NCBI GenBank assembly: GCA_017506865.1
Contig: JAFCMP010000549.1
Span: forward strand, 186,001 to 250,000
Source: Tribonema minus
Lineage: Eukaryota > Sar > Xanthophyceae > Tribonematales > Tribonemataceae
Direction: 5' to 3'
Length of the DNA stretch: 64,000 bases
Shown: in pieces, positions 1 to 64,000 of the stretch
Layout: every line of letters starts with the position of its first letter
How positions within the stretch are numbered: the stretch's first letter is position 1
Notes under the pieces: generated by a model
What the model was told of the DNA's origin: nothing
The model's input: the letters and a program-made list of their open reading frames with translations, nothing else
The model's database searches: none
Position numbers and translations under genes: made by a program

Positions 1-2137
1 GAGATCGATGCTGCCGAAAGGGGCAGGTTGGGTGCTCGGCTTGGCCGAACGCTGCTGATACCTTTGATCGTCGTTATTGCAATCTGTTTACGACTACCAT
101 GCAGCCCTATGCCTCTTATGAGAGAGCCGCCTGGACGATGCAGCAATGCAGGACGGTCATATTGACACGGAATGTGACACTGATCTTGCACCTCGTTGAC
201 TGCTGAATTTGAATGCATGATTTCATTTTCAGGCGTCAATGTACAATCAGCCAGGAACTCCAAGCGTCGTTTAGTGACAACTACTGTAGCAAGATGGCAG
301 GGAATCGGAAGACATCAAGGGATGATTGAAAATGCCAGCATGGTGCAAACAAACAGCGGCCGCAAAAGAAGCTCTGCACAACATCACGCCATGTGATTAT
401 GTGTTGCTTGCAACGATAACGCAACCGCACCAAGCACCCGATCGAGTGGCCCCTCGGAAGTATGGCGGCAACTGCTTGCCGCAGCGGTCTGCAGCTGACG
501 TTTTTACAGTGCACACGTCGTACCAATGTGAGCATCGCCACAGTGGCGCCGTCAGCATCAGATGAGCATCACCACAGTGCTTGTGCAGTCGCCAGCGCAA
601 CGGAAACTTTCGTTCGTCCCCAGCCCAGTCACCAGAGCACTTGCGCTGACACTGCTTTGGCACCAGAAGGCAGCTTAGGAGCAGGGTCAGGTTAAATAAC
701 CCTGCTTGCTGCCCTGTGCGCCTTCACAATTCACATGTGGCAAGCACAGTCAGCGCCTGTCTAGCCCGTTCAAAGTGGTGAGCAGCTGCGTCGCAACCCT
801 ACCAGCACTGGCGGAGCGCTGTTTACAACACCCACTTGCAACGGTCGTTCGGTGCAGCGTGCGCTGAGAACTGACTCAGGGGGGCCACGGGGAGGGGGGA
901 GGGGGCGACTGGTGAAGCCATGTCTACACCCTTACACGTCACAATGCAATGAACCACGGCGGCATTCGACCGTGGCGAACGGAACACAAGGGGGGCCTGA
1001 CTTGGGTCTCCGCTGCTGTGCTGGCATAGGGGACCCTCCCCTGACTCGGGTCTTGGCCACCGGCACCAGCTGTTACAGCTCGCCAGCTTCCCGATCTCAT
1101 TGTGTTAGCGCAGGGAAGTCGTCTGCGCAGGCATAGGCATACCTACCCATCACCGTGGGGTGTTGGCCAAGATTGCTGGCTTGACAATGCTAGTAGCCCT
1201 GCACTGGCAAGTGCCAATGCGCAGGGCATGTTTGCCCGAAGGCACCAAGAGTCGTAGTCGCAGACGGTGGGTGGCACCACTGCTGCCATAAGCACGCGGC
1301 ATGACCTCCATCAGAGTTCACACCGCGCCGTAGTTAGTGGCCTAATGGGAAGCGCGTTGCAGACATAGGAAGCATGTTAGCCAACCTGCGCGGCCACGAC
1401 ATACTGCTGCAAGCCGTGGCAGCAACGCTGCTTTTGTACACTCATTTGGTGCTGCTGCTCACCGAGCACGTGACATTGCAAGCCAGGATGCATTCTCTCG
1501 CCTAACCTAAAATGAACTAGAAGGATAGGACTGTGACAGTGGTGCCGAACCATGACCACAAACGCTCGCCCCCCAAACCATCTAGGCATTTCACATTGCT
1601 TCCCAGTGCCAAAATGCTCAGCGAGCTACAGCGCCACGCCGCGCTTTCAGCTTCCGGTGCTGCTGCGTGTGCGCCTCGTCGCAACATCAGACAGTGCTCA
1701 GCTTCACGCATCGCCGGTGAAAATGAGCGGTAAGGATAAATGACAGCGTGCGCCCAGGTGTTCCATGCGTGTCGTGCGGGTAGCCAGATGCGTTGCACCA
1801 ACAGAAACGAGCGGCCATCTTAACCAGCTCAGCATATTCAGTGTACCTACCCCCTGAGGTTGAGCAATGAGGCGTACAAAGCGCACAAGCCCACCCATTC
1901 ACCTGCACTTCACGCATATGGCTTCGCGATCGCTGACGACAATGCATCAAACGCAGCCCAATTTGCCCAGCGTGTGTGGCGAATCTGACCGTCACACGTT
2001 CGCGTTTAGCTCCTCAGCGACCGCCGGCTAAATGGGCTGTGTCAATCTTTGACAGAAATGAACGGCGAACGAAGCCTGCTAAGCGCGCCCCCTGGCGTTG
2101 AGCGCTGATGCAGACAAGCACACATACCCACCCTCAC
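1..2137. other. left flank without a resolved gene
   Basis: No exon could be supported here. The terminal exon(s) of the PA-TM-RING gene should lie in this stretch or beyond the left edge, because the exon ending at 2138 closes with a splice donor in phase 0. A segment at about 1855-1925 is a degraded copy of that exon's 3' edge, including its donor context. An open minus-strand stretch at about 1600-1720 is Ala-rich but has no convincing splice sites. Confidence 0.4.
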
Positions 2138-5100
2138 CTGCGCCGGCGCGCTCAGGAGCCGTGTCCGCCCTTCTGCGTTGCTGCCGCCGCTACCCGCTGG
2201 CGCTGCTGCTGCTGCTGCGTCGGCGCTGGCGCGGCGCGGCGCTGCAGCAGCAGCGGCGGCCCTGCGCGCTGCTGAGCGGTTTGCCTGCAGCGGAGGCACG
2301 TAGGTATATGGGAAGATGCGCTGTCAGCATTAGGTCACAAGGGAATTTATGTGTAAGTCGCTGCTTCAAAACATGTGTACTGCGGAAATATGTGTGTTGG
2401 TGGCAGCTCTGCGCGCTGCTGAGCGGTTGGCCTGCAGCGGAGGCATGTAGGTACATGGGAATATGCGCTGTCAGCAACACATCGCAAGGAAACATGTGTG
2501 CAAGGCGCTGCCACATGCACGGATGTGCTGCTAAGTACGTGCGTTGTGCGCCGCTGAGCGGTTTGCCTGCAGCGGGGGCATGTAGGTATATGGGACGATG
2601 CGCTGTCAGCATCTTATCGCGAGGCAACATTTGTGCAAGTCGCTGCCATATTGACCATGTGGGTACTGCGAAGTATGTGTGTTGTTGTACAGTAGTTGGC
2701 CTGCAGCAGAGGCGTATGGGTAGATGGGAGCACAAGCTGTCAGCGTCGCGTCGCAAGGCAACATCTGTGTAAGGCGCTGCCGTATTTCAAGTCCGTGGAC
2801 TCCAATGTGTGTTGTTGCTACCTAGGTACTTCGAAGTAGGATATGGGACCACGCGCTCTGACTTTGAGACGCTTTCCAAGAAGCGGTGGAGGTCTCAGAC
2901 CATTGGCAAAAGCACGGAGCCTACTGTAGCGGGCTGCCCTGTGGCTTCTAGGAGCGTGCCGCATCAAGCAGCTACCTAATGGTTAGGGTTAGTAGGGTTA
3001 GGGTTAGTAACGGGCGCCACCCCGTCAGGCAGCATGTGCTGATGCTGTACAAGCCAGTGAGGCAGGGAGTACACCTACATGCCGTGCCAAAACTTCAACT
3101 TCCACCCACTCGTGCCACAGCTTTCACGGTACCTGACTTCTGGATCTGAATGGGCTGCTGTGGCCAAAATGCTGGTACATTGGAAGAATTATCACAACGT
3201 GGTAAGAATGGGTAGATGGGTCAGCCACCTGCAAACAACGAATGCACGAACTGTCCGTTTAGGCTACTGTACCTGCACGGTCTGCTGCGTTTAGAGAGCC
3301 TGTACAAAGCTGCCGGTCGGTGACATAGAGAGTGAAATGACATTACATACCTACCAACAGGGACCCAACACTCCACACACCTGGCTGCTGCTGCATGAGA
3401 AACGAAGAGTACACAAAGGGACGTAGAGTACCAATGTACCTGGCTGGCGGCTGATGAGGGCGTTCGCAGCGTGAAGAGTACACAAAGGGTACACACAGAG
3501 TCCAAGTGTACCTGGCTGGCGGCTGATGAGGGCGTGCGCAGCGGCGGCGGTGGCACCACTTCGGTCTTGCACAGAGGACAGGTCCTCTGCCGCTCTGCAG
3601 GTTTGAAAAACGCCACCAGCAGAAGCAGTAGCAACAGTGCACAAAAAACATCATCAGCGCTTGTGTCGTGCTGAGCATGGACATGTCCTCTGCCACTCTG
3701 AAAGCACAGCACCAGCAAGAGCAGCAGTGGACATGGAACAGTTGGCGTGTGTGTTGTGCTTAGTGCTGCTCTGCTCCTTTGCGCCTTTTGGTGCTCCTAA
3801 AAGTGCACAAGGGGCATGTCCTCTGCCGCTCCGCAGGTTTACAGCACAGCACCATAGTGGACAAGAGACATGATCAGCACGTGCGATGTGCTTTGCACTG
3901 CTCTGTTCGAATGTGTGCAGCTAGAAAAGCATATACGTGACAACCATTGCCACTTTAGTGCCAAACTTGACACCTGCTTCAGGGCCCCGGCTTAACTATT
4001 GCAATCAGAGCACAGATCTCAACATGACTGCAGGGATCTCAGGGTTGGGTGATTGTGAGCACGCACAGGAGGTAGCTATCGACATGGCGACCATTCACCA
4101 AGTAGAATACGGCACCAAGCAGCGGGGGCTTGATGATCGTGACCGCAACTTAAACAAAAAGCGCACATATAAGGAGCATGGGCCCGCAGCGGACCTCGTG
4201 CAGGAATCCTAGCATTAGGGTTTGGTGAAATCGTGACCGCACCTGAGATCCACGGCAACACGCACGCGCGGTGCATGACGTGCGCACACGTAAGCCGCAC
4301 CAGTCTCTCGCCCACTGTGTAGTCTTCAAGACATATGCTGCAACAAGAGAACAGAAATGGCAAGCAGAGCGGTCAAAAGGAGCTCTCTGTGCGGCCCTGC
4401 ATGCACATGCTACAGAAAAAGAAGAAAAAGTTGCCACATGTGCGGAAGCATGCGCAGGCGCAAATAACACTAATTGCTATTCCCAAGAACTGGTCTGCGC
4501 ATACAATGGGGCATGTTCAGCAGGCACCGCAGTTCACCAGCCACTTGAGCTAGCTCATGGCAGCGTGGTCAGCTTGCATCGCAGCAGTGTCACTGTGTTT
4601 GCCGCTGCTGTACTCATTTTGCAAAGGCAAGGCAAATTACATGGCCAACTATGAAACCAACTCAGCAACTGCTGCCAGAGGCACGAGTGAAGACAGTAAA
4701 GTACAGTACAGTACAGTACAGGTGTGGACGTTCCATGAAACAGTCACTGACCTGCAGCTGCTGATGACGGCGCCAAATGGACCAGCAGCAGTGCGCGCAA
4801 GAAACAGCAAGTGCAACAGAGGCCAAGAGTCAGTGTGGCAGCGCTTAGAAGACAAAAACAATCGATGCTTCGAGGTACTACATTTGTAAACAGGTTGCGC
4901 AGTTCCGTTGTTGAGCTGATGGCCGGCTTCAGTCAGTGTTGCATAGCTTCAAAGCAAAGTTGTTGTGTCAAAGCAATGTTGTTGCGTCTGCGACTTACAT
5001 CCGGTTGCAAAGGACCAAGCCTCTTGCATGCAGTGATGCAGATATGACATGCCGGACAGCAGCAGCAGCCGTTGCAAGGGCAAGCCAACCCGCTTCTGTG

Positions 5101-8100
5101 TATTTTCTTGCCGATCACAACGGCGCGGATACAGGACTGCACCACCCACTCCTCAACCCCTGGGGTCAACCTAACCCCCGTACTGTAACCCTCAGTCAAA
5201 CTTCCTCAAGGCGTAGCTGGCGTCCCGATGCGTGCATCACTTAGGGTCAGGGTTAGTGTTAAGGTTGTCATCACCACCGGCCTGGCGAAAATCCTTTTCT
5301 TGTGCTTCAGAGACTCTGATGAGTTCCCCCCCCCCCACCCCCCACCCCCACAACGCCCGCGTTGCATCTGGCGGCACATTGATCTGCACCCTGCATCTAA
5401 CCCTAACCCTAACCCTAACCCTAACCCTGACCAGCTGGCATCAGCCGCACAGCAGACTCTCACCACAGGCTCTACCGGAACTTCAAGCGCAGTAGTTCCA
5501 GTTGCTGAGCGGTGCCGTAGCTAACCCTGACCCTAACCCCAACTCCAACTCATATCCTCTGGTGTCATGCGCTACCTACCGCCCGTGCTTACATCCCACA
5601 TCAACGCCAAGGTACACTAGAATCGAAGCCGAACTTCAAATGCTGGACTTCAGGTACCGAGCGCTGCCATAGCTGCTCTGACCTGTCTTTCTCGAAAGTC
5701 TCCCTGACCCTAACCCCAAGTCCGACCCATCTCCTCTGGCGGAATACATGCATACGCTAGCGCCTGTGCGTACATCCCACATCAACGCCAAGGTACACTA
5801 CAGTAGAATCGCAGCCGACCTTCAGGTGCTGAACTTCAGGTGCTGAGCTTCAGGTGCTGAGCGCTGCCACGCTGACCTGTCTTTCTCGAGGTCGCCGCCC
5901 GCCGCCGCCACAACCTCAACAGTACCGCAGCACACCTTCAGGCGCTGAGCGCTGCCGTTGAGCGCTATCATGATTTTCTCTGACCTGTCTTTCTCGAGGT
6001 CGCCGCCCGCCGCCACCACCACCTCCGGCAGCCGCGCCGCCTGCGCCAGCGACAGCGGCCGCGTGCTGCGCAGCGCCGCCTCTCGCCGCCCCAGAAGGCG
6101 CTCACTGCAAGAGGAAATGACGTTCGTTCGAGAGCTCATTGACTGTGACAGTGCTCAATGAATGACGCAGCAGCACTCAGCGTGCTGCGCGGCGCAGCCT
6201 CGCGCCGACCCAGAAGGCGCTCACTGCAAGAGCATACGACATTTACATAGTTGAGGGAGCTCGGCGACTGTGGCAGTGCTCAGTAAATGACACAGCAGCG
6301 CTCAGCACGCTGCGCAGCGCCGCCTGGCGCCGCCCCAGGAGGCGCTTGCTGCAAGAGGTAGCAACATTCAGTCGGGAGAGCTTGGTGACTGTTTTCACTT
6401 AAAAGGCGTAGGCTGTGTGCTAGGGCTAGAGCCGGCGGCGTGGCATTAGGGGTAGAGTTAGGGTCTGGCATGACGCTGCGCTGCCTCGTGGCGTCCCAGA
6501 AGCCGCTCAAGCAAAGAACACAGCAGCGCTCAACGCACGACATAATGCTCAGCAACTGATGAAGCAGCGCTCAACAACTGACACAGCAGCGCTCGGCAAG
6601 TCACACAGCAGCGCTTAGCAAGTCACACAGCAGCGCTCAGAATTCAACATGAAACAGCAGCGCTCAGAGTTCGGCGCCTCACCTGGAGCACAGAAACAGG
6701 CTCGCGCATAGCAGCAGCGCCAGGAGAAACGTGGTGACCACCGCGACCATGGTCATGTTGAGGCTGAAGAAGAGCTGCTCGTACGGGTCGGTGTTGTCTA
6801 CGTACACTACCTGCGCAGCAAGAAGTTCATGAAGATGAAATGAGGGCCATGAAGATGAATGACACGGCCAGCCTCAGAGACAGAGCAGTGAATTGTAGCT
6901 GTAAGAGGAGACTTCTCAAGCAATTATATAGTGTAAATAGAACAAAAACAGCTCAGTGACAGAGCAATAAGCAGTGAATTAATTTTCCATAACATTTACT
7001 TTGGAGTATGTGTTATAGACAACGTAAATGCGAAAAGCTGCTGTCGGTTACACGCCTCGCCTCAGTGACGCAGCAGTCATGTGTTCGCAAGGGGTTGCTG
7101 CAATTTTAAATGGCCCGCAGAGCAGCAGATGTGTTTGTGAGAGGTTGCTGTACATCACACGTTCAGCCTCAGCGACAGGGCAGCAACTGTGTTATTTTTT
7201 TTATTTGGTGTCTGCAAACAGCAAACAACCCCCCCTTCCCCCATTGAGCTGCTGGCTTGCAGCCCCCTACCACCCCCCAGGTGTTACACAGTCGTGTGTA
7301 TTTTGGCAGCATGACATGAAATATCCCTGACGGCAGTCAAGGCGAGCTGATAGTTGCTGAGAATGGACAAAGGTGAATGGGAGCATGTTGCAGCTGCCAG
7401 TGAGAGGCTTTCCGTTGTCCGCGGCGCGCTCAAAACAAAACGCCTAACCCCAACCCTACACTTAACCCTACCCCTAACCCTAACAGGCCAGCACGCCCGG
7501 TAAACAGAGAAAGCCCGGCATGTACGCACCAGGTCATTGGCCATGCTTATGCTGTGGCTTAGTGCTAGGGTTAGGGTTGTCGCTAGCTAGGCTTAGTGTT
7601 GCGGCTGCGGCTGCCGCAGATAATAGTTGCTGTGCGTACTTCTCTATGCAATCATGGCCTGCATGTATGCACGCACCGGCCCGCGCGGATCCGACGCCGC
7701 GCGCGTGAGCCAGCGCAGCACCCTCCCCAAGAACTGCGATACGAGCATCATACACTACTATAGCAGTATACGCAATATACATATTTTGAAGTCTACAGTT
7801 TGTGTACTCCACTATGCAATCATGAGCTACACGTATGCACGCACCGGCCCCCGCGGATCGGACGCTGCGCGCGTGAGCCAGTGCAGCACCCTCCCCGATG
7901 ACTGTGATACAAGAACCGCAGGAATACGAGCGGGGGGCTCCGGTGCCCCCCCCGTTTTCTGCATGTGAAACAGCGGCTCTTCCATGTAGTCAAAGACCAC
8001 CACCAGCGCTGCACCCGCCTGCCGCGCGTTCTCCACCTGATGGCGCGGGGTCACACGCAGGTGAGTCTGACTCTGACTCTGACCCGAATGACATGCATCA

Positions 8101-11100
8101 AACTGAGAAGATGCCTTTAAAAAGTATGTTTGGGGGTGATTTTGAGGTGTGATTGCGGCATGAATGACAGCGGTCGAATGTGTTGGTGCAAAAGCGATCC
8201 ATGTAGACTAGTCAAACACCACCACCAGCGCCGCGCCCGCCTGACGCGCGCTCTCCACCTGACGGCGCAGGGTCACCTGCAGAGTGAGTCTGACTGTGAA
8301 TCTGACTCTGACCCAGAGGACATGCATTAACAAGGCTTATGACGGTGCCATAAGAAGTGCGGTTACTGTTGAAGTTGAGGCGCGATTGCGGTACGAATCA
8401 CAGGGGTCTGGTGAGTTGGCGCGAATGCGATGCAAGGCCACTCGCGCTGCACCGCACCTGCATGCGGCAATTTGTTCAGCACATGGAAGCTAACTGTTAG
8501 TCCAAGCATCGACTTGGCGGACGGTTGAGATGCGGCCAGCCGTAGTGCCCTCAAGCTAGGCCGATGCGCGACATCTGGAGCCAGCACCACTGTACACGTA
8601 CACACGGCCTTACAAAAGGAAAGTCAGTCCTTCACAAAGGGTTGACAATGTTCAACCAGGCTCTGCCTCACACTTGAAGTTTCTGCCATCAAAGTTGAAG
8701 TTTCTAAGTTTGCGGCGGCAACTGCCTTGCCAAAATGGGACTTCCCGCTCTGCAGACCATCCCCCCACCCACCTTCTACACCACGAACCTGCAGCAGCCA
8801 TCCCCCCACCCAAGAATAACAGCCCCCCCCCCCGTTTAACTTCAACTCAACGCCCCCCCGGATACACGGCACAGCGGCGAGCGGCGACGCTCCTCACCTT
8901 GGTGGCAAAGCTGCACGCCGCGGGGTCCTTCGGCAGGCTGCGCGACAGCAGCACCACAATGGGCAACGCGGGTCGCAGTCCGCTCTCCATATCCGTGTAG
9001 TCTTCATCGCCGGGCGCGGATAGATCAAGGGGCGCGCAGCCAAAGATGTCGGGCTTCGCAACCCTCAGCCTGCCGGTGATGCCCTGGGGGCAGCAGGTCA
9101 GGGTTGTTGAAGTTGTTGAGGGGGGCACTAGAAGTTGACAGGGGGCATTGGCACAAGCGGAGTCAGACTGTGTCAGGCTTGGCGACCCACAGCCTGCCGG
9201 TGATGCCCTGGGGGCAGCGGGTCAGGAACGAAATATGGATAACATACTTTATCCAGTCCCAATTCTATGCAAACGACAATGGATCAAGTAGCAAACCATC
9301 CTGATCCGAAGTTGAAGTTGTCAGGTCAGCAGCATGGCTCAGTTCTGACGCTGCACAAACGGAGTGAGGCTGTGCCAGGCTTGGCGACCCGAGCCTGCCG
9401 GTGATGCCTGGGGGCAGCGGGTGAGGGTTGTTGATGTTGTTAGGGGGCGCTTGAAGTTGCAGGGGCAGCAGCATGGCTCAGTTCTGACGCGGCACAAGCG
9501 GAGTGAGGCTGTGTGAGGCTTGACGACCCGCAGCCTGCCGATGATGCCCTGTCGTCAGTCAGCACTGCATGGTCGTGCTTGTTGAAGTTGGAGGGAGGAG
9601 GGTGAAGTTGACAGGGGGCAGTGGCACGACTCAGTTCTCGCGCAGCACAAGCGCGGGTCGGGCTGCTTCGGCTCGTGGCACACAGTGACTTGCGTGGACA
9701 ACTAGTTGTCCAACTATCATCGCACGTGCTTATAGGTACACACCACCATACGAGAGCTCAAGTTCCACTTGCGCGACAGGCGCAGCGGGCAAAGCAATTG
9801 GATTATCAGATAGGGGTTGTTCTACAGCAAATCCATACTTCATGCCCTCTCTGCTGTGCTGGTGCCAGCTGGTGTGAGCAAGATGACATCTGCCTGCAGT
9901 GCACATTTAACTGAGCTTAGAGGTGCATGCAATCATGAGTTTAATAAGGCCCTCTACCGAGGCTACACGTGCACTAACGCTGGGCTACTGTGGCCTGTAG
10001 TTACTTTCGTTCGTACACACTTCAGGTACAGATTGTGTGAACCTGCCAATCACTGCATCCCTATGTGAAGGGGTAAGACTGACAGAGAAGGTCACACATA
10101 AAGAAATCCTGGCATTTTTGTCCCGTGCGCTTTTCTGTCGTGTGTGCGCAGCTGCCAATTGCTAGCGTGCTACTGAGACGCTGTTCCCTGCCAGTATGCA
10201 GCGTTAGACCTGCACCCCTGCATGCTGATCGATTGCAGTGAAATAGCTGGCACGCTGTTGTTCGACACATAGCAGTATTACAGAAGCGCAGCGTCCAAAG
10301 ACACCGTCCAAGAATATTTCGTTGAGTCCTCATGCTGGATTCACTAGTCTTACACCCTGACAGCACCAGTGACATTGCCATACTGACCAACATATAATTG
10401 CTGTGTTGCCTGGTATAGTGCGTGGACTTTGCAGTGAAAGCATCGGGCATACTGTAAAGTGGAACACCTTCGTGACGGTCGCTGGCACGTACGTGTGTGC
10501 CTGCTATGGCTGCTTCAACTTCAACATGCTTCAGCAGTGCAGAATTGCACTATCTTCGTAAAATTTGCAGATGCAACGTCAAGCAGGCGAGTCTAAGTCT
10601 ACGCGTTGTGCCTACGTGTAGATGATAGATGACGTGGAGGTACAGTAGATTGATGGCATGGTTCACTCTCACCTCTCTTGGCACCTTGGGTCCAAAATCA
10701 GCTGCAGCCGGCACATCCTCCAGCTCTGAATCGGCGACAGGTTTCCATGCACAGCAAATGCAAATGCCATGTGGTTAGCGCAAATGCAATGCAAAATGTA
10801 CGCCGACCTGTTGGCGTTCATGTCATGCCAGGCACAATACGAAACAAGCACGCTTGCCATATTTGCAGCTTTCAGGCTGGCACTTCGTAACGGAAACGAG
10901 TCTCAAGTGCGCCATCGCTTGTTTGAACCAGGAATGCACCTGCAGATCCTGCGGCGGATCCTGTGCAGGAGCGAGCACCTTGCTGCACTGCCAAATGTTT
11001 CGAAAAAAAAATTGAGCGGATGTTTCGCTGCACTAACGAACCTGTAAAGCCTCCATTCTCGTCGTACGCCACGAGCGATGCCGTAGCCAGGTGACATACA

Positions 11101-11132
11101 AGGCAGAGCAGCAACACCATTATCCACGCCAT
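2138..11132 (-). CDS. PA-TM-RING E3 ubiquitin ligase (multi-exon; 3' end not resolved)
   Basis: Exons (minus): 11132-11042, 10725-10673, 9083-8898, 8036-7845, 6810-6683, 6104-5985, 4337-4243, 3594-3512, 2284-2138; all have GT-AG ends and matching phases. Exon 1 begins at an ATG with a signal peptide (MAWIMVLLLCLVCHLATAS). Exons 2-4 form a protease-associated domain, with FATK joined to VENARQAGAALVVVFD and a later IPAVLVSQSSG. Exon 5 carries one transmembrane helix (VAVVTTFLLALLLCASLFL). Exons 7-8 carry a RING-H2: SICLEDYTVGE, then CAHVMHRAC, then CPLC, with the Cys-11-Cys spacing usual for RNF13/RMR/GRAIL proteins. The first RING Cys is absent from the direct join and may come from a 9-nt microexon at 4752-4760. 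Family role: membrane-anchored ubiquitin ligase or sorting receptor of endosomes or vacuole, with the PA domain lumenal and the RING cytosolic. The last listed exon is Ala/Arg-rich and ends at a donor, so the stop lies further left and was not identified. Family call is firm. Confidence 0.85.
2412..2715 (-). repeat. three upstream copies of the 5' edge of exon 2284-2138
   Basis: Copies near 2412-2448, 2558-2590 and 2695-2715 repeat the acceptor side of the exon that starts at 2284 (reading CTGCAGGCAAACCGCTCAGC on the minus strand) plus intron sequence containing a tandem CATATTTCC-like stretch. Spacing is roughly 130-150 bp and similarity declines with distance from the exon. Each copy keeps a CTGCAG-type 3' splice site. 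Confidence 0.8.
3375..3500 (-). repeat. downstream copies of the 3' edge of RING exon 3594-3512
   Basis: The exon end at 3512-3544 (minus-strand reading ...TCAGCCGCCAGCCAG/GTACA) is repeated at 3435-3476 almost perfectly, with a short relic at 3375-3420. The flanking ACTCTTCAC-type intron sequence is copied as well, so the duplicated unit spans exon end, splice donor and intron start. Confidence 0.8.
3655..3840 (-). repeat. upstream copies of the 5' edge of RING exon 3594-3512
   Basis: Two segments, 3660-3705 and 3812-3845, repeat the acceptor and first codons of the exon encoding the CPLC half of the RING (CTGCAG, then AGCGGCAGAGGACA on the minus strand). The copy at 3812-3845 keeps the CTGCGGAGCGGCAGAGGACA core. 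Neither copy is needed for the gene model. Confidence 0.7.
5397..5428 (+). repeat. interstitial telomere-type tract (CCCTAA, five units)
   Basis: A clean CTAACCCTAACCCTAACCCT run lies in a PA-TM-RING intron. Degenerate relatives occur nearby (5521-5537, 5703-5715). Confidence 0.9.
5685..5935 (-). repeat. downstream 3'-edge copies of exon 6104-5985
   Basis: The exon end, reading GGCGACCTCGAGAAAGACAG before its donor, recurs at 5869-5930 with the donor GTCAG intact and as a shorter relic at 5685-5712. The intervening sequence also holds repeated copies of a CAGCACCTGAAG/TTCAGGTGCTGA motif. Confidence 0.8.
6183..6510 (-). repeat. upstream 5'-edge copies of exon 6104-5985
   Basis: The acceptor side of exon 6104 (minus reading TTGCAG, then TGAGCGCCTTCTGGG) is repeated at 6183-6235, 6305-6360 and about 6470-6505, spaced 120-150 bp. 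Each copy keeps the pair GCTGCGCAGC/GCGCCTTCTGGG and an adjacent CTCTTGCAG acceptor or a decayed form of it. Confidence 0.8.
6560..6665. repeat. minisatellite built on CAGCAGCGCTCAG
   Basis: Units of about 20-25 bp, each with ACACAGCAGCGCTCRGCAAG or a variant, repeat five or six times directly downstream (in gene direction) of the transmembrane exon of the PA-TM-RING gene. Confidence 0.75.
7665..7730 (-). repeat. downstream 3'-edge copy of PA exon 8036-7845
   Basis: This segment repeats the last 50 bases of the PA-domain exon and its donor (GGGCCGGTGCGTGC on the minus strand). The original lies at 7838-7900, so the offset is about 170 bp. The intervening DNA includes the near-duplicate CTATGCAATCATG sequence found beside both copies, showing that the unit includes intron. 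Confidence 0.85.
8213..8290 (-). repeat. upstream 5'-edge copy of PA exon 8036-7845
   Basis: It repeats the start of the PA exon (minus reading GTGGAGAACGCGCGGCAG) as GTGGAGAGCGCGCGTCAG, together with the preceding intron that carries a GAGTCTGACTCTGACC-type motif. The offset is about 185 bp. Confidence 0.85.
9180..9560 (-). repeat. three upstream 5'-edge copies of PA exon 9083-8898
   Basis: The motif CAGCCTGCCGGTGATGCC followed by CTGGGGGCAG (plus-strand reading of the exon start and its acceptor) occurs in the true exon and again at 9189-9222, 9391-9422 and 9527-9550. Intron matter with GTTGAAGTTG runs separates the copies. The copies keep a CCCCAG acceptor or a near relative. Confidence 0.85.
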
Positions 11133-11971
11133 GCTCGCCTTAGAGCTCCGACTCGCCGGAAAGCACATTTTCTCGCCTGCTATTGGCAAGCAAGCGTGCA
11201 GCAGCGGCGAGTGATGCCCAGCGTAATTGCGGGCGTCTGACGAAACCTTGAGCCGCGTGATCTCACGACGTTCATGCTCCAAAGCACACCCTGTCCTAGT
11301 GCACCTTCACCTTCGCCCGTGAACATCAAGTTGAACATGATTTCTGCAAAATGGGAGAGAATGGAAATGAGGCGCTGAAGGCGTACGCACTGCTGCAGCT
11401 GGCGGAGCGGTCATGGCGCTATGTGACGGTGCAAGCGTCGCCAGCCGCAGGAGTGGAGACGCAGAGCTTGCAGAGTGGGCCTTGAAGGGGGGAGCAAACA
11501 GAACGTGGAGAACAGCGGCAGTTGTGTGGATATGGGGCGACAGGTGTTGACTTGATTAACTCTTGTGGCGGGCGGTGATCTTATAAGGCTTTAGTAATCG
11601 CAGCACATGAAGTGCCCGCATAACACTGCTGGCAGTTGCTGCCATCCGGGGCACATGGCACTGACGTTTAATCAAGGACCTTTTTGTGGCCGGAACACAC
11701 AGTGCGGCTCATCACATGCACACCAGAGGCCAATGCCTTCCTGACACGTGTGCCAGCTGCATTTCCCCTGGGCTACTGACCACTAGCAGCATCAAGAGAA
11801 GCCGCAGCAATGGGGCACGGCGCGGCTACAACCGACAAGATGAACACCAAGGGGACACCAGGGAGTCAACGACGCTCAAGCCTTCAATCCGCGCAGGCGC
11901 AAGCATGACGCATAGCATGTGCGGCGGCAGCAGGCGACGACAACGCAGCACACGGTGCCCCTAGCGTTGCC

Positions 11972-12425
11972 GCTGAGGTCAGCTCAGAAGTCGAGAGCGA
12001 CCGGCTGCACGAGGCGGTAGGTAGGCTTCTGAGGTCCATGCTCGACCAGGACGAGATCGACCTGGACAACAGATACAAGGAGGCTATCGACAAGGAAGGT
12101 TGTCAGGAGAGCCCTGAGTGCGCGGACGCAAGCTGCGGTGCCGTCAAGCAGGGTAGCTGCCCGTACGCACTGCTGGGGCTCACGCGCACCCTTGATACAG
12201 TGATGCGCACCAGTGAGCAAGTGCGAAAAGCATTCAAGCGGCGGGCGGTCTGGCTGCACCTGATGAGACAAACGACAAGGACGCCAGTCTTTTCAGGGAT
12301 GTCAAGGATGCCCAGGTTGTAATTGTGCGCTGGTACCTGAACGACGAACGCCAGGTGACCACACAGTATGCCTGGAATGTGGTAGCCAAGAGGTCCGAGC
12401 TCAAGCTTCAAGACACCTGGCTCAG
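11972..12425 (+). pseudogene. J-domain pseudocopy, plus-strand arm of an inverted pair
   Basis: Read on the plus strand, this segment follows the J-domain exon at 14774-15340: a SDRLHEAV stretch, then SCPYALLGLTRT, then SEQVRKAFKRRAVWLH and, in another frame, a C-terminal AWNVVAKRSELKLQ matching AWRVFRRRAELNL. A one-base loss at the HPD position breaks the frame, so it should not make a full J-domain. It joins tail-to-tail with the minus-strand copy at 12430-12916. Confidence 0.7.
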
Positions 12426-12429
12426 CACA

Positions 12430-12916
12430 CGCTGGTTATGCTTGTGCCCGCGCACACTGAAGTCGTGGGCCTCCTTTACATTCCTGAAGAACTCGGGGTC
12501 CTTGCCGTCTGTCTCATCAGGGTGCAGCTGGACCGCCCGCCGCTTGTAAGCGTTGCGCACTTGCTCACTGGTGCGCGTCGCTGTGGTGACAGTGCACGTC
12601 AGCCCCAGCAGCGCGTACGGGCAGTTACCATGCTCGTCTGCACCGCAGCTTGTTTCCGCGCACTAAGGCACTCCAGATCACCTGCAGAATTGGGTTCCTT
12701 GTATCTGTTGTCTAGCTTGACTTTGTCGTTTGTCGAGCAAGGACTCCTGCAGTTCCTCCGAGAGTCTGCATTATGCGGCTGGTTGCTCTCGAATTTAGCG
12801 CTGGCATCAGCGGCGACAGGGTTAGGGTTAGGGTTAGCGACAGCGTTGTGCGCTGTGGCGTCGGCGTCGCCTGCTGCCGCCACAATGTCGCGTCCGCCGA
12901 GTCCTTGTTCAGCCAA
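12430..12916 (-). pseudogene. J-domain partial copy, minus-strand arm of an inverted pair
   Basis: On the minus strand the 5' part reads Ala/Asp-rich sequence like that before the J-domain at 15.2 kb, then after a frame break LLGLTCTVTTATRTSEQVRN and an intact HPDE motif. It stops at the palindrome centre near 12428, before the C-terminal part present in the plus-strand arm. A short TTAGGG run (about 12819-12838) interrupts the N-terminal Ala-rich part. Likely non-functional because the frame is broken and the 3' end is missing. Confidence 0.65.
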
Positions 12917-12929
12917 TATAGGGAAGGGA

Positions 12930-14773
12930 GGGTGGGGCAGTGCCGCCTGTCACGTTGTTCCTTGACAATCTCATTTGAACCTCTTGCCTGTAAAAGGCAA
13001 ATAGTACTATAGTGCTAGGCTATACGGGATGCCATTGCCCATATATTGGGTAAAATGGTGTCGGCGAGCAACGCAGGGGATGCCTGCATGATAGGAAAGG
13101 GTATCAATATCCCGAGTCCACTGAAGAATGAGGGGCATGAGGGGACAGGGCGCTGGCTCGTGGCTGTGTACAGGGCACTTGATACAGCAGTGAGCACATG
13201 TGAAGTGCCAATATACAGCACTGCTGGCAGTTTATCAGCGCGCCAGAGACCGCCTCATGGCCAGCGCTGGCGTGTGACCAAACCCGGCCTTTTTGTCAAC
13301 ATAGCAGAAGGGAACTGCGGCGTAATGCCCGTTCAATCAATGCGTTGCAGCTCAAAGTACATCACAACTGCTGCAAGCTTGCCACTCTGGCAATTGGGTC
13401 ATGGGCAGCATTGGAGCGCAGGGGCCAAAGCTGCTTGAGGCTGTTGCCATGGATTATGCGATCAGGGTGTCAGTGCCTGGAACATAGCCGTAAAAAAATA
13501 GCACAGCGCGCATATGCTCAGATCTCTGGGCAGCGCTCCACATGGCGTACTCTTTGCGTGTTGTAACGTGCAAAGACGGAGTCCAGAATGGCATGGACGA
13601 GGACTTGACAGGGGGGAGACGCCATTTTGGCCATGTCGTATAGAAGTGATTGTCAATGCGCGTTGAGACACTTTCAAGTGGTCGCAAGACACTTTTGGAT
13701 GCTGGTGGCAAGCTGGATAACTACTGTAGCATCTGGGCTGATTGGCGCTCCAAGCGAGATTCAATAAACAATTCATCCAGACGTGGGTACTGCACTACAC
13801 CTGTCTGTGCTCTGCCATTCTGAGGCCAGGACTCACTTGATTTGTCAGCAACGGATGAACATCCAGTTCAGTTGCATGTGCGTTTCATAACCTTGTCTAG
13901 ACATGCAACACATTGGGATCTCACAATAGTCAAAGACTTGAGGTATGAGGTCAGAAGCCTCAGTCTGCCATTTCGCATTGATAGTCCTGCAAAAGAGGAT
14001 CAGTGCCTTCGCGTTTACAGTGCTGTGAACTGACTCTTGCAGACAAGCGCGTTTGACTTCATGTACATGCCAATGTTACAACAACACAGTACCATGCAAG
14101 ACAGAAAATGGCAAGACAGAAAATAGAAACAAAGAACGGCACCATTGCACGGTGGTGATGATCAGCCCAAGGGGCGTTTATACACATGCGAACATTGAAG
14201 TACGCTTATGTACACACGTACACTGGGTGGTGTACACAATAGCGCAGCATTACCTACTGCAACGCTGCCCAAGCCGCAGCGGCAGAGCAAACGCGCCTGC
14301 CATATGGCGCAGCGTCGCGCTCATTCATTCTGTGCCGCGTGCAAGCGCCAGCGGCAGTATGCATGATCTAGGGGTAGGTATGTATGCCGCGCTGCTGAGC
14401 GCTGGCTGCATGATTGCTGCCACTGCGCGCAGGGGTGCGCGCCCAATCCCGCACGAAGCGGCAACGACAGGGGCGTCTATGGCCCAGCAAAGTGCGCAAC
14501 ACACAGTGCGGCTCATCACAAACTTGCAGCAGAGGGAGACGGGACAGGTACATCGCCCAACGCCTCCATGATGCGTGCGCACCTATGCCCTCCCCCCTTC
14601 CCTTGAGCTACCGACCGCAAGCAGCGTTGGGGCAGCGGCAGTGGTGGCGGGCGCACTGACAAACACCATCATGCGTGCTGGGCAAACCGCGACATTCTAA
14701 AACCGCTGCTGATGCCTGGCTCGCACCTGCTAGACATCCGCTGCAGTGCGAAACGCTGCTGGGGACAGGCGAC
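12930..14773. other. spacer holding one element fragment
   Basis: Apart from the retroelement-like fragment at 13295-13720 I see no supported gene. The stretch 13721-14773 has several open frames below 175 codons on both strands, but none has recognisable domains or consistent splice sites. Confidence 0.35.
13295..13720 (+). mobile_element. diverged 3' fragment of a dispersed retroelement-like family
   Basis: Plus-strand reading contains CCKLATLAIGSW, matching CYKLATLAIGSFGSIGEQG of the copy at 26.4-26.96 kb, followed by a decayed CAGCGCTCCACATGGCGTACTC segment and a CACTTTCAAG tail shared with the copies at 54.3 and 60.2 kb. Frameshifts and stops are present. No 5' part of an element is visible. 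Confidence 0.6.
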
Positions 14774-15345
14774 TCACAGGTTGAGCTCCGCCCTCCGTCT
14801 GAAGACACGCCAGGCATACTCGGGCTTCAGCTGCTCGTGCTTCTGCCAGCGCAGGATGAAGTCCTTCGCGTCAGTGGCGTTTCTAAACAGGCTGTCGTCA
14901 TGCTCGCGCTGCTTGTCAGAGTGCAGCTTGAACGCCTGCTTCCTGTATGCGGAGCGCACTTCACTGTCGGTGCAGCTCCCCGTGCACGCGAGCCCCAGCA
15001 GCTTGTAAGGGCAGTTCCCCTGCTCGACAGCGCCGCAGCCCGTGGCGCTGCACTCGGGGCACGCTTGAGCATCCTCAGCTGCCTCGGCGCCTGCCTTCTT
15101 GAGCTTCGCGTGGAGCGCCGCTTCCTGCTGATCAAGCTTCCACGTCTGCAGCGCCTCCGCCACGTACAGACGGTCGCTCTCGGCCTTTGCGCTGACCTCC
15201 GCGGCAACGCGAGCGGCGGCATCGTTGGCTGCGTCGTCGTCGTCGCCTGCCGCCGCCGCAAATTCCGCGTCCCCAGAGTCCTCGTGCAACCAGGACGGAT
15301 TCCACCCGGCCGATGCCGCTGCCACTGCGCCTCTGGGACCAAACT
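14774..15345 (-). CDS. J-domain protein, terminal exon
   Basis: An open frame ends with a stop at 14774. It reads acidic/Ala-rich helical sequence, then CPECSATGCGAVEQGNCPY, then a DnaJ-like domain: KLLGLACTGSCTDSEVRSAY, KQAFKLHSDK, DAKDFILRW and AWRVFRRRAELNL at the C-terminus. The canonical HPD is HSD here, so stimulation of Hsp70 may be weakened. Two CxxxxxxC groups just before the J-domain could bind a metal. The exon has no ATG of its own and follows an in-frame stop, so it starts at a splice acceptor (candidate CCCAG near 15340). The upstream exon may be at about 15547-15457, or this may be the 3' end of the gene at 16-24 kb; I could not decide. Two degraded relatives lie at 11972-12916. 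Confidence 0.65.
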
Positions 15346-16012
15346 CTTATGTCCGCGGCGGCGGCAGCGCCGGAAGCGCCGCCGCCGCTGCTGCTGCCGC
15401 CGTCTCCGTCCGCCGCCGCCGCCGCTGTGGAGGGGACCTCCCATGGTGCGTACGCAGATGTCTCTGGCGCTGGTGCTGGTGGCGGCGGCGGCGGTGAGGT
15501 GTGGCGTCTCAAGGTCCATGGGTCCTCCGCTGCTGAGCACTGCTGTGGCAGCGCAGCACGGCGCGTCACGGTGTGAGCTTTCAAGTTCAACTAGTCGATT
15601 ATTCATGTGTGTTCATGCAGCAGGGACTCTGTCATGCCCAAGGGTTTGAGCTAGGGTTTAGGACTAGCATTAGCTGACGTTGGCCATGCAGCTGCAGCAG
15701 GAGCTACAGACAAGGTGTATCTTGCTCGAGTGAGGCTGTCCAGTTCTACTGCATGAAGGTAGGGTTAGGGCTAGGGTGAACGCTAGCCGAGGGGTTCATG
15801 TAGGAACTCACATGTTTACGTGATTGCGGTTGTCAGCAACCTCATATCATTCAGGTATGTAGTGCGCGCATCAAGCTTGTGCTACAGCTGCGTGCAACGC
15901 AGGGAAGGCAGACATTGCGTACCGCAACACGGCCACACTGCCTACAAGCGACATGTCTTGAACATCATCACAAACTTCATCGATGCTTTGCAAAATACTG
16001 ATCACCACTTAC

Positions 16013-19000
16013 CCCATGCATAGCCTCGGCAAAAGGCGCTGCCCACGCACTGTTGGCGCTCGCTCCATGGCCAGTGCCAAAGGCATGCAGGCCAAACGGG
16101 TCCGCGTAATTGGCGGCAGGGATGTCGCTGCTGCCGCTGCTGCCGCTGCCGTATGCGCCATAATCCCAGCCGCTGCTGCCGCTGCCGCCGTTGCTGTACA
16201 CACCGCCGCCAGCGTTGTTCGTGCCACTACTGTAAGCAGCAGGGCCGTAGCTGGCGTCCCAGGTGCCGCCGGCAGCAGCAGGGTACGCAGCACCCGCGGC
16301 TTGCTCGTAGCCCGTGTATCCGTAGCTGTTGTCGTTTCCAAACAAGAAGTCGCTGCCACTGCTGCCGCCGCTGCTGCCACTGCCGTACGCGTTGTTGATG
16401 AAACTGTCACCGAACACTTTGCTGCCGCCGCCATATGCGCCGCTGCTGGTGCCGTACACGTTGCTGCTGCTGCTGCTGCTGCTGTCATAGGCGTTGGTGC
16501 CGCTGACATACGCGCCGCTGCTGCCGCCGCCATAGACGCCGCTGCTGCTGCCGCCGCCATAGGCGCTGGTGCTCCCGCCGCCATAGGCGCTGGTGCTCCC
16601 GCCGCCATAGGCGCTGGTGCTCGAGCTCTCGCCGTACACACCGAACTCGAAGGCGCTCGGCGCTGCGTTGCACGTCTCAGCAGTGCTGTCGAAAGAGGTG
16701 TTCGCGTAGCCACCGCCATTGCCCCAGGTGCCGGCAAAGGCGCTCGTGTCGCTGTAGCCGCCGTACGCTGCGCTGCCGCCTCCGCCGCCGCTGCTGCCGC
16801 TGCTGCTGTCGCTAGCAGAGCGGTGGACATCGTTGTTGCCCCAAGCTCCAGCGGCAGCGGCAACAGAGGCGCTGCTGCTGTGGACATAGCCGCCGCCCCG
16901 GGCCTGTTGAGCGCTGTTGTGCGACGCGCTAGTAGCAGCTGCAGAAGCCACACTCCACCATGCGCTTGTTCCAAATCCGCTCGGCGCCGCCGCTGCCGCT
17001 GCCGCCGCTGCTGCTGCTGCGGGAGTTGTGCCCCACGATGTAGTTGGCGCAGTCGCTGCTGCTGACGGTGCTGGCGAAAATGGCGCGGTGCAGTCGCTCG
17101 ACGTGTACTGAGCCCTGTGCGCCTGTGGCAATAAGCAGAAAGCCAGCAAGTGTCAGAATGTTGCGTGTTGTTGTGGCGAAAATCAGCCGTGTGAGTCACA
17201 TGAAATGCACCGGCACTGTGAGGTTGCACAGGCAGAGTGCTGCAATCAGTCTCAATTCATAAACCTGTTTCGCAGGAGCAGCGTGCACCAGCTTCAAAAT
17301 TCAGAGACCTGATCAATTCACAGGAATGATTCGATCATCAAGCTTTCAAATGCTCACAACGGAGTGTCAAGCACTTGTGAAGGGTATGACAAAGGCGAAG
17401 ATCATGACAGAGTGCGCTTCGCAATTCACAGTGTCTGCACGAGTAGGCAAGACGCACTCAGGCGCACTCAGGTGGTATCCTGCCAACACAGCTATATCAT
17501 ACAGCACCAGACCGCATAAAAACTTCAACTAGCCCCCAGCGTTGTTGAAGATTGTCCACACACCTGGGCATCAGCATCATCAAAGGCCGCCGTGTCCACG
17601 CCATACCCCCTGATGGTGTCGGTGTAGTGGCTCGTAGTAGCCACTCCGCAGAAGCTACCGAATTCCCACACACCGGGGGACACGCCGATGCTGCCGCTCT
17701 GAGCGCTGCTGCTGCCTGACACACTCGCCACAGGCTCGCTGCGCCACGCTTCAGTGGCCCCCAGGAAGGCGCTGCTGCTGCCGCTGCTGCTGCTGCCGGT
17801 GCTGCTGCCGCTGCTACCCGTGCCGTTGCCACTGCCGCTGTTGCCGTCGCTGCAGCCGTAGCTGTGCCCGCTGACATCGCCGTCAGCCTGCGCGCCGCCA
17901 GCAGCAGCAGCAGCAGCGCCGCCGCAGTGCTCCGCAACGCCGTCCCCCGACTGGTGCCGCGAGCCCCTCCCTTTAACCGCCGCACACCGCAGGCTTTTAA
18001 AGCGGCGCCTGAGCAGCGCGCGCGCCTCAGACAGTGCACACGCAGCAGCGCTCAGACGCCGCAGGCAGCGGCCGAGAAGCGCCCTGCGGCCCAGCGCCGC
18101 CGCCGCCGCCGCCAGCATGCGCACTCTAGTCCAGTCGGCCAGCGCTGCGGCGCAGCGCGCGCGTGCGGCGACGCAACGCCGGCAGCAGCGCGCGAGGCGG
18201 CGGCGGCGCTGCGCGGCCTCCGCCCTCCGCAGGAGGCACCGCGCGCGCGGGAAGCAGCGACGGAACTGCCGCCGACTCAGGGTCGCCGCCGCCGCCGCCG
18301 CCACCGCCCTGCTGAACATAATGCCGTGCAGGCGCTCGCTCTCAACAAAGAAGCAGCGCGCGGCGGATGACGCCGACGCTGCGAGCAGCACCTGGCGCAC
18401 GAAGCGGCGTTCGAGCTGCGCCCTCCTGCGCGCTGCCGCTGCCGCCGCCGCCGCCGCCACCGCGGTGTGGCGGCAGCGGCGCTGCTGGCGAAGCGCGGCG
18501 AACATGGCGCACAGGCGGCGCAGGAAGCGCGGCCTCAGGACGGCCCCGCGCGCGAGCGCTGCTGCCGCTGCCGCCGCCGCGCGCCGTTGTTCCGCTGCGA
18601 GGCAGGGGTGCAAGCAGTGCGGTTGTGTGAGTGTGAAACGAACTGTGGGGTAGACTAAAACGGGTGCAGTGAATGGACTTCAGCTTCAAATCCTCACCAA
18701 AGTGTTCATCCAGCATCAAAACTGCATTGCAAACAGGTTTCGCTATTAGTGATGACGAAGGAGAGTCGCCAAGGCAGCTCCACTTCAAGTTCAGCCATCA
18801 GGCGCCTCTCATGAAAGGCGGTGATTCACACCCCTGATGCGTGTGCGGTCACTACCACTAATGCCGATATTCTGACAGCCCTATTCTCCTGCAGTGGCAA
18901 AAGTTGGTATATTTCGAGTGCTGAAATGGCACACTTCCAGTGCAGATTTTGACACAATTGAAGTGCTGGTCAAGCGTAGCACCATATGTTGTCAGCATCA

Positions 19001-22000
19001 TACACTCTAACTCCATTGAAGACTGCAAACTTCTCAAATCATCTCACATCTTGAATATAATGACCGATACCCAAGACCATGACTAGGAGCTCTCAATACT
19101 GTGTGCAGAGGTCAGCGTGAACGTGCGACCAAACGAGATGGTGGCAGCAGGCAGTTGCTGAGCAGTGTCACCACCACTTGCCTTACTGATTGACTTTCAC
19201 ACAGCCCGGGGAACTTGAGGTTGTGTGAGAGAGGAGTTGAAGTTAATGAACCCTGGGCGGGGACTCTCGGAAATTCCAATAATCGCTGAGGTATTGCTCA
19301 AATTGGGGCTTGTTGGGATGATGATTGGAGTCTCTACTGACAGACATTTATTGAAAACAGAAGTGGTGCTTTGCATTCTGGAAAACAGAAGTGGATGTTT
19401 GCTTACCGTGCACCGACGGCAGTGCCACCAGCTCCGCCATGGCCTCCAGTGTCAGGAGGGCATCGCCCCAGGCATCCGCCTCTGATTCAGCTGCAAGGCG
19501 GCAGTGCAAGTAGCACACAGATGCTGTCAGAGCATGCTCTCGAGGGGGGGTAATTGACAGTTAAACATGTTTGCAGCCTTCGCTTGCTCTCTGATCCTGA
19601 TTCGCCACGGAGAGGGTGCATTGTGTGCAAGGAGTGCTGATAACTTTGGGTATCAGTATGGCAACAGACAGCAAGGTCTCAACAACTGCAAGATGTCAAC
19701 TGCACTGATGGCAGCAGATTTGCTTCCTCCTAAGTTGTGACCTATCTTGGCTTTATGCAACTTCAATATGGAAGAACTGCACACCGCAGTGACTTTGCGG
19801 TGTGACATCTCAGAGCGCATCTTCACCTCCTAGTGCAGTGCATGCAAGCGTGGCCAAGGCTAACACATGTGGCGCAATTGCCCATGCGAAGTGCACAAAC
19901 GCAACTGAACCTGAGCGCGCTCGCGACTTCATACAAGTGCCTGCGCTTGAAGCACATGTCTGCTTGACAGTTACGTACCTGACGTCCCCGAGCTGATCAG
20001 TGCAGTGCGGGCCTGAGCAACCAGTCCTGCAGGCAGAGACAGCGACAGCACACAAAGGCGTGTTAATGATGCCATTAACGTCAGGCACAAAGGGATTTCA
20101 TCGGATATTCGGCATCACGAGGGGTTTACCTCACCACGCTTGCAGTGTGAGGTTAGTCCTGCTGTTGGTATGTACTTCGCTTGTACAACGCACCACTGCA
20201 TTGTATAGATGTGTCAAAGACTGGCTCAACAACGCTGCCAGAGCAAGCATAAAGCCGTGAGAAGCGTGCAAGTGCCCATCTCAAGTGGGGGCACTGCTGC
20301 AGAGCATACTAGAGACTGAGAGGATGCATCAAATAATCTACAACCTGCAAATCAGCGCAGCTCCCAGCATCAGCCACAAGAGCGTAAGATGCACTACAGA
20401 CTGTGAGTATCCTTTGCCTCAGCGATCACCTCCAAACCTGTGCCCTGGGGTGCTTGCCACTGCGGCAGTGACTTTGAGCAAGCATCCTGTCGTTCTGTCC
20501 CTGCGCAATAGTAGGTCTGTTTTGCGTGTCGCCTGAAGGTGCAGTAAACTTGGATTCGATGACAAGGCTTACCATCAGTTAGGGTTTGCGTACGCACCTT
20601 TGGATGCCCACTTGACGAAGTGTTTGAGGGCCAGCACGCATGGGAAGTGCTCGCCCAGAAACTTGCGCACCGGCTGCATGCACCAAACAACTGCGTGTGT
20701 ACAGGAGCGACAAAAAGTGTCAGAGAGGGAGGGTGTAAGACTGCGGAGCTGCAATTGATCACGCGTGTATGGATGTGTGTATGAATGTATGCATGTATGT
20801 ATTTCTATGCACGTACGTATGCATGCATGCATGCATGCATGTGTAAGTGTGTATGACACAGTGCTCACAGGGTAGGGCTAACACGACTCTCACGTACTGT
20901 AGGTTTGTTTCTGAAAGCGAGGCAAGGAAGTGGGTGGGTTACAGCGCAGGACACACCGCTCCTCTCGCATGTTGCTTTCCCACCTGATGTCTTGCGCTAC
21001 CTACATACCCCAGTTGCTATACCTACATACCCCAGTTACAGCACATCACACCACTCCTCTAGCTTGATGCTGTTACAGGGACAGCGGTCATCCTGATGTG
21101 CTGCCTACCTACATACCCCAGTTGTGCGCGGCTCAGCAAATCGCGTTTTTTCTATCTGGTTGGAGGTACGGCAACCAAGGGTGCACATGTAGAAAAGCGT
21201 GAATTTGACGGAGGCTGCAGAGCAAGGAAGCAGCATGGGGTCTATTCACCTTGCGCTCGGGGGATGTGGTCGGCGAACGCGGAGCTTCTGCGCTGCGCAC
21301 CACAGCACCGCCTGCGCACATACAATTACACAGCAAATTGCAGACGAAAGTGAGATGCATGAGCAACAAAGTGTTAAACTTGCCAACCAGCGCCTGCCAC
21401 TAGGTAGGTCAGATACAGCAGCTGTAACTGCAAGGCACGCATCCATATGCCGCAGTGCGCGCAGCACACACATATTTATGTCAAGCAGCAAGCGCACAAG
21501 GTCTTTCACACGGCCACAGTGCTCACCGTGCGCAGTGCTCAGCGCGACTAGCTCCGCCGCCTGCGTCGGGCGCGCAGCCACCGGCACCGTCTGCGCTGCT
21601 GCCGCCGCTGCCGCCGCCTCCGCCGCCGCCGCGGCGGCCGCCGTTGCCTCCGCAGCCGCCGTCGCCGCCGCTGCCACCACCACCTTGGCCGCCTCTGCCG
21701 CTGCCGCTGCCGCCGCCTCCGCCGCTGCCGCTGCCGCCGCCGCCGCCACGGCCGCGGCCGCCGCCGCCGCCGCCGCTGCCGCTGCCGCCGCCACCGCCGC
21801 CGCCGCCGCTGGTCCCTCGAGCGGCGCGGTGGCGGTGGGAGCGCGCGAAGCGTAGCTGCTGCGGGCGGCTGTCGCGGTGGGCATCATGGCCAGCTCCGCC
21901 ATGGCGTTGACCGTGGTAGAAGCATTGTCGCTCGGAGCCTGGTGGCGAGCGGTGTTGCCTGTGGGGCAGTGGGGGGGGCGCGGGGGGGGGGGGGGGGGGG

Positions 22001-24440
22001 GGGGCATCGACAGTATTAGGGCATGTGGGCGTTGAAGTTGAAGTAAGCTCAGAAAGCAGTGTCACTCTGGTTGACGACTATGAGCAGACGTGAAGCTGCA
22101 GCTGGAGCAACAACCCTGAAATGTTGTCGACGACGATAAGCAGACTTTGAGGCTGCTGTCAGGGCGTCAATCCTGCAGAAGTGTTTTGGAAATCATGTAC
22201 CTGAGCTTGAACACGCAGTGCACGCTCGGATGCGCTTTCCTGCATTCTTTTTTACAATGTTGTGAAACAGCGCGTGTGCCATCACTGGTATTGCGGAGCA
22301 GAAATTGACGAGAGTCTCCAAGCAACACTGTAAGAGCGTTCGCAATGCAGATAGCAAGGGGCGCCCTCAAGCCCAAGTGCCACAGAATTTGCTTGCCATT
22401 ACGTGATGAATGTACTTCACAGTGACTTGAAATCGCCCATTAACATGCGATGAATCCAGGCACTACACTGCTCCAACCGTAAAGCCGCCATTTGGCGCCG
22501 ATTGCAGTGGGACCTCTCGTCTCAAGAATGTACTTCAACACTACTCCAAGAGTACATGCGAACCAACGAAAGTTTCTGATCACACTTCACGGACGTTTCC
22601 ATCTTGCACGATGAACATCTGGAGCAGGCCATTGACGCAATGTGTACCAACACAATACTGAGTCTGAGCACTGACATACTTCAACAATAGTCCGGAAATG
22701 CATATACATGAAAGAGGTCATTTGAAGTTTCGTGATCAGCCAGCATGGAATTCACCTAGCCGCTGTCATTCACACTAGATACTTCAAAGGTATCATGCAC
22801 AATGAAATTTCTGGAGCAGGCCAACGACCAATGTGCCTCGAGATGATACCACGCATGATCGCTGACGCAATGCCTACGATTGAAGTTTTGTGCTAGAGTT
22901 TGCGCGCGCACCTGTGCATGCCCACTTCACCAGGCTCGGCACATGCTTGAAAGCGTAGATGTGCGGGCAGTGCACGCGAAGGAACGTGCTCCGCTGCTGC
23001 ACACAAGAACAGAAGGCAGAAGGGCATTGCACAAGCGCACAACAGGGTGAGCAAGGGAGCGAGTTACTTAGGGTTTACCTAGTTAGGGTTTGGGGATAGG
23101 CGCGCAGCGTTAGGCACATGCAATGTACATGCTAATCCTGCTGTCATGCCAAGACGGTCAACGACGATGAAATAATCATGCATGAATACAGGTGGATGGG
23201 TGCTTTTCCTACCAGAAATGTGCATACCATTTGAAACAGGGTCCTACAGCCTGCATGATGTAGGATGGCAGTGCTCAACCCTTGAGGGTTTGGGGCGCGG
23301 CTAGGGTTCAGGCGCAGGACAGGCCGGGTTTCATCGGGGCGAGGTTGGAGAGCACAGTGCTCAACAGTTCCAATCGTGTGCTATGCTCTCTACGACAGTA
23401 GAAATATGCGTACATACTTGTGCACTTTCATTTGACATCAACTTGCGCTGGCAGGCTGTACCACTTGCTTCTGACGCTGAGCATACGCTGGCATGCTACG
23501 GCATTGGAGATTCGCTGAGTGCATGGCTGCGTGTGCGGAGATATGACGGGAAACAGGGTTGTGCTTCAAGTTAAATGAAACGGCCATGAAGTTGGCGTAC
23601 CTCGGGAAGCGCCATGGCGGGACGGCCTGCAGCAGTGCACAGCAGCACAGCAACGAAAAACACACAAGCAGCGGGCAGCGGAACTTGCATGAGCAGCGTG
23701 AATTGTGGCGGTAAGGAAAGAGGCGCGACACACAGTGACAATTTATTGCCAAGTGATACTTGCGTGCACGCCTACATATACCTTCCCAGTGGCACGAGGA
23801 CCACACCATACAAGCGGCAAACTGGTGAACATGTACAAAGATGGGCTGATATAAGCCATGCGATGGAGATATTGCAATTCCGCCTGCAGCTGCTAAAGGC
23901 ATCCCTGCCGTAGTATCAAGGGAGTCGATGCGTGATGACGCAGGTGATGCACAGTGCTCAACAGCGCCATTGACGCAAACTGAGGGGATGAGCATTTTGA
24001 TCCAGATCTCTGCCCCGTTGGATCGCCAACTAGATGACGGTCGCAGCAGATGGTATACACAGTATCAAAGCTGCTGAATTAGCACAGCAAAGATGGAGCG
24101 TCACAATAAAAGTGACCAGCGAAGATGGAGCGTCACAACAGAAGTAACCAGTTGTGCCGTTCGTACACACATACATAGTGCAAACAAAGCTGCTCCTCTC
24201 GCACCGCTCAAGCGCACCAGGGACCGTGCATGATGGCATACAAGAAAGTCTTCCATTCACTAAAGTATATGCAAAATGACTTTGCAGAATGGCACTCACC
24301 GATGGCGTCCACGTGCGCATCCGACCACGGCTGCATGGTGTTGGCCAACGCGCACGCTGTCGCAGCGTACACGTCAGCCACACTCCTGCTGCCGTTGCCG
24401 CTGCTGCTGCCGCTGTCGCTGCCGCTGTCACCGCCCTTGC
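16013..24440 (-). CDS. large low-complexity protein with a duplicated two-exon module (function unknown)
   Basis: Exons (minus): about 24436-24300, 23626-23601 (26 nt), 22996-22912, 21958-21527, 20690-20598, 19490-19407, 18594-17564, 17122-16013. From 24300 on the phases agree at every join. A module is present twice: FLRVHCPHIYAFKHVPSLVK with NAMAELAMMPT, and FLGEHFPCVLALKHFVKWAS with EAMAELVALPSVHG. Exon 18594-17564 encodes about 200 residues of Ala/Arg-rich helix with recurring RRxLxR patterns, then turns Gly/Ser-rich. Exon 17122-16013 (370 codons) is Gly/Ser/Tyr/Ala-rich with tandem STSAYGGG repeats, as in prion-like or RNA-granule proteins. It ends at a GTAAGT donor, so more exons follow to the left, possibly the J-domain exon. 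The 5' end is uncertain: ATG 25180 starts a short Gly-rich frame but does not join in phase. I do not recognise the module. Confidence 0.55.
20785..20850. repeat. ATGY microsatellite
   Basis: A run of GTAT/GCAT tetranucleotides, purest as (GCAT)n near 20820-20840, lies in an intron upstream of exon 20690-20598. Confidence 0.85.
20990..21125. repeat. tandem CTACCTACATACCCCAGTT repeat
   Basis: The 19-mer CTACCTACATACCCCAGTT and its variants occur three times, twice in direct succession, with related CACACCACTCCTCT segments between them. Confidence 0.75.
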
Positions 24441-24472
24441 AGCCCAGTGTCAAACTCTGTCTTGATTGTAGA

Positions 24473-24560
24473 CACGCAGGCGTCGGTGACCACTCCTACT
24501 GCCGTCGCCGCTGCTGCTGTTGTTGCTGCTGTTGCCGCCCTTGCAGCCCAGTAAGCCCAA
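24473..24560 (-). repeat. upstream 5'-edge copy of exon near 24436
   Basis: On the minus strand the copy reads GGGCTGCAAGGGCGG followed by AAC/AGC codons (Asn/Ser-rich) and a GGCAGTAGGAGTG block. The exon itself reads GGGCTGCAAGGGCGG, Asp/Ser codons and GGCAGCAGGAGTG. Next to it (24560-24670) is a further tandem of TTCTCCTYCTTGCYTGTGA units. Confidence 0.75.
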
Positions 24561-24699
24561 CTTTCTCCTCCTTGCTTGTGAACACAATATTCTCCTTCTT
24601 GCTTGTGAGCACAACGCCTCCTTGCCTGTGAACACAAACTGAGAAAAAGTTCTCCTCCTGGCCTGTGACACACATGGAGAATATACACAGCATCACAGA

Positions 24700-27600
24700 T
24701 TAGAGGAGCATATATGCAGAGCAGTCACAGTAGGGAGGGCCAGCAAGCAGCAATAATGTCCGAAAATACTCTGTCCTGGAGCCCTGTACATGCTCGAAGC
24801 GACATCCCAACAAGGAGGTATTTTATCAGGCTGGAGACACTTTGCCTGAGGTGTCAAAACATCCATCAGTTACAGCAGTTACACTACTCACTCACGAGAG
24901 CAGCACACACACAGGGCAGCTGGCAGTGTCAGCAGCCTCCGGCAGCGAGCGAAAAGGCCGAAAACCGCCTCGCGGTGCGGTCTGCTGGCTGCTGCACAGG
25001 CTTCCACCATCCCAGCCTCACACTGCTTGAAAGGTCAGACAAAGCCTCAGGGTAACTGAAAGCCACTAACAAACCCATCAGAATCTTGCCGAGATGCAGG
25101 CCAGGCCGCGTTAGGGGCGCGACAGTCGCCTCTCGCTCACCTGCGCCGCCGCGGCAGCCGCCTGCCTCTGGTTGAAGCATCTTTTCAGTCAACCGAAACC
25201 CAACCTTTCAAGCCTGAGCAGCCTAGCCTGCTAAGTGCTGCCAAAGTACTACTGCCACGAGCCCTCCGAATGCTCTCTCGCTACCGCGCCGCGTCGTCTG
25301 TCTTGCTGTCACCGTCGCTGCTTGCGAGAGTTAGCGATTGTAATGAATGGAGTCAGCAAGAAAAGTGGCTGTCGGTTACTTTCAAAAGTGTGCTGTAACT
25401 ATATACTACGAGTGCCCTCTTTTCAGCTTTCATGTGTGCGCGTGCATTTCATGAAGAATTCATATGGTCGAGCATGCATCGAACCACCTTTGGGGGAGGC
25501 TTTTGGGGAGGGATGACAGGGGTGACTAGCAATCTGCTTGTTGAGTTCTACCTCACCTATAGAAGCTTGTGTGAGTGATGTGCCATGCATCAGCCTGAAA
25601 GCTTTCATCACACAGAAAAAGACTCTCTCATCATGTTTTTCAGTATTGTTTGCACACTGTGGTGTGGAACCACCATGATGCAGGTAGTATGGGTCAGATG
25701 CAAAATTTATAAATGTGTTGTATACAATATTTGCTTCAGCATGACTGTTGCAAGAGAACCTTCACGACTCACCAGCTCATGTTGAACTTGCTGATGACTG
25801 GTTTGTTTTGGGAACGCCCGCAAACGCCGCGTGCTCTCCACTTCTGCATCACGGCGGCTCGTACACCCCTCTCCGTCCCGACACCACGCTCCCGCCATGC
25901 CCTGCATGCACGTAGGCTGTGCGGGCAGATACGCAATCTCCAAGTGTCCATACGCAAAATGCGCTCGCTTCAAGCTCTTCGCACACGCGCACCAGCATGC
26001 CGCAGGATGCGCTAAGCGGCGTGAGGCTAGCAAGGCTGACACGGGTCATGGCGCTTGGTTCCCGTCTTGCAGTCTGGTGCGCTCGTCGCGTTATCTTTTT
26101 CTGGCCTCGCAGACAAACGCGGCGAAATAGCGGTTCAACGGCAACAACGGATGAACGCGCGTGTACGCGCGTATTGGTTGACGTACATTCCAGCCTGTCC
26201 AATCCTTTTTTTTTTGTCTGTTGTCCGACCCGCACATGCCAGCATTGCACGCTCATGATGCCTCGCTTTCATGCTGCGCTTCATGCAAAGCTTTCAGCTG
26301 CGTTCCTCAGTATCAGCATCGATCGCGTGAAACAATGTGCCACTTCGACTCTGAGAGTCTGTCGATGGCAAGCATACACGCAGAATGCACACGTTGTATC
26401 TGCGTGACTGTCTATGAGTACTTTTTATTAATTCTCGCTCAGGGCGCAAAAAAGCCCAGATGAATGGCATCTAACTTGAAGCTTGCTGTACTTTTTATTA
26501 ATTCTCGCTCAGGGCGCGAAAAAGCCCCAGATGATGGTCCAACTTGAAGCTTGCTGTACGGAATCTACATGTCTTGTGACAGTCTGAAAGTGTCTCAACG
26601 ACAACCACTCAAACGCCGCCGCCGCCAAATGGCATCTCGGGATCCTCCCCTACGTCCTCCTCCTCCATATGCCCCCCTCCCCTGGATTCTGCCATGTGTG
26701 TCATGACACGGCCACAGTACGCCATGTGGAGCGCTGCCGTCAGAGCCGAGTGTAAGCGCGCCAGGGCGATGCCCTCAAGAGCTTCAGGGCGCGCTCCTCC
26801 GGGCACTGACATCCTGCTGGCATACTCCGTCGCCACAGCCTCCAGCAGCTTCCGCCCCTGCTCCCCGATGCTGCCAAATGACCCTATTGCCAAAGTGGCA
26901 AGTTTGTAGCAATTCTGATAGTACTGACCAGAATATTCACAGAATTGGCCCGACTGTCGCATGTTGCCAGTTGCCTAGCAGCCATGAAACAGCTTTGCAA
27001 GCAGTGTAGCCAGCAAGTCACCATGAAGGGCGTTGCCGAGCTTCGCAGGGCACCTATGAGCACCAAATTGTGATGGCGGTGCTCATGCAGGGACCTTCGC
27101 ATTGCGCAACGCGAGGAGAGCTGCAACGCTGACGCTGCATGCTCAGCATTACACATGTGGCCAAAAGATCTCGGACACGAGGGGCGGCGGAGCGTGACAC
27201 AGCCCCAACAATGTATTTGTTTACAAACAAAACATAACACTGCATAGTTGTAGTAGTACTGTCAGCATCGGGGTAGAGTTAGGGTTAACCTAACCCTAGC
27301 CCACTGGACTGCTACAGTAGTGCCTTGACGCTGGTGCCTCAGAGGGGATGGCGCGAGAAAGTGCAACGGCAAAAGTCACGGTTCAGCAGCAGAAAGACGG
27401 CTCGTGGATGCATCACAAGAGCACATGATGGCAAAGCCCGGTGAGAATTGCGAGGCATGGGAGAACTTGAACAAGGGGACTCGAAACAGAATCAGGAAAT
27501 CAGTCGACTCTTGTTTTTAAAGTATACCGCCGCGGCCACAACCAAACGCGTGTCGCTGGCACATGCGCTTGCGCGCTTTAACTACCTGCCTAACTACCGG

Positions 27601-28412
27601 AGCAACCCCGGAGAAAAACTTTTATCCTGCGCAAGCCGTGACCCTGCTTGCGTCACCACATTGGAGCGTGCCAATAGGACACGCGGGTCGCGCGCCTCCC
27701 TGCGGCAGGTTGAAGTTGAACTTGAAGTAGCTAGTGCCGTAGTGTGTGGTGAGGCCGTCTGGCGGGCGGCGGGGGGGGGGGCGCTGCCCACTGGGTGGTG
27801 AGCGCTGCTGCCTTTGGGGGGGGGGGGATCACGAGGGGAAGTCGCCTTAAAACGGCATCTGGATAATTATACAAAACAGCTCTTTCTCTTTGTCGTCGGC
27901 CGATTGTGACACACACGCCGTCAGTCTTACTTCAAGAGAGTCAACTTCAAAGGTGTGGGGTACCAGCGCGGCGCTCAAAGCTGCCCGTCGATTAAGGTAT
28001 TTTACAGTGGGATGTGGGGTACAGAAGGATAACCGAGGGGCGCATACGCACCCCCGTGACATCCGCTAATGAGTAAAGTAATAACCTGTCAGTCACGCCC
28101 GCTGAGAACTTAGCAGGTGCGGCTCGAATTGTACGCGTGCCGCAACCCTGCCTGTCCCCCTCGTGCGCCGCCCTAAAGCGTGCTGCTGACATGCTTTGCC
28201 GAGCGCTGCCGCTGCTGCTGCTACTGCTGCCGCTGCTGCCGTCGCCTCTGCTGCTGCCACTGCTGTTGCTGCTACCGCCGCCGCCGCTGTCGCCGTCGCT
28301 ACCTCTGCCGCTGCCGCCGCCGTGCGGCCACTGTTGCTGCTGCCGCTGCCGCCGCCGCTGCCGCCGGCGCCGCTGCCGGCGGCCGCCGCCGCTGCCGCCG
28401 CTGCCCCCTCAC
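24700..28412. other. intergenic stretch with one element fragment
   Basis: Outside the retroelement-like fragment at 26417-26962 I find no supportable exon. A 135-codon open minus frame ends at 25849 and several others exist, but they lack domains and clear splice context. G-runs at 27770-27830 (C-runs on the minus strand) resemble the tracts beside acceptors elsewhere, so an unrecognised minus-strand exon could lie just left of them. A short TTAGGG/CCCTAA inverted pair sits at 27277-27300. Confidence 0.35.
26417..26962 (-). mobile_element. 5'-truncated retroelement-like 3' end
   Basis: An open frame from 26962 to a stop at 26609 reads YKLATLAIGSFGSIGEQG, then ALTAALHMAYCGRVMTHMAE and a Gly-rich end. 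Beyond the stop comes a shared tail: CACTTTCAGACTGTCA, CTTCAAGTTGGA, and GCGCCCTGAGCGAGAATTAA followed by TAAAAAGTAC. The tail is duplicated in tandem (26417-26488 and 26489-26560). Related 3' ends lie at 13.3, 54.2 and 60.2 kb with different 5' extents, the pattern left by non-LTR retrotransposition. Assignment to a C-terminal retroelement ORF is inference from the helix pattern; no catalytic motif is in view. Confidence 0.6.
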
Positions 28413-28455
28413 GAGGACATGGCATACGTCTCGCGCGACGGCTCGCGCAGCGGCC
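28413..28455 (-). repeat. copy of the last codons and stop of the SSF gene
   Basis: The final codons of the transporter (minus reading CGCGAGACGTACGCCATGTC, then a stop) at 28485-28525 are repeated at 28416-28455 with CGCGAGACGTATGCCATGTC and again a TGA. The linker is a GGC/GCT trinucleotide-rich run. The unit is about 70 bp and includes coding end and stop. Confidence 0.85.
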
Positions 28456-28484
28456 GCTGCCGCCACCGCCGCCGCCGCCGCAGC

Positions 28485-31400
28485 TCACGACGACATGGCG
28501 TACGTCTCGCGCGACGGCTCGCGCAGCAGCTGCAGCGGCTCGAAGTAGAGCTCCTTGAGCTTCTCAAGGTTGCGCGTCGCCTCCTCGCACTGCGCGAGCG
28601 TGCCCGCGACGGCCTGCTCGACCGTCTTCGGCGCCGTCATCGGCGACAGCCACGCCTCGGGCACGATGCTCAGCAGCGGGCGCCCGTTGCGGCGCAGCTC
28701 CGCCCACGACACCGCGTACAGGACGAGCGCGCAGACGAGCGGCGAGACGAGCGAGTCTACGCCCGTCCAGTCGCTGAGCTGCGAAGCGTCACAGGTTGCG
28801 GGGTCCCAGTGCTCAGCGGGGGGGGCCTCCACGAAGAGGGGGAGGCCGGCCTGGCCGGGGCCGTAGCCGTACGCATAGCTGCCCGCGGGGAGCATGAGAG
28901 AGCCGTCCTGGGGGGAGGGGGGAAGGGGAGGGGGGAGGGGGGGGGGGGGTCAGTGTGTGCACATGGGGGTATGCCCATCACCTTTTAGTGTGCCTCTCGG
29001 GGTAGGTAAAGATTGTGTTGTTGAGCTTAAGAGCAGGCAGGGGTGCAGTGATGGTGATCGTGCCAGTGGCCACATGTGCCGTGCAGCTATCGGGGGGTGG
29101 GAGGGGCTAGCGGGCAATTGCATGGGGGGGGAGGGGGGCAGGCATGCTTGCAGCTCACTGAGCGCTTGCGTTGGGCAACGCAATGAACGAGAAGTGTGTG
29201 GCAATGCTGATGAGCGGGCCACACAGCCCCACCAACCCTAAGTGTGTGGGTATGTATAAGGGGAAGCTTGCCAGCAGGGCGCACACGCCCCAACCCTAGC
29301 CTAAACCGTAGGCAAAACAAAACCTCAGTGTACGGGCATGTGAATGGGGTACCAACTCATTGATTTAATGAGCTCACCTTCGGCAATGTGTACTCAAGGA
29401 TGACACGCGTTAGGATGCCGGCCAGCAGGCCACACACGCCGCCGCCAGGCGTGACGCGCTTGGGCGTGTAGATGGACGCCAGCAGCGGCGCAATGGAGCC
29501 CTGCAGGCGTGAAAATGCGGGGGGGGCGGGGGGGAAGGGGGGGGGGGCAACGCTCAGATGACATAGGCATGCGGTGGCGGCAGAAGCGTCCTGTATGTAC
29601 TTGAAGTATGTATGAAAAGAAGAGCGAAAGATGATGCGGACATGGGTGCGGTTGCACCAGCGGCGCAATGGAGCCCTGTAGGGAAGAAACGATTGGGGGG
29701 GGGGGGGGGGGAGGGCTCAGTTCTGATGGCAGCGAGTGCAGAGCTGTAGGGATATGGGGCAGGCCTGGTAGTTTAGGAAGGGCTCAGGATCTCTCGCAGG
29801 TTGCTCCTGGAAGCAGCTCGTACAAACGAGCAATCAACAATAACTTTGATTGATGGCGATCAATACTCCAGTTGGACACAGGTGATGGGCACCGCGTTGC
29901 GCGTGTCTGGCCAAAACACCTGTATGCCGAGTCCCCCCTGGCTTCGCGTGTATGGCACAAGTAGGTGGGTGCGTCACGCGTGTTGCGGCATGGTCATGAA
30001 AACGGGATCGTGAGACAATTGTGTGCGCAAGGCATTTTGCGCGCTGGAGGGCGCTGCGGCAGCTCTGCTTGGCCTGACCACAACGCAAAAGCACAAAAAA
30101 TTGGTGTCATGGACTGCAGCACACAGACAACAACACCGGTGCCACGGTTTAAGTGGCATTGCAGGCTGGCGCAGCTGCGGGCCGACAAAAGTGCACCGCA
30201 CTGCAAATTCAACAAGTCGGCGAGCGTGCATGCTGCGTAGCAGACCTTGTCATAGCAGCTAAGAGCGGCGGTAGCCCTGAGCACTGGCGCAGAGTGGGGT
30301 GCTAACTCTAGCCCTAAGTGGGGCGTGGCAGCGGCTCAGCAGCCGGCACGTCACGCGCAAAATGTGCATACATGGCACAGAGGCGCGCGAAATGTTGCAG
30401 CCGCACACGCTTCATTTGTGCGCCAGCTCAAAACTATAGTGACAGCCGGTGTGTTTCTTTGCACAGGACGTTGTTCTCAATTGCTGAAATGTGTTTCTCA
30501 AACCTTCGTCTATTGATGCGATTCTTGGTGGTACAACTGCTTTTCTTGCGGCAACTATGTACAGAGAATGGTGGTGAGCGCTGTGCTGTCTCCGCTGAGC
30601 ACTGCATCACCCTGTGTGCGACTCTATCCTGTGTGCGAGTCTTCACTCAGAGACAGTCGGTGCCGAACCACCGAGTCACTCAATGTTGATACATGGAGTC
30701 ACTCACCGCCAGCGCGATGTCGAACGCGACCACCAGCAAATACCCAGTGTTGTTGTGAGTGGATGCCACGATCGCAGCGATGATGGTCACCATGGGGACA
30801 CAGGTTCGCACAACGCGCAACAGCATGTCCTGTGTGATGACCTGCATGGCAGCGCAGCGGCAGCGGCGTGGCGCGCGTTGTAGGAGGCGTTGAGCTTGGT
30901 GCGCACGTGTTGCAGCAGGCAGCTTGGAGCCTCTGAGATTGTGCACCCTGCGCACTAGGATTACGCTGGCGTTGCCTGAACCATGCGTGTATGAGCGGTG
31001 TGCTGACGTGCCCTACAGTACGAGGAGACTGCATACAGGCTATGTATTTGCGTTGCACTTACGAAGCAGGCGGTTCTTGGGAGTAACGCATGCCGCAGCA
31101 TGCTCATTGGCTTGTTGTCCATTGTCGCTGCATGACACCTGTACAAAAATGGCTAAAACTGTGGACGCAAGGAGACCCCTCGTATAACTGACCGCCATGC
31201 CTTGCTGGCAGTGCCACGTCACCTTACAAGACAGCACCACCATGGCGTCTCTTGAGAAGTTCCATCGCATTCTCAAGAGGGCGAGGGGACACCTACATTG
31301 TCCGGACAAGCAATTGTGCAGAGCTTGTGCGTTTTGGTGGGTCTGTCAGCTTTACCGCAGTCTTAGAGTCAGAGCTAGGTCCAGGCTGGCTTACTGCAAC

Positions 31401-34400
31401 CTCTGATCCCTTTCAGCAGCCCCAAACATAACCCTGGCCCTAACCCTAGCCCTAGCTGCTCACCGTGCCTGGCCGGAACCAGTGGATGAACTCTCTGCCG
31501 ACATTGTGCGACGCTCTTGCAGCAACGCTCAGCACCTGCAGCAGTGCTCAACACCGCACGCACTCACCGTGCCCGGCCGCAACCAGTGGATGACCTTCCT
31601 GCCGACGTTGTGCGACAGCACCGTGGAGATGGCCAGAATGACGCCGGTAGACGTGGACATACTCGCTGCCACAATGCCAATGAGCGCCCATGCGCCGATC
31701 GCGACGGGCGCCTGCGATGTCGCCATCTTGAGGAAGGCGTCGCTGTCTGGGAGCCACTCGGCGCATGTGGGCAGGCCCAGGATTGACGAGCATCTGCGCA
31801 CGCATAAAAGTGAGCAATAAACTAGGCATTTAAGTATCGACAATGCAGGTATGTATGTATGATGGCATCTTGAGAAATGCGTTGCTATCGGGGAGCCACT
31901 CGGCGCATGTGGGCAGGCCCAGGATGGAGGAGAGCCTGCGCGCGCAGCATGGGGAGTAGGTAGGTAAGCTATGTGTATATATATACACACACCAGGACGC
32001 ATTCACGACGCAGTATGTATGTATGACGTCAGCTTGAGGTACGCGTCTTCGTCGGGGAGCCACTGTGGGCAGGCCCCGGATGGACGAAAACCTGCATGCC
32101 GATTTGAGAGGCGGGGGGGGGGGGGGTAGGGGTAGGTTAATAAGCAAACTACCAAGCAGGTAGGTAATTACGATGCCAGCTCTTATGAAATGTCATCGAC
32201 GGGGATCCACTCGGCGCATATGTGGGCAGGCCCAGGATGGAGGAGCACCTGCGAACACGGGGTGTATATACATGGCTGCTTAACGCACTACATAGTAGGG
32301 TTAGGCTTAGACGATGCGGGCACGTAGGTATGCTGCCATATTCACGAATGATTCGCTGGCCACCGCTTGTCGTACACAGGCAAGCCCAGGTTGGACGAGC
32401 ACCTGCAGCCCATAGCACAGGTAGGTGCAATTGAACAGTCGCGCGCGCGTGCATGGTGGGGCACGGTAGCCAGCTGTACATGCGACGATAGGTGACGCTA
32501 GTGTGTAACAGTTACGAGCAATGCCACGGGCAATGGGGGTAGGTATGCATATGCAGGCAAGGGGGGTAGGTATGCATATACAGGCAATGGGTAGGCATAC
32601 TAAGTATGAAACGTGCAATGGGGGTAGGTATGGGCAATGGGGGTAGGTATCATGTACGTGGAATGAAGGTAAGTATGCATATAAAGGCAAGGGGGGTAGG
32701 TATGCATTACATGCAATGGGGGTAGGTATACCCCACACTTGAGCAGGTGTGTGTCGGAACAGATAGATATTCAAGCACCCGCGATCGTTCAAGTACGAAA
32801 AACACTGGGTGCAGATATTCGCGTGAAAGAGACCAGGTCTAGATGTTTTGCGTACACAATAGCGCGGCACACGCGCAGTGGACACGCACTGGACAAGACA
32901 GGGTAGGTACGCAGGTATTGTGGCACTCACGTGTTGGGCGTGTACTGCGCAAAGGGGCTGTCGGGCCCGTAGAAGACCTTCATGAAGCCCCCCATGAACG
33001 CAAAGGGGATGCCCACTGCAAACGTGAGTAAGCCGGCTGGGCAGGAGCGGGGTGAGGGGATTCAGAGTCAGACTTTCAGTACAGTGGTATTATAGGAGGG
33101 AAGTGAGCTGAGGTCAGAGGACTGAGAGTCCGACTCACGCCTTGGTGCACAAAAGCGCAAATCTGGACTGAGCACGGCACAACGCACATAGCGCAGCTGG
33201 GTGCGCGTGATCTGATCAATCCTCAGGGCGAAGCACTTAGCGTATTACAAAGGTCACGCAAGCGAATACGAGCAGCAAGCTGCATCAGTGCTCGCTTTGC
33301 TAAGTCAACGCGCTGGGTGACCCAGTAACCTCAACAGTGAAGATGTCGCTTCCACCGGCGATGCAGCCCACACACAGCATGCCGCCACGGAGGCAGAAGA
33401 TATGCAGCATGTACGTGGACACTCTGTTGTGACTAATAGCAAGAGCACTAAGGCCACTTGCCAACGACGCAAGCGATGGGCCGATGCGGGTCGTCTTGGC
33501 GGCCCTACTATAAGTTATAACCCTAACCCAAACCCTCACCCTCTTCCAAGCCTTACCCCTGATGCTACCTCCCGGTGGCACCAGTGACACGAACAACAGC
33601 ACTGCGGTGGGGGCACGCAGTAAGCAGTAACAGCGCTGAGGCCTCTTACCGATGACGCAGGCAATGGTGGCAATCTTGGGCGTCTTTGCGGCCATGCAGC
33701 GCGCCTGGAAGTCGAGCGCTGACAGGTTACCAAAGCCCTGCAAGGCCGGGAGAAAAAGGGGGGTGGGGGGGGGGGGGGGTAACGTAGAGCGCGATGATGC
33801 GACGACGAGTTTGTGCAGGTACACCTGTGTACCATGGGTGTACTCTGTTTGTATTGTACTTGCGCATCTGCAGCAGATTTCATGTTTGCGCCAGAGCTTC
33901 AGCCTTGCAGCAGCCGATGTGACGAGAACATCAGCATCCATTGGCGTGCAGCACACACAGTCACACAAGAGAGAGTGCAGGCCACAGAGAGTCCGAGCGA
34001 CGAATTGAGGATTACAGAATATCAATTGCATGTGAATTATGGCTGTTCATAGACATCAAAACGGTCGCCCAGTTGTAGATCAAGGCAGTGAGGACCGTCA
34101 CAGTAAAATTGAGGTTGAATCATCAGATTGAGTCGTAAAGTACTTGATGTGTGGGAAAAAGGAAGAAATGCGCCAGAATCAGAATGGTCGTCAAGTTGTA
34201 GATCACGGCATTGGGGAAAGGCCATCAAAGTTCAAGTCGCACAGTTGAAGTACACGGCATGCAAAAGAAACTCACCAGTATTAGAATGGTCGCCCAGTTG
34301 TAGAACACGGCATTCGGGAACGGCGCCAGCCCATCGAAGCTCGTGATGGAGTCCTTGTGGATCACCGCATCGCCAGTTGGCCACGCGCCGTTGTCAATCG

Positions 34401-37400
34401 GAGCGCTGCCCCACTTTTGCTCGTTGAAGATGCAGTGCTCAGCATTTGCGCCCGGAACGCCGTCGTACATCTCGCACACCTGCTGGTCGGGGTAGATGTA
34501 GCCGGGGAATCCGACGGATGCGGGGGGGTAGTCCTGGGAGTAGCTGCTGAGCATGTAGATGGAGAAGACGGTGAGGCCGGTGATGCCCGTGAGGGCCTGG
34601 ACCACATCTGTTATGTTGAGGGACGAGGGAAGGGGGGAGGGGTCGAGTTTGAGTGCAGATGCATGCATGATTTTTGCACATGTCTGCTCAGCACACTTGT
34701 TATTCCGACTTGAAGGTTGACTCAGCACAAGAATGGTCTGGTCCCAAAGAACAGCCAGCACCTGCGCCTCTTGGAGTTACGGTTGGGATCGCCAGCGGCC
34801 ATACCAGCTAGGGCTAGAGCTAGGGTTACAACAGCCAGTGCACCGCACCTGCGCCGATGACCGACATGAGGCCGCCGCCGATGGTGTAGCTTGCGCAGAG
34901 CGCTGCCGCTTCACGACACAGCTAGGGTTAGGGTTAGGGCTACGACAGCCAGTGCACCACACACCTGCGCCGATGACCGACATGAGACCGCCGCCGATCG
35001 TGTAGCTCGCGCAGAGCGCTGCTGCTAGGAACACGCCGCCCGTCTTGCCGAGCGACTCAAAGCAGAAGGTCAGGATGCGCCCGAAGCCGACCAGGTTACC
35101 TGCGTCAACAACAGGAGCACGGGGGAAGGGGCAGCACGAGGCTTCAGTGTCAAAGCGACATGCGTGATGCTGTGTGTAGGGTGGGATTGCCGTGCAATGC
35201 AATTGCGCAGAGTACAGGGCAGGGCCTCAACGCTCAGCGCCAAGTGCCGGGCATCATGATCAGCAGCGCTCATCGCCGAGTGCAGGTCTCAACGCTCGGG
35301 GCATAGTGCATCAGCGCTGAGCGCAGAGTGCGAGGCATCAGTGCTCAACGCAGAGTGTGGGGCCTCAACGCTCAGCGCAAAGTGCAGGGCATCAGCGCTG
35401 AGCGCTGGAGTCAGCGCGCATTATCAAATAGTCAGATGCGTGCTCACATGGTGCCTTGTAGCCTATACCTCAGCTGAACGCATGCCAAGCGGCTGGTCTG
35501 TGTAGTTCTGGCACGTGAGCTACAAGATGCACTGGGCAGCCTATTTCCACCCGAATTGTAACCGTAAAAGACGTAAGAGAATCTGGGGCGGTGCAGGACA
35601 TGGGCTTGCGCCACTATATCCAGCAAACAGCTCCAGTCGTGCTGATGCTAAACACTATTTCACGATGCCAAGTGCGTACCTTGCAATATGTGCAACCCAT
35701 CATCCAACAGCAGAACTCCAGTACACCATGCCAAGTCTTGCAGTCGACAATGACGCGAGGTGTGCAATGTACTTGCACACTGAACTGGCAACTGAAATGG
35801 CTCGACAGTGGTGCGATCTGTAGTCGGAGCCGCGCCACATATGACACTGCCTTGGGGATTTTGTTGCGTGGCGCTGGATGCACAGGTTACTTTTATGGCA
35901 GCACAGCGACGGAGCACGGACAAAGAATGCAGGTGTCGAGCTGGTTCCGGCGCACTGCGATGGTGAACTTCAACAGCGGTGACATACAACTTTGGCGGTG
36001 ACTCACCTGCCAGCAGGGCGATGAAACTGGTGCACAGCACCAGGCTCACCAGCACTTCGAACAGCTTGCCGTAGGAGCGTCTGTATTAGCAGCAGCAGCA
36101 GCAGCGGTAGCGGCAGCAGCAGCGGTGATGGTCAGCAGACTGTTAAATGCTGAGATTGCCTCAGAGCACTGCAATGGGAGGGGGGGGGGAGGGGGCAGGG
36201 CTTGCCGGCACCATGTGCAAAGCTGTGAGCTGTTGGTGCTGGTGGAGATGTGTTCATGCCACAGTGATCTGTCACCGTTGTGACCGTAAGGCACACGCTG
36301 CTGTCACAAGTTCGTCGAGGCGGGCCGGCAGTGGTGTGGCGAGCTCACAGCAGCGCTCAGCTTTGAAGCACTGCAGACATGCAGCACTACACCGAAACTG
36401 ATTTTCAGACATGGGCAAGTGCGTCTGCTGTCGCTGTCTTCGCCTCATATCTGGTGTTGTCAGTGTCGCTTTGCTCTCACAAGTCACAGTGCACAATCAG
36501 TGCACCTAGTGCTGCACACGGTCCACCGGATGCCTCGAACGTACGCATGAGGCCATTCACAGTACAGTTTGCGGGAGGAACACATGCGACACCCGTGCTT
36601 TAGGGTCGGGCATCATTTCAGGGTCAGGATTCAGGTTAACGCTAGTACTAGGGTTAACGTTAGAGTCGACCCGAACCCTCACCCTAGACCCTACCCATAA
36701 TCCTGACCCTAACCCTAAGTACGCACAGACTCCACAAAAGGTAAGACACATGCGGCACTCGCGTAAAAGTCGGACACCGAGAGGCAGCACGCATTGTTGT
36801 CGCAGGCACACGGTACGGCCCAAGTGTTCACGTCAGAAACAGTACCTGCAAACTTCAACTTGAACACTCACGCGTTGAAGTCGGGCACGGTGAGGTGTTG
36901 TTGACATGCCGTGCAACCGGCAGGGCGTTGAGCATCAGCGACACGCCCAGGCCCACTGGCAGCACAAGCAGGGTTAACATGAGGGTTAACCCGAACCTTA
37001 AACCCTAAACCCCCCAGGTACGTGCAGTAGACTTCACAAAGAGGTAGAACACACGCGGCACTCACGCGTAGAAGTCGGGCATGGTGAGGCAGCACGCTTT
37101 GTTGACGTGCCGCGCCACCAGCAGTGCGTTGAGCAACAGCGACAGGCCCAGCCCCAGCACCAGCACGGCGCCGTCGAACCACGCGTACTTGTAGGCGAGG
37201 TCCGCATTGCCGAGCGTTGCATTGGAGTCGATGGACTGGCCCGCCAGGGCGAGCGTTGCCACAAAGAGGTTCAGGGAACGCCCTGCGACGAAGTACTTTT
37301 CTACCTGAGGGGGGGGGGGAGGAGGGGGGGTGCGAGTCAGTGCGGCTCACAGGCTTGGTTATAGCGCCAGTAGAGTTGAAATGTTCAACATTTAGATTGG

Positions 37401-38292
37401 AATGTGCAAATGTGTAATTTATTAATCGCATGAATAATTGTACCACAAACAAAATTAGAGATGAGGCAGGCACCACGTAGAAAAATTTGGCTTAACCAGT
37501 AACCCCTATTTCTCCACTTGTGCGGCGGGGGGCAAAGATGGGTGAGCTTGCGAGTCAGGGTCACTTGTAGCAGACCCAACATGAAGGACCATATTTGAGC
37601 AGAAAATGCAGATGAGGCAGGCATCGCCTGGAGACATGTCAGTTGGCAAATAGGCCATAACGAAGCGCTTCTTAGGGTTAGGGTTAGGGTTAGGGTTACG
37701 CGGTGTGACAGCTGCGCACAGGGTGACTGCAGGCAGTTCTCCATGCCAGCAGTGCGAGTGAGCTACGATCCACGAACTACGCCCATCATCAGGTCTGTGT
37801 GCAGCTTGTGTCAGAACAACTTGAAATACTTCATTGGCTTCCGCTTGAGGGGCAGAAACCCTATTCTCACCACATCGCATACTTGAAGTACAGTAAAGTT
37901 GCGCCTCTCTCTAGCTTGTGCACACTTATCTTGCTAGGAGCATACACAGACAGTCACTGCATCATAAAGCTACACACAGGTGGGGGACTCAGACGGTGCT
38001 TTTCCGCCGTTTCAAGTTTAATTTGAAGTACAAACCGGTGCCATTCGCGAGCTGGCTGAGCACTGTGACAGCGCGCCGCACGCACCTTTCCACGCACGCG
38101 CCACAGAAACACCAGCCCGATGATGCAGTAGATGACGATGGCCACGACGTTCGATGTTCCGTACACCGTGTTCAGTGGCGCCGCCGGGGACCATTCCGCC
38201 GGGCACGGAATGTTGCACGCCTGTTCCTGGCAGCACGAGTCCGGGGGCACTGCATACGTGGCGCCCCCTGCCGCGCAGGTGTCTTCACTCAT
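28485..38292 (-). CDS. sodium:solute symporter (SSF) family transporter, DUR3-like
   Basis: Eleven exons (minus): 38292-38086, 37304-37066, 36080-36007, 35099-34965, 34607-34276, 33737-33650, 33036-32931, 31793-31568, 30841-30707, 29500-29378, 28907-28485. All have GT-AG ends, phases match at each join, and the total is 695 codons plus stop, the usual SSF/DUR3 length. ATG 38292 has a GCCACC context. Family landmarks: VEKYFVAGRSLNLFVATL, then QSIDSNATLGNADLAYKY, LTMPDFYARSYGKLFEVLVS, NLVGFGRILTF, SYTIGGGLMSVIGADVVQAL, VGIPFAFMGGFMKVFYGPDS, CSSILGLPTC and GIVAASMSTSTGVILAIST. SSF proteins are multipass LeuT-fold carriers driven by sodium or protons. The match to the algal urea-transporter branch is inference; substrate is unproven. 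The N-terminus (about 40 residues) has six Cys and may face the outside. No frameshift or stop breaks the model. Confidence 0.92.
29656..29683 (-). repeat. upstream 5'-edge copy of SSF exon 10
   Basis: The minus strand reads CCCTACAG then GGCTCCATTGCGCCGCTGGT, against CCTGCAG then GGCTCCATTGCGCCGCTGCT at the true exon start (29500). A C-rich tract precedes both acceptors (29521-29550 and 29697-29712). The offset is about 180 bp. Confidence 0.85.
31462..31520 (-). repeat. downstream 3'-edge copy of SSF exon 8
   Basis: The end of exon 8 with its donor (minus reading ATCCACTGGTTGCGGCCGGG at 31568-31600) is repeated about 98 bp downstream as ATCCACTGGTTCCGGCCAGG, again followed by CACGGTGAG. The donor is intact. 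Confidence 0.9.
31862..32412 (-). repeat. four upstream 5'-edge copies of SSF exon 8
   Basis: Segments at 31866-31945, 32035-32100, 32175-32255 and 32335-32410 each repeat the start of exon 8 and its acceptor. Conceptual readings are SSILGLPTCAEWLPDSNAFL, SSIRGLPTV, SSILGLPTYA and VQPGLACV, in order of increasing decay away from the exon. Spacing is about 142, 156, 159 and 155 bp. The nearest copy differs from the true exon by only a few bases over 70 and keeps a GCGCAG acceptor. Confidence 0.9.
32520..32735. repeat. minisatellite of GGCAATGGGGGTAGGTATGC units
   Basis: About eight imperfect units of 18-30 bp, each containing CAATGGGGGTAGGTAT or CAAGGGGGGTAGGTAT, lie in the SSF intron between exons 7 and 8. 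On the gene strand they read as repeated ATACCTACCCCC, a C-rich pyrimidine stretch. Confidence 0.85.
34045..34240 (-). repeat. two downstream 3'-edge copies of SSF exon 5
   Basis: The exon 5 end (plus reading GAATGGTCGCCCAGTTGTAG at 34284-34303) recurs at 34182-34201 as GAATGGTCGTCAAGTTGTAG and at 34061-34080 as AACGGTCGCCCAGTTGTAGA. Following bases (GGCATTSGGGAA) are also shared. The donor context is partly decayed. Confidence 0.85.
34850..34910 (-). repeat. downstream 3'-edge copy of SSF exon 4
   Basis: The last 60 bases of exon 4 (encoding ALCASYTIGGGLMSVIGA) are repeated 115 bp downstream with only a few changes. Both copies are followed by a donor (GTGTGTGGTGCACTGGCTG versus GTGCGGTGCACTGGCTG) and then by a TTAGGG-type tract, so the whole unit including the telomere-like tract has been duplicated. 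Confidence 0.92.
35220..35412. repeat. minisatellite of CAACGCTCAGCGC / CATCAGCGCTGAGCGC units
   Basis: Seven or eight units of about 27 bp alternate between CTCAACGCTCAGCGCAAAGTG and CATCAGCGCTGAGCGCAGAG. The element lies in the SSF intron between exons 3 and 4. The core GCGCTGAGCGC can pair with itself. Confidence 0.85.
36735..36965 (-). repeat. downstream 3'-edge copies of SSF exon 2
   Basis: Segment 36871-36965 repeats the last 95 bases of exon 2 (ending in a proline-aspartate codon pair and a GCGTGAGTG donor) with indels. Segment 36735-36818 is a third, more decayed copy that still has GCGGCACTC and GGCAGCACGC blocks. Each copy is followed by CCCTAA/TTAGGG runs (36600-36720, 36970-37015). 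Confidence 0.88.
37308..37330 (-). promoter_or_regulatory. poly-C pyrimidine tract before the SSF exon 2 acceptor
   Basis: On the gene strand an almost pure C run ends directly in TCAG. The same arrangement occurs before SSF exon 11 (28911-28950), SSF exon 10 (29521-29550), SSF exon 6 (33757-33779), exon 43505 of the nucleoredoxin-like gene (43520-43532) and exon 21958 (21970-22005). Such C-homopolymers act here as the pyrimidine tract of the 3' splice site. Confidence 0.7.
37672..37698 (+). repeat. interstitial telomere-type tract (TTAGGG, four units)
   Basis: Four TTAGGG units in direct succession lie in the first SSF intron. Similar tracts are at 34921-34940, 12819-12838 and 2980-3010. 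Confidence 0.9.
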
Positions 38293-41200
38293 GGTGGCGA
38301 GACGCGCAACTGGTGATGTTCAACTTGAAGTTGCTGCTGTCGCTGTGTGTTGCCGCCGTGCCGCAGCCTGCGCGCAGATAGCATCAAATTGGCAGGAACG
38401 CGCGCACTTGAATAGTGAGTGGGAATGGTATGAGTCTTAACGTGAACAGGCAAAGGCGCGCGCCTTCACACGTTATTGCATGCCAAGCGAATGATTCAGA
38501 AGGTCTTGCACCTCAGCTCTTTCAAGTGACCGATAGCGTATGGACGAAAGGTAGCGGTTGACACCGCCGCTATTCCGGCAGTGTGGCTCACGAGGTGCGC
38601 TGCCACCCCGACCAAAGTTGGGACACTTTTAATTGTACCACAAAGGTATGTGGGCTACCTGGTCAGACGTTGTCAACCAATCTTAAGAGTTTAAGTTAAG
38701 ACTGAGTGCCGCAGCTGCACCACCATAGCCTGTGTCAGCAGAAAATGGTGTCGCTGAGGTGTCAATCAGCCATTGGTGCCAGAGCATGCCAACCTCGGCA
38801 CATACAGCAAGTCGTTAGAGCATGCCCGCACGGACTGTCTGAGGCTGTCCAGCTTTCTGCGCCTGTGTCAACCGCGGTGATTGTGATTTGAACTGGCGTG
38901 CCGTTCAATCACGTGTTCAGCAAGGTGATTGCGATGCGTTCTATACTCAGCCTGGTGCATGCAATAAATTCAATTGAAGAACTGGCTGCTGCACATAATC
39001 ATGATTGCGAACTGCAACAATGCACTGGACCACACCAAGTATTATTTGCAGATCGAACTTGAAGACTTTGCGGCTGCCTGCTGGCTGCAACATGGTGTGA
39101 TGATGACCTGTGACTTCGGAAGTGCTCACGACCACAGGCCGAAAGCTTGAATTCAACAACAGTGCCACCGTGAGGATAGCCAATGGCATGCTGCCAGCTG
39201 CCCAAGGCCTCCTTGCTTCAGGTGCCCATTACTGCAGCTGGTTTATTTGTGCCACAATCCATTTGTCTGCTGATTACAATCCTCATGTAGCAGGCAGCCA
39301 TTGTGGTGGGGCTAGATCTCCTCGATGATACAACACAAGTTTGCGACATACCGTGCAGGCAAAATTCAAGGTCAACTTGATTTCAAAGCCCTCTGGAATC
39401 CGGAGGTTAACGTGGGGATCTACTCGAGTGGCGTAATTGTCTGCTGCTGCTGGCTTCTGCCGGTTATGCTGTTGCTGCTGAAAAGGCAATTCAATGCATC
39501 CACACAGCGCGCAGCAACTGCTTGTGCAGAGTATGTAGTAATTACCACCACACGCGCTACTAGTTCTACTTCCTGGCGGCCTAATACCTCAAAGAACCAA
39601 TGCTGGATAGCCATCCGTGCTGCAAAGTGCATACAGGATCCTTGGTGCAGCAGGCTATGAGTGCGAGCTTGTTTCGTTGCCGGGCTTAAGGCACCGGTGA
39701 GCTGGCAGACCAACAACATGCAGGCATACGCACGGGGTGCAGAGCATCAGCCAGCCTCTGGCACGGGTTTAACACCGGGATTAACACCGGCTTGCTCCTC
39801 TGCACTGCACTGCAAACGGCCCAAGCCTGTCTGATGCTACTGCCAGCCTGTCGCTCTTTACCGTGCACGCTACACGTCACATTCGTCTGTCCTACCTCGC
39901 TGTCATGTGAACAACTGCTTGCTGTGCCTTTACCTGGTGTGGTGTGGTGATTATGTGAGCCTTGCTCCGCACACCTTCAGTCCTCACTTGCAGATCCAGT
40001 GCTCCGTAGACGTGCAACAATTGAAGCGCCGGGTCGCAAGCCTGCAACTTTTTTTTCAGTCTGCAATTGTATGGCGCGGCCAGCTCTGCAGCAGCGACCA
40101 TATCATGTGAACCTGCCGCTCAATTGAGCCCTCAGGAAGCTAGGTGTCATTTTCACCATTGCAGCTCTTCGTTCAGGCCTGCACGCTGGGCTTGGGGTAA
40201 AGTTTAGGGGTTGTCGGAGATTCGGGGCATCTATCCCATTTCTTTATTATCATCTCATCTCCGGGGGAATATCTGAACTTCAAAGCTGAAGTTCGTTCAG
40301 CAACACATAGTTACGGACGTCCTTGCTTACTGTCGTCTGAGGGCACCTGTCAGATCTGCAATCTGCCTTCATCTGTGCGCGGATTTCCGCATTTTCACAT
40401 TTTTCAATGGCTGGTCACAGGTCGTAGACTGTAGGATGGTGGTAAATGTGGCATGGCCTGCAGTCGCACTTGGTGTGCACGCGCCGGGACACACACATAC
40501 CGTGACTTGCTGTTACGATGCATAGCTTTCCGTTGCATTTCGGCGAGATCGAAGGCCTTGTGCCATGTAGTATACTATTAGTATGTAGGTGCCTGCGCAA
40601 GACACTGCGTGGAGCCTGGCAATTGACCATGGCCCGTAATCGTTGCCCTGCAAGTGGACAATAATTGCTCTGCTACATTCAAACTATGTGCGCACGTGCA
40701 AGTGTTTCGGATCTTTTCTAGCTTTGATGTACTTATGATCTTGTATTTATAGCAGCCCCAAGGTGGGCTTGATGCGTTGGATAAGATTGCAAAAAACTAA
40801 AATCGGACAGGCCCTTAGAGCCCTGCGTTGCAGGCTTGTACTAGACTCATGGGGGGTAGACACAGCGGCACCCAGTCTGAGCCACACCTATCGTAGCCAA
40901 TGTCTCCATCTCTTGAGCGAAAACGCCGGAGGACCGCGGTTATGCCTCTAGTATACATTTGGGCCAGAGGCGCCCGGTCCTCCATTCCTTGCCTAAGCAC
41001 GCCGCTGACGTGCCTGGCCGAGGTTCTCTTTCTTGCGTGTTCAAGCAAACGATCTACAGTGTGCCCTGATGCTATCCGCATCCCCATGTTCCAATATCCC
41101 CTGCTGCTGCCCAAAGCCGTATCCTCACCACACGCGACTCCGCAGCTCCTGCTCACAGTCAGAGCCAGTATCTCCCATCCCCTAGCTGCCTGATGCACCC

Positions 41201-41532
41201 TCGCCACCATCAGCGCCACCGCAAGCGCTGCCGCACCTCTCGGTGCTAACGAGCAGCTTTGATGTACACATTTGAAGACAATTTCATTGCCAAGCTGTTG
41301 CAGCAGAAAAAGGTGCTGTCAAACACACTCGAAGCCAAGTGCTTTGAAGCAGATAAACAGAGGACGCCGCATTTATTGATACATATGTACAAAGTGCCTT
41401 ACCAGCACGCAACAGCTCACACTGGGCACAGCGCAGGTGCCTGCCGAACACCCCCCACCACCTGCTAGTGACCACCCAATCAGTGCTCAACATGGCGCTT
41501 GCGAGCCAAACAAGCCCGTCGTGCACTTAGTT
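38293..41532. other. intergenic spacer upstream of the SSF gene
   Basis: No supportable exon. The first few hundred bases left of 38500 should hold the SSF promoter, but no clear motif stands out. A 134-codon open minus frame (41219-40815) has no recognisable domain and no splice context; it may be chance or part of an unknown element. Confidence 0.35.
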
Positions 41533-44500
41533 TCACCGCCGCTGAAACCCCAGCCCAGGATGGACCATAAACTTAGCGTCTAGAAAGCTGGAGTCTGGGC
41601 TGTCGACAGGCACAGCCGCATAGCAGGCACCTGTGCCACCTCCCGGTAGTCTTTCACTCCACAGCATTACTAATGCTGCGCCGCCTCCGCCATTCCTGTC
41701 GGTGCATTTTTGGACTTCTTTCAGCAGGTCTGGTGGAGCGATGCCAGCTTTGACCAGGTGTGCTAGGCCCTGCGGGAGCGGTGCAGCAAGAGAGCAGAAC
41801 ATGATATATCAGATTTCCGCAAGTACTATTGCCATGTCCATGGCAGACTCATATTCAATTTGCAAGTGCACTTCGCCAGCACACCGGTGAGCAGTTGGAT
41901 ACCGCAGGCCACCAGATATCCCACTTCCCAATGCCGTTGGCCTGGCGACTGAGTCAGCTGTTGGCCACCATAACAATAATCGACCACAATGATCCAAAGT
42001 GGAAGAAACTTCTAATTTAAAGTCAGCTGCTACTGTCAGTCCGCTGACGAAGCATGACTGCTATGTAATCGCAGCGTTAGTAACTGCAATGACAGCAGCC
42101 TGAAAATGCCATAGCCGGTTGATGGGGAGAACAAGCAGGCGCCAGTAAAATTCGCACCATCAAAGCCGTGCATGTTTTCATGATGATATGCTAGCTGAGC
42201 GTACCACGCATGAGAACTGCAAGACCCCAAGTCACAAAAGCTATGGCCTGAGACTGCCGCTGCGTGCTCTGCTGCTTGTATTGGTCAGCACATGTGTACT
42301 TGTCAATGAACCTAGCAGCTACGCATTCAATGCATGATGTGATCGGACCGGACCTCAAGTGAACCCGCTGCTGCATGGTAAACAGCAATCCTTCAGGACG
42401 CCGACACGCTGATATTTGCAGAGGCCTTTTGCACCAGAAATGGAGCACTATTGAGTGATTCCCTGGATAATATATACCTTAAAATTCGTTATCAAAAACT
42501 ACTTACATTTTGCCACATCTCCTTCTCCGAGCTGTACAAGAAGCACGTTTGCCCAGGCGGCGTGTGATACTCCTGCACCACAGACGCCGCCACCTCCCTG
42601 TACCTGTTGACGAGCGGTGACGCACAACAATCCAAATCTCAGTGAGCGATGCTGCCTTTGAGGTTGGGAGTATGGCTACTTCAACTTTATACTTCAAAGC
42701 AAAGAGTTACCCAAAACGCACCAACAGCAGTGCGTTGCGAGGCCCATGACTGCTAGTGCCTGCTGCTGTGGTAGCCAACGCAACTGACATAGAAGTATGA
42801 ACACCAGGTGCACATGTGGCATGGCTGAAGCACCTCCACGTAAGTGCAACTGGTAGCAGTGACCGTGAAGGCAGTAACTATTGCTCACAGAGTACACAAC
42901 GCGTCCAACCGCAGCGGCTCAACTGCCGAGCAGCGCGCATGCTCTGACTATGCACAGTCGAAAATTGATGAGAGTGTGAGCGGGGGCAGAAGGGCGGGCA
43001 ACTGACTACCTGCATGTGCGAGTTTGACAAGCGTGCGCATACATACACTGGCAAATAGTACACGCTTGCAAGTGCCCCGTGTTTCCCCTCACGTCAGTTA
43101 CACGGAAACGAATCAAAAATCGCAGAGCTCTAAGTGACAAAGTGTGGGTAGCCGCCAGCGTCTTGCACTAACAACCGTGGTCGCCGCTGCTGCAGTCATT
43201 GGCCACGAGTCAACCAGTGCCATCATATCCACAGTAAGCACAATGCGTCCCCACCAACGCGTCCCCATTGTGGCATAACAGCGCCTCACCTGTCAAGCAG
43301 CGCGCACTGCTCAGCAACAGGCACGGCATGCGGGCTGTCGTACGCGGGCAGCAGCAGCAGCCCCGTGAGCGGCCCCGCCTGTGGCGCGCGCGCCAGCGTC
43401 AGCGACGTGACCAGATGTCGAACGGAGCCGTCGCGAGCGGAGGCGGCGCCCCCCCCTGCGGGAGCCCATGGGAAGCCCACTGCCGCGCGGTCTAAAGAGA
43501 GGTGCCTGAGAGAGCAAAGGGGGGGGGGGGGGTAGGTCGTTGGCAATGACAAGGGGCGGGTGTTGATCTGTGAGCGGGGCCACCGCCGCACGGTCTAAAG
43601 AGAGGTGCCTGAGAGAGCAAGGGGCGGGGGGGTAGGGTAGGGGGATAGGTCGTTGGCAAGGGGTATATATGGGTATGTGAGCAGGCCCACCGCCGCGCGG
43701 ATTGAGGAGAGGTGCCTGAGTGAGGACCGGGGGGGGGGTTGGGGTTTGGGGATTGGTCGTTGGCAAGGGGTAGGTAAGGATTTGTGAGCCACCGCGGTCC
43801 TCGTATACATGCCTATTCTAGCAGTTCTACCCAGTTGTCTCAGCAAATGGCCCTGCGCTGGTACGCATTGTGCGGCGGGCAGCGGGCAGGTTCTGCAGCG
43901 GGCGCACGCCGCACTCCACTTGCCTGCCACTACGCACAGGATGCCATCGCCCATGAGCCTGCAAAACAGCAGCTGAGGCTACTGCCTAGTGATCAACTTC
44001 AACTTCAATATGTGAGACGCACTGAATGCCATCGTCCACAAGCCTGCACCCGTTGGCGTCCAGGAACAGCAGCTGAGGCGTGCTGCTCAGGCTGAGTCAA
44101 CTTCAACTTCAAGATTTGTAGCGCACCGGATGCTGTCGTCGACGAGAACGCCCGTTGGAGTCCAGAAACAGCAGCTGAGGCGTGCTGCTGAGGCTAGTGA
44201 TCAACTTCATCTTCAGTAATTGTGGCGCAGATGCCACTGTCGACGAGCACACCCGTCGGAGTCCAGAAGACAGCTGAGGCATGCTGTCGAGGCGTCAACT
44301 TTAACTTTTTAAAATGTGACATCCTGGATGCCATCATCAACAAATGTGTGCCCATTTGCAGTCCAGAAACAGCAGCTGAGGCGTGCTGCTGAGCGTTACG
44401 TAAACTTCAACTGCAAGGTCTGTGACGCACTGAATGCCATCGTCGACAAGAACCTGCCCATTAGAGCGTCAAAATAGCAACTGAGGCATACTGGGCTACT

Positions 44501-46484
44501 AAAAGTCACATTCAAATTCAGGACTTGTGAACACCGAATGCCAGTGTTCATTGAAAAATCGCCCATCGTCAATGAGGAAAGCTGAGACATGCTGCTCAGC
44601 ATCAACTTCAAGAATTGTGACGCACGGATGCCGTCGTCGACGAAAACGCGCCCATTGGAGTCCAGAAATAGCAGCTGAGGCGTGCTGCTGAGGCCCGCAG
44701 TGCTCGCGCCGACCAGCTGTGTTAACTTCAACTTCAGTTTTTGGCGCACCGGATGCCATCGTCAACAAGAATGCGCCCGTTCGAGTCCCAGGAACAGCAG
44801 CTGCGGCGTACTGCTGAAGTTAATGGTCAACTTCAACTGCAAGCTTTGTGATGCACCATATGCCATCGAGGAAAGCTGAGACGTGCTGCTTAGTATCAAC
44901 TTCAATCATTGTGACGCACCGGATGCCGTCGTCGACGAGAACGCGCCCATTGGAGTCCAGAAACAGCAGCTGAGGCGTGCTGGTGAGGCCCGCAGCACTC
45001 GCGCCGCCCCCCAGCTGCTTCACCATGCTGCGCTGCAGCTCCTCCGACTGCGCCAGCGGCACGGCGCGCCAGTGCGAGTGCAGGCCTTCCAGGTAGCACC
45101 TGCGTATGGCAAGTTGAAGTTGAAATCAGATGGGGCAGCCGTTGGCCGCCGAGGGCTGTGAATTCCAGTGTGAAAGCAGTGCATGCGCATGGAGCACAGT
45201 CTGCTGCACAGAAAAATTTGTTGAGTGGACATGACGGCGTGTCAGTGCGAGTGCAGGCCCTGTAGGTGGCATCTGCGCGCAGGGAAGTCACAGTTGAAGT
45301 TGAATGGATTTTCTTGCAGCGTGGGCACACAGCGAATGAGAATGTAATGAGCGAAAGCGATGCGTGCGCACAGAGCACAGAGATTGTGTTGAGGGGGCAT
45401 CATTGCAGGCCCTCGAGGTAGCACCTGCGCCGTGGCAAGTTCAAGTTGAAGTTGAGACGGGCAGTCGTTGGCCGCCGAGGGTTGTGAAAGCGATGCGTGC
45501 TCGCGGAGCACAGAGAAATGTGTTGAGTGGGCATCATGGCGCGTCAGTTCGAGTCTAGGCCTATATGGTCTGAGTTATGTGGAGGGACATTATGCATGAA
45601 GCCCAGCTCATACATACACCATCTGTACGCCACTTGCCTCACTGCCGAAGACTTAAGGTTGGGGGTAGATAAATGTACATCAAGTATGCGCACAGGCACC
45701 TTGATTGATGGACCTCTTTCACACTCATTCCTGCCCTGAAAGGGCTTTATTTAGACTACCACAGCCTTCATCATCCCACATGTGTCACTAGCGTGTGTTC
45801 GCCCATGAGCACACAGTTAAGACGCGTCATATGCTGCCACGTAGCGCTTCAGTGTTCTGACCTACCCTAGCCCTAATCTTGACGCCAAACCTTACCCTAA
45901 TCACAACTTGCCGCATGCGCTGGAGGAACAAACACAAGGTTTCCATTAGATACACATACATGCGCGCGCGCACAACTGCTTGCTGATCACTGGTGCGCGG
46001 TGAAACGAAGGGTTGTACTAGGGTTGAAGTTAAGGTTGGAAGTTAAGTAGGGTTACAGCTCAGAGCTGACGCACCTGAACGGTTCCGAGCGCTGCTTTGA
46101 CATGCTAGGGTTGAATTTGAGGTAAAAAGTTCGGGTTACGGTTCAGCGGAGTGACGCACCTGGATGTTTCAGAGCGCTGCCGCGACGTGCTAGGGTTGAA
46201 GTTCAGGTTACAAGGTAAGGGTTACAAATAAGACCCTCCCTGATACCTCCGCAGGTAGGGGGCGAGGGACCCCTGGTGAATGTGGAAGTGAGGTTAGAAC
46301 GTAGGGTTACAAGTTCAGAGGTGACGCACCTGAACGTTTCGGAGCGCTGCCGCGACGTGTCGCGGGCATCCGACGCGCACACCACCACCTGCAAGTGGCT
46401 CCCCCCCGCCTTCAGCCGCGCCTGCATCGTTTCCTCCGCCTTCAGCAGGAGGCTCGTGGCCGTTCGTGTGGAGAAGCAGCCCAC
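41533..46484 (-). CDS. nucleoredoxin-like thioredoxin-fold protein lacking the CxxC active site (5' exons not found)
   Basis: Exons (minus): 46484-46330, 45099-44920, 43505-43290, 42603-42507, 41769-41533, with GT-AG ends and matching phases throughout; 294 codons then stop. The order follows nucleoredoxin/tryparedoxin: VGCFSTRTATSLLLKAEETM, SHLQVVVCASDARD, LEGLHSHWRAVPLAQSEELQ, TSTPQLLFLDSNGRVLVDDG, VGFPW, GLLLLPAYDS, FLYSSEKEMWQN. In the family the first block is VGLYFSAxWCPPC; here the WCPPC site reads as TATSL, so the disulfide chemistry is missing and a structural or binding role is more likely. The first exon begins in phase 0 at an acceptor, so the N-terminus is upstream and unidentified. 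Fold assignment rests on pattern recognition of spaced motifs. Confidence 0.72.
43590..43725 (-). repeat. upstream 5'-edge copies of exon 43505-43290
   Basis: Plus-strand blocks at 43595-43622 and 43692-43720 repeat the exon start and acceptor at 43482-43512 (CGGTCTAAAGAGAGGTGCCT then GAG). Each is followed by a G-run (C-run on the gene strand) and by GGTCGTTGGCAA. Spacing is close to 100 bp. Confidence 0.9.
43931..44885 (-). repeat. array of about ten 3'-edge copies of the nucleoredoxin-like exon 45099-44920
   Basis: The exon end encoding QLLFLDSNGRVLVDDGI plus its GTGCGTCAC donor recurs at about 44840-44885 (partial), 44744-44807, 44620-44695, 44527-44600, 44423-44497, 44320-44395, 44225-44292, 44121-44193, 44017-44092 and 43931-43980. 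The period is 100-125 bp. Most units carry AACAGCAGCTGAGGCGTGCT, the GCACCGGATGCC donor side and a following TCAACTTCAACTTCA run. None is required by the gene model; several keep open frames and donors. Confidence 0.93.
45241..45575 (-). repeat. three upstream 5'-edge copies of exon 45099-44920
   Basis: The exon start (plus reading GTGCGAGTGCAGGCCTTCCA then GGTAGCACCTGCG) is repeated at 45245-45277, 45403-45433 and 45542-45570 with increasing decay. The intron next to each (GTTGAAGTTGA, then TTGGCCGCCGAGGG and AGCGATGCGTGCGC) is also repeated, with a period of about 150 bp. Confidence 0.88.
46060..46208 (-). repeat. downstream 3'-edge copies of exon 46484-46330
   Basis: The exon end and donor (plus reading GTGACGCACCTGAACGTTTC) recur at 46151-46185 and 46067-46100, each followed by GAGCGCTGC and then TAGGGTTGAAGTT. 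The donor GTGCGTCAC is preserved in both copies. Confidence 0.88.
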
Positions 46485-46610
46485 CTGGCGCGTGCATAGT
46501 GAGAGAAACGTGGCAGTGATCAGCGGAGACGCGTGCGTGCGCAGGCAATGCTGGTTTGTATGCATGCCGATGTGTAAACCTAGCACTAATTCTAACCCTA
46601 AACCTACCCT

Positions 46611-46690
46611 ACGCCTGCATTTTGTCCACCGCCTTCAGCAGGAGACTCGTGGCGGTGCGCGTGGAGAAGCAGCCCACCTGGCGGCGCGCG
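46611..46690 (-). repeat. upstream 5'-edge copy of exon 46484-46330
   Basis: About 75 bases repeat the exon start (VGCFSTRTATSLLLKAV reading) and its CGCCAG acceptor with few changes. The copy also lacks the CPPC codons, so the active-site loss predates the duplication. The intron block with GCGTGCGTGCG and TGTATGCATGCC is repeated too. Offset is about 195 bp. Confidence 0.9.
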
Positions 46691-48150
46691 ACGCGCGTGC
46701 AGTGTGAGATGCGTGGCAGTGCTCAGCGACGACGCGTGCGTGCGCGCGCGATGCTGATTTGTATGCATGCCAATGCGTAACTTTAACCCTCATCCTCAAG
46801 GTAACTCTTTAACCTAACCCAAACCCTGAAGGCGGCCATGACCTTCACGACCGCCAAAGCACCAAGTGGCCCAGGCGTTCTCACAAGTATGCAGCGGTAG
46901 ACATACGATGTTGGAATTCATGCAGATTGTTCAGTGCGTACGACGCGATAGAATCCCACCGGGCGCGCACTGCCTGCTGAAGTGGCACCATGGCGGCATC
47001 TGATGGCCATTTCACAATCAGGCAACGAGCAGTGTAGACTATATCATTGTCTGCAGCACAGGTCAGAGACTTGCGAGCATAAATGGACAGTTGAAGATTA
47101 TTTGTATCAAAAGTTGCCCCCAAACGCTGTGACCAAAGAGTCACTTGGTGGCCTGTACAGCTGTGATCAACTGCAAGGCTTTGTTGCAGACAGTTTGCAT
47201 GGCACTTTAAGGCTGTTGCAAAGAAGTTGTGTATGCTAGAATTTGGCACTGCTTGCGGCAGCTGAGGATTGATTCAGCATGGAGTGTATGGGAGTAGTGC
47301 TCTGGACTAATGCCAAACAGTTGCCCAAAGATTTTGTACTATGTGATTGGAAACAAGGCAGCAGCTGCGGCATGCTGCTGTGGCGATGTGAAGTAGCATT
47401 ATAGGCACCCCGTCACAGCTGCCAAAACACCTGGCTTGGACGTAATGTAGCATGCGTAACAGTTTGCATAAATCACCAGCCAGACGCTACATATTCCTGG
47501 GACAACCGCCTGCTACTGCGTGTAGGTACATACCTGGCTGCAAGCTGAGCAGATCACTTGAATGAGCTGTCGCAACAGATCTCACTCACTAAATTCAAAT
47601 GCTCAAAACTTTTGTTAGGTGTTCGAGGTACATGAAAAGAAAAGCGAGGTAAGTAGCCCAAGTACAACGCTGTTTCTCGTGTTCTGACTGGATTTGCTAA
47701 TGCAGTACCTTGCCGAAGAAGACCGCATACACCACGCCACCACCTGCGGTACTTTCAGAGGCTTTCTCGCTGCCACCGCTGCTGTCCTGCCAATGAATGT
47801 CCGCGCCTTCGCCACAAGCTGGGAGCTTGTCGACCATCTCAGTGAAGCTCGACAATGTGCTGCTCTTCCGAGGCAAGGATGCCAGTTGACACACTGGCGA
47901 CCGTCGCCTGACGAGATGTCGCAACGCCATAAATCCCTCTGCGCTGACAACTCTGCAAGCTTGCTGTGCGTGCTGACCTTCAACCAGCTCAGCGCGAACA
48001 AATCAACCTTCAAGTGTGTGACGCTCCCACCGCTGGCCCGCGCTGACACAAATCAAAAATCCTCACAATACTCCCTCCCACTGCCATCAAGTTCCGCTGG
48101 TTATGTGATGTGCAGCCACATGGCAGGCCGGCAAGCAGGAGCACAGAGGC
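46691..48150. other. stretch without a supported gene
   Basis: A plus-strand open frame of about 160 codons (47694-48188) reads QYLAEEDRIHHATTCGTFRG and LVDHLSEARQ, faintly like a degraded F-box or ankyrin-type exon, but I cannot support a function. The missing 5' exons of the nucleoredoxin-like gene should lie here or further right. A short CCCTAA-like series lies at 46790-46825. Confidence 0.3.
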
Positions 48151-48730
48151 GCTTAACGTCCAGGAGGTGCAAGAGGTCGCAGAAATGACGGAGAATGAAT
48201 TCTGACCTTAACGATGCGAAGGCCAAGGTCAACACTGTAGAGGCCAAGGTCAACACGTAGAGGCGGAGGTCAACACTGTGGAGGCTCAGCTTAACAAGTA
48301 AACGCAGCATTGCTGATGGCGTTCGCATCGTTGAGGTCCGATTCATTAGCCGTCATTTCTGCGACCTCTTGCACCTCCTGGACGTTAAGCAGATCACCAT
48401 CAGCAATGCGTGCTCAAATGCTCAACTCTCCGGTTGCGCAAGGGGACCCTCTGGAGCAGGTCCCCAAGGCTGATGGTGAGCTCCCCAGCGGGCAAAATCC
48501 GCGCCACCTGATGAAACTCATGGTGGTGGTCGCCGAGCCATGTGGTGGGCATATGGTGGTTGTTGCCATGCCATGTGGTGGGCAACCACCACCATGAGTT
48601 CCAACCGGTAGTGCAGCTACTGCCCGTTGGGGAGGTCACCATTATTTGGCTTTGGGGGCCGGCACCAGAGGGTCCGCTCGGGCAACCTGAGAGTTTGAGT
48701 ATCGTGCACCTAGCACAGCATTGATGGCAA
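48150..48730. repeat. two adjacent long imperfect inverted repeats
   Basis: Inverted pair 1: 48156-48235 against 48317-48392 (arms include GTCCAGGAGGTGCAAGAGGT and its complement), around a spacer of four tandem AGGCCAAGGTCAACACTGTAG-like units. Inverted pair 2: about 48398-48545 against 48587-48727 (arms include CTCATGGTGGTGG and GGGACCCTCTGG). Conceptual readings contain EAKVNIVNADVKKIAIN and a LNSPVAQGDPLEQVPKA pattern on both arms, so a coding segment was duplicated head-to-head. Confidence 0.8.
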
Positions 48731-49965
48731 TCTTCTTAACGTCTGCGTTTACTATGTTCACCTTGGCCTCAGCAATGAACTGCTGCCAGATGGCTCCCGC
48801 AGCACCTGCAACAAGTGCAAAAGCAAGGCTCTGCTTCAAAGGAATATGGGGAGCAACACAAGACTGAAGACGAGTACTCGGAAAGTGCGCGTGCGGCACG
48901 CCTGAAGCTGTGCAGGCGCATTGGCATATCGCGCACGCAGTCCAGCATGGCGTCGCTGACGCTGTAAGCTGGGTCAGTGTTGCCCTGTCACGTGTGGCAG
49001 AGTGCACTGCAGTCAGTGCAGTGCTGACCTGAATATTCGCAGGCACTGTCTAGTGTGATCCAGTGGCAGTCAGATCAACAAAGGGTCACACATGCATGCA
49101 CCGCTGCCAGCCATTCTACTGCAGGTGCTGCTCCTGCTGCTGCTGCTGTGGCTAGATGCTTTTTTGTAGTCATGCCTTGACACACACATCCATGTTACAT
49201 CTAAACTCATGGTGGTTCATCAGTGGACACACATGAGCCATACGCATGTGATCGACGCAAGTGCACCATGTTGCTGCTTGTCAGTCACCCGATGGTAAAT
49301 GTCATAGCCGGGCATGGGCCTGCAGTCAGGGTGTCGCATGCTGCTGAAGCTTACTAGAAAAAGATGATTTTAATGAGTCGCCATCAGCTCGAAGCATAGC
49401 TGCTGGGGAAATGCGTGATTTCAGGTGTGTCGTCAACCGCAGGGGATTGTTTGCGTCACTTGCAAATGTGCGGCACATCATGGTACTCTGCGAATGCTGC
49501 CCTCAGCGCCCTCTCGCACACACATCTTTACCTCATGATGCACAATGGATGCATGGTAGAGACCTAAAAGGACCGCTTCTATAAAGTCACCCATGTTGCT
49601 GCATGCGCAGCGTACTTTGCTTGTGTCAAAGGTTCTGACTTAAAAAGCACAAGGCGTGTTGATTGCGGCACTTGTGACTTTGTGAGGACATAGAGCAGAA
49701 CATCCTGCTGGCGAACTCTTCCGCATCCATGTCCTATTACGTTTGCTGAGCAGTGTGGCCTGGCTTTCAAGGATAGAGACCACATGGTACTGGCGCAGGC
49801 CCATGCATATGGTAAGCAGAGGTGCAGTACCTACCTTTTGTGCAACGCCACTGATGCCTTAGTGTCAGTGCTCTGCAGTTGCAGTGTAGCCTGAGGCGCC
49901 TCAATCAGAGTGCGCTTGCAACTGCCGTTGCTACCGAGCTTGCAGATAAAGTGGAGGCGGACCTG

Positions 49966-50754
49966 CAACAGTTGTCACAGGTTCTGTGTGTGTGGCATGC
50001 CTAGGGTTGGCACATTGCGTATATTTGGATTTTGCATACCCGCATATATACGTATTTTTGGCGTACAATACGTATATACTGCGTATATTAGCGTATCTGA
50101 CAAAGCCAAATCTCGCTACGACGACTTGTCGTCTTTAGATTTCTCTGAAACCAGGTGCATTCGAACGGGCTCAGGGTGCTGATCACAGACATGCAGACAC
50201 TAGAAATAATTGCCTTCATAAAGTGTCATCAGAGCAACACTTGAAGTGTGGGATTTTCTTGAAGTTGGCCGAAATGCCAAAAGAAGCTTGGTTACGGCCT
50301 GAGTGCGCCGACCGCATGGTGCCGCTGAAAAGCTGCGCCTCGTCAGAGGGCAGCGTGTCTGTCAGCATGTGCAGCGACTCCCTTCCCATCGTCCTCTTTC
50401 ACATCACCGACAGAACAAGCCGTGAAGGCTCATGCAGGCTCTGCTGGCCAGGTGCGAAGCTGCCTGAGCCACTGAATTGCCAAGTTCAGGCTGTGCAGGC
50501 GCCTTCTGTGGCTTGAGACCACCGCTCAGCCCTGCCTTTCCGCTTCTGGCCCCCAGATAGCCCTAGCCACCTTACCCTTGGCATGCGCTGGGCCACGGGC
50601 AGCGCTCGTGAGCACCACAGCGGTGCAAAAGCGTATACGCGAATATACGCCCCGTTTCGGCGTCTACGCGTATATATACGCGTATGTACCAATATACCGT
50701 ATATATACTATCTACGCACGTGCCAACCCTAGGCATGCCACACAGCCAACTGTT
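49966..50754. mobile_element. element with terminal inverted repeats and AT-rich inner palindromes
   Basis: The left end (CAACAGTTG at 49966, then TGGCATGCCTAGGGTTGGCA at 49993-50012) is matched in inverted orientation by the right end (TGCCAACCCTAGGCATGCCA at 50721-50740, then CAACTGTTG). Just inside both ends are CGTATATA-rich stretches (50018-50100 and 50632-50715) that can pair with each other and fold internally. The middle has a 97-codon open plus frame (50223-50516) with no recognised domain. It looks like a non-autonomous DNA transposon or foldback element; no transposase is visible and target-site duplication is unclear. Confidence 0.7.
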
Positions 50755-51262
50755 GAAGTATCACGATTCGTTACTGATTTTGCTTGCTTTGCTCCATGTT
50801 GCAGAGCTAACGCATCTGCCGGGAAGGCTGTGTGCCGAAGCTGGCTGACTGTGCTTGCAAGATGGCTCATAGAAGTATGGCTTATGCCCATATGGCTCTG
50901 TTCAGTCCGCAGGACTTGATCAGACGCTCTTCATGTACCAAAGCATTGCACGCGTGGAATTGTGACCAACTGCACGTGCGCAATCAATGAATCTTCAAGA
51001 TTCAGGACGCGTGAGTTTCATTTGGTGGTCTGCGCAACGTGCAGCAAAATCTCTGTGTGCTCTGTGTCAAAATCCACCCTAGCCCTCAAAGGATCCTTCA
51101 GTGAGCCAAGGCAGCAATGTCAATGGCGCCGGCTGTCCCCCTAAGTCCCCTAAACCGGACTGCACGTAAAGGCTGAATTCCAGTGTCACGACATGTCTAC
51201 CTCTCTCTATCCAGCTCAGCCATGGCTGCACAGTCCCAATACACGCCCACGCATGCGCGCTA

Positions 51263-54200
51263 CTAGCCAGTGTCCTGCTGCTGGTTGTGGCTGAGCGCTG
51301 CAGCGGCGGCGTCCAGCGACGAGCGCCGGCGCTGCCGCTGCTGCTGCTCCCCCGCATACCGCTCCATGAAGCTGCTGAGCTGCGGCTGACCGCTGGCGGC
51401 GGCGTACGCGCGGATGCGCTCGCGCAGCGCGTCCTCACTGAACGTGCGCTGGTCGCTGCCGCCGCCAATGCCAACATCGCTGCGCCGTCCGCTCGGTAAG
51501 CCCGCTGGCGCCGCCGCTACAGCCGCTGCGGCTGTGCTGCCACGCCTCCGCTCCTGCGGCTGCGCCGCTGCCGCTGCCGCTGCCGCTGCCGCTGGGCTCT
51601 GAGCGTTGTCGTCGTCGTCGTCGCCTGGCTCCTCCGCCGTGCGGCGCTTGAACAGCTCGCGCGCGAGCGTCGCCAGCGCGCCGTGGAACGCGCGCGTGAA
51701 CTCGGGGCGCGCGTCGTCGTGCAGGTGCGCCGGCGCCGCGTCCGACAGCAGGTGCGCGGCGGCGTGCACAAGGACAAGCCCAAAGTCGCCGCTGCCGCCG
51801 AGGCGGCGCGCGTGCACGTACAGCGCGCGCGCGTCCGCGTCCCACAGGTACGAGTTGCGGAACGCGTTGCCGGAGTCCGGCGGCGGCGGCGGCAGCGAGC
51901 GCGCGACCTCCACGCGCATGCGCGAGGCGCCGAGGCCCAGCACCGCCAGCAGGTGCTCGCCGAAGTCGAGCCGCGACAGCGCCTGCGGCGGCAGCGCGGC
52001 GCGCGGCATGAGCTCCAGCACCGCGCCCTGCGGCGGCGCAGCGGCCTCGTCGTGCGCGTCGCGGTACGCCGGCGGCGGCGGCGGCGCTGCTGCTGCCGCC
52101 GGCTGGCTAGCAGCAGCGGCGGCGGCGGCGGCGGCAGCAGACGCCTGCGCCGCCTTGACCTGCTCCGCCTGCGCCGCCACCGCCGCCTGCGTCGCCTGCA
52201 GCGCGGCCACCAGCGCCTCTATGCCGTCGAGCTTGCGCTGTATCGCGCGGAACTGCTTGATCTGCGCGGCGGCGGCGGCGCGCGTCGCCGCTGTGATGGC
52301 CGCCGGCGCGACCGCCGCCGCGCCCTCCGCCGCCGCCGTCGCCATCGCCGCCTCGGTCAGCTCCGCCAGACGCGCCGGAGCTGCTGCTGCCGCTGCCGCC
52401 GGCGCTGCTGCCGCCGCCGCCGCTTCCATGCGCGCCACCGCAGCGGCCGCCGCCGCTTGCAGCCGCGTGCGAGCGGGGTTGTCGGAGCCAGATGCCGCGG
52501 CTTCCCGTGCGCGGCGCACGGCGTCGGCGTCGATGGCGATGCCCTCGGTGGCGCTGACAGTTGAAGTTGAAGTGGCGAGCGCTGCTGCGGCGGCGAGACG
52601 CTCCACTTCTGCCTGCTTGGCGGCGGCCGCGTCGAAGGCGGCCAGGGCTGCGCGGTCCGCCTGTGCACGGGACGCGATGGTAAGCGGCGGCTTTGGTCAG
52701 TCACGTTGCCCGTGTGGTCAACGTGAGCAAGTGGTAATGATGGTGTTGTGCTCTCCAGTGCCCAGGACTTGAAAGCATTCACCCTGCCCTAAGCCCAAAC
52801 CACCACCTCCTTACCCTACCCCTAACCCTACCTTCGGCTTGCGCAGCGAGCTCCGCGGCCTGCGCGTTCTCCAGCGCCGCCTGCTTGGCCCTCTGCCACA
52901 TTCAACCAACTGAACCTGAATCGCGTTTAACCAATGTAACTTTAGACTAAAGGTGATACAAGCTTAACCCTTGCTCCAATCTTCAACCTACCTCGGCCTT
53001 TGCGGCCAGTTCCGTGGCCTGCGCGCTCCCCAGCGCCGCCTGCTTGGCCCTCTGCCATGTTCAACCAACTGAACCTGAATCGCGTTTAACCAATGTAACT
53101 TTACACTAAAGGTGATACAAACTTAACCCTTGCTCCAATCTTCAACCTACCTCGGCCTTTGCGGCCAGTTCCGTGGCCTGCGCGCTCCCCAGCGCCGCCT
53201 GCTTGGCCCTCTGCCATCTTCAACCAACATATCCCTAATGCACATTTACGGCAAACCTTAGCCCTAACCCTACCTCGGCCTTCGCGGCCAGCTCCACGGC
53301 CTGCGCGCTCTCCAGCGCCACAACACGATTAAACCTCAAAAAACTAGCCCCTGCAAGTTCACTTCAAACCCAACCTACATATCACCTTCAACCCTACCTC
53401 GGCTTTTGCAGCCAGCTCTGCGGCCTGCGCGCTCTCCAGCGCCGCCTGCTTGGCCCGCTGCCGCGCGCGCAGCTTCTCCTGCAGCTTGCCGCGCTTGGCC
53501 TCCTCCGCCGCCTTCATGGTGGCGAGCGCCGCTGCCGAGTCGGCCTTGAACTTGGCCAGCAGCGCCTCTTTCTCATCCGTGTTGAGCTTTCCTGTGCGCG
53601 CGAGGGCGTTGGCTTCTGCTTCTTTTTGGCGTGCCATGAGTTCTTCCTCTTTGGCACGGAGTTGCGTCTCCTGTGGTGGGCGCGTGATGCGTTGCGGCGG
53701 CGGCGTTTTCGTCGTCAGCCAGGGCACGCTACTAGCCTAGGTAGGGTCTGATGATCGCAGTCATAGGCTAGGTGATTTAGGGACATGATCTGCTCCTCTG
53801 TGACGCGCAGCATGCAGTGTTTGTATATCTGCAACCAAGTAGCAGGATACCCAACTAGCAGGCCAGCCTGCTAAGTTAGGGTTGATTGGTGGAGTGATGG
53901 AAACCTGGTGTTGAAATTGGAGTTGCAGATGCCCCCCAGCGCCTTCTTTCAGTGGTGAGCTCTCGCGTGTGCATGAACTGGTAACGTTGCCCCTGTGGAG
54001 GGGCAATGTGGCATCTGGTGTGCCCGTGTCTGTACAGCATGAAACGTCGTTGAAATGAGACTAGCGCTGTGAGTTTTGACTCGCCGATCATCAAAACGGA
54101 AACTGAGGCCGCACTGTCCGAGGCACTGCTGCACCGCCTCCGTACCTGCACCGTGTGTGTGTGTCAAGTGCGTACTTCAATTGCACACTTCAAATGCGCA

Positions 54201-57200
54201 CTTCAAGCACAAACTTCAAGTACCTCCACATGTTTCAAGTAATAAAAAGCGCGCCCTAAAGCTCTCAAGGGCATCGCCCTGGCGCGCTTACGCTCGGCAC
54301 TGTCGGCAGCGCTCCACATGGCGTACTCTGGCCGTGTCATGACACACATGGCAGAATCCAGGGGGGGGGGCACATGGAGGAGGACGTAGGGGAGGACCCC
54401 GAGATGCCATTTGGCGGCGGCGGCGTTTGAGTGGTTGTCGTTGCGACACTTTTAGACTGTCATACGACATGTAGATTCCTTACAGCTAGATGCCAATCAT
54501 CTGGGCTTTTTCGCGCCCTGAGCGAGAATTAATAAAAAGTACACACTTCACTAATAAAAGTACACACTTCACACTTCAAGTGCATACTACTGCCAGTGCA
54601 CATCTCCAAACTTCAACAGCAAACTTCAAGCACACACTTCAACATTGACCTACACACCTGCACCGCGCGCTCAGCCTCCATGAGCCGCGCGTCGTCGCTC
54701 GCCAGGCGCTGCAGCTCTGCCTGGTGCTTGGCGCGAAGCTCCGCCTCGAATGCGGCGCGCTCCGCGGCGGCCTTGGCAGCGCGCTCCTCCCGCGCGCGCG
54801 CCAGCTCCGCCTCGTACGCCGCCACCTGTCGTGATGTGAGGCGCAGATAGCGGTTCAGTCTAGGGCGCCATCCGTAGCCCTAAACAAACGACTCCTAGAG
54901 CTAACTGCAGCCGCGCTTTATCAAGATGGCCTGGGCAGCGCGCTGTTCCCTCGCGTGTGCCAGTTCCGCATCGTACGCTGCCACCTGTTGCCATCATGAT
55001 ACAGGACACAAAAACAGATTGAGCCTGTGGCGCTGACCGTCACTGTAAGCATATCTGTTGAATTCACCCTAATCATAATTCTGTCCATGGCCATAACAGC
55101 GCGCTCCTCTTGCGCGCATGCCAGCTCTGCTTTGTAGGCTGCCACCTGTTGCCGTATGAGACAGCCAGAAGAAGTTTGAGTCTTTGGTGCTAGGTTTTAC
55201 TCTAAGCAAACCGTAACTGCAACTCTACTGAATGACTGGATGACCGTGGCAGCATGTTCCTCCCGCGCGCATGCCAGCTCCGCATCATACGCCGCCACCT
55301 GTCGTGATACATGACAGAGAGAAGGGGTTGAGCCTGTAGCATGACCTGACCCTAAGTATACCCCTGGCTCTGACCCTGAGTTTCATGAGAACCTTGGCCG
55401 CGCGCTCCTCCTAACCCTAACCCTAACCCTAATTGCGTGCTAGCTCCCCGCCTCATACCCTGCCACCTGTCACTATGTAAAACACACGAGGCTCCACGCC
55501 TTGCAGACCGCCACTTGTTGCACAACAAGGTGCAAGATTGGAATGTGTCGCTAAGCCCCAACGCACCAGCCGATGTACAGCAACTTGAAGGCCGCATCGC
55601 ATACTTGAACCCTAACCCTACACCCTAACCCAACTCTGACCCTGCCGTCACCGCTCACACGCAACCTTACCTCCACCTCTCAGCTTTCACCCCAAGCTCT
55701 AGCTTCGACCCTAACCTACATCTGGCGCGACGCGCTCCGTTTTGATGCGGCGCAGCTGTCGTCAAGTTTGCTTATGTTGAGAACCGGTCGTAACTTCAAC
55801 CCATGTCGTCGAGTTTGCTCATGTAAAACCCTTCTGTAACTTTAACGTTTACCACAACTTCAATCCTAAACCCTTCTCGTGCGCGGCGCGCTCCGCGTCG
55901 ATGTGGCGCAGCTGCTTCAGCCCGTCATCAAGTTCGCTCATGTGAGACTTGATCGTAACTTCAACTTCAACTGGAATTTCAGCTTCAAATTGTAACTTGA
56001 ACTTCAACCTACCTCTTGCGCGGCGCGCTCCGCGTCGATGCGGCGCAGCTGCTCCAGCGTGTCGTCGGGTGCGACACGCTGCACCGTCGCCGCAATCTCG
56101 CGCAGCTGCCGCTGCCGCAGCTCCAGCTGCTGCCCCAGGTGGCAGCGCTCCATGTCCGCGAGCACGCGCACCTCGATGTCCTGCAGCACAGGAGAGAGCG
56201 GCGAACGAAGAGAAGCGGATTGTGTCAGTGCTCAGGTGCTGCCCAAAGTGGCAGCGCTCCGTTTCCGTGAGCACCTGCACCTCAATGTCCTGCAGAGCGC
56301 GCACGAAAACTGCGGTTTGTGTCAAGTGCTCCAGTGCTACGCCAGGTGGCAGTGCTCAGTGTTTGTGAGCATGCGCGCCTCCGTGTCTTGCGGCACTTGA
56401 AGTTGCGTGACAGTGCTCAACCCTAACCCTATAACCTGCCAAACGCGCAGCGCCGACAGGGCCATGATCCGAAGGGCAGGGTTGGGAGTTACGTTTTGGG
56501 ATGGGGTTAGGGCCAGGATGAGGGTCAGGTCGGGATTCAATTCTGAAAGCTGAGCTCTGCAGCAAGGCGCGGGCTGCTGCGGTGGGTGACAGTGCTCTGC
56601 GTCTGCCACCGCACCTGCCAATAATGCCTTTGTAGGGGCATGCGGGAACATGCGGAACGCTGTCACACTCCAGCACACACAAAGCATTTCACTCCATACT
56701 AATTCAAGAGCCTATGGCTACAGTTACGCAACGAAGGTCCATGACATGTGCTACGGTTTATTGGCAGAATACCATTGGGGTGCACACATGACGCGGAGTG
56801 GCAATCTCAAGTTCACAGCACCCACTTCCGCGGTACACTGTACCCCACTGTTGCACTGTGCTGTACCCAATACTGAAGTGTACTGGGTCAATCCCTCAAG
56901 TGAACTCAGCGTCCGCGGCAGCGAGCTCGAACCTGAGCGGGAACCTGAGCGCTGCGTGGCAACCTCAGAGTCATACTTACGTACATGCAAGTACATACAA
57001 CCCTGCTAGAACGCAAAGTTTTGGGTCCGCACCTGACGTTGAGAGGAGAACTCTCGGCGTCGACCGCCTCACTGTACAGTACACTGTGCCGAAGTGTACT
57101 GTGTCCATCGCGCGAGTTAACTCAGCAAAATCGTACACCGCAGCAGAACTGTACATACCAACCCCTGCGGCACACACAGTTCTGGGTCCGCACCTGACGT

Positions 57201-60200
57201 TGAGACGAGAATTCGGCGTCGACAGCAGCAATTGCGCGCTTTCGCGGCTCCTCATCTGCCGCTGCCGGCCCCAGTGCCACCAGCGCCGCGCGGCGCGCCT
57301 CCGCCTTGACCTCCAGCAGCCCGCGCAGCGCCTCGCCGAGCGCTGCTGCGCGCTCCGTGTACTGCAGGGTTAGGATTAGGGTTAGGGTTAGAATTATGGT
57401 TAGGGTGAGGGTGAGAGAGAGGGTTAGGGCTAAGGTTAGGTTAGGGTTACAATTAGGGTTAGGGTGAGGGTTAGGCTGCAACTGCAACACGCGACGGCGT
57501 GGATGAGCATCACATCAGCAGCGCGTCTCATTGAGCGACGGTGCACACGCACTCCGCTGCGGTCGTGGGGCAGCAGAAGGAAGTGTCGTCACCATTGGAG
57601 AGTGCACCCTGTTGAGCGCTGTTGTTACTGCATAGATGATGCAAGAAAATGTGTGGTGACGCGTGCGCCTTGCTGAACGCTGCCATACCCTCCATGTACT
57701 GCACCATGCGCCCGTTGACAGAGCAAATGCAGTCATCTTCAAGGCTTTGACGCATGAAGCTGCCTACATGGAGGCCCGGGCCTTATTCACCGCATCAAGG
57801 GCGCATAGCGACGAGCGTGATCTACCTGCAGCGTTGAGCACTGCAAAAGTCATTTGCAGTACAAAGGGGGTTCACCATCATTCACATACACCACAGAAGG
57901 GGAAGACGCAGTTCACTTGCAGTGCAGTGGAGGGCAGACGGAGCACCTGCTCAGATTGGCGCCCGCGCGTGAGTGCCGCAGGTTGAGCACTGCGGTGACC
58001 ACACTACAACACTACGTTACAGTACAATGGGGCACAGCTCATTCACAGTACAAAGGGGAGACGACACGGTTCACCAGCTGTACAAAGGGAGACAGTCACA
58101 CCTGCGCACTGAGTAAATCAGCGCCGTCGCGCGAGTGCCGCGGGTCAAGCACTGCCGTAGCCGCCGCAGGCACAGATCGTATGCAGTGTAGTTCACTCGC
58201 TGTACACAGGGAGGACAGCACAGTTCACTTGCAGTACAAGGAGGGGCGGAATGGAGCGTCACCTGTGCAGTCAGCAGATCGGCCCTCGCGAGAGTGCCGC
58301 GGGTCGAGCACTGCCGTCACCGCCGCTCAAAACATGCACAATGCTCATCAATTGAAATCTACTAAAGAGAAGGGCAGCACAGTACAACAGAGGGGCGGCA
58401 GTTTACAAGCAGTACAGTCGGAAGCATACCTGAGCAGTCAGCAGATCGGCACCCTCGCGCGAATGCCGTGGGTCGAGCACTGCCGTCACCGCGGCGCTGA
58501 TGCGTTCGTCCGGCACGAGACCGGACGCGAGCACGTCTGCCAGCACGTGCGACTCGCGCTGCGACTCAGACTCGCCGTCCGCGAGCGGCAGCGCGAGGGC
58601 CGCGCGCACCGCTTCCTCCCAGGTGAGCGCCTTGGCATCCTGTTGAGAGTAAACACAAAGTAGAGTGAATGTGGTCGAGAATGTCATCATTGAGAACTTC
58701 ACAAGTCCTGGAGTTGCAAAGGAGACCAGGCGTAGAGTGGGTACTTTTTGCAAGCCCCGAGGAGAAGCCGGCAGTGTGCCAAATCACAGCTCGTGCTGAC
58801 AGGCAGCCAATGAGTGTTAGGCACAGCTGCAGTGGAGGCGATAGCTGGTAGGCACAGAGAACTTCATCAGCCTTGGAGGTGCAAGCGAGAGAGGGTGCCA
58901 CCATGCTTGAGAAGGTTTGTACGTGCTGCCGTTTTGTGTGCCAGCGGCGGGGCAACATCGGCACACGGGCTGTTCCGAATGCGAGTGCCTGTCAAGTTGG
59001 TGTGCGCAATGCGTTCGGGCAGATGATTTGACGGGGCGCCACTATTCAGCGACAACAGGGAACAAGACACTCTGGGTGCAGAGCTCAAGTGACTGGCGGT
59101 GCAGCTCCAAGTCAAGTGACTCACGCAACAGCGCCATCGCAAGTCTGCCATTGCAAAGCCTGCATTCGGTGCAAGCGGTTCAGCATTGCACTTGCTCAGC
59201 ATTACCACGTATATCGCTACTGCGGCGCACCTTGCCACCAGTACACTACCTACGCACATGTCCGGATATTATGCCGTGCGTGCACTGAAACATGCCCGCA
59301 AGCTTACCTGCGCAGCAGAGGCGGCAGTTGCAGCTGCCGCCGCCGCCGCCGCCGCCGCCGCCGCCTGCCGCTGCAGCAGCTCCGCCTTCTCCGCCGCCTG
59401 CCGCTCTGCCTGCGCCTGCTTCTTCTTGGCAAGGCGCCCCGCAAGCTTGCCCTTCTGCTGCCTGCTAGTTGCGGCCAGGGCCTGGGCTTGCTCCTCTTGC
59501 TGCGGCACACATGTATGCATGGCAATTGACACTGGTTAAAGATCGCTGCAAGCAGATTCGGCAATACCCCAAGTCTTTGGTGCGTTCGGTCGGATCGCAA
59601 CATGCAGATTCAGCGGACACCGTGGGCTTAGCGCGTGCTTGGTGGGATTGCCAAGACTCTGGAAGTGCCTTTTCTCAACGCACGTGGTGCCTGCATGGTG
59701 AGTGCCATTTAACAAGCAGAGCACTCGTGAAGGCAGAGCAAGTGAAGGTGTCAGCAGGCGCTGCGCATAATGGTGCGCGCAGCTCGTGCCCGCATCTGAC
59801 ACTACCGTTCAGACCCTCATGCTGAGCACTGCCAACAGACTACTCTCAAGACCCCAACATGACCCAACATACCTACATACCACAAGTGACCGCTGTCACC
59901 TCTGTAATCACCCACTCTAGTGATACTGGACGTTGTCAAGTACTTGGTGCAGCGCAGAAGAGGTTGCTGCATGGGAGTAAACCCCAGGAATGCATGGAAC
60001 ACCCGACCTCCCTTGGGCCCTGTATCAACACAAACCCACAAGTACTCGGTGATTTCGTTTAGAAGTGATAGACGACGCGAATCGAGACACTTTCAGGGTA
60101 TTCGCAAGACTCGTGTAGATTCTGGTCGCAACCTAGACATCCACCATCTGTTTGTTTTTTTGCGCGCCAAGCGAGAATCAACAAAACGCACTTCGAAGTT

Positions 60201-63200
60201 CACTTTGGCGGCGGCGTCGTTGGAGTGGTTGCCATTTGGACACTTTCAGACTGTCACACGACATGCGTTCCATACAGCAAGCTTCATGTTAGAGACCATT
60301 CATCTGGGCTTTTTCGCGCCCTGAGCGAGAATCTATAAAACGTGCAAAGACCGCGTCGATGGGCGCTGAAGGTTACAACACGTTTTTTTGCGCGCCAAGC
60401 GAGAGGTTCAAGAAAGAAACTTGCATGTTTCTTGGACGTCTGCACCAAGCGCGCAGCATGCGCCGCGTCCGCCGCGCGCGCCGCCTGCTCCGCCTGTGCC
60501 GCCGCCGCTGCAGCCGCCGCGGCCCGCGCAGTGAGCGCTGCTGCCTCCGCAGCTGCCGCCTGCGCACGCATCGTTCGGAATAGTATCACCGGATGCGTCA
60601 TGGTCAGCTTTGGCAGCGAGACTCGCCACGCCGCGAAACTGATGCAAGGGCGCTGCATAGACTCGGGTTCAGACTCTAGGGTCCCAAGTGCATCGGTCAG
60701 CTGCATGCGCCCATGGAGCATTGCATGTGATCGCTGCGCCTGCGTGAAGTGAAGGGCTGCCGTAGCCGCAACACAACGCTAGTTGCCCGCTGCTTAATGT
60801 CAGCACATAACACAAGGGGGGCAAATCGACCAACAAGCTGCATCACAGCACAAGCATCCCTGCTTGTGCACCCACCTCCGCAGCCTCCAGCGCCTCCCGC
60901 TCCGCGGCAGCCTGTGCTGCGCGCTGCGCGCCGCGCCGCTGCCGCGCCTCCTCCTCCGCCGCCGCCGTCGCCCGCGCAGCCTCCGCGGCGTCCTCCGCCG
61001 CTGCCGCATCCGCCGCCGCCGCGCGCTCCGCGTCCGATGCCGCCCCCTCCGCCGCCGCCGCCGCAGCGCGCTCGCGCTTCTTGGCGAGCCTCTCGCGCAG
61101 CCGCAACTCGCGAGTCCTGCGCTCCGCCGCCAGAGCCGCCTCCAGCGCGACGCCCTCCGCGGCGTGCGCCGCCTGCAGGCGCGCGACGGTGGCGTCGGCC
61201 TCCGCGCGCGCCGCGGCGGCGGCGGCGGCGCGCTGCGCGTCAGCGGCGGCGGCGTCCGCGGCGGCGGCGGCCTCGGCGGCGCGCAGCGCATTGGCGCGCT
61301 TGCTGCGCTCCTCGTCGAGCTCCGCTTCAAGCGCTGCGACCTGAGCGTTGAATTTAACCAGGGGACAAGCATTTGAATCGGTGAGAAGACGGTGCGCGGC
61401 TGCAGCAGGTACGTGCGCGAGGCAGGACATCGTGGAGCAGCGGCGCATTTGCAGGAGACGCGTACAGAGGGCACTGCGCTCAAGCTACCGATTTTTAGAG
61501 GCAGCAACCGAGCGCCTGCGACGCAGCAGTAATCAGCACATCGCGCCGCATCGCACACGCACAGATGCGGCAACGAGTCCCAAATCCTAACCCTAGCTGC
61601 TCACCTCCGCAGCCTCCTCCGCGTCCAGCGCGGCACGCGCCGCCTCCACCTCCGCCCTCGTCGCGGCAGCGTGCGCAAGCTGCTCCTCCCGCACCGCGCG
61701 CTTCGCCTCCAGGCGCGACCGCAGCCGGCCCTCCTTCGCAGCGCGCTCCGCCGCCGCCTCCGCCGCCAGCGCCGCGCTGCGCTCCTCGTGCTCGCGCCGC
61801 GCGTCGCGCGAGCGCGCCGCCGCCTCCGCCGCCGCCGCCGCCGCCGCCTCCACCGCCGCCGCCTCCGCGCGCCGCGCGCGCCGTGCCGCCTCCTCCTCCG
61901 TCACCGCGGCCTCATCGCTCAGCGCCTGCTCGAGGGCGCGCTGCGCCGCAGCGCGCTCCGCCGCCAGCTGCGCGCGCGCCGCCGCCTCCGCCGCCGCCGC
62001 TGTGTCGCCGCCGCTGGCAGCGGTCTCCGCGCGCAGCGCCGCCAGCCGCTGCTGCGCCTCCTGCTCGAGCTGCTGCTCCAGCGCGGCGCGGCGCTCCGCA
62101 GCGCACGCCGCCAGTTCCGCTTCGAGCTGCGCAGCCTGCTCCTCATGCGCGGCGCGCAGGCGCAGGAGCTCCGCATCTGCTGCCGCGCGCGCCGCAGCGA
62201 CGGCGGCCTCCGCTGCCGCCACGCCGCGCAGCATGGAGTCGCGGCGGCGCTGCTCTTCCGCGTATAGGGCCGACTTGCGCTGCTCCATTTCCTCATCCAG
62301 CTTCGCCTGCACAGTTTGGAGGCGGTGTCATGGCTCAGCTGTGAAGTGTGTTGTGTGATGCAAGAATGCAATGCACGGTAACTTGGAGGTGGCATTTGAA
62401 GGAAAGTAGATTGTCTGCACTGCCGCTCACATGTGAACAGTCCTACTGTGCCTGTTGATGTGTCATCGTGTAGGGACTCTAAAGCACTACTGGCCCCCCA
62501 ACATGGTGAGGATCGATCAAGCGGCACTGTCAATAACCCTGACCCTGACCCTAATCCCAACCCTAAGAATCCCGCCTGCTGGCTGCTGTACTTTGAGCAC
62601 AACGTGCCTCGTTGTACATGTCATCATCACGATTACGCTTCAAGCGGTCCCACTCATCTACACCCTTCCCCAAAGGAGATGTCAACACGAGGGTCAGCAG
62701 CACACAACTCTCACGCGCACAAGAAAACACATCGCATTCACCTTCTCAGCAGCCGCAACGCTCGCTTCCTCTTCCTGCACCGCCCGCCGATCGTCCGCTG
62801 CTGGCTGGCCGACGGAGCCATCTGCCGCCTCTGCCGCTGCCGCTGCCGCCGCCGCCTGCTGCCGCGCCTTCAGCCTATCCCTGAGCGCTGCCTCGCGCCG
62901 CGCGCGCTCCGCCGCCAGCGCGCTCTCCAGCTCTGCCGCCTGGCGGTCGTGCCTCTCGCGCAGCGAGTGCGCCTCGTCCTGCCGCGAGGCCAGCTCCGCC
63001 TCCTCCGCAGCGGCGCGCGCCGCCAGCGCCGCGCGCTGCCGTGCTGCGTCCGCCGCCACCTCCGCCACCGCCGCCGCCACCGCCGCCTCCACGTCCTCCG
63101 GCGCCGCCGCTGCCTCCGCGGCAGCAGCGGCAGCAGCGGCAGCGCTGATGCTGCCGGATGGACTGGATGCAGAGGCGGCGGCGGCTGCAGCGGCGGCAGC

Positions 63201-63596
63201 GGAGCGCGCGGCACTGCGGTGCGCGGCGCGCGCGCGGCAGCGCGCCGCCGCCACCGCCTCCTCCGCCGCCTGCTGGTCGGCGAGCGCGACGGCGCGGCGC
63301 TGGTGGCGCGCGCGCAGCGCCGCGACTTCCGCCGCATTCGCCGCCTCAGCCTCTTCCGCCGCTGCCGCCGCCGGCGCCGCCGCCGCCAGCAGCAGCGCGC
63401 GCTGCCGCGCCGTCGCCGCCAGCGCCTCGGTCTCCGCTTCCTCGAGCTGAGCAAGGAGGACTGCGGCATCGCGCTGCTCTTCGGCCTCAAGGAGCGCGAG
63501 CGCCGCGACGACTTCCTCTTCGCCGGCGTTTGATTTCTCGAGCTGCGCCTCGCAGGCTGCGCGGCGCGCTGCCGCCGCCTCCTGCAGCCACTCCGT
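51263..63596 (-). CDS. long alanine-rich coiled-coil protein (5' end beyond the window)
   Basis: Exons (minus): 63596-62742, 62306-61605, 61340-60876, 60559-60446, 59499-59308, 58639-58430, 57361-57194, 56180-56013, 54825-54658, 53670-53398, 52660-51263; possibly also 53210-53151 and 53051-52992. Every exon begins and ends in phase 0. About 1570 codons are in view. Nearly all are Ala/Glu/Arg-rich heptads (AAELESALAAERARREAALR; AALEQQLEQEAQQRLAALRA), a long parallel coiled coil. The last exon (465 codons) passes from Ala-rich coil to a compact domain: RLDFGEHLLAVLGLGASRM, NAFRNSYLWDADARALYVHA, GDFGLVLVHAAAHLLSD, PEFTRAFHGALATLARELFK, then a disordered tail and a stop at 51263. I do not recognise this C-terminal domain. 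A cytoskeletal, basal-body or scaffold role is only an inference from the coil. Confidence 0.8.
52832..53274 (-). repeat. four 3'-edge or whole-exon copies downstream of coiled-coil exon 53670-53398
   Basis: The last 60 bases of the exon (RAKQAALESAQAAELAAKAE) plus donor GTAGG recur with ends at 53274, 53151, 52992 and 52832. The copies 53210-53151 and 53051-52992 are both exactly 60 nt, open, flanked by a GGCAG acceptor and a GAG/GTAGG donor, and nearly identical to each other, introns included (period 159 bp). They could be spliced in as extra 20-residue exons. The 52832 copy has one extra base before its donor; the 53274 copy lacks a clear acceptor. Confidence 0.88.
54230..54580 (+). mobile_element. 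retroelement-like 3' end, plus orientation
   Basis: Shares with the 26.4-26.96 kb copy, in opposite orientation, the segments GGCATCGCCCTGGCGCGCTT, CAGCGCTCCACATGGCGTAC, the GGCGGCGGCGTTTGA stop region, CACTTTTAGACTGTCA, and the tail GCGCCCTGAGCGAGAATTAA then TAAAAAGTAC. It starts later in the coding part than the 26 kb copy. It lies within an intron of the coiled-coil gene, antisense to it. Confidence 0.75.
54915..55470 (-). repeat. four upstream 5'-edge copies of coiled-coil exon 54825-54658
   Basis: The exon start (GTGGCGGCGTACGAGGCGGA on the minus strand, after GACAG) recurs with acceptors near 54986, 55147, 55304 and 55466, a period of about 160 bp. Readings are VAAYDAELAHAREQRA, VAAYKAELACAQEERA, VAAYDAELACAREE and a decayed fourth. 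Intron matter with CATCATGATACAGGACA is copied too. The fourth copy is interrupted by a CCCTAA tract. Confidence 0.92.
55411..55434 (+). repeat. telomere-type tract inside an exon-edge copy
   Basis: Three to four CCCTAA units sit between GCGCGCTCCTC and GCGTGCTAGCTC, which are adjacent (as GCGCGCTCCTC-CCGCGCGC) in the other copies of the same edge. The tract therefore entered an already duplicated exon edge. Confidence 0.85.
55720..55940 (-). repeat. downstream 3'-edge copies of coiled-coil exon 56180-56013
   Basis: The exon end (plus reading GCGCGGCGCGCTCCGCGTCG then ATGCGGCGCAGCTG) recurs at 55880-55940 and 55725-55775. The following GTCGTCRAGTTYGCTCATG blocks are shared between the two copies. 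The donor region is decayed (CTCGTGC and TCTGGCG in place of CTACCTC). Confidence 0.85.
56235..56396 (-). repeat. upstream 5'-edge copies of coiled-coil exon 56180-56013
   Basis: The exon start (plus reading CAGGTGGCAGCGCTCCATGT to ATGTCCTGCAG at 56134-56186) recurs at 56236-56295 and 56343-56395 with a period of about 108 bp. The first copy keeps the CTGCAG acceptor; the second has CTTGCGGCAC instead. Confidence 0.88.
57027..57070 (-). repeat. downstream 3'-edge copy of coiled-coil exon 57361-57194
   Basis: The plus-strand block GGGTCCGCACCTGACGTTGA present at the exon end (57184-57203) recurs at 57025-57044 with its donor, followed by GAGAACTCTCGGCGTCGAC against GAGAATTCGGCGTCGAC. The offset is about 160 bp. 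A decayed 5'-edge copy (CGCTGCCATACCCTCCATGT) lies upstream at 57663-57705. Confidence 0.88.
57366..57476 (+). repeat. long degenerate TTAGGG tract beside an acceptor
   Basis: About 110 bases of GGGTTAGG-type repeats with substitutions begin a few bases upstream (in gene direction) of the acceptor of exon 57361-57194. On the gene strand it reads as CCTAACCCTAA and serves as the pyrimidine-rich region before that acceptor. Confidence 0.85.
57945..58326 (-). repeat. three downstream 3'-edge copies of coiled-coil exon 58639-58430
   Basis: The exon end (plus reading CGCGCGAATGCCGTGGGTCG then AGCACTGCCGTCACCGC) recurs at 58264-58326, 58102-58168 and 57945-58008, a period of about 162 bp. Copies keep GAGTGCCGCGGGTCGAGCAC and a CACCTGYGCA donor context. 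Between them run repeated GTACAAAGGGGAG and TTCACTYGCAGTACA blocks. Confidence 0.92.
60180..60350 (+). mobile_element. retroelement-like 3' tail, plus orientation
   Basis: It contains GGCGGCGGCGTCGTTGGAGT, CACTTTCAGACTGTCACACG, CATCTGGGCTTTTTCGCGCC and CTGAGCGAGAATCTATAAAA, the same order as the tails at 26.4 and 54.5 kb. Only the 3' tail is present. A further partial tail (GCGCCAAGCGAGAATCAACA) precedes it at 60165-60190. Confidence 0.7.
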
Positions 63597-63715
63597 CTGC
63601 GTAGGCAGCGGTAGTTGCGGATAGAGTTGTCATGGACTGAGTGGAGAACCGATGCACTGCTAGTACATGTGCTGTCCACCAGGGTGTTTTCAGTTGACGG
63701 CAAGCTCGAGAAGAT

Positions 63716-63765
63716 AACCCTGACCCTAACCCTAACCCTAACCTTAGCCCTAACCCTAACCCTGA
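63716..63765 (+). repeat. interstitial telomere-type tract (CCCTAA, about eight units)
   Basis: Eight CCCTAA-like units with two variants (CCCTGA, CCTTAG) lie in the intron upstream of exon 63596-62742. Confidence 0.9.
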
Positions 63766-64000
63766 TCTCATGCTGGCACACCATGTCGGCTCGTGTGCTG
63801 TGAGGTTGTAGGAAAGGTGCACCTGCTAAAACTAATGCGATACCTGCCCTACTGCATGTTGTGTGCCTTTCTGCGCCGGCAACAGCGTTCATACCTCAGC
63901 CCTGCGAGTGCGCAGTTCGCCCGCAACGCGCATTGGTACCTCTGCATGAGTCGAGAGTCGCCGACCCGATGTGGACAAATTAGCAACGGCCTCTTGTTTC

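Follow-up and report, generated by a model that had tools for sequence, protein, structure and literature searches.

The window, a 64-kb stretch of a eukaryotic assembly (158 Mb, 554 contigs), carries nine exons, all on the minus strand, at which we confirm displaced copies of the exon's own edges. A long coiled-coil gene and an SSF-type transporter account for some of these exons and one or two more genes for the others, which makes at least three genes in all; an earlier note, made from the letters of the window, had placed the pattern at about 15 exons in at least four unrelated genes. The exons and their arrays are as follows.

56013..56180, minus strand: exon of the coiled-coil gene with both edges copied (splice/codon model and sequence)
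56229..56289, minus strand: 5'-edge copy nearest to exon 56013-56180 on its upstream side, 85% identity
56327..56387, minus strand: second upstream copy of that edge, 80% identity
55876..55929, minus strand: 3'-edge copy nearest to the same exon on its downstream side, 89% identity
55721..55758, minus strand: second downstream copy of that 3' edge, 87% identity
54658..54825, minus strand: coiled-coil gene exon whose 5' edge is repeated three times upstream (sequence and exon call)
54826..55360, minus strand: acceptor-side array of three decaying copies that precedes exon 54658-54825, copied edges starting at 54984, 55145 and 55298, spacing 159, 161 and 153 (self-alignment, including 54769-55053 against 55089-55360)
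53398..53586, minus strand: coiled-coil gene exon followed downstream by four copies of its donor side (sequence and splice/codon model)
52824..53319, minus strand: donor-side array of exon 53398-53586, four copies whose junctions end at 53274, 53151, 52992 and 52832
52852..53228, minus strand: 159-bp tandem unit within that array, 96% matches
58430..58639, minus strand: coiled-coil gene exon whose 3' edge is repeated three times downstream (edge scan and splice/codon model)
57952..58328, minus strand: donor-side copies of exon 58430-58639 at 58263-58328 (92%), 58102-58167 (79%) and 57952-58000 (80%)
44920..45099, minus strand: exon of another gene, without a match in Pfam or NCBIfam, flanked by eight copies downstream and a single one upstream (45234-45271) (edge scan)
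43948..44816, minus strand: donor-side array of exon 44920-45099, eight copies roughly 100 bp apart (edge scan; tandem array 43964-44450)
37066..37304, minus strand: exon of a sodium:solute symporter-like gene (Pfam SSF, PF00474, E 2.3e-8)
36761..36974, minus strand: two donor-side copies of exon 37066-37304, at 36872-36974 (88%) and 36761-36802 (83%)
34965..35099, minus strand: exon with one donor-side copy, probably in the same transporter gene as exon 37066-37304 (self-alignment and splice/codon model)
34805..34910, minus strand: the donor-side copy of exon 34965-35099, against 34919-35026 (88.9% over 108 columns)
34276..34607, minus strand: exon with two donor-side copies, at 34174-34222 and 34060-34087 (edge scan)
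5877..6104, minus strand: exon preceded by three copies (6180-6223, 6309-6346 and 6474-6509) and followed by two (5848-5868 and 5659-5696) (edge scan)

Among the 26 scored window edges, nine had right-side copies, that is, copies on the expected intron side, and none had wrong-side copies; one of the nine belongs to the discounted exon 14778-15280. The edges of the exons at 14778, 16051 and 17564 were discounted because these are simple-sequence exons, and no confident exon could be matched to the first array listed in the earlier note (2138-2786).

For comparison with the rest of the genome, exons were defined by homology at 10 chaperonin gene loci, and by a splice/codon model in the window and in a sample of 20 evenly spaced 10-kb stretches of a single contig; copies were called at a threshold of 1%. 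Chaperonin junctions were placed by hand from HMM ends and splice-site scores, unresolved edges and exons shorter than about 70 nt being dropped, and four HMM rows were kept out of the exon count because they are copies themselves. In leave-one-out comparison with the hand-set sites, the splice/codon model was exact for 42 of 49 acceptors and 40 of 45 donors. It labels some copies as small exons, so only strong exons (at least 90 nt and at least 30 bits) were used, and the edge test in the contig sample and window excluded low-complexity probes and edges with less than 300 bp of flank. One hand-placed acceptor, at 10285 in chaperonin locus T51, proved to be misplaced: its exon reading contains a stop, and the splice/codon model puts the site at 10357, with which the edge counts stay the same and the copy and indel counts shift slightly. 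The donor at 5787 in T5, which has a weak score and was picked after the start of an array had been noticed there, scored negative.

Copies of an exon's 5' edge had been said to lie upstream of the exon, and copies of its 3' edge downstream, and this directional rule also holds outside the window. Chaperonin 5' edges have copies upstream in 14/49 cases and downstream in 1/49, and 3' edges have copies downstream in 16/45 and upstream in 0/45; the corresponding right- and wrong-side counts in the contig sample are 18/54 versus 1/54 and 24/55 versus 1/55. Pooled, these two sets give 72/203 right versus 3/203 wrong (Fisher P = 3e-21), and simple chance is ruled out by the wrong-side count together with cross-gene controls. 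With the window added, right-side copies are present at 81 of 229 exon edges (36 of the 117 5' edges and 45 of the 112 3' edges) and wrong-side copies at 3 of 229, about the number that the 1% threshold permits. The observation is thus real and extends beyond the 64-kb window, and rows of edge copies on the intron side of many exons look widespread in the genome of this alga.

Although the earlier note knew of no description of this as a genome-wide mode of intron growth, tandem repeats of intron–exon boundaries are known from amphioxus as mirages (PMC3087553). Those minisatellite-like repeats, in Adh3 and in the globins BflGb6 and BflGb9, have reported units of 10-160 bp (150-160 bp in the globins), retain AG/GT in many repeats, evolve in concert, differ in copy number between haplotypes, and by RT-PCR apparently leave splicing undisturbed (PMC3087553). 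The algal arrays are alike in involving both 5' and 3' exon boundaries, with the copies located in introns, in unit length and anatomy, and probably in turnover. Median spacing between units is 147 bp (5–95% range 83-199 bp, from the 124 spacings that fall within 40-260 bp), which is minisatellite-sized and more widely spread than the 100-165 bp previously noted. About 55 nt of a unit are exon-derived, and 134 of 179 copies, a set that includes three from the misplaced T51 edge, contain the junction to within 3 nt. Most chaperonin copies also keep their own real-grade splice site (18/31 on the acceptor side and 22/32 on the donor side), and AG or GT itself is kept in 28/31 and 27/32, all counted with the corrected T51 junction. 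At the far end, a real-grade donor was found in 0/31 acceptor-side copies and an acceptor in 1/32 donor-side copies, as compared to 10% and 9% of random 25-nt windows in a run that still included the misplaced edge. The copies are half-exons.

We read these as mirage-type arrays arising from tandem duplication across splice junctions, followed by exchange among the copies, and give this reading a probability of roughly 0.75. Its strongest competitor, rather unlikely in our view but deserving of weight, is that small tandem duplications occur anywhere in noncoding DNA, and that edge copies merely stay recognisable for longer because they lie beside a slowly changing exon. The other side of a junction is coding sequence, and a junction-spanning tandem duplicate shorter than the exon survives on the intron side only, so the directional rule largely reflects geometry and selection on the exon. 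Placement counts against the competitor. Of the 21 array footprints in chaperonin introns with both bounds known, 16 extend at least 10 nt into an exon, against 5.9 expected under uniform placement (P = 1.8e-6); 19 of the 21 touch or enter an exon edge, one ends 14 nt short of it, and one lies 8 nt past an edge array. The edge concentration in these well-bounded genes is observed directly. In the wider sample, however, tandem pairs exceed the expectation from shifted exons only about two-fold, 62 of 216 spanning a called strong-exon edge versus 29.3 ± 6.0 expected, and part of that edge bias may arise because copies tied to a constrained exon survive better. Many tandem pairs lie off such edges, some in stretches without called strong exons (21 pairs in L023 and 5 in L020); tandem duplication is thus not exclusive to exon edges.

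Selection of the copies as decoy or regulatory splice sites appears improbable. In its favour, splice dinucleotides are retained at or above the rate of exon dinucleotides (0.78-0.80, misplaced edge included). Yet this is near the retention of adjoining exon sequence, and constraint on the real partner, present in both cases, would explain it without any further constraint on the copy; moreover, copy number is variable and some genes have no copies. Somewhat less probable still is exon duplication, in which the copies would be real exons, alternative or constitutive. Some copies in T516 and T544 do keep frame and amino acids over 24-34 codons, and differences in copies are synonymous in 67/142 cases (the misplaced edge left out) versus 31% expected. 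Against this, indels in copies break the frame in 37 of 39 cases (40 of 42 in the first run, before the junction correction and with the misplaced edge), which together with the missing second splice site rules out coding exons for most copies. Because indels break the frame, we read the synonymous excess as earlier exon states kept by older copies, or as conversion from the exon; the copies may preserve snapshots of the exon's earlier sequence within its own intron. The excess could also reflect constraint on the copies.

Least probable of all is creation of introns by tandem duplication of exonic AGGT (the Rogers model) or by introner-like insertion: both are known routes of intron gain (PMC4974935, PMC3443670), but the algal units carry non-exonic intron sequence and adjoin an existing junction of their own exon, and the noncoding DNA of other sampled loci gives edge probes no more than background scores. 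Rogers-type creation shares tandem duplication and splice sites with our arrays, yet it makes a whole intron from exon sequence between two AGGT sites, whereas only about 55 nt of the 147-bp unit are exonic and existing introns are lengthened. Arrays in a 7.5-kb query containing several of them were shared nowhere else among the 40 scored of 2007 candidates, nearly all of which are a separate 296-bp repeat, so this absence carries little weight.

Intron lengthening is usually attributed to transposons and slow insertion. Here, the arrays are one route by which introns grew: their footprints, which may each extend up to 80 nt into exons, total about 9.1 kb, as compared to 22.7 kb for the chaperonin introns that are fully bounded, and chaperonin introns with copies are longer than those without (median 815 versus 490 bp, n = 13 and 18, P = 0.011). 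The T51 locus contributes no intron to either figure. Both results support the suggestion, already made from the window, that recurrent tandem duplication across junctions turns displaced exon pieces into intron. As we picture it, a segment of about 80-200 bp would be duplicated in tandem across a splice junction, the first lesion perhaps being a duplication produced in break repair; fill-in and end joining are known to generate small tandem duplications (PMC8355091), although those described there are short insertions (<100 bp) with no link to exon edges. The coding exon would retain the junction nearest to it, so that the displaced exon piece and its splice site become intron. With one splice site only, this half-exon would be passed over by exon definition, and presumably splicing skips it. 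Further duplications and exchanges would add copies, with pairing probably for the most part via the stretch derived from the exon, whose uniformity is maintained by selection on the real exon; distant copies decay. Decay with distance had been claimed from the window and is weakly true: rho is -0.24 over the 179 copies (three from the misplaced edge), and the trend is negative in 15 of 23 edges with at least three copies.

Comparison of adjacent units points to exchange anchored in the exon, with the exon part probably maintained by exchange or gene conversion. Their identity is 0.88 in the exon part and 0.78 in the intron part, as compared to 0.70 for unrelated introns (misplaced edge included), a contrast that is partly built in because copies are detected via the exon part. 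In array T544, a copy and its neighbour differ at 0/72 sites in the exon part and the following introns at 17/57, and in T516 the differences are 3-8% versus 12-52%. The contrast does not hold everywhere: the two youngest, near-identical T544 units are as alike in intron as in exon. A bolder proposal, which we put forward tentatively and think somewhat less likely than not to be right, is that exon-anchored recombination is a main engine of intron growth here, with conserved exons as seeds and unequal exchange or gene conversion adding half-exon units; exon-derived parts of introns would then be younger than the surrounding intron sequence. No second haplotype of a window gene was listed among the 40 scored of 2007 candidates.

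The kind of array is thus already known, and what appears new is the host, a photosynthetic eukaryote, and the scale. A haptophyte rRNA probe gave no match, which says little about the lineage of the host. Mirages were described in single chordate genes with RT-PCR and haplotypes, whereas the algal arrays, known from genome sequence alone, occupy about one third of tested edges. In the intron gain of the potato RdRp gene (PMC4974935), a tandem duplication likewise includes an intron–exon boundary with splicing signals, but it happened once, and the new copy is put to use and creates a new intron. Human segmental duplications (PMC2812944) also contain exon–intron boundary tandem repeats that alter intron structure, but there the units average ~30 bp, and the 27 intron modifications, in recent paralogs, have no serial half-exon fringes. 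That about one in three tested edges has its own displaced copies, in genes alignable across eukaryotes, takes mirages beyond an amphioxus curiosity to a testable genome-scale process, and the arrays are natural experiments on splicing choice among several intact acceptors or donors.

Two further observations sit less easily with the mirage reading. The distribution among loci is very uneven, from 6/6 edges in T51 to 0/15 in T279a and 0/10 in T235b, and by eye bears no clear relation to exon GC3 over the 10 loci. HMM searches, judged by eye, also show few copies directly, presumably because most copies are too short: none among 96 myosin and 80 HSP70 rows, 1/28 for tRNA-synthetase, 2/132 for kinesin and 4/56 for chaperonin, counts that omit a few ambiguous overlaps and leave 92 light-harvesting rows outside the judged set.

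The earlier note had proposed that copies of an exon's 5' edge, with its acceptor, lie upstream of the exon and that copies of its 3' edge, with its donor, lie downstream. This rule held across chaperonin genes, a contig sample and the window, where 81 of 229 edges had copies on the right side and 3 of 229 on the wrong side (one of the 81 belongs to a simple-sequence exon in the window and is best discounted); copies on both sides without directionality were not what we found. The observation is thus confirmed and is general across the sampled parts of this 158-Mb eukaryotic assembly.

The HMM of chaperonin family PF00118 gave 56 exon-level matches, 4 of which are partial duplicates of the adjoining match, all 4 on the side predicted by the rule. 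In ten chaperonin gene loci, junctions were placed from HMM ends and GT/AG scores, and 60-nt edge probes were searched, after exon masking, against as much as 1.5 kb of flanking sequence in either direction, with a score of 28 (the 99% level of 3760 control scores from other loci) as threshold. Copies of 5' edges were found upstream in 14/49 cases and downstream in 1/49 (scoring 29), and copies of 3' edges downstream in 16/45 and upstream in 0/45. The genes are uneven: copies accompany all 6 edges of L029 and L035 (locus T51) and 8/13 of L030 (T135), and 0/15 of L032 (T279a) and 0/10 of L034 (T235b). A codon-and-splice model trained on the chaperonin genes (exact in leave-one-out trials for 42/49 acceptors and 40/45 donors) was then run on the window and on 20 blindly chosen, evenly spaced 10-kb stretches of one contig, C1, keeping only strong exons (at least 90 nt and at least 30 bits). 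In C1, 18/54 5' edges and 24/55 3' edges had copies on the right side, as compared to 1/54 and 1/55 on the wrong side; the window gave 4/14 and 5/12 as compared to 0/14 and 0/12. Probes from the middle of exons matched in 5/62 (C1) and 2/18 (window) side-tests.

Within the window, self-alignment yields 75 pairs of forward repeats separated by under 1.5 kb. Edge copies are plain in the sequence flanking three exons of a long coiled-coil gene on the minus strand, with copies of acceptor and exon start upstream and of exon end and donor downstream, all decaying; together with the self-alignment, these bear out the flanking copies first noticed there. One further exon is supported by homology:

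37066–37304, minus strand: exon with donor-side copies (homology, Pfam SSF)

The anatomy of the arrays was drawn from 87 edges with 179 copies, a mean of 2.1 and at most 8 per edge. Unit spacing has a median of 147 bp (5–95% range 83–199 bp; 124 spacings within 40–260 bp) and does not run in multiples of three (33, 36 and 55 across the three classes); the exon-derived part of a copy has a median of 55 nt. Similarity does fall with distance from the exon, as had been proposed, but only weakly (rho −0.24, 179 copies). The copies are half-exons. In the chaperonin set (30 edges, 71 copies), 28/31 acceptor-side and 27/32 donor-side copies keep the splice dinucleotide, and 18/31 and 22/32 keep a real-grade splice site of their own; a real-grade site stands at the opposite end in only 0/31 and 1/32, as compared to 10% and 9% of random windows. 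Indels in chaperonin copies are mostly (37/39) not multiples of three. Exon definition is a ground for expecting the spliceosome to skip half-exons and, with RT-PCR from amphioxus, leads us to infer that it passes over them.

In well-bounded chaperonin genes, the arrays are concentrated at exon boundaries. Among 31 chaperonin introns (22,664 bp) whose flanking exons are contiguous in the profile, 16 of 21 array footprints extend 10 nt or more into an exon, where uniform placement predicts 5.9 (P = 1.8e-6); of the rest, three lie at an edge or enter by less, one ends 14 nt short and one sits 8 nt past an edge array. Chaperonin introns that carry copies have a greater median length, 815 bp, versus 490 bp for those without (P = 0.011). 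In the C1 sample and window, 62/216 tandem pairs lie at edges, compared with 29.3 ± 6.0 expected, a smaller excess where many exons are uncalled; tandem duplication is therefore not edge-restricted, and part of the edge excess may arise because copies survive better when their partner is a constrained exon.

The simplest first step would be tandem duplication of a segment spanning a splice junction; fill-in and joining repair, described in PMC8355091 as a source of short tandem duplications, is a candidate origin of the arrays here. Because duplicates shorter than the exon survive solely where the coding sequence is not enlarged, directionality needs no special rule, and is expected and unsurprising. 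Later growth could proceed by pairing among near-identical exon parts, which would account for recent identical units beside old ones.

Adjacent units (57 pairs) are 0.88 identical in the exon part and 0.78 in the intron part, as compared to 0.70 for unrelated introns with the same aligner, a contrast with some bias built in because copies were found via the exon part; intron parts exceed the 99% baseline in 36/57 pairs. Copy-versus-copy identity profiles also fall at the junction. Two copies in the chaperonin array T544 have 0/72 exon differences versus 17/57 in the following introns, and the T516 array differs by 3–8% in the exon part versus 12–52% in the intron part, but in the youngest T544 units the intron is as alike as the exon. 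Synonymous differences are in excess in copies (208/406, 29% expected; singletons 67/142, 31% expected). Coding constraint is a disfavored reading because indels break the frames, and we instead read the excess as the exon's own synonymous history, or exchange with the exon. In L038 (gene coordinates 5330–5629 and 5694–6284), the chaperonin exon reads GDRCRAY and all four nearest displaced copies GDRRRAY; by sequence, these copies may keep an older state of the exon.

The earlier note knew of no account of such arrays as a genome-wide mode of intron growth. Their kind is known: PMC3087553 describes tandem repeats of intron–exon boundaries, named mirages, in amphioxus Adh3 and also in globin genes, with globin units of 150–160 and 157 bp. 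These occur at both boundary types and retain AG/GT; their length differs between haplotypes, they evolve in concert, and splicing is apparently normal. Further relatives are described from potato (PMC4974935), from humans as internal tandem repeats (PMC2812944), from Drosophila as novel intron positions (PMC2891723), as short direct repeats close to splice sites (PMC11782384) and in an intron-gain review (PMC3443670). We recognized no report of such a genome-wide state in the literature searched, mostly outside subscription journals, which is weak evidence of absence. What is new is how widespread the arrays are, which organism carries them and how young their exon-derived parts appear.

Other repeats are also present. 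The intron between exons 54658–54825 and 53398–53586 holds a 296-bp repeat (54248–54546), a young, numerous element with at least 39 further full-length places at 96–100% identity among the 40 scored of 2007 first-look candidates for a 7.5-kb query. Part of a DnaJ-like exon (14778–15280, minus strand) is resembled by 12038–12220 (plus) and 12417–12637 (minus), dispersed or inverted partial gene copies in opposite orientations that are distinct from the edge arrays. Interstitial telomere-type repeats are abundant genome-wide, many deep within contigs (the 24-mer (CCCTAA)4 has 3991 forward and 3071 reverse occurrences), and those noted in the window are:

5397–5432: interstitial telomere-type repeat
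37672–37698: interstitial telomere-type repeat
57366–57475: interstitial telomere-type repeat
63715–63763: interstitial telomere-type repeat

A profile search of the assembly for the light-harvesting protein family PF00504 gave 92 match rows, on which basis the source is regarded as a photosynthetic eukaryote, with equal or near-equal scores on contig pairs C70/C489, C296/C490 and C1/C79; these pairs are possibly haplotigs or recent segmental duplicates, and could reveal array polymorphism.
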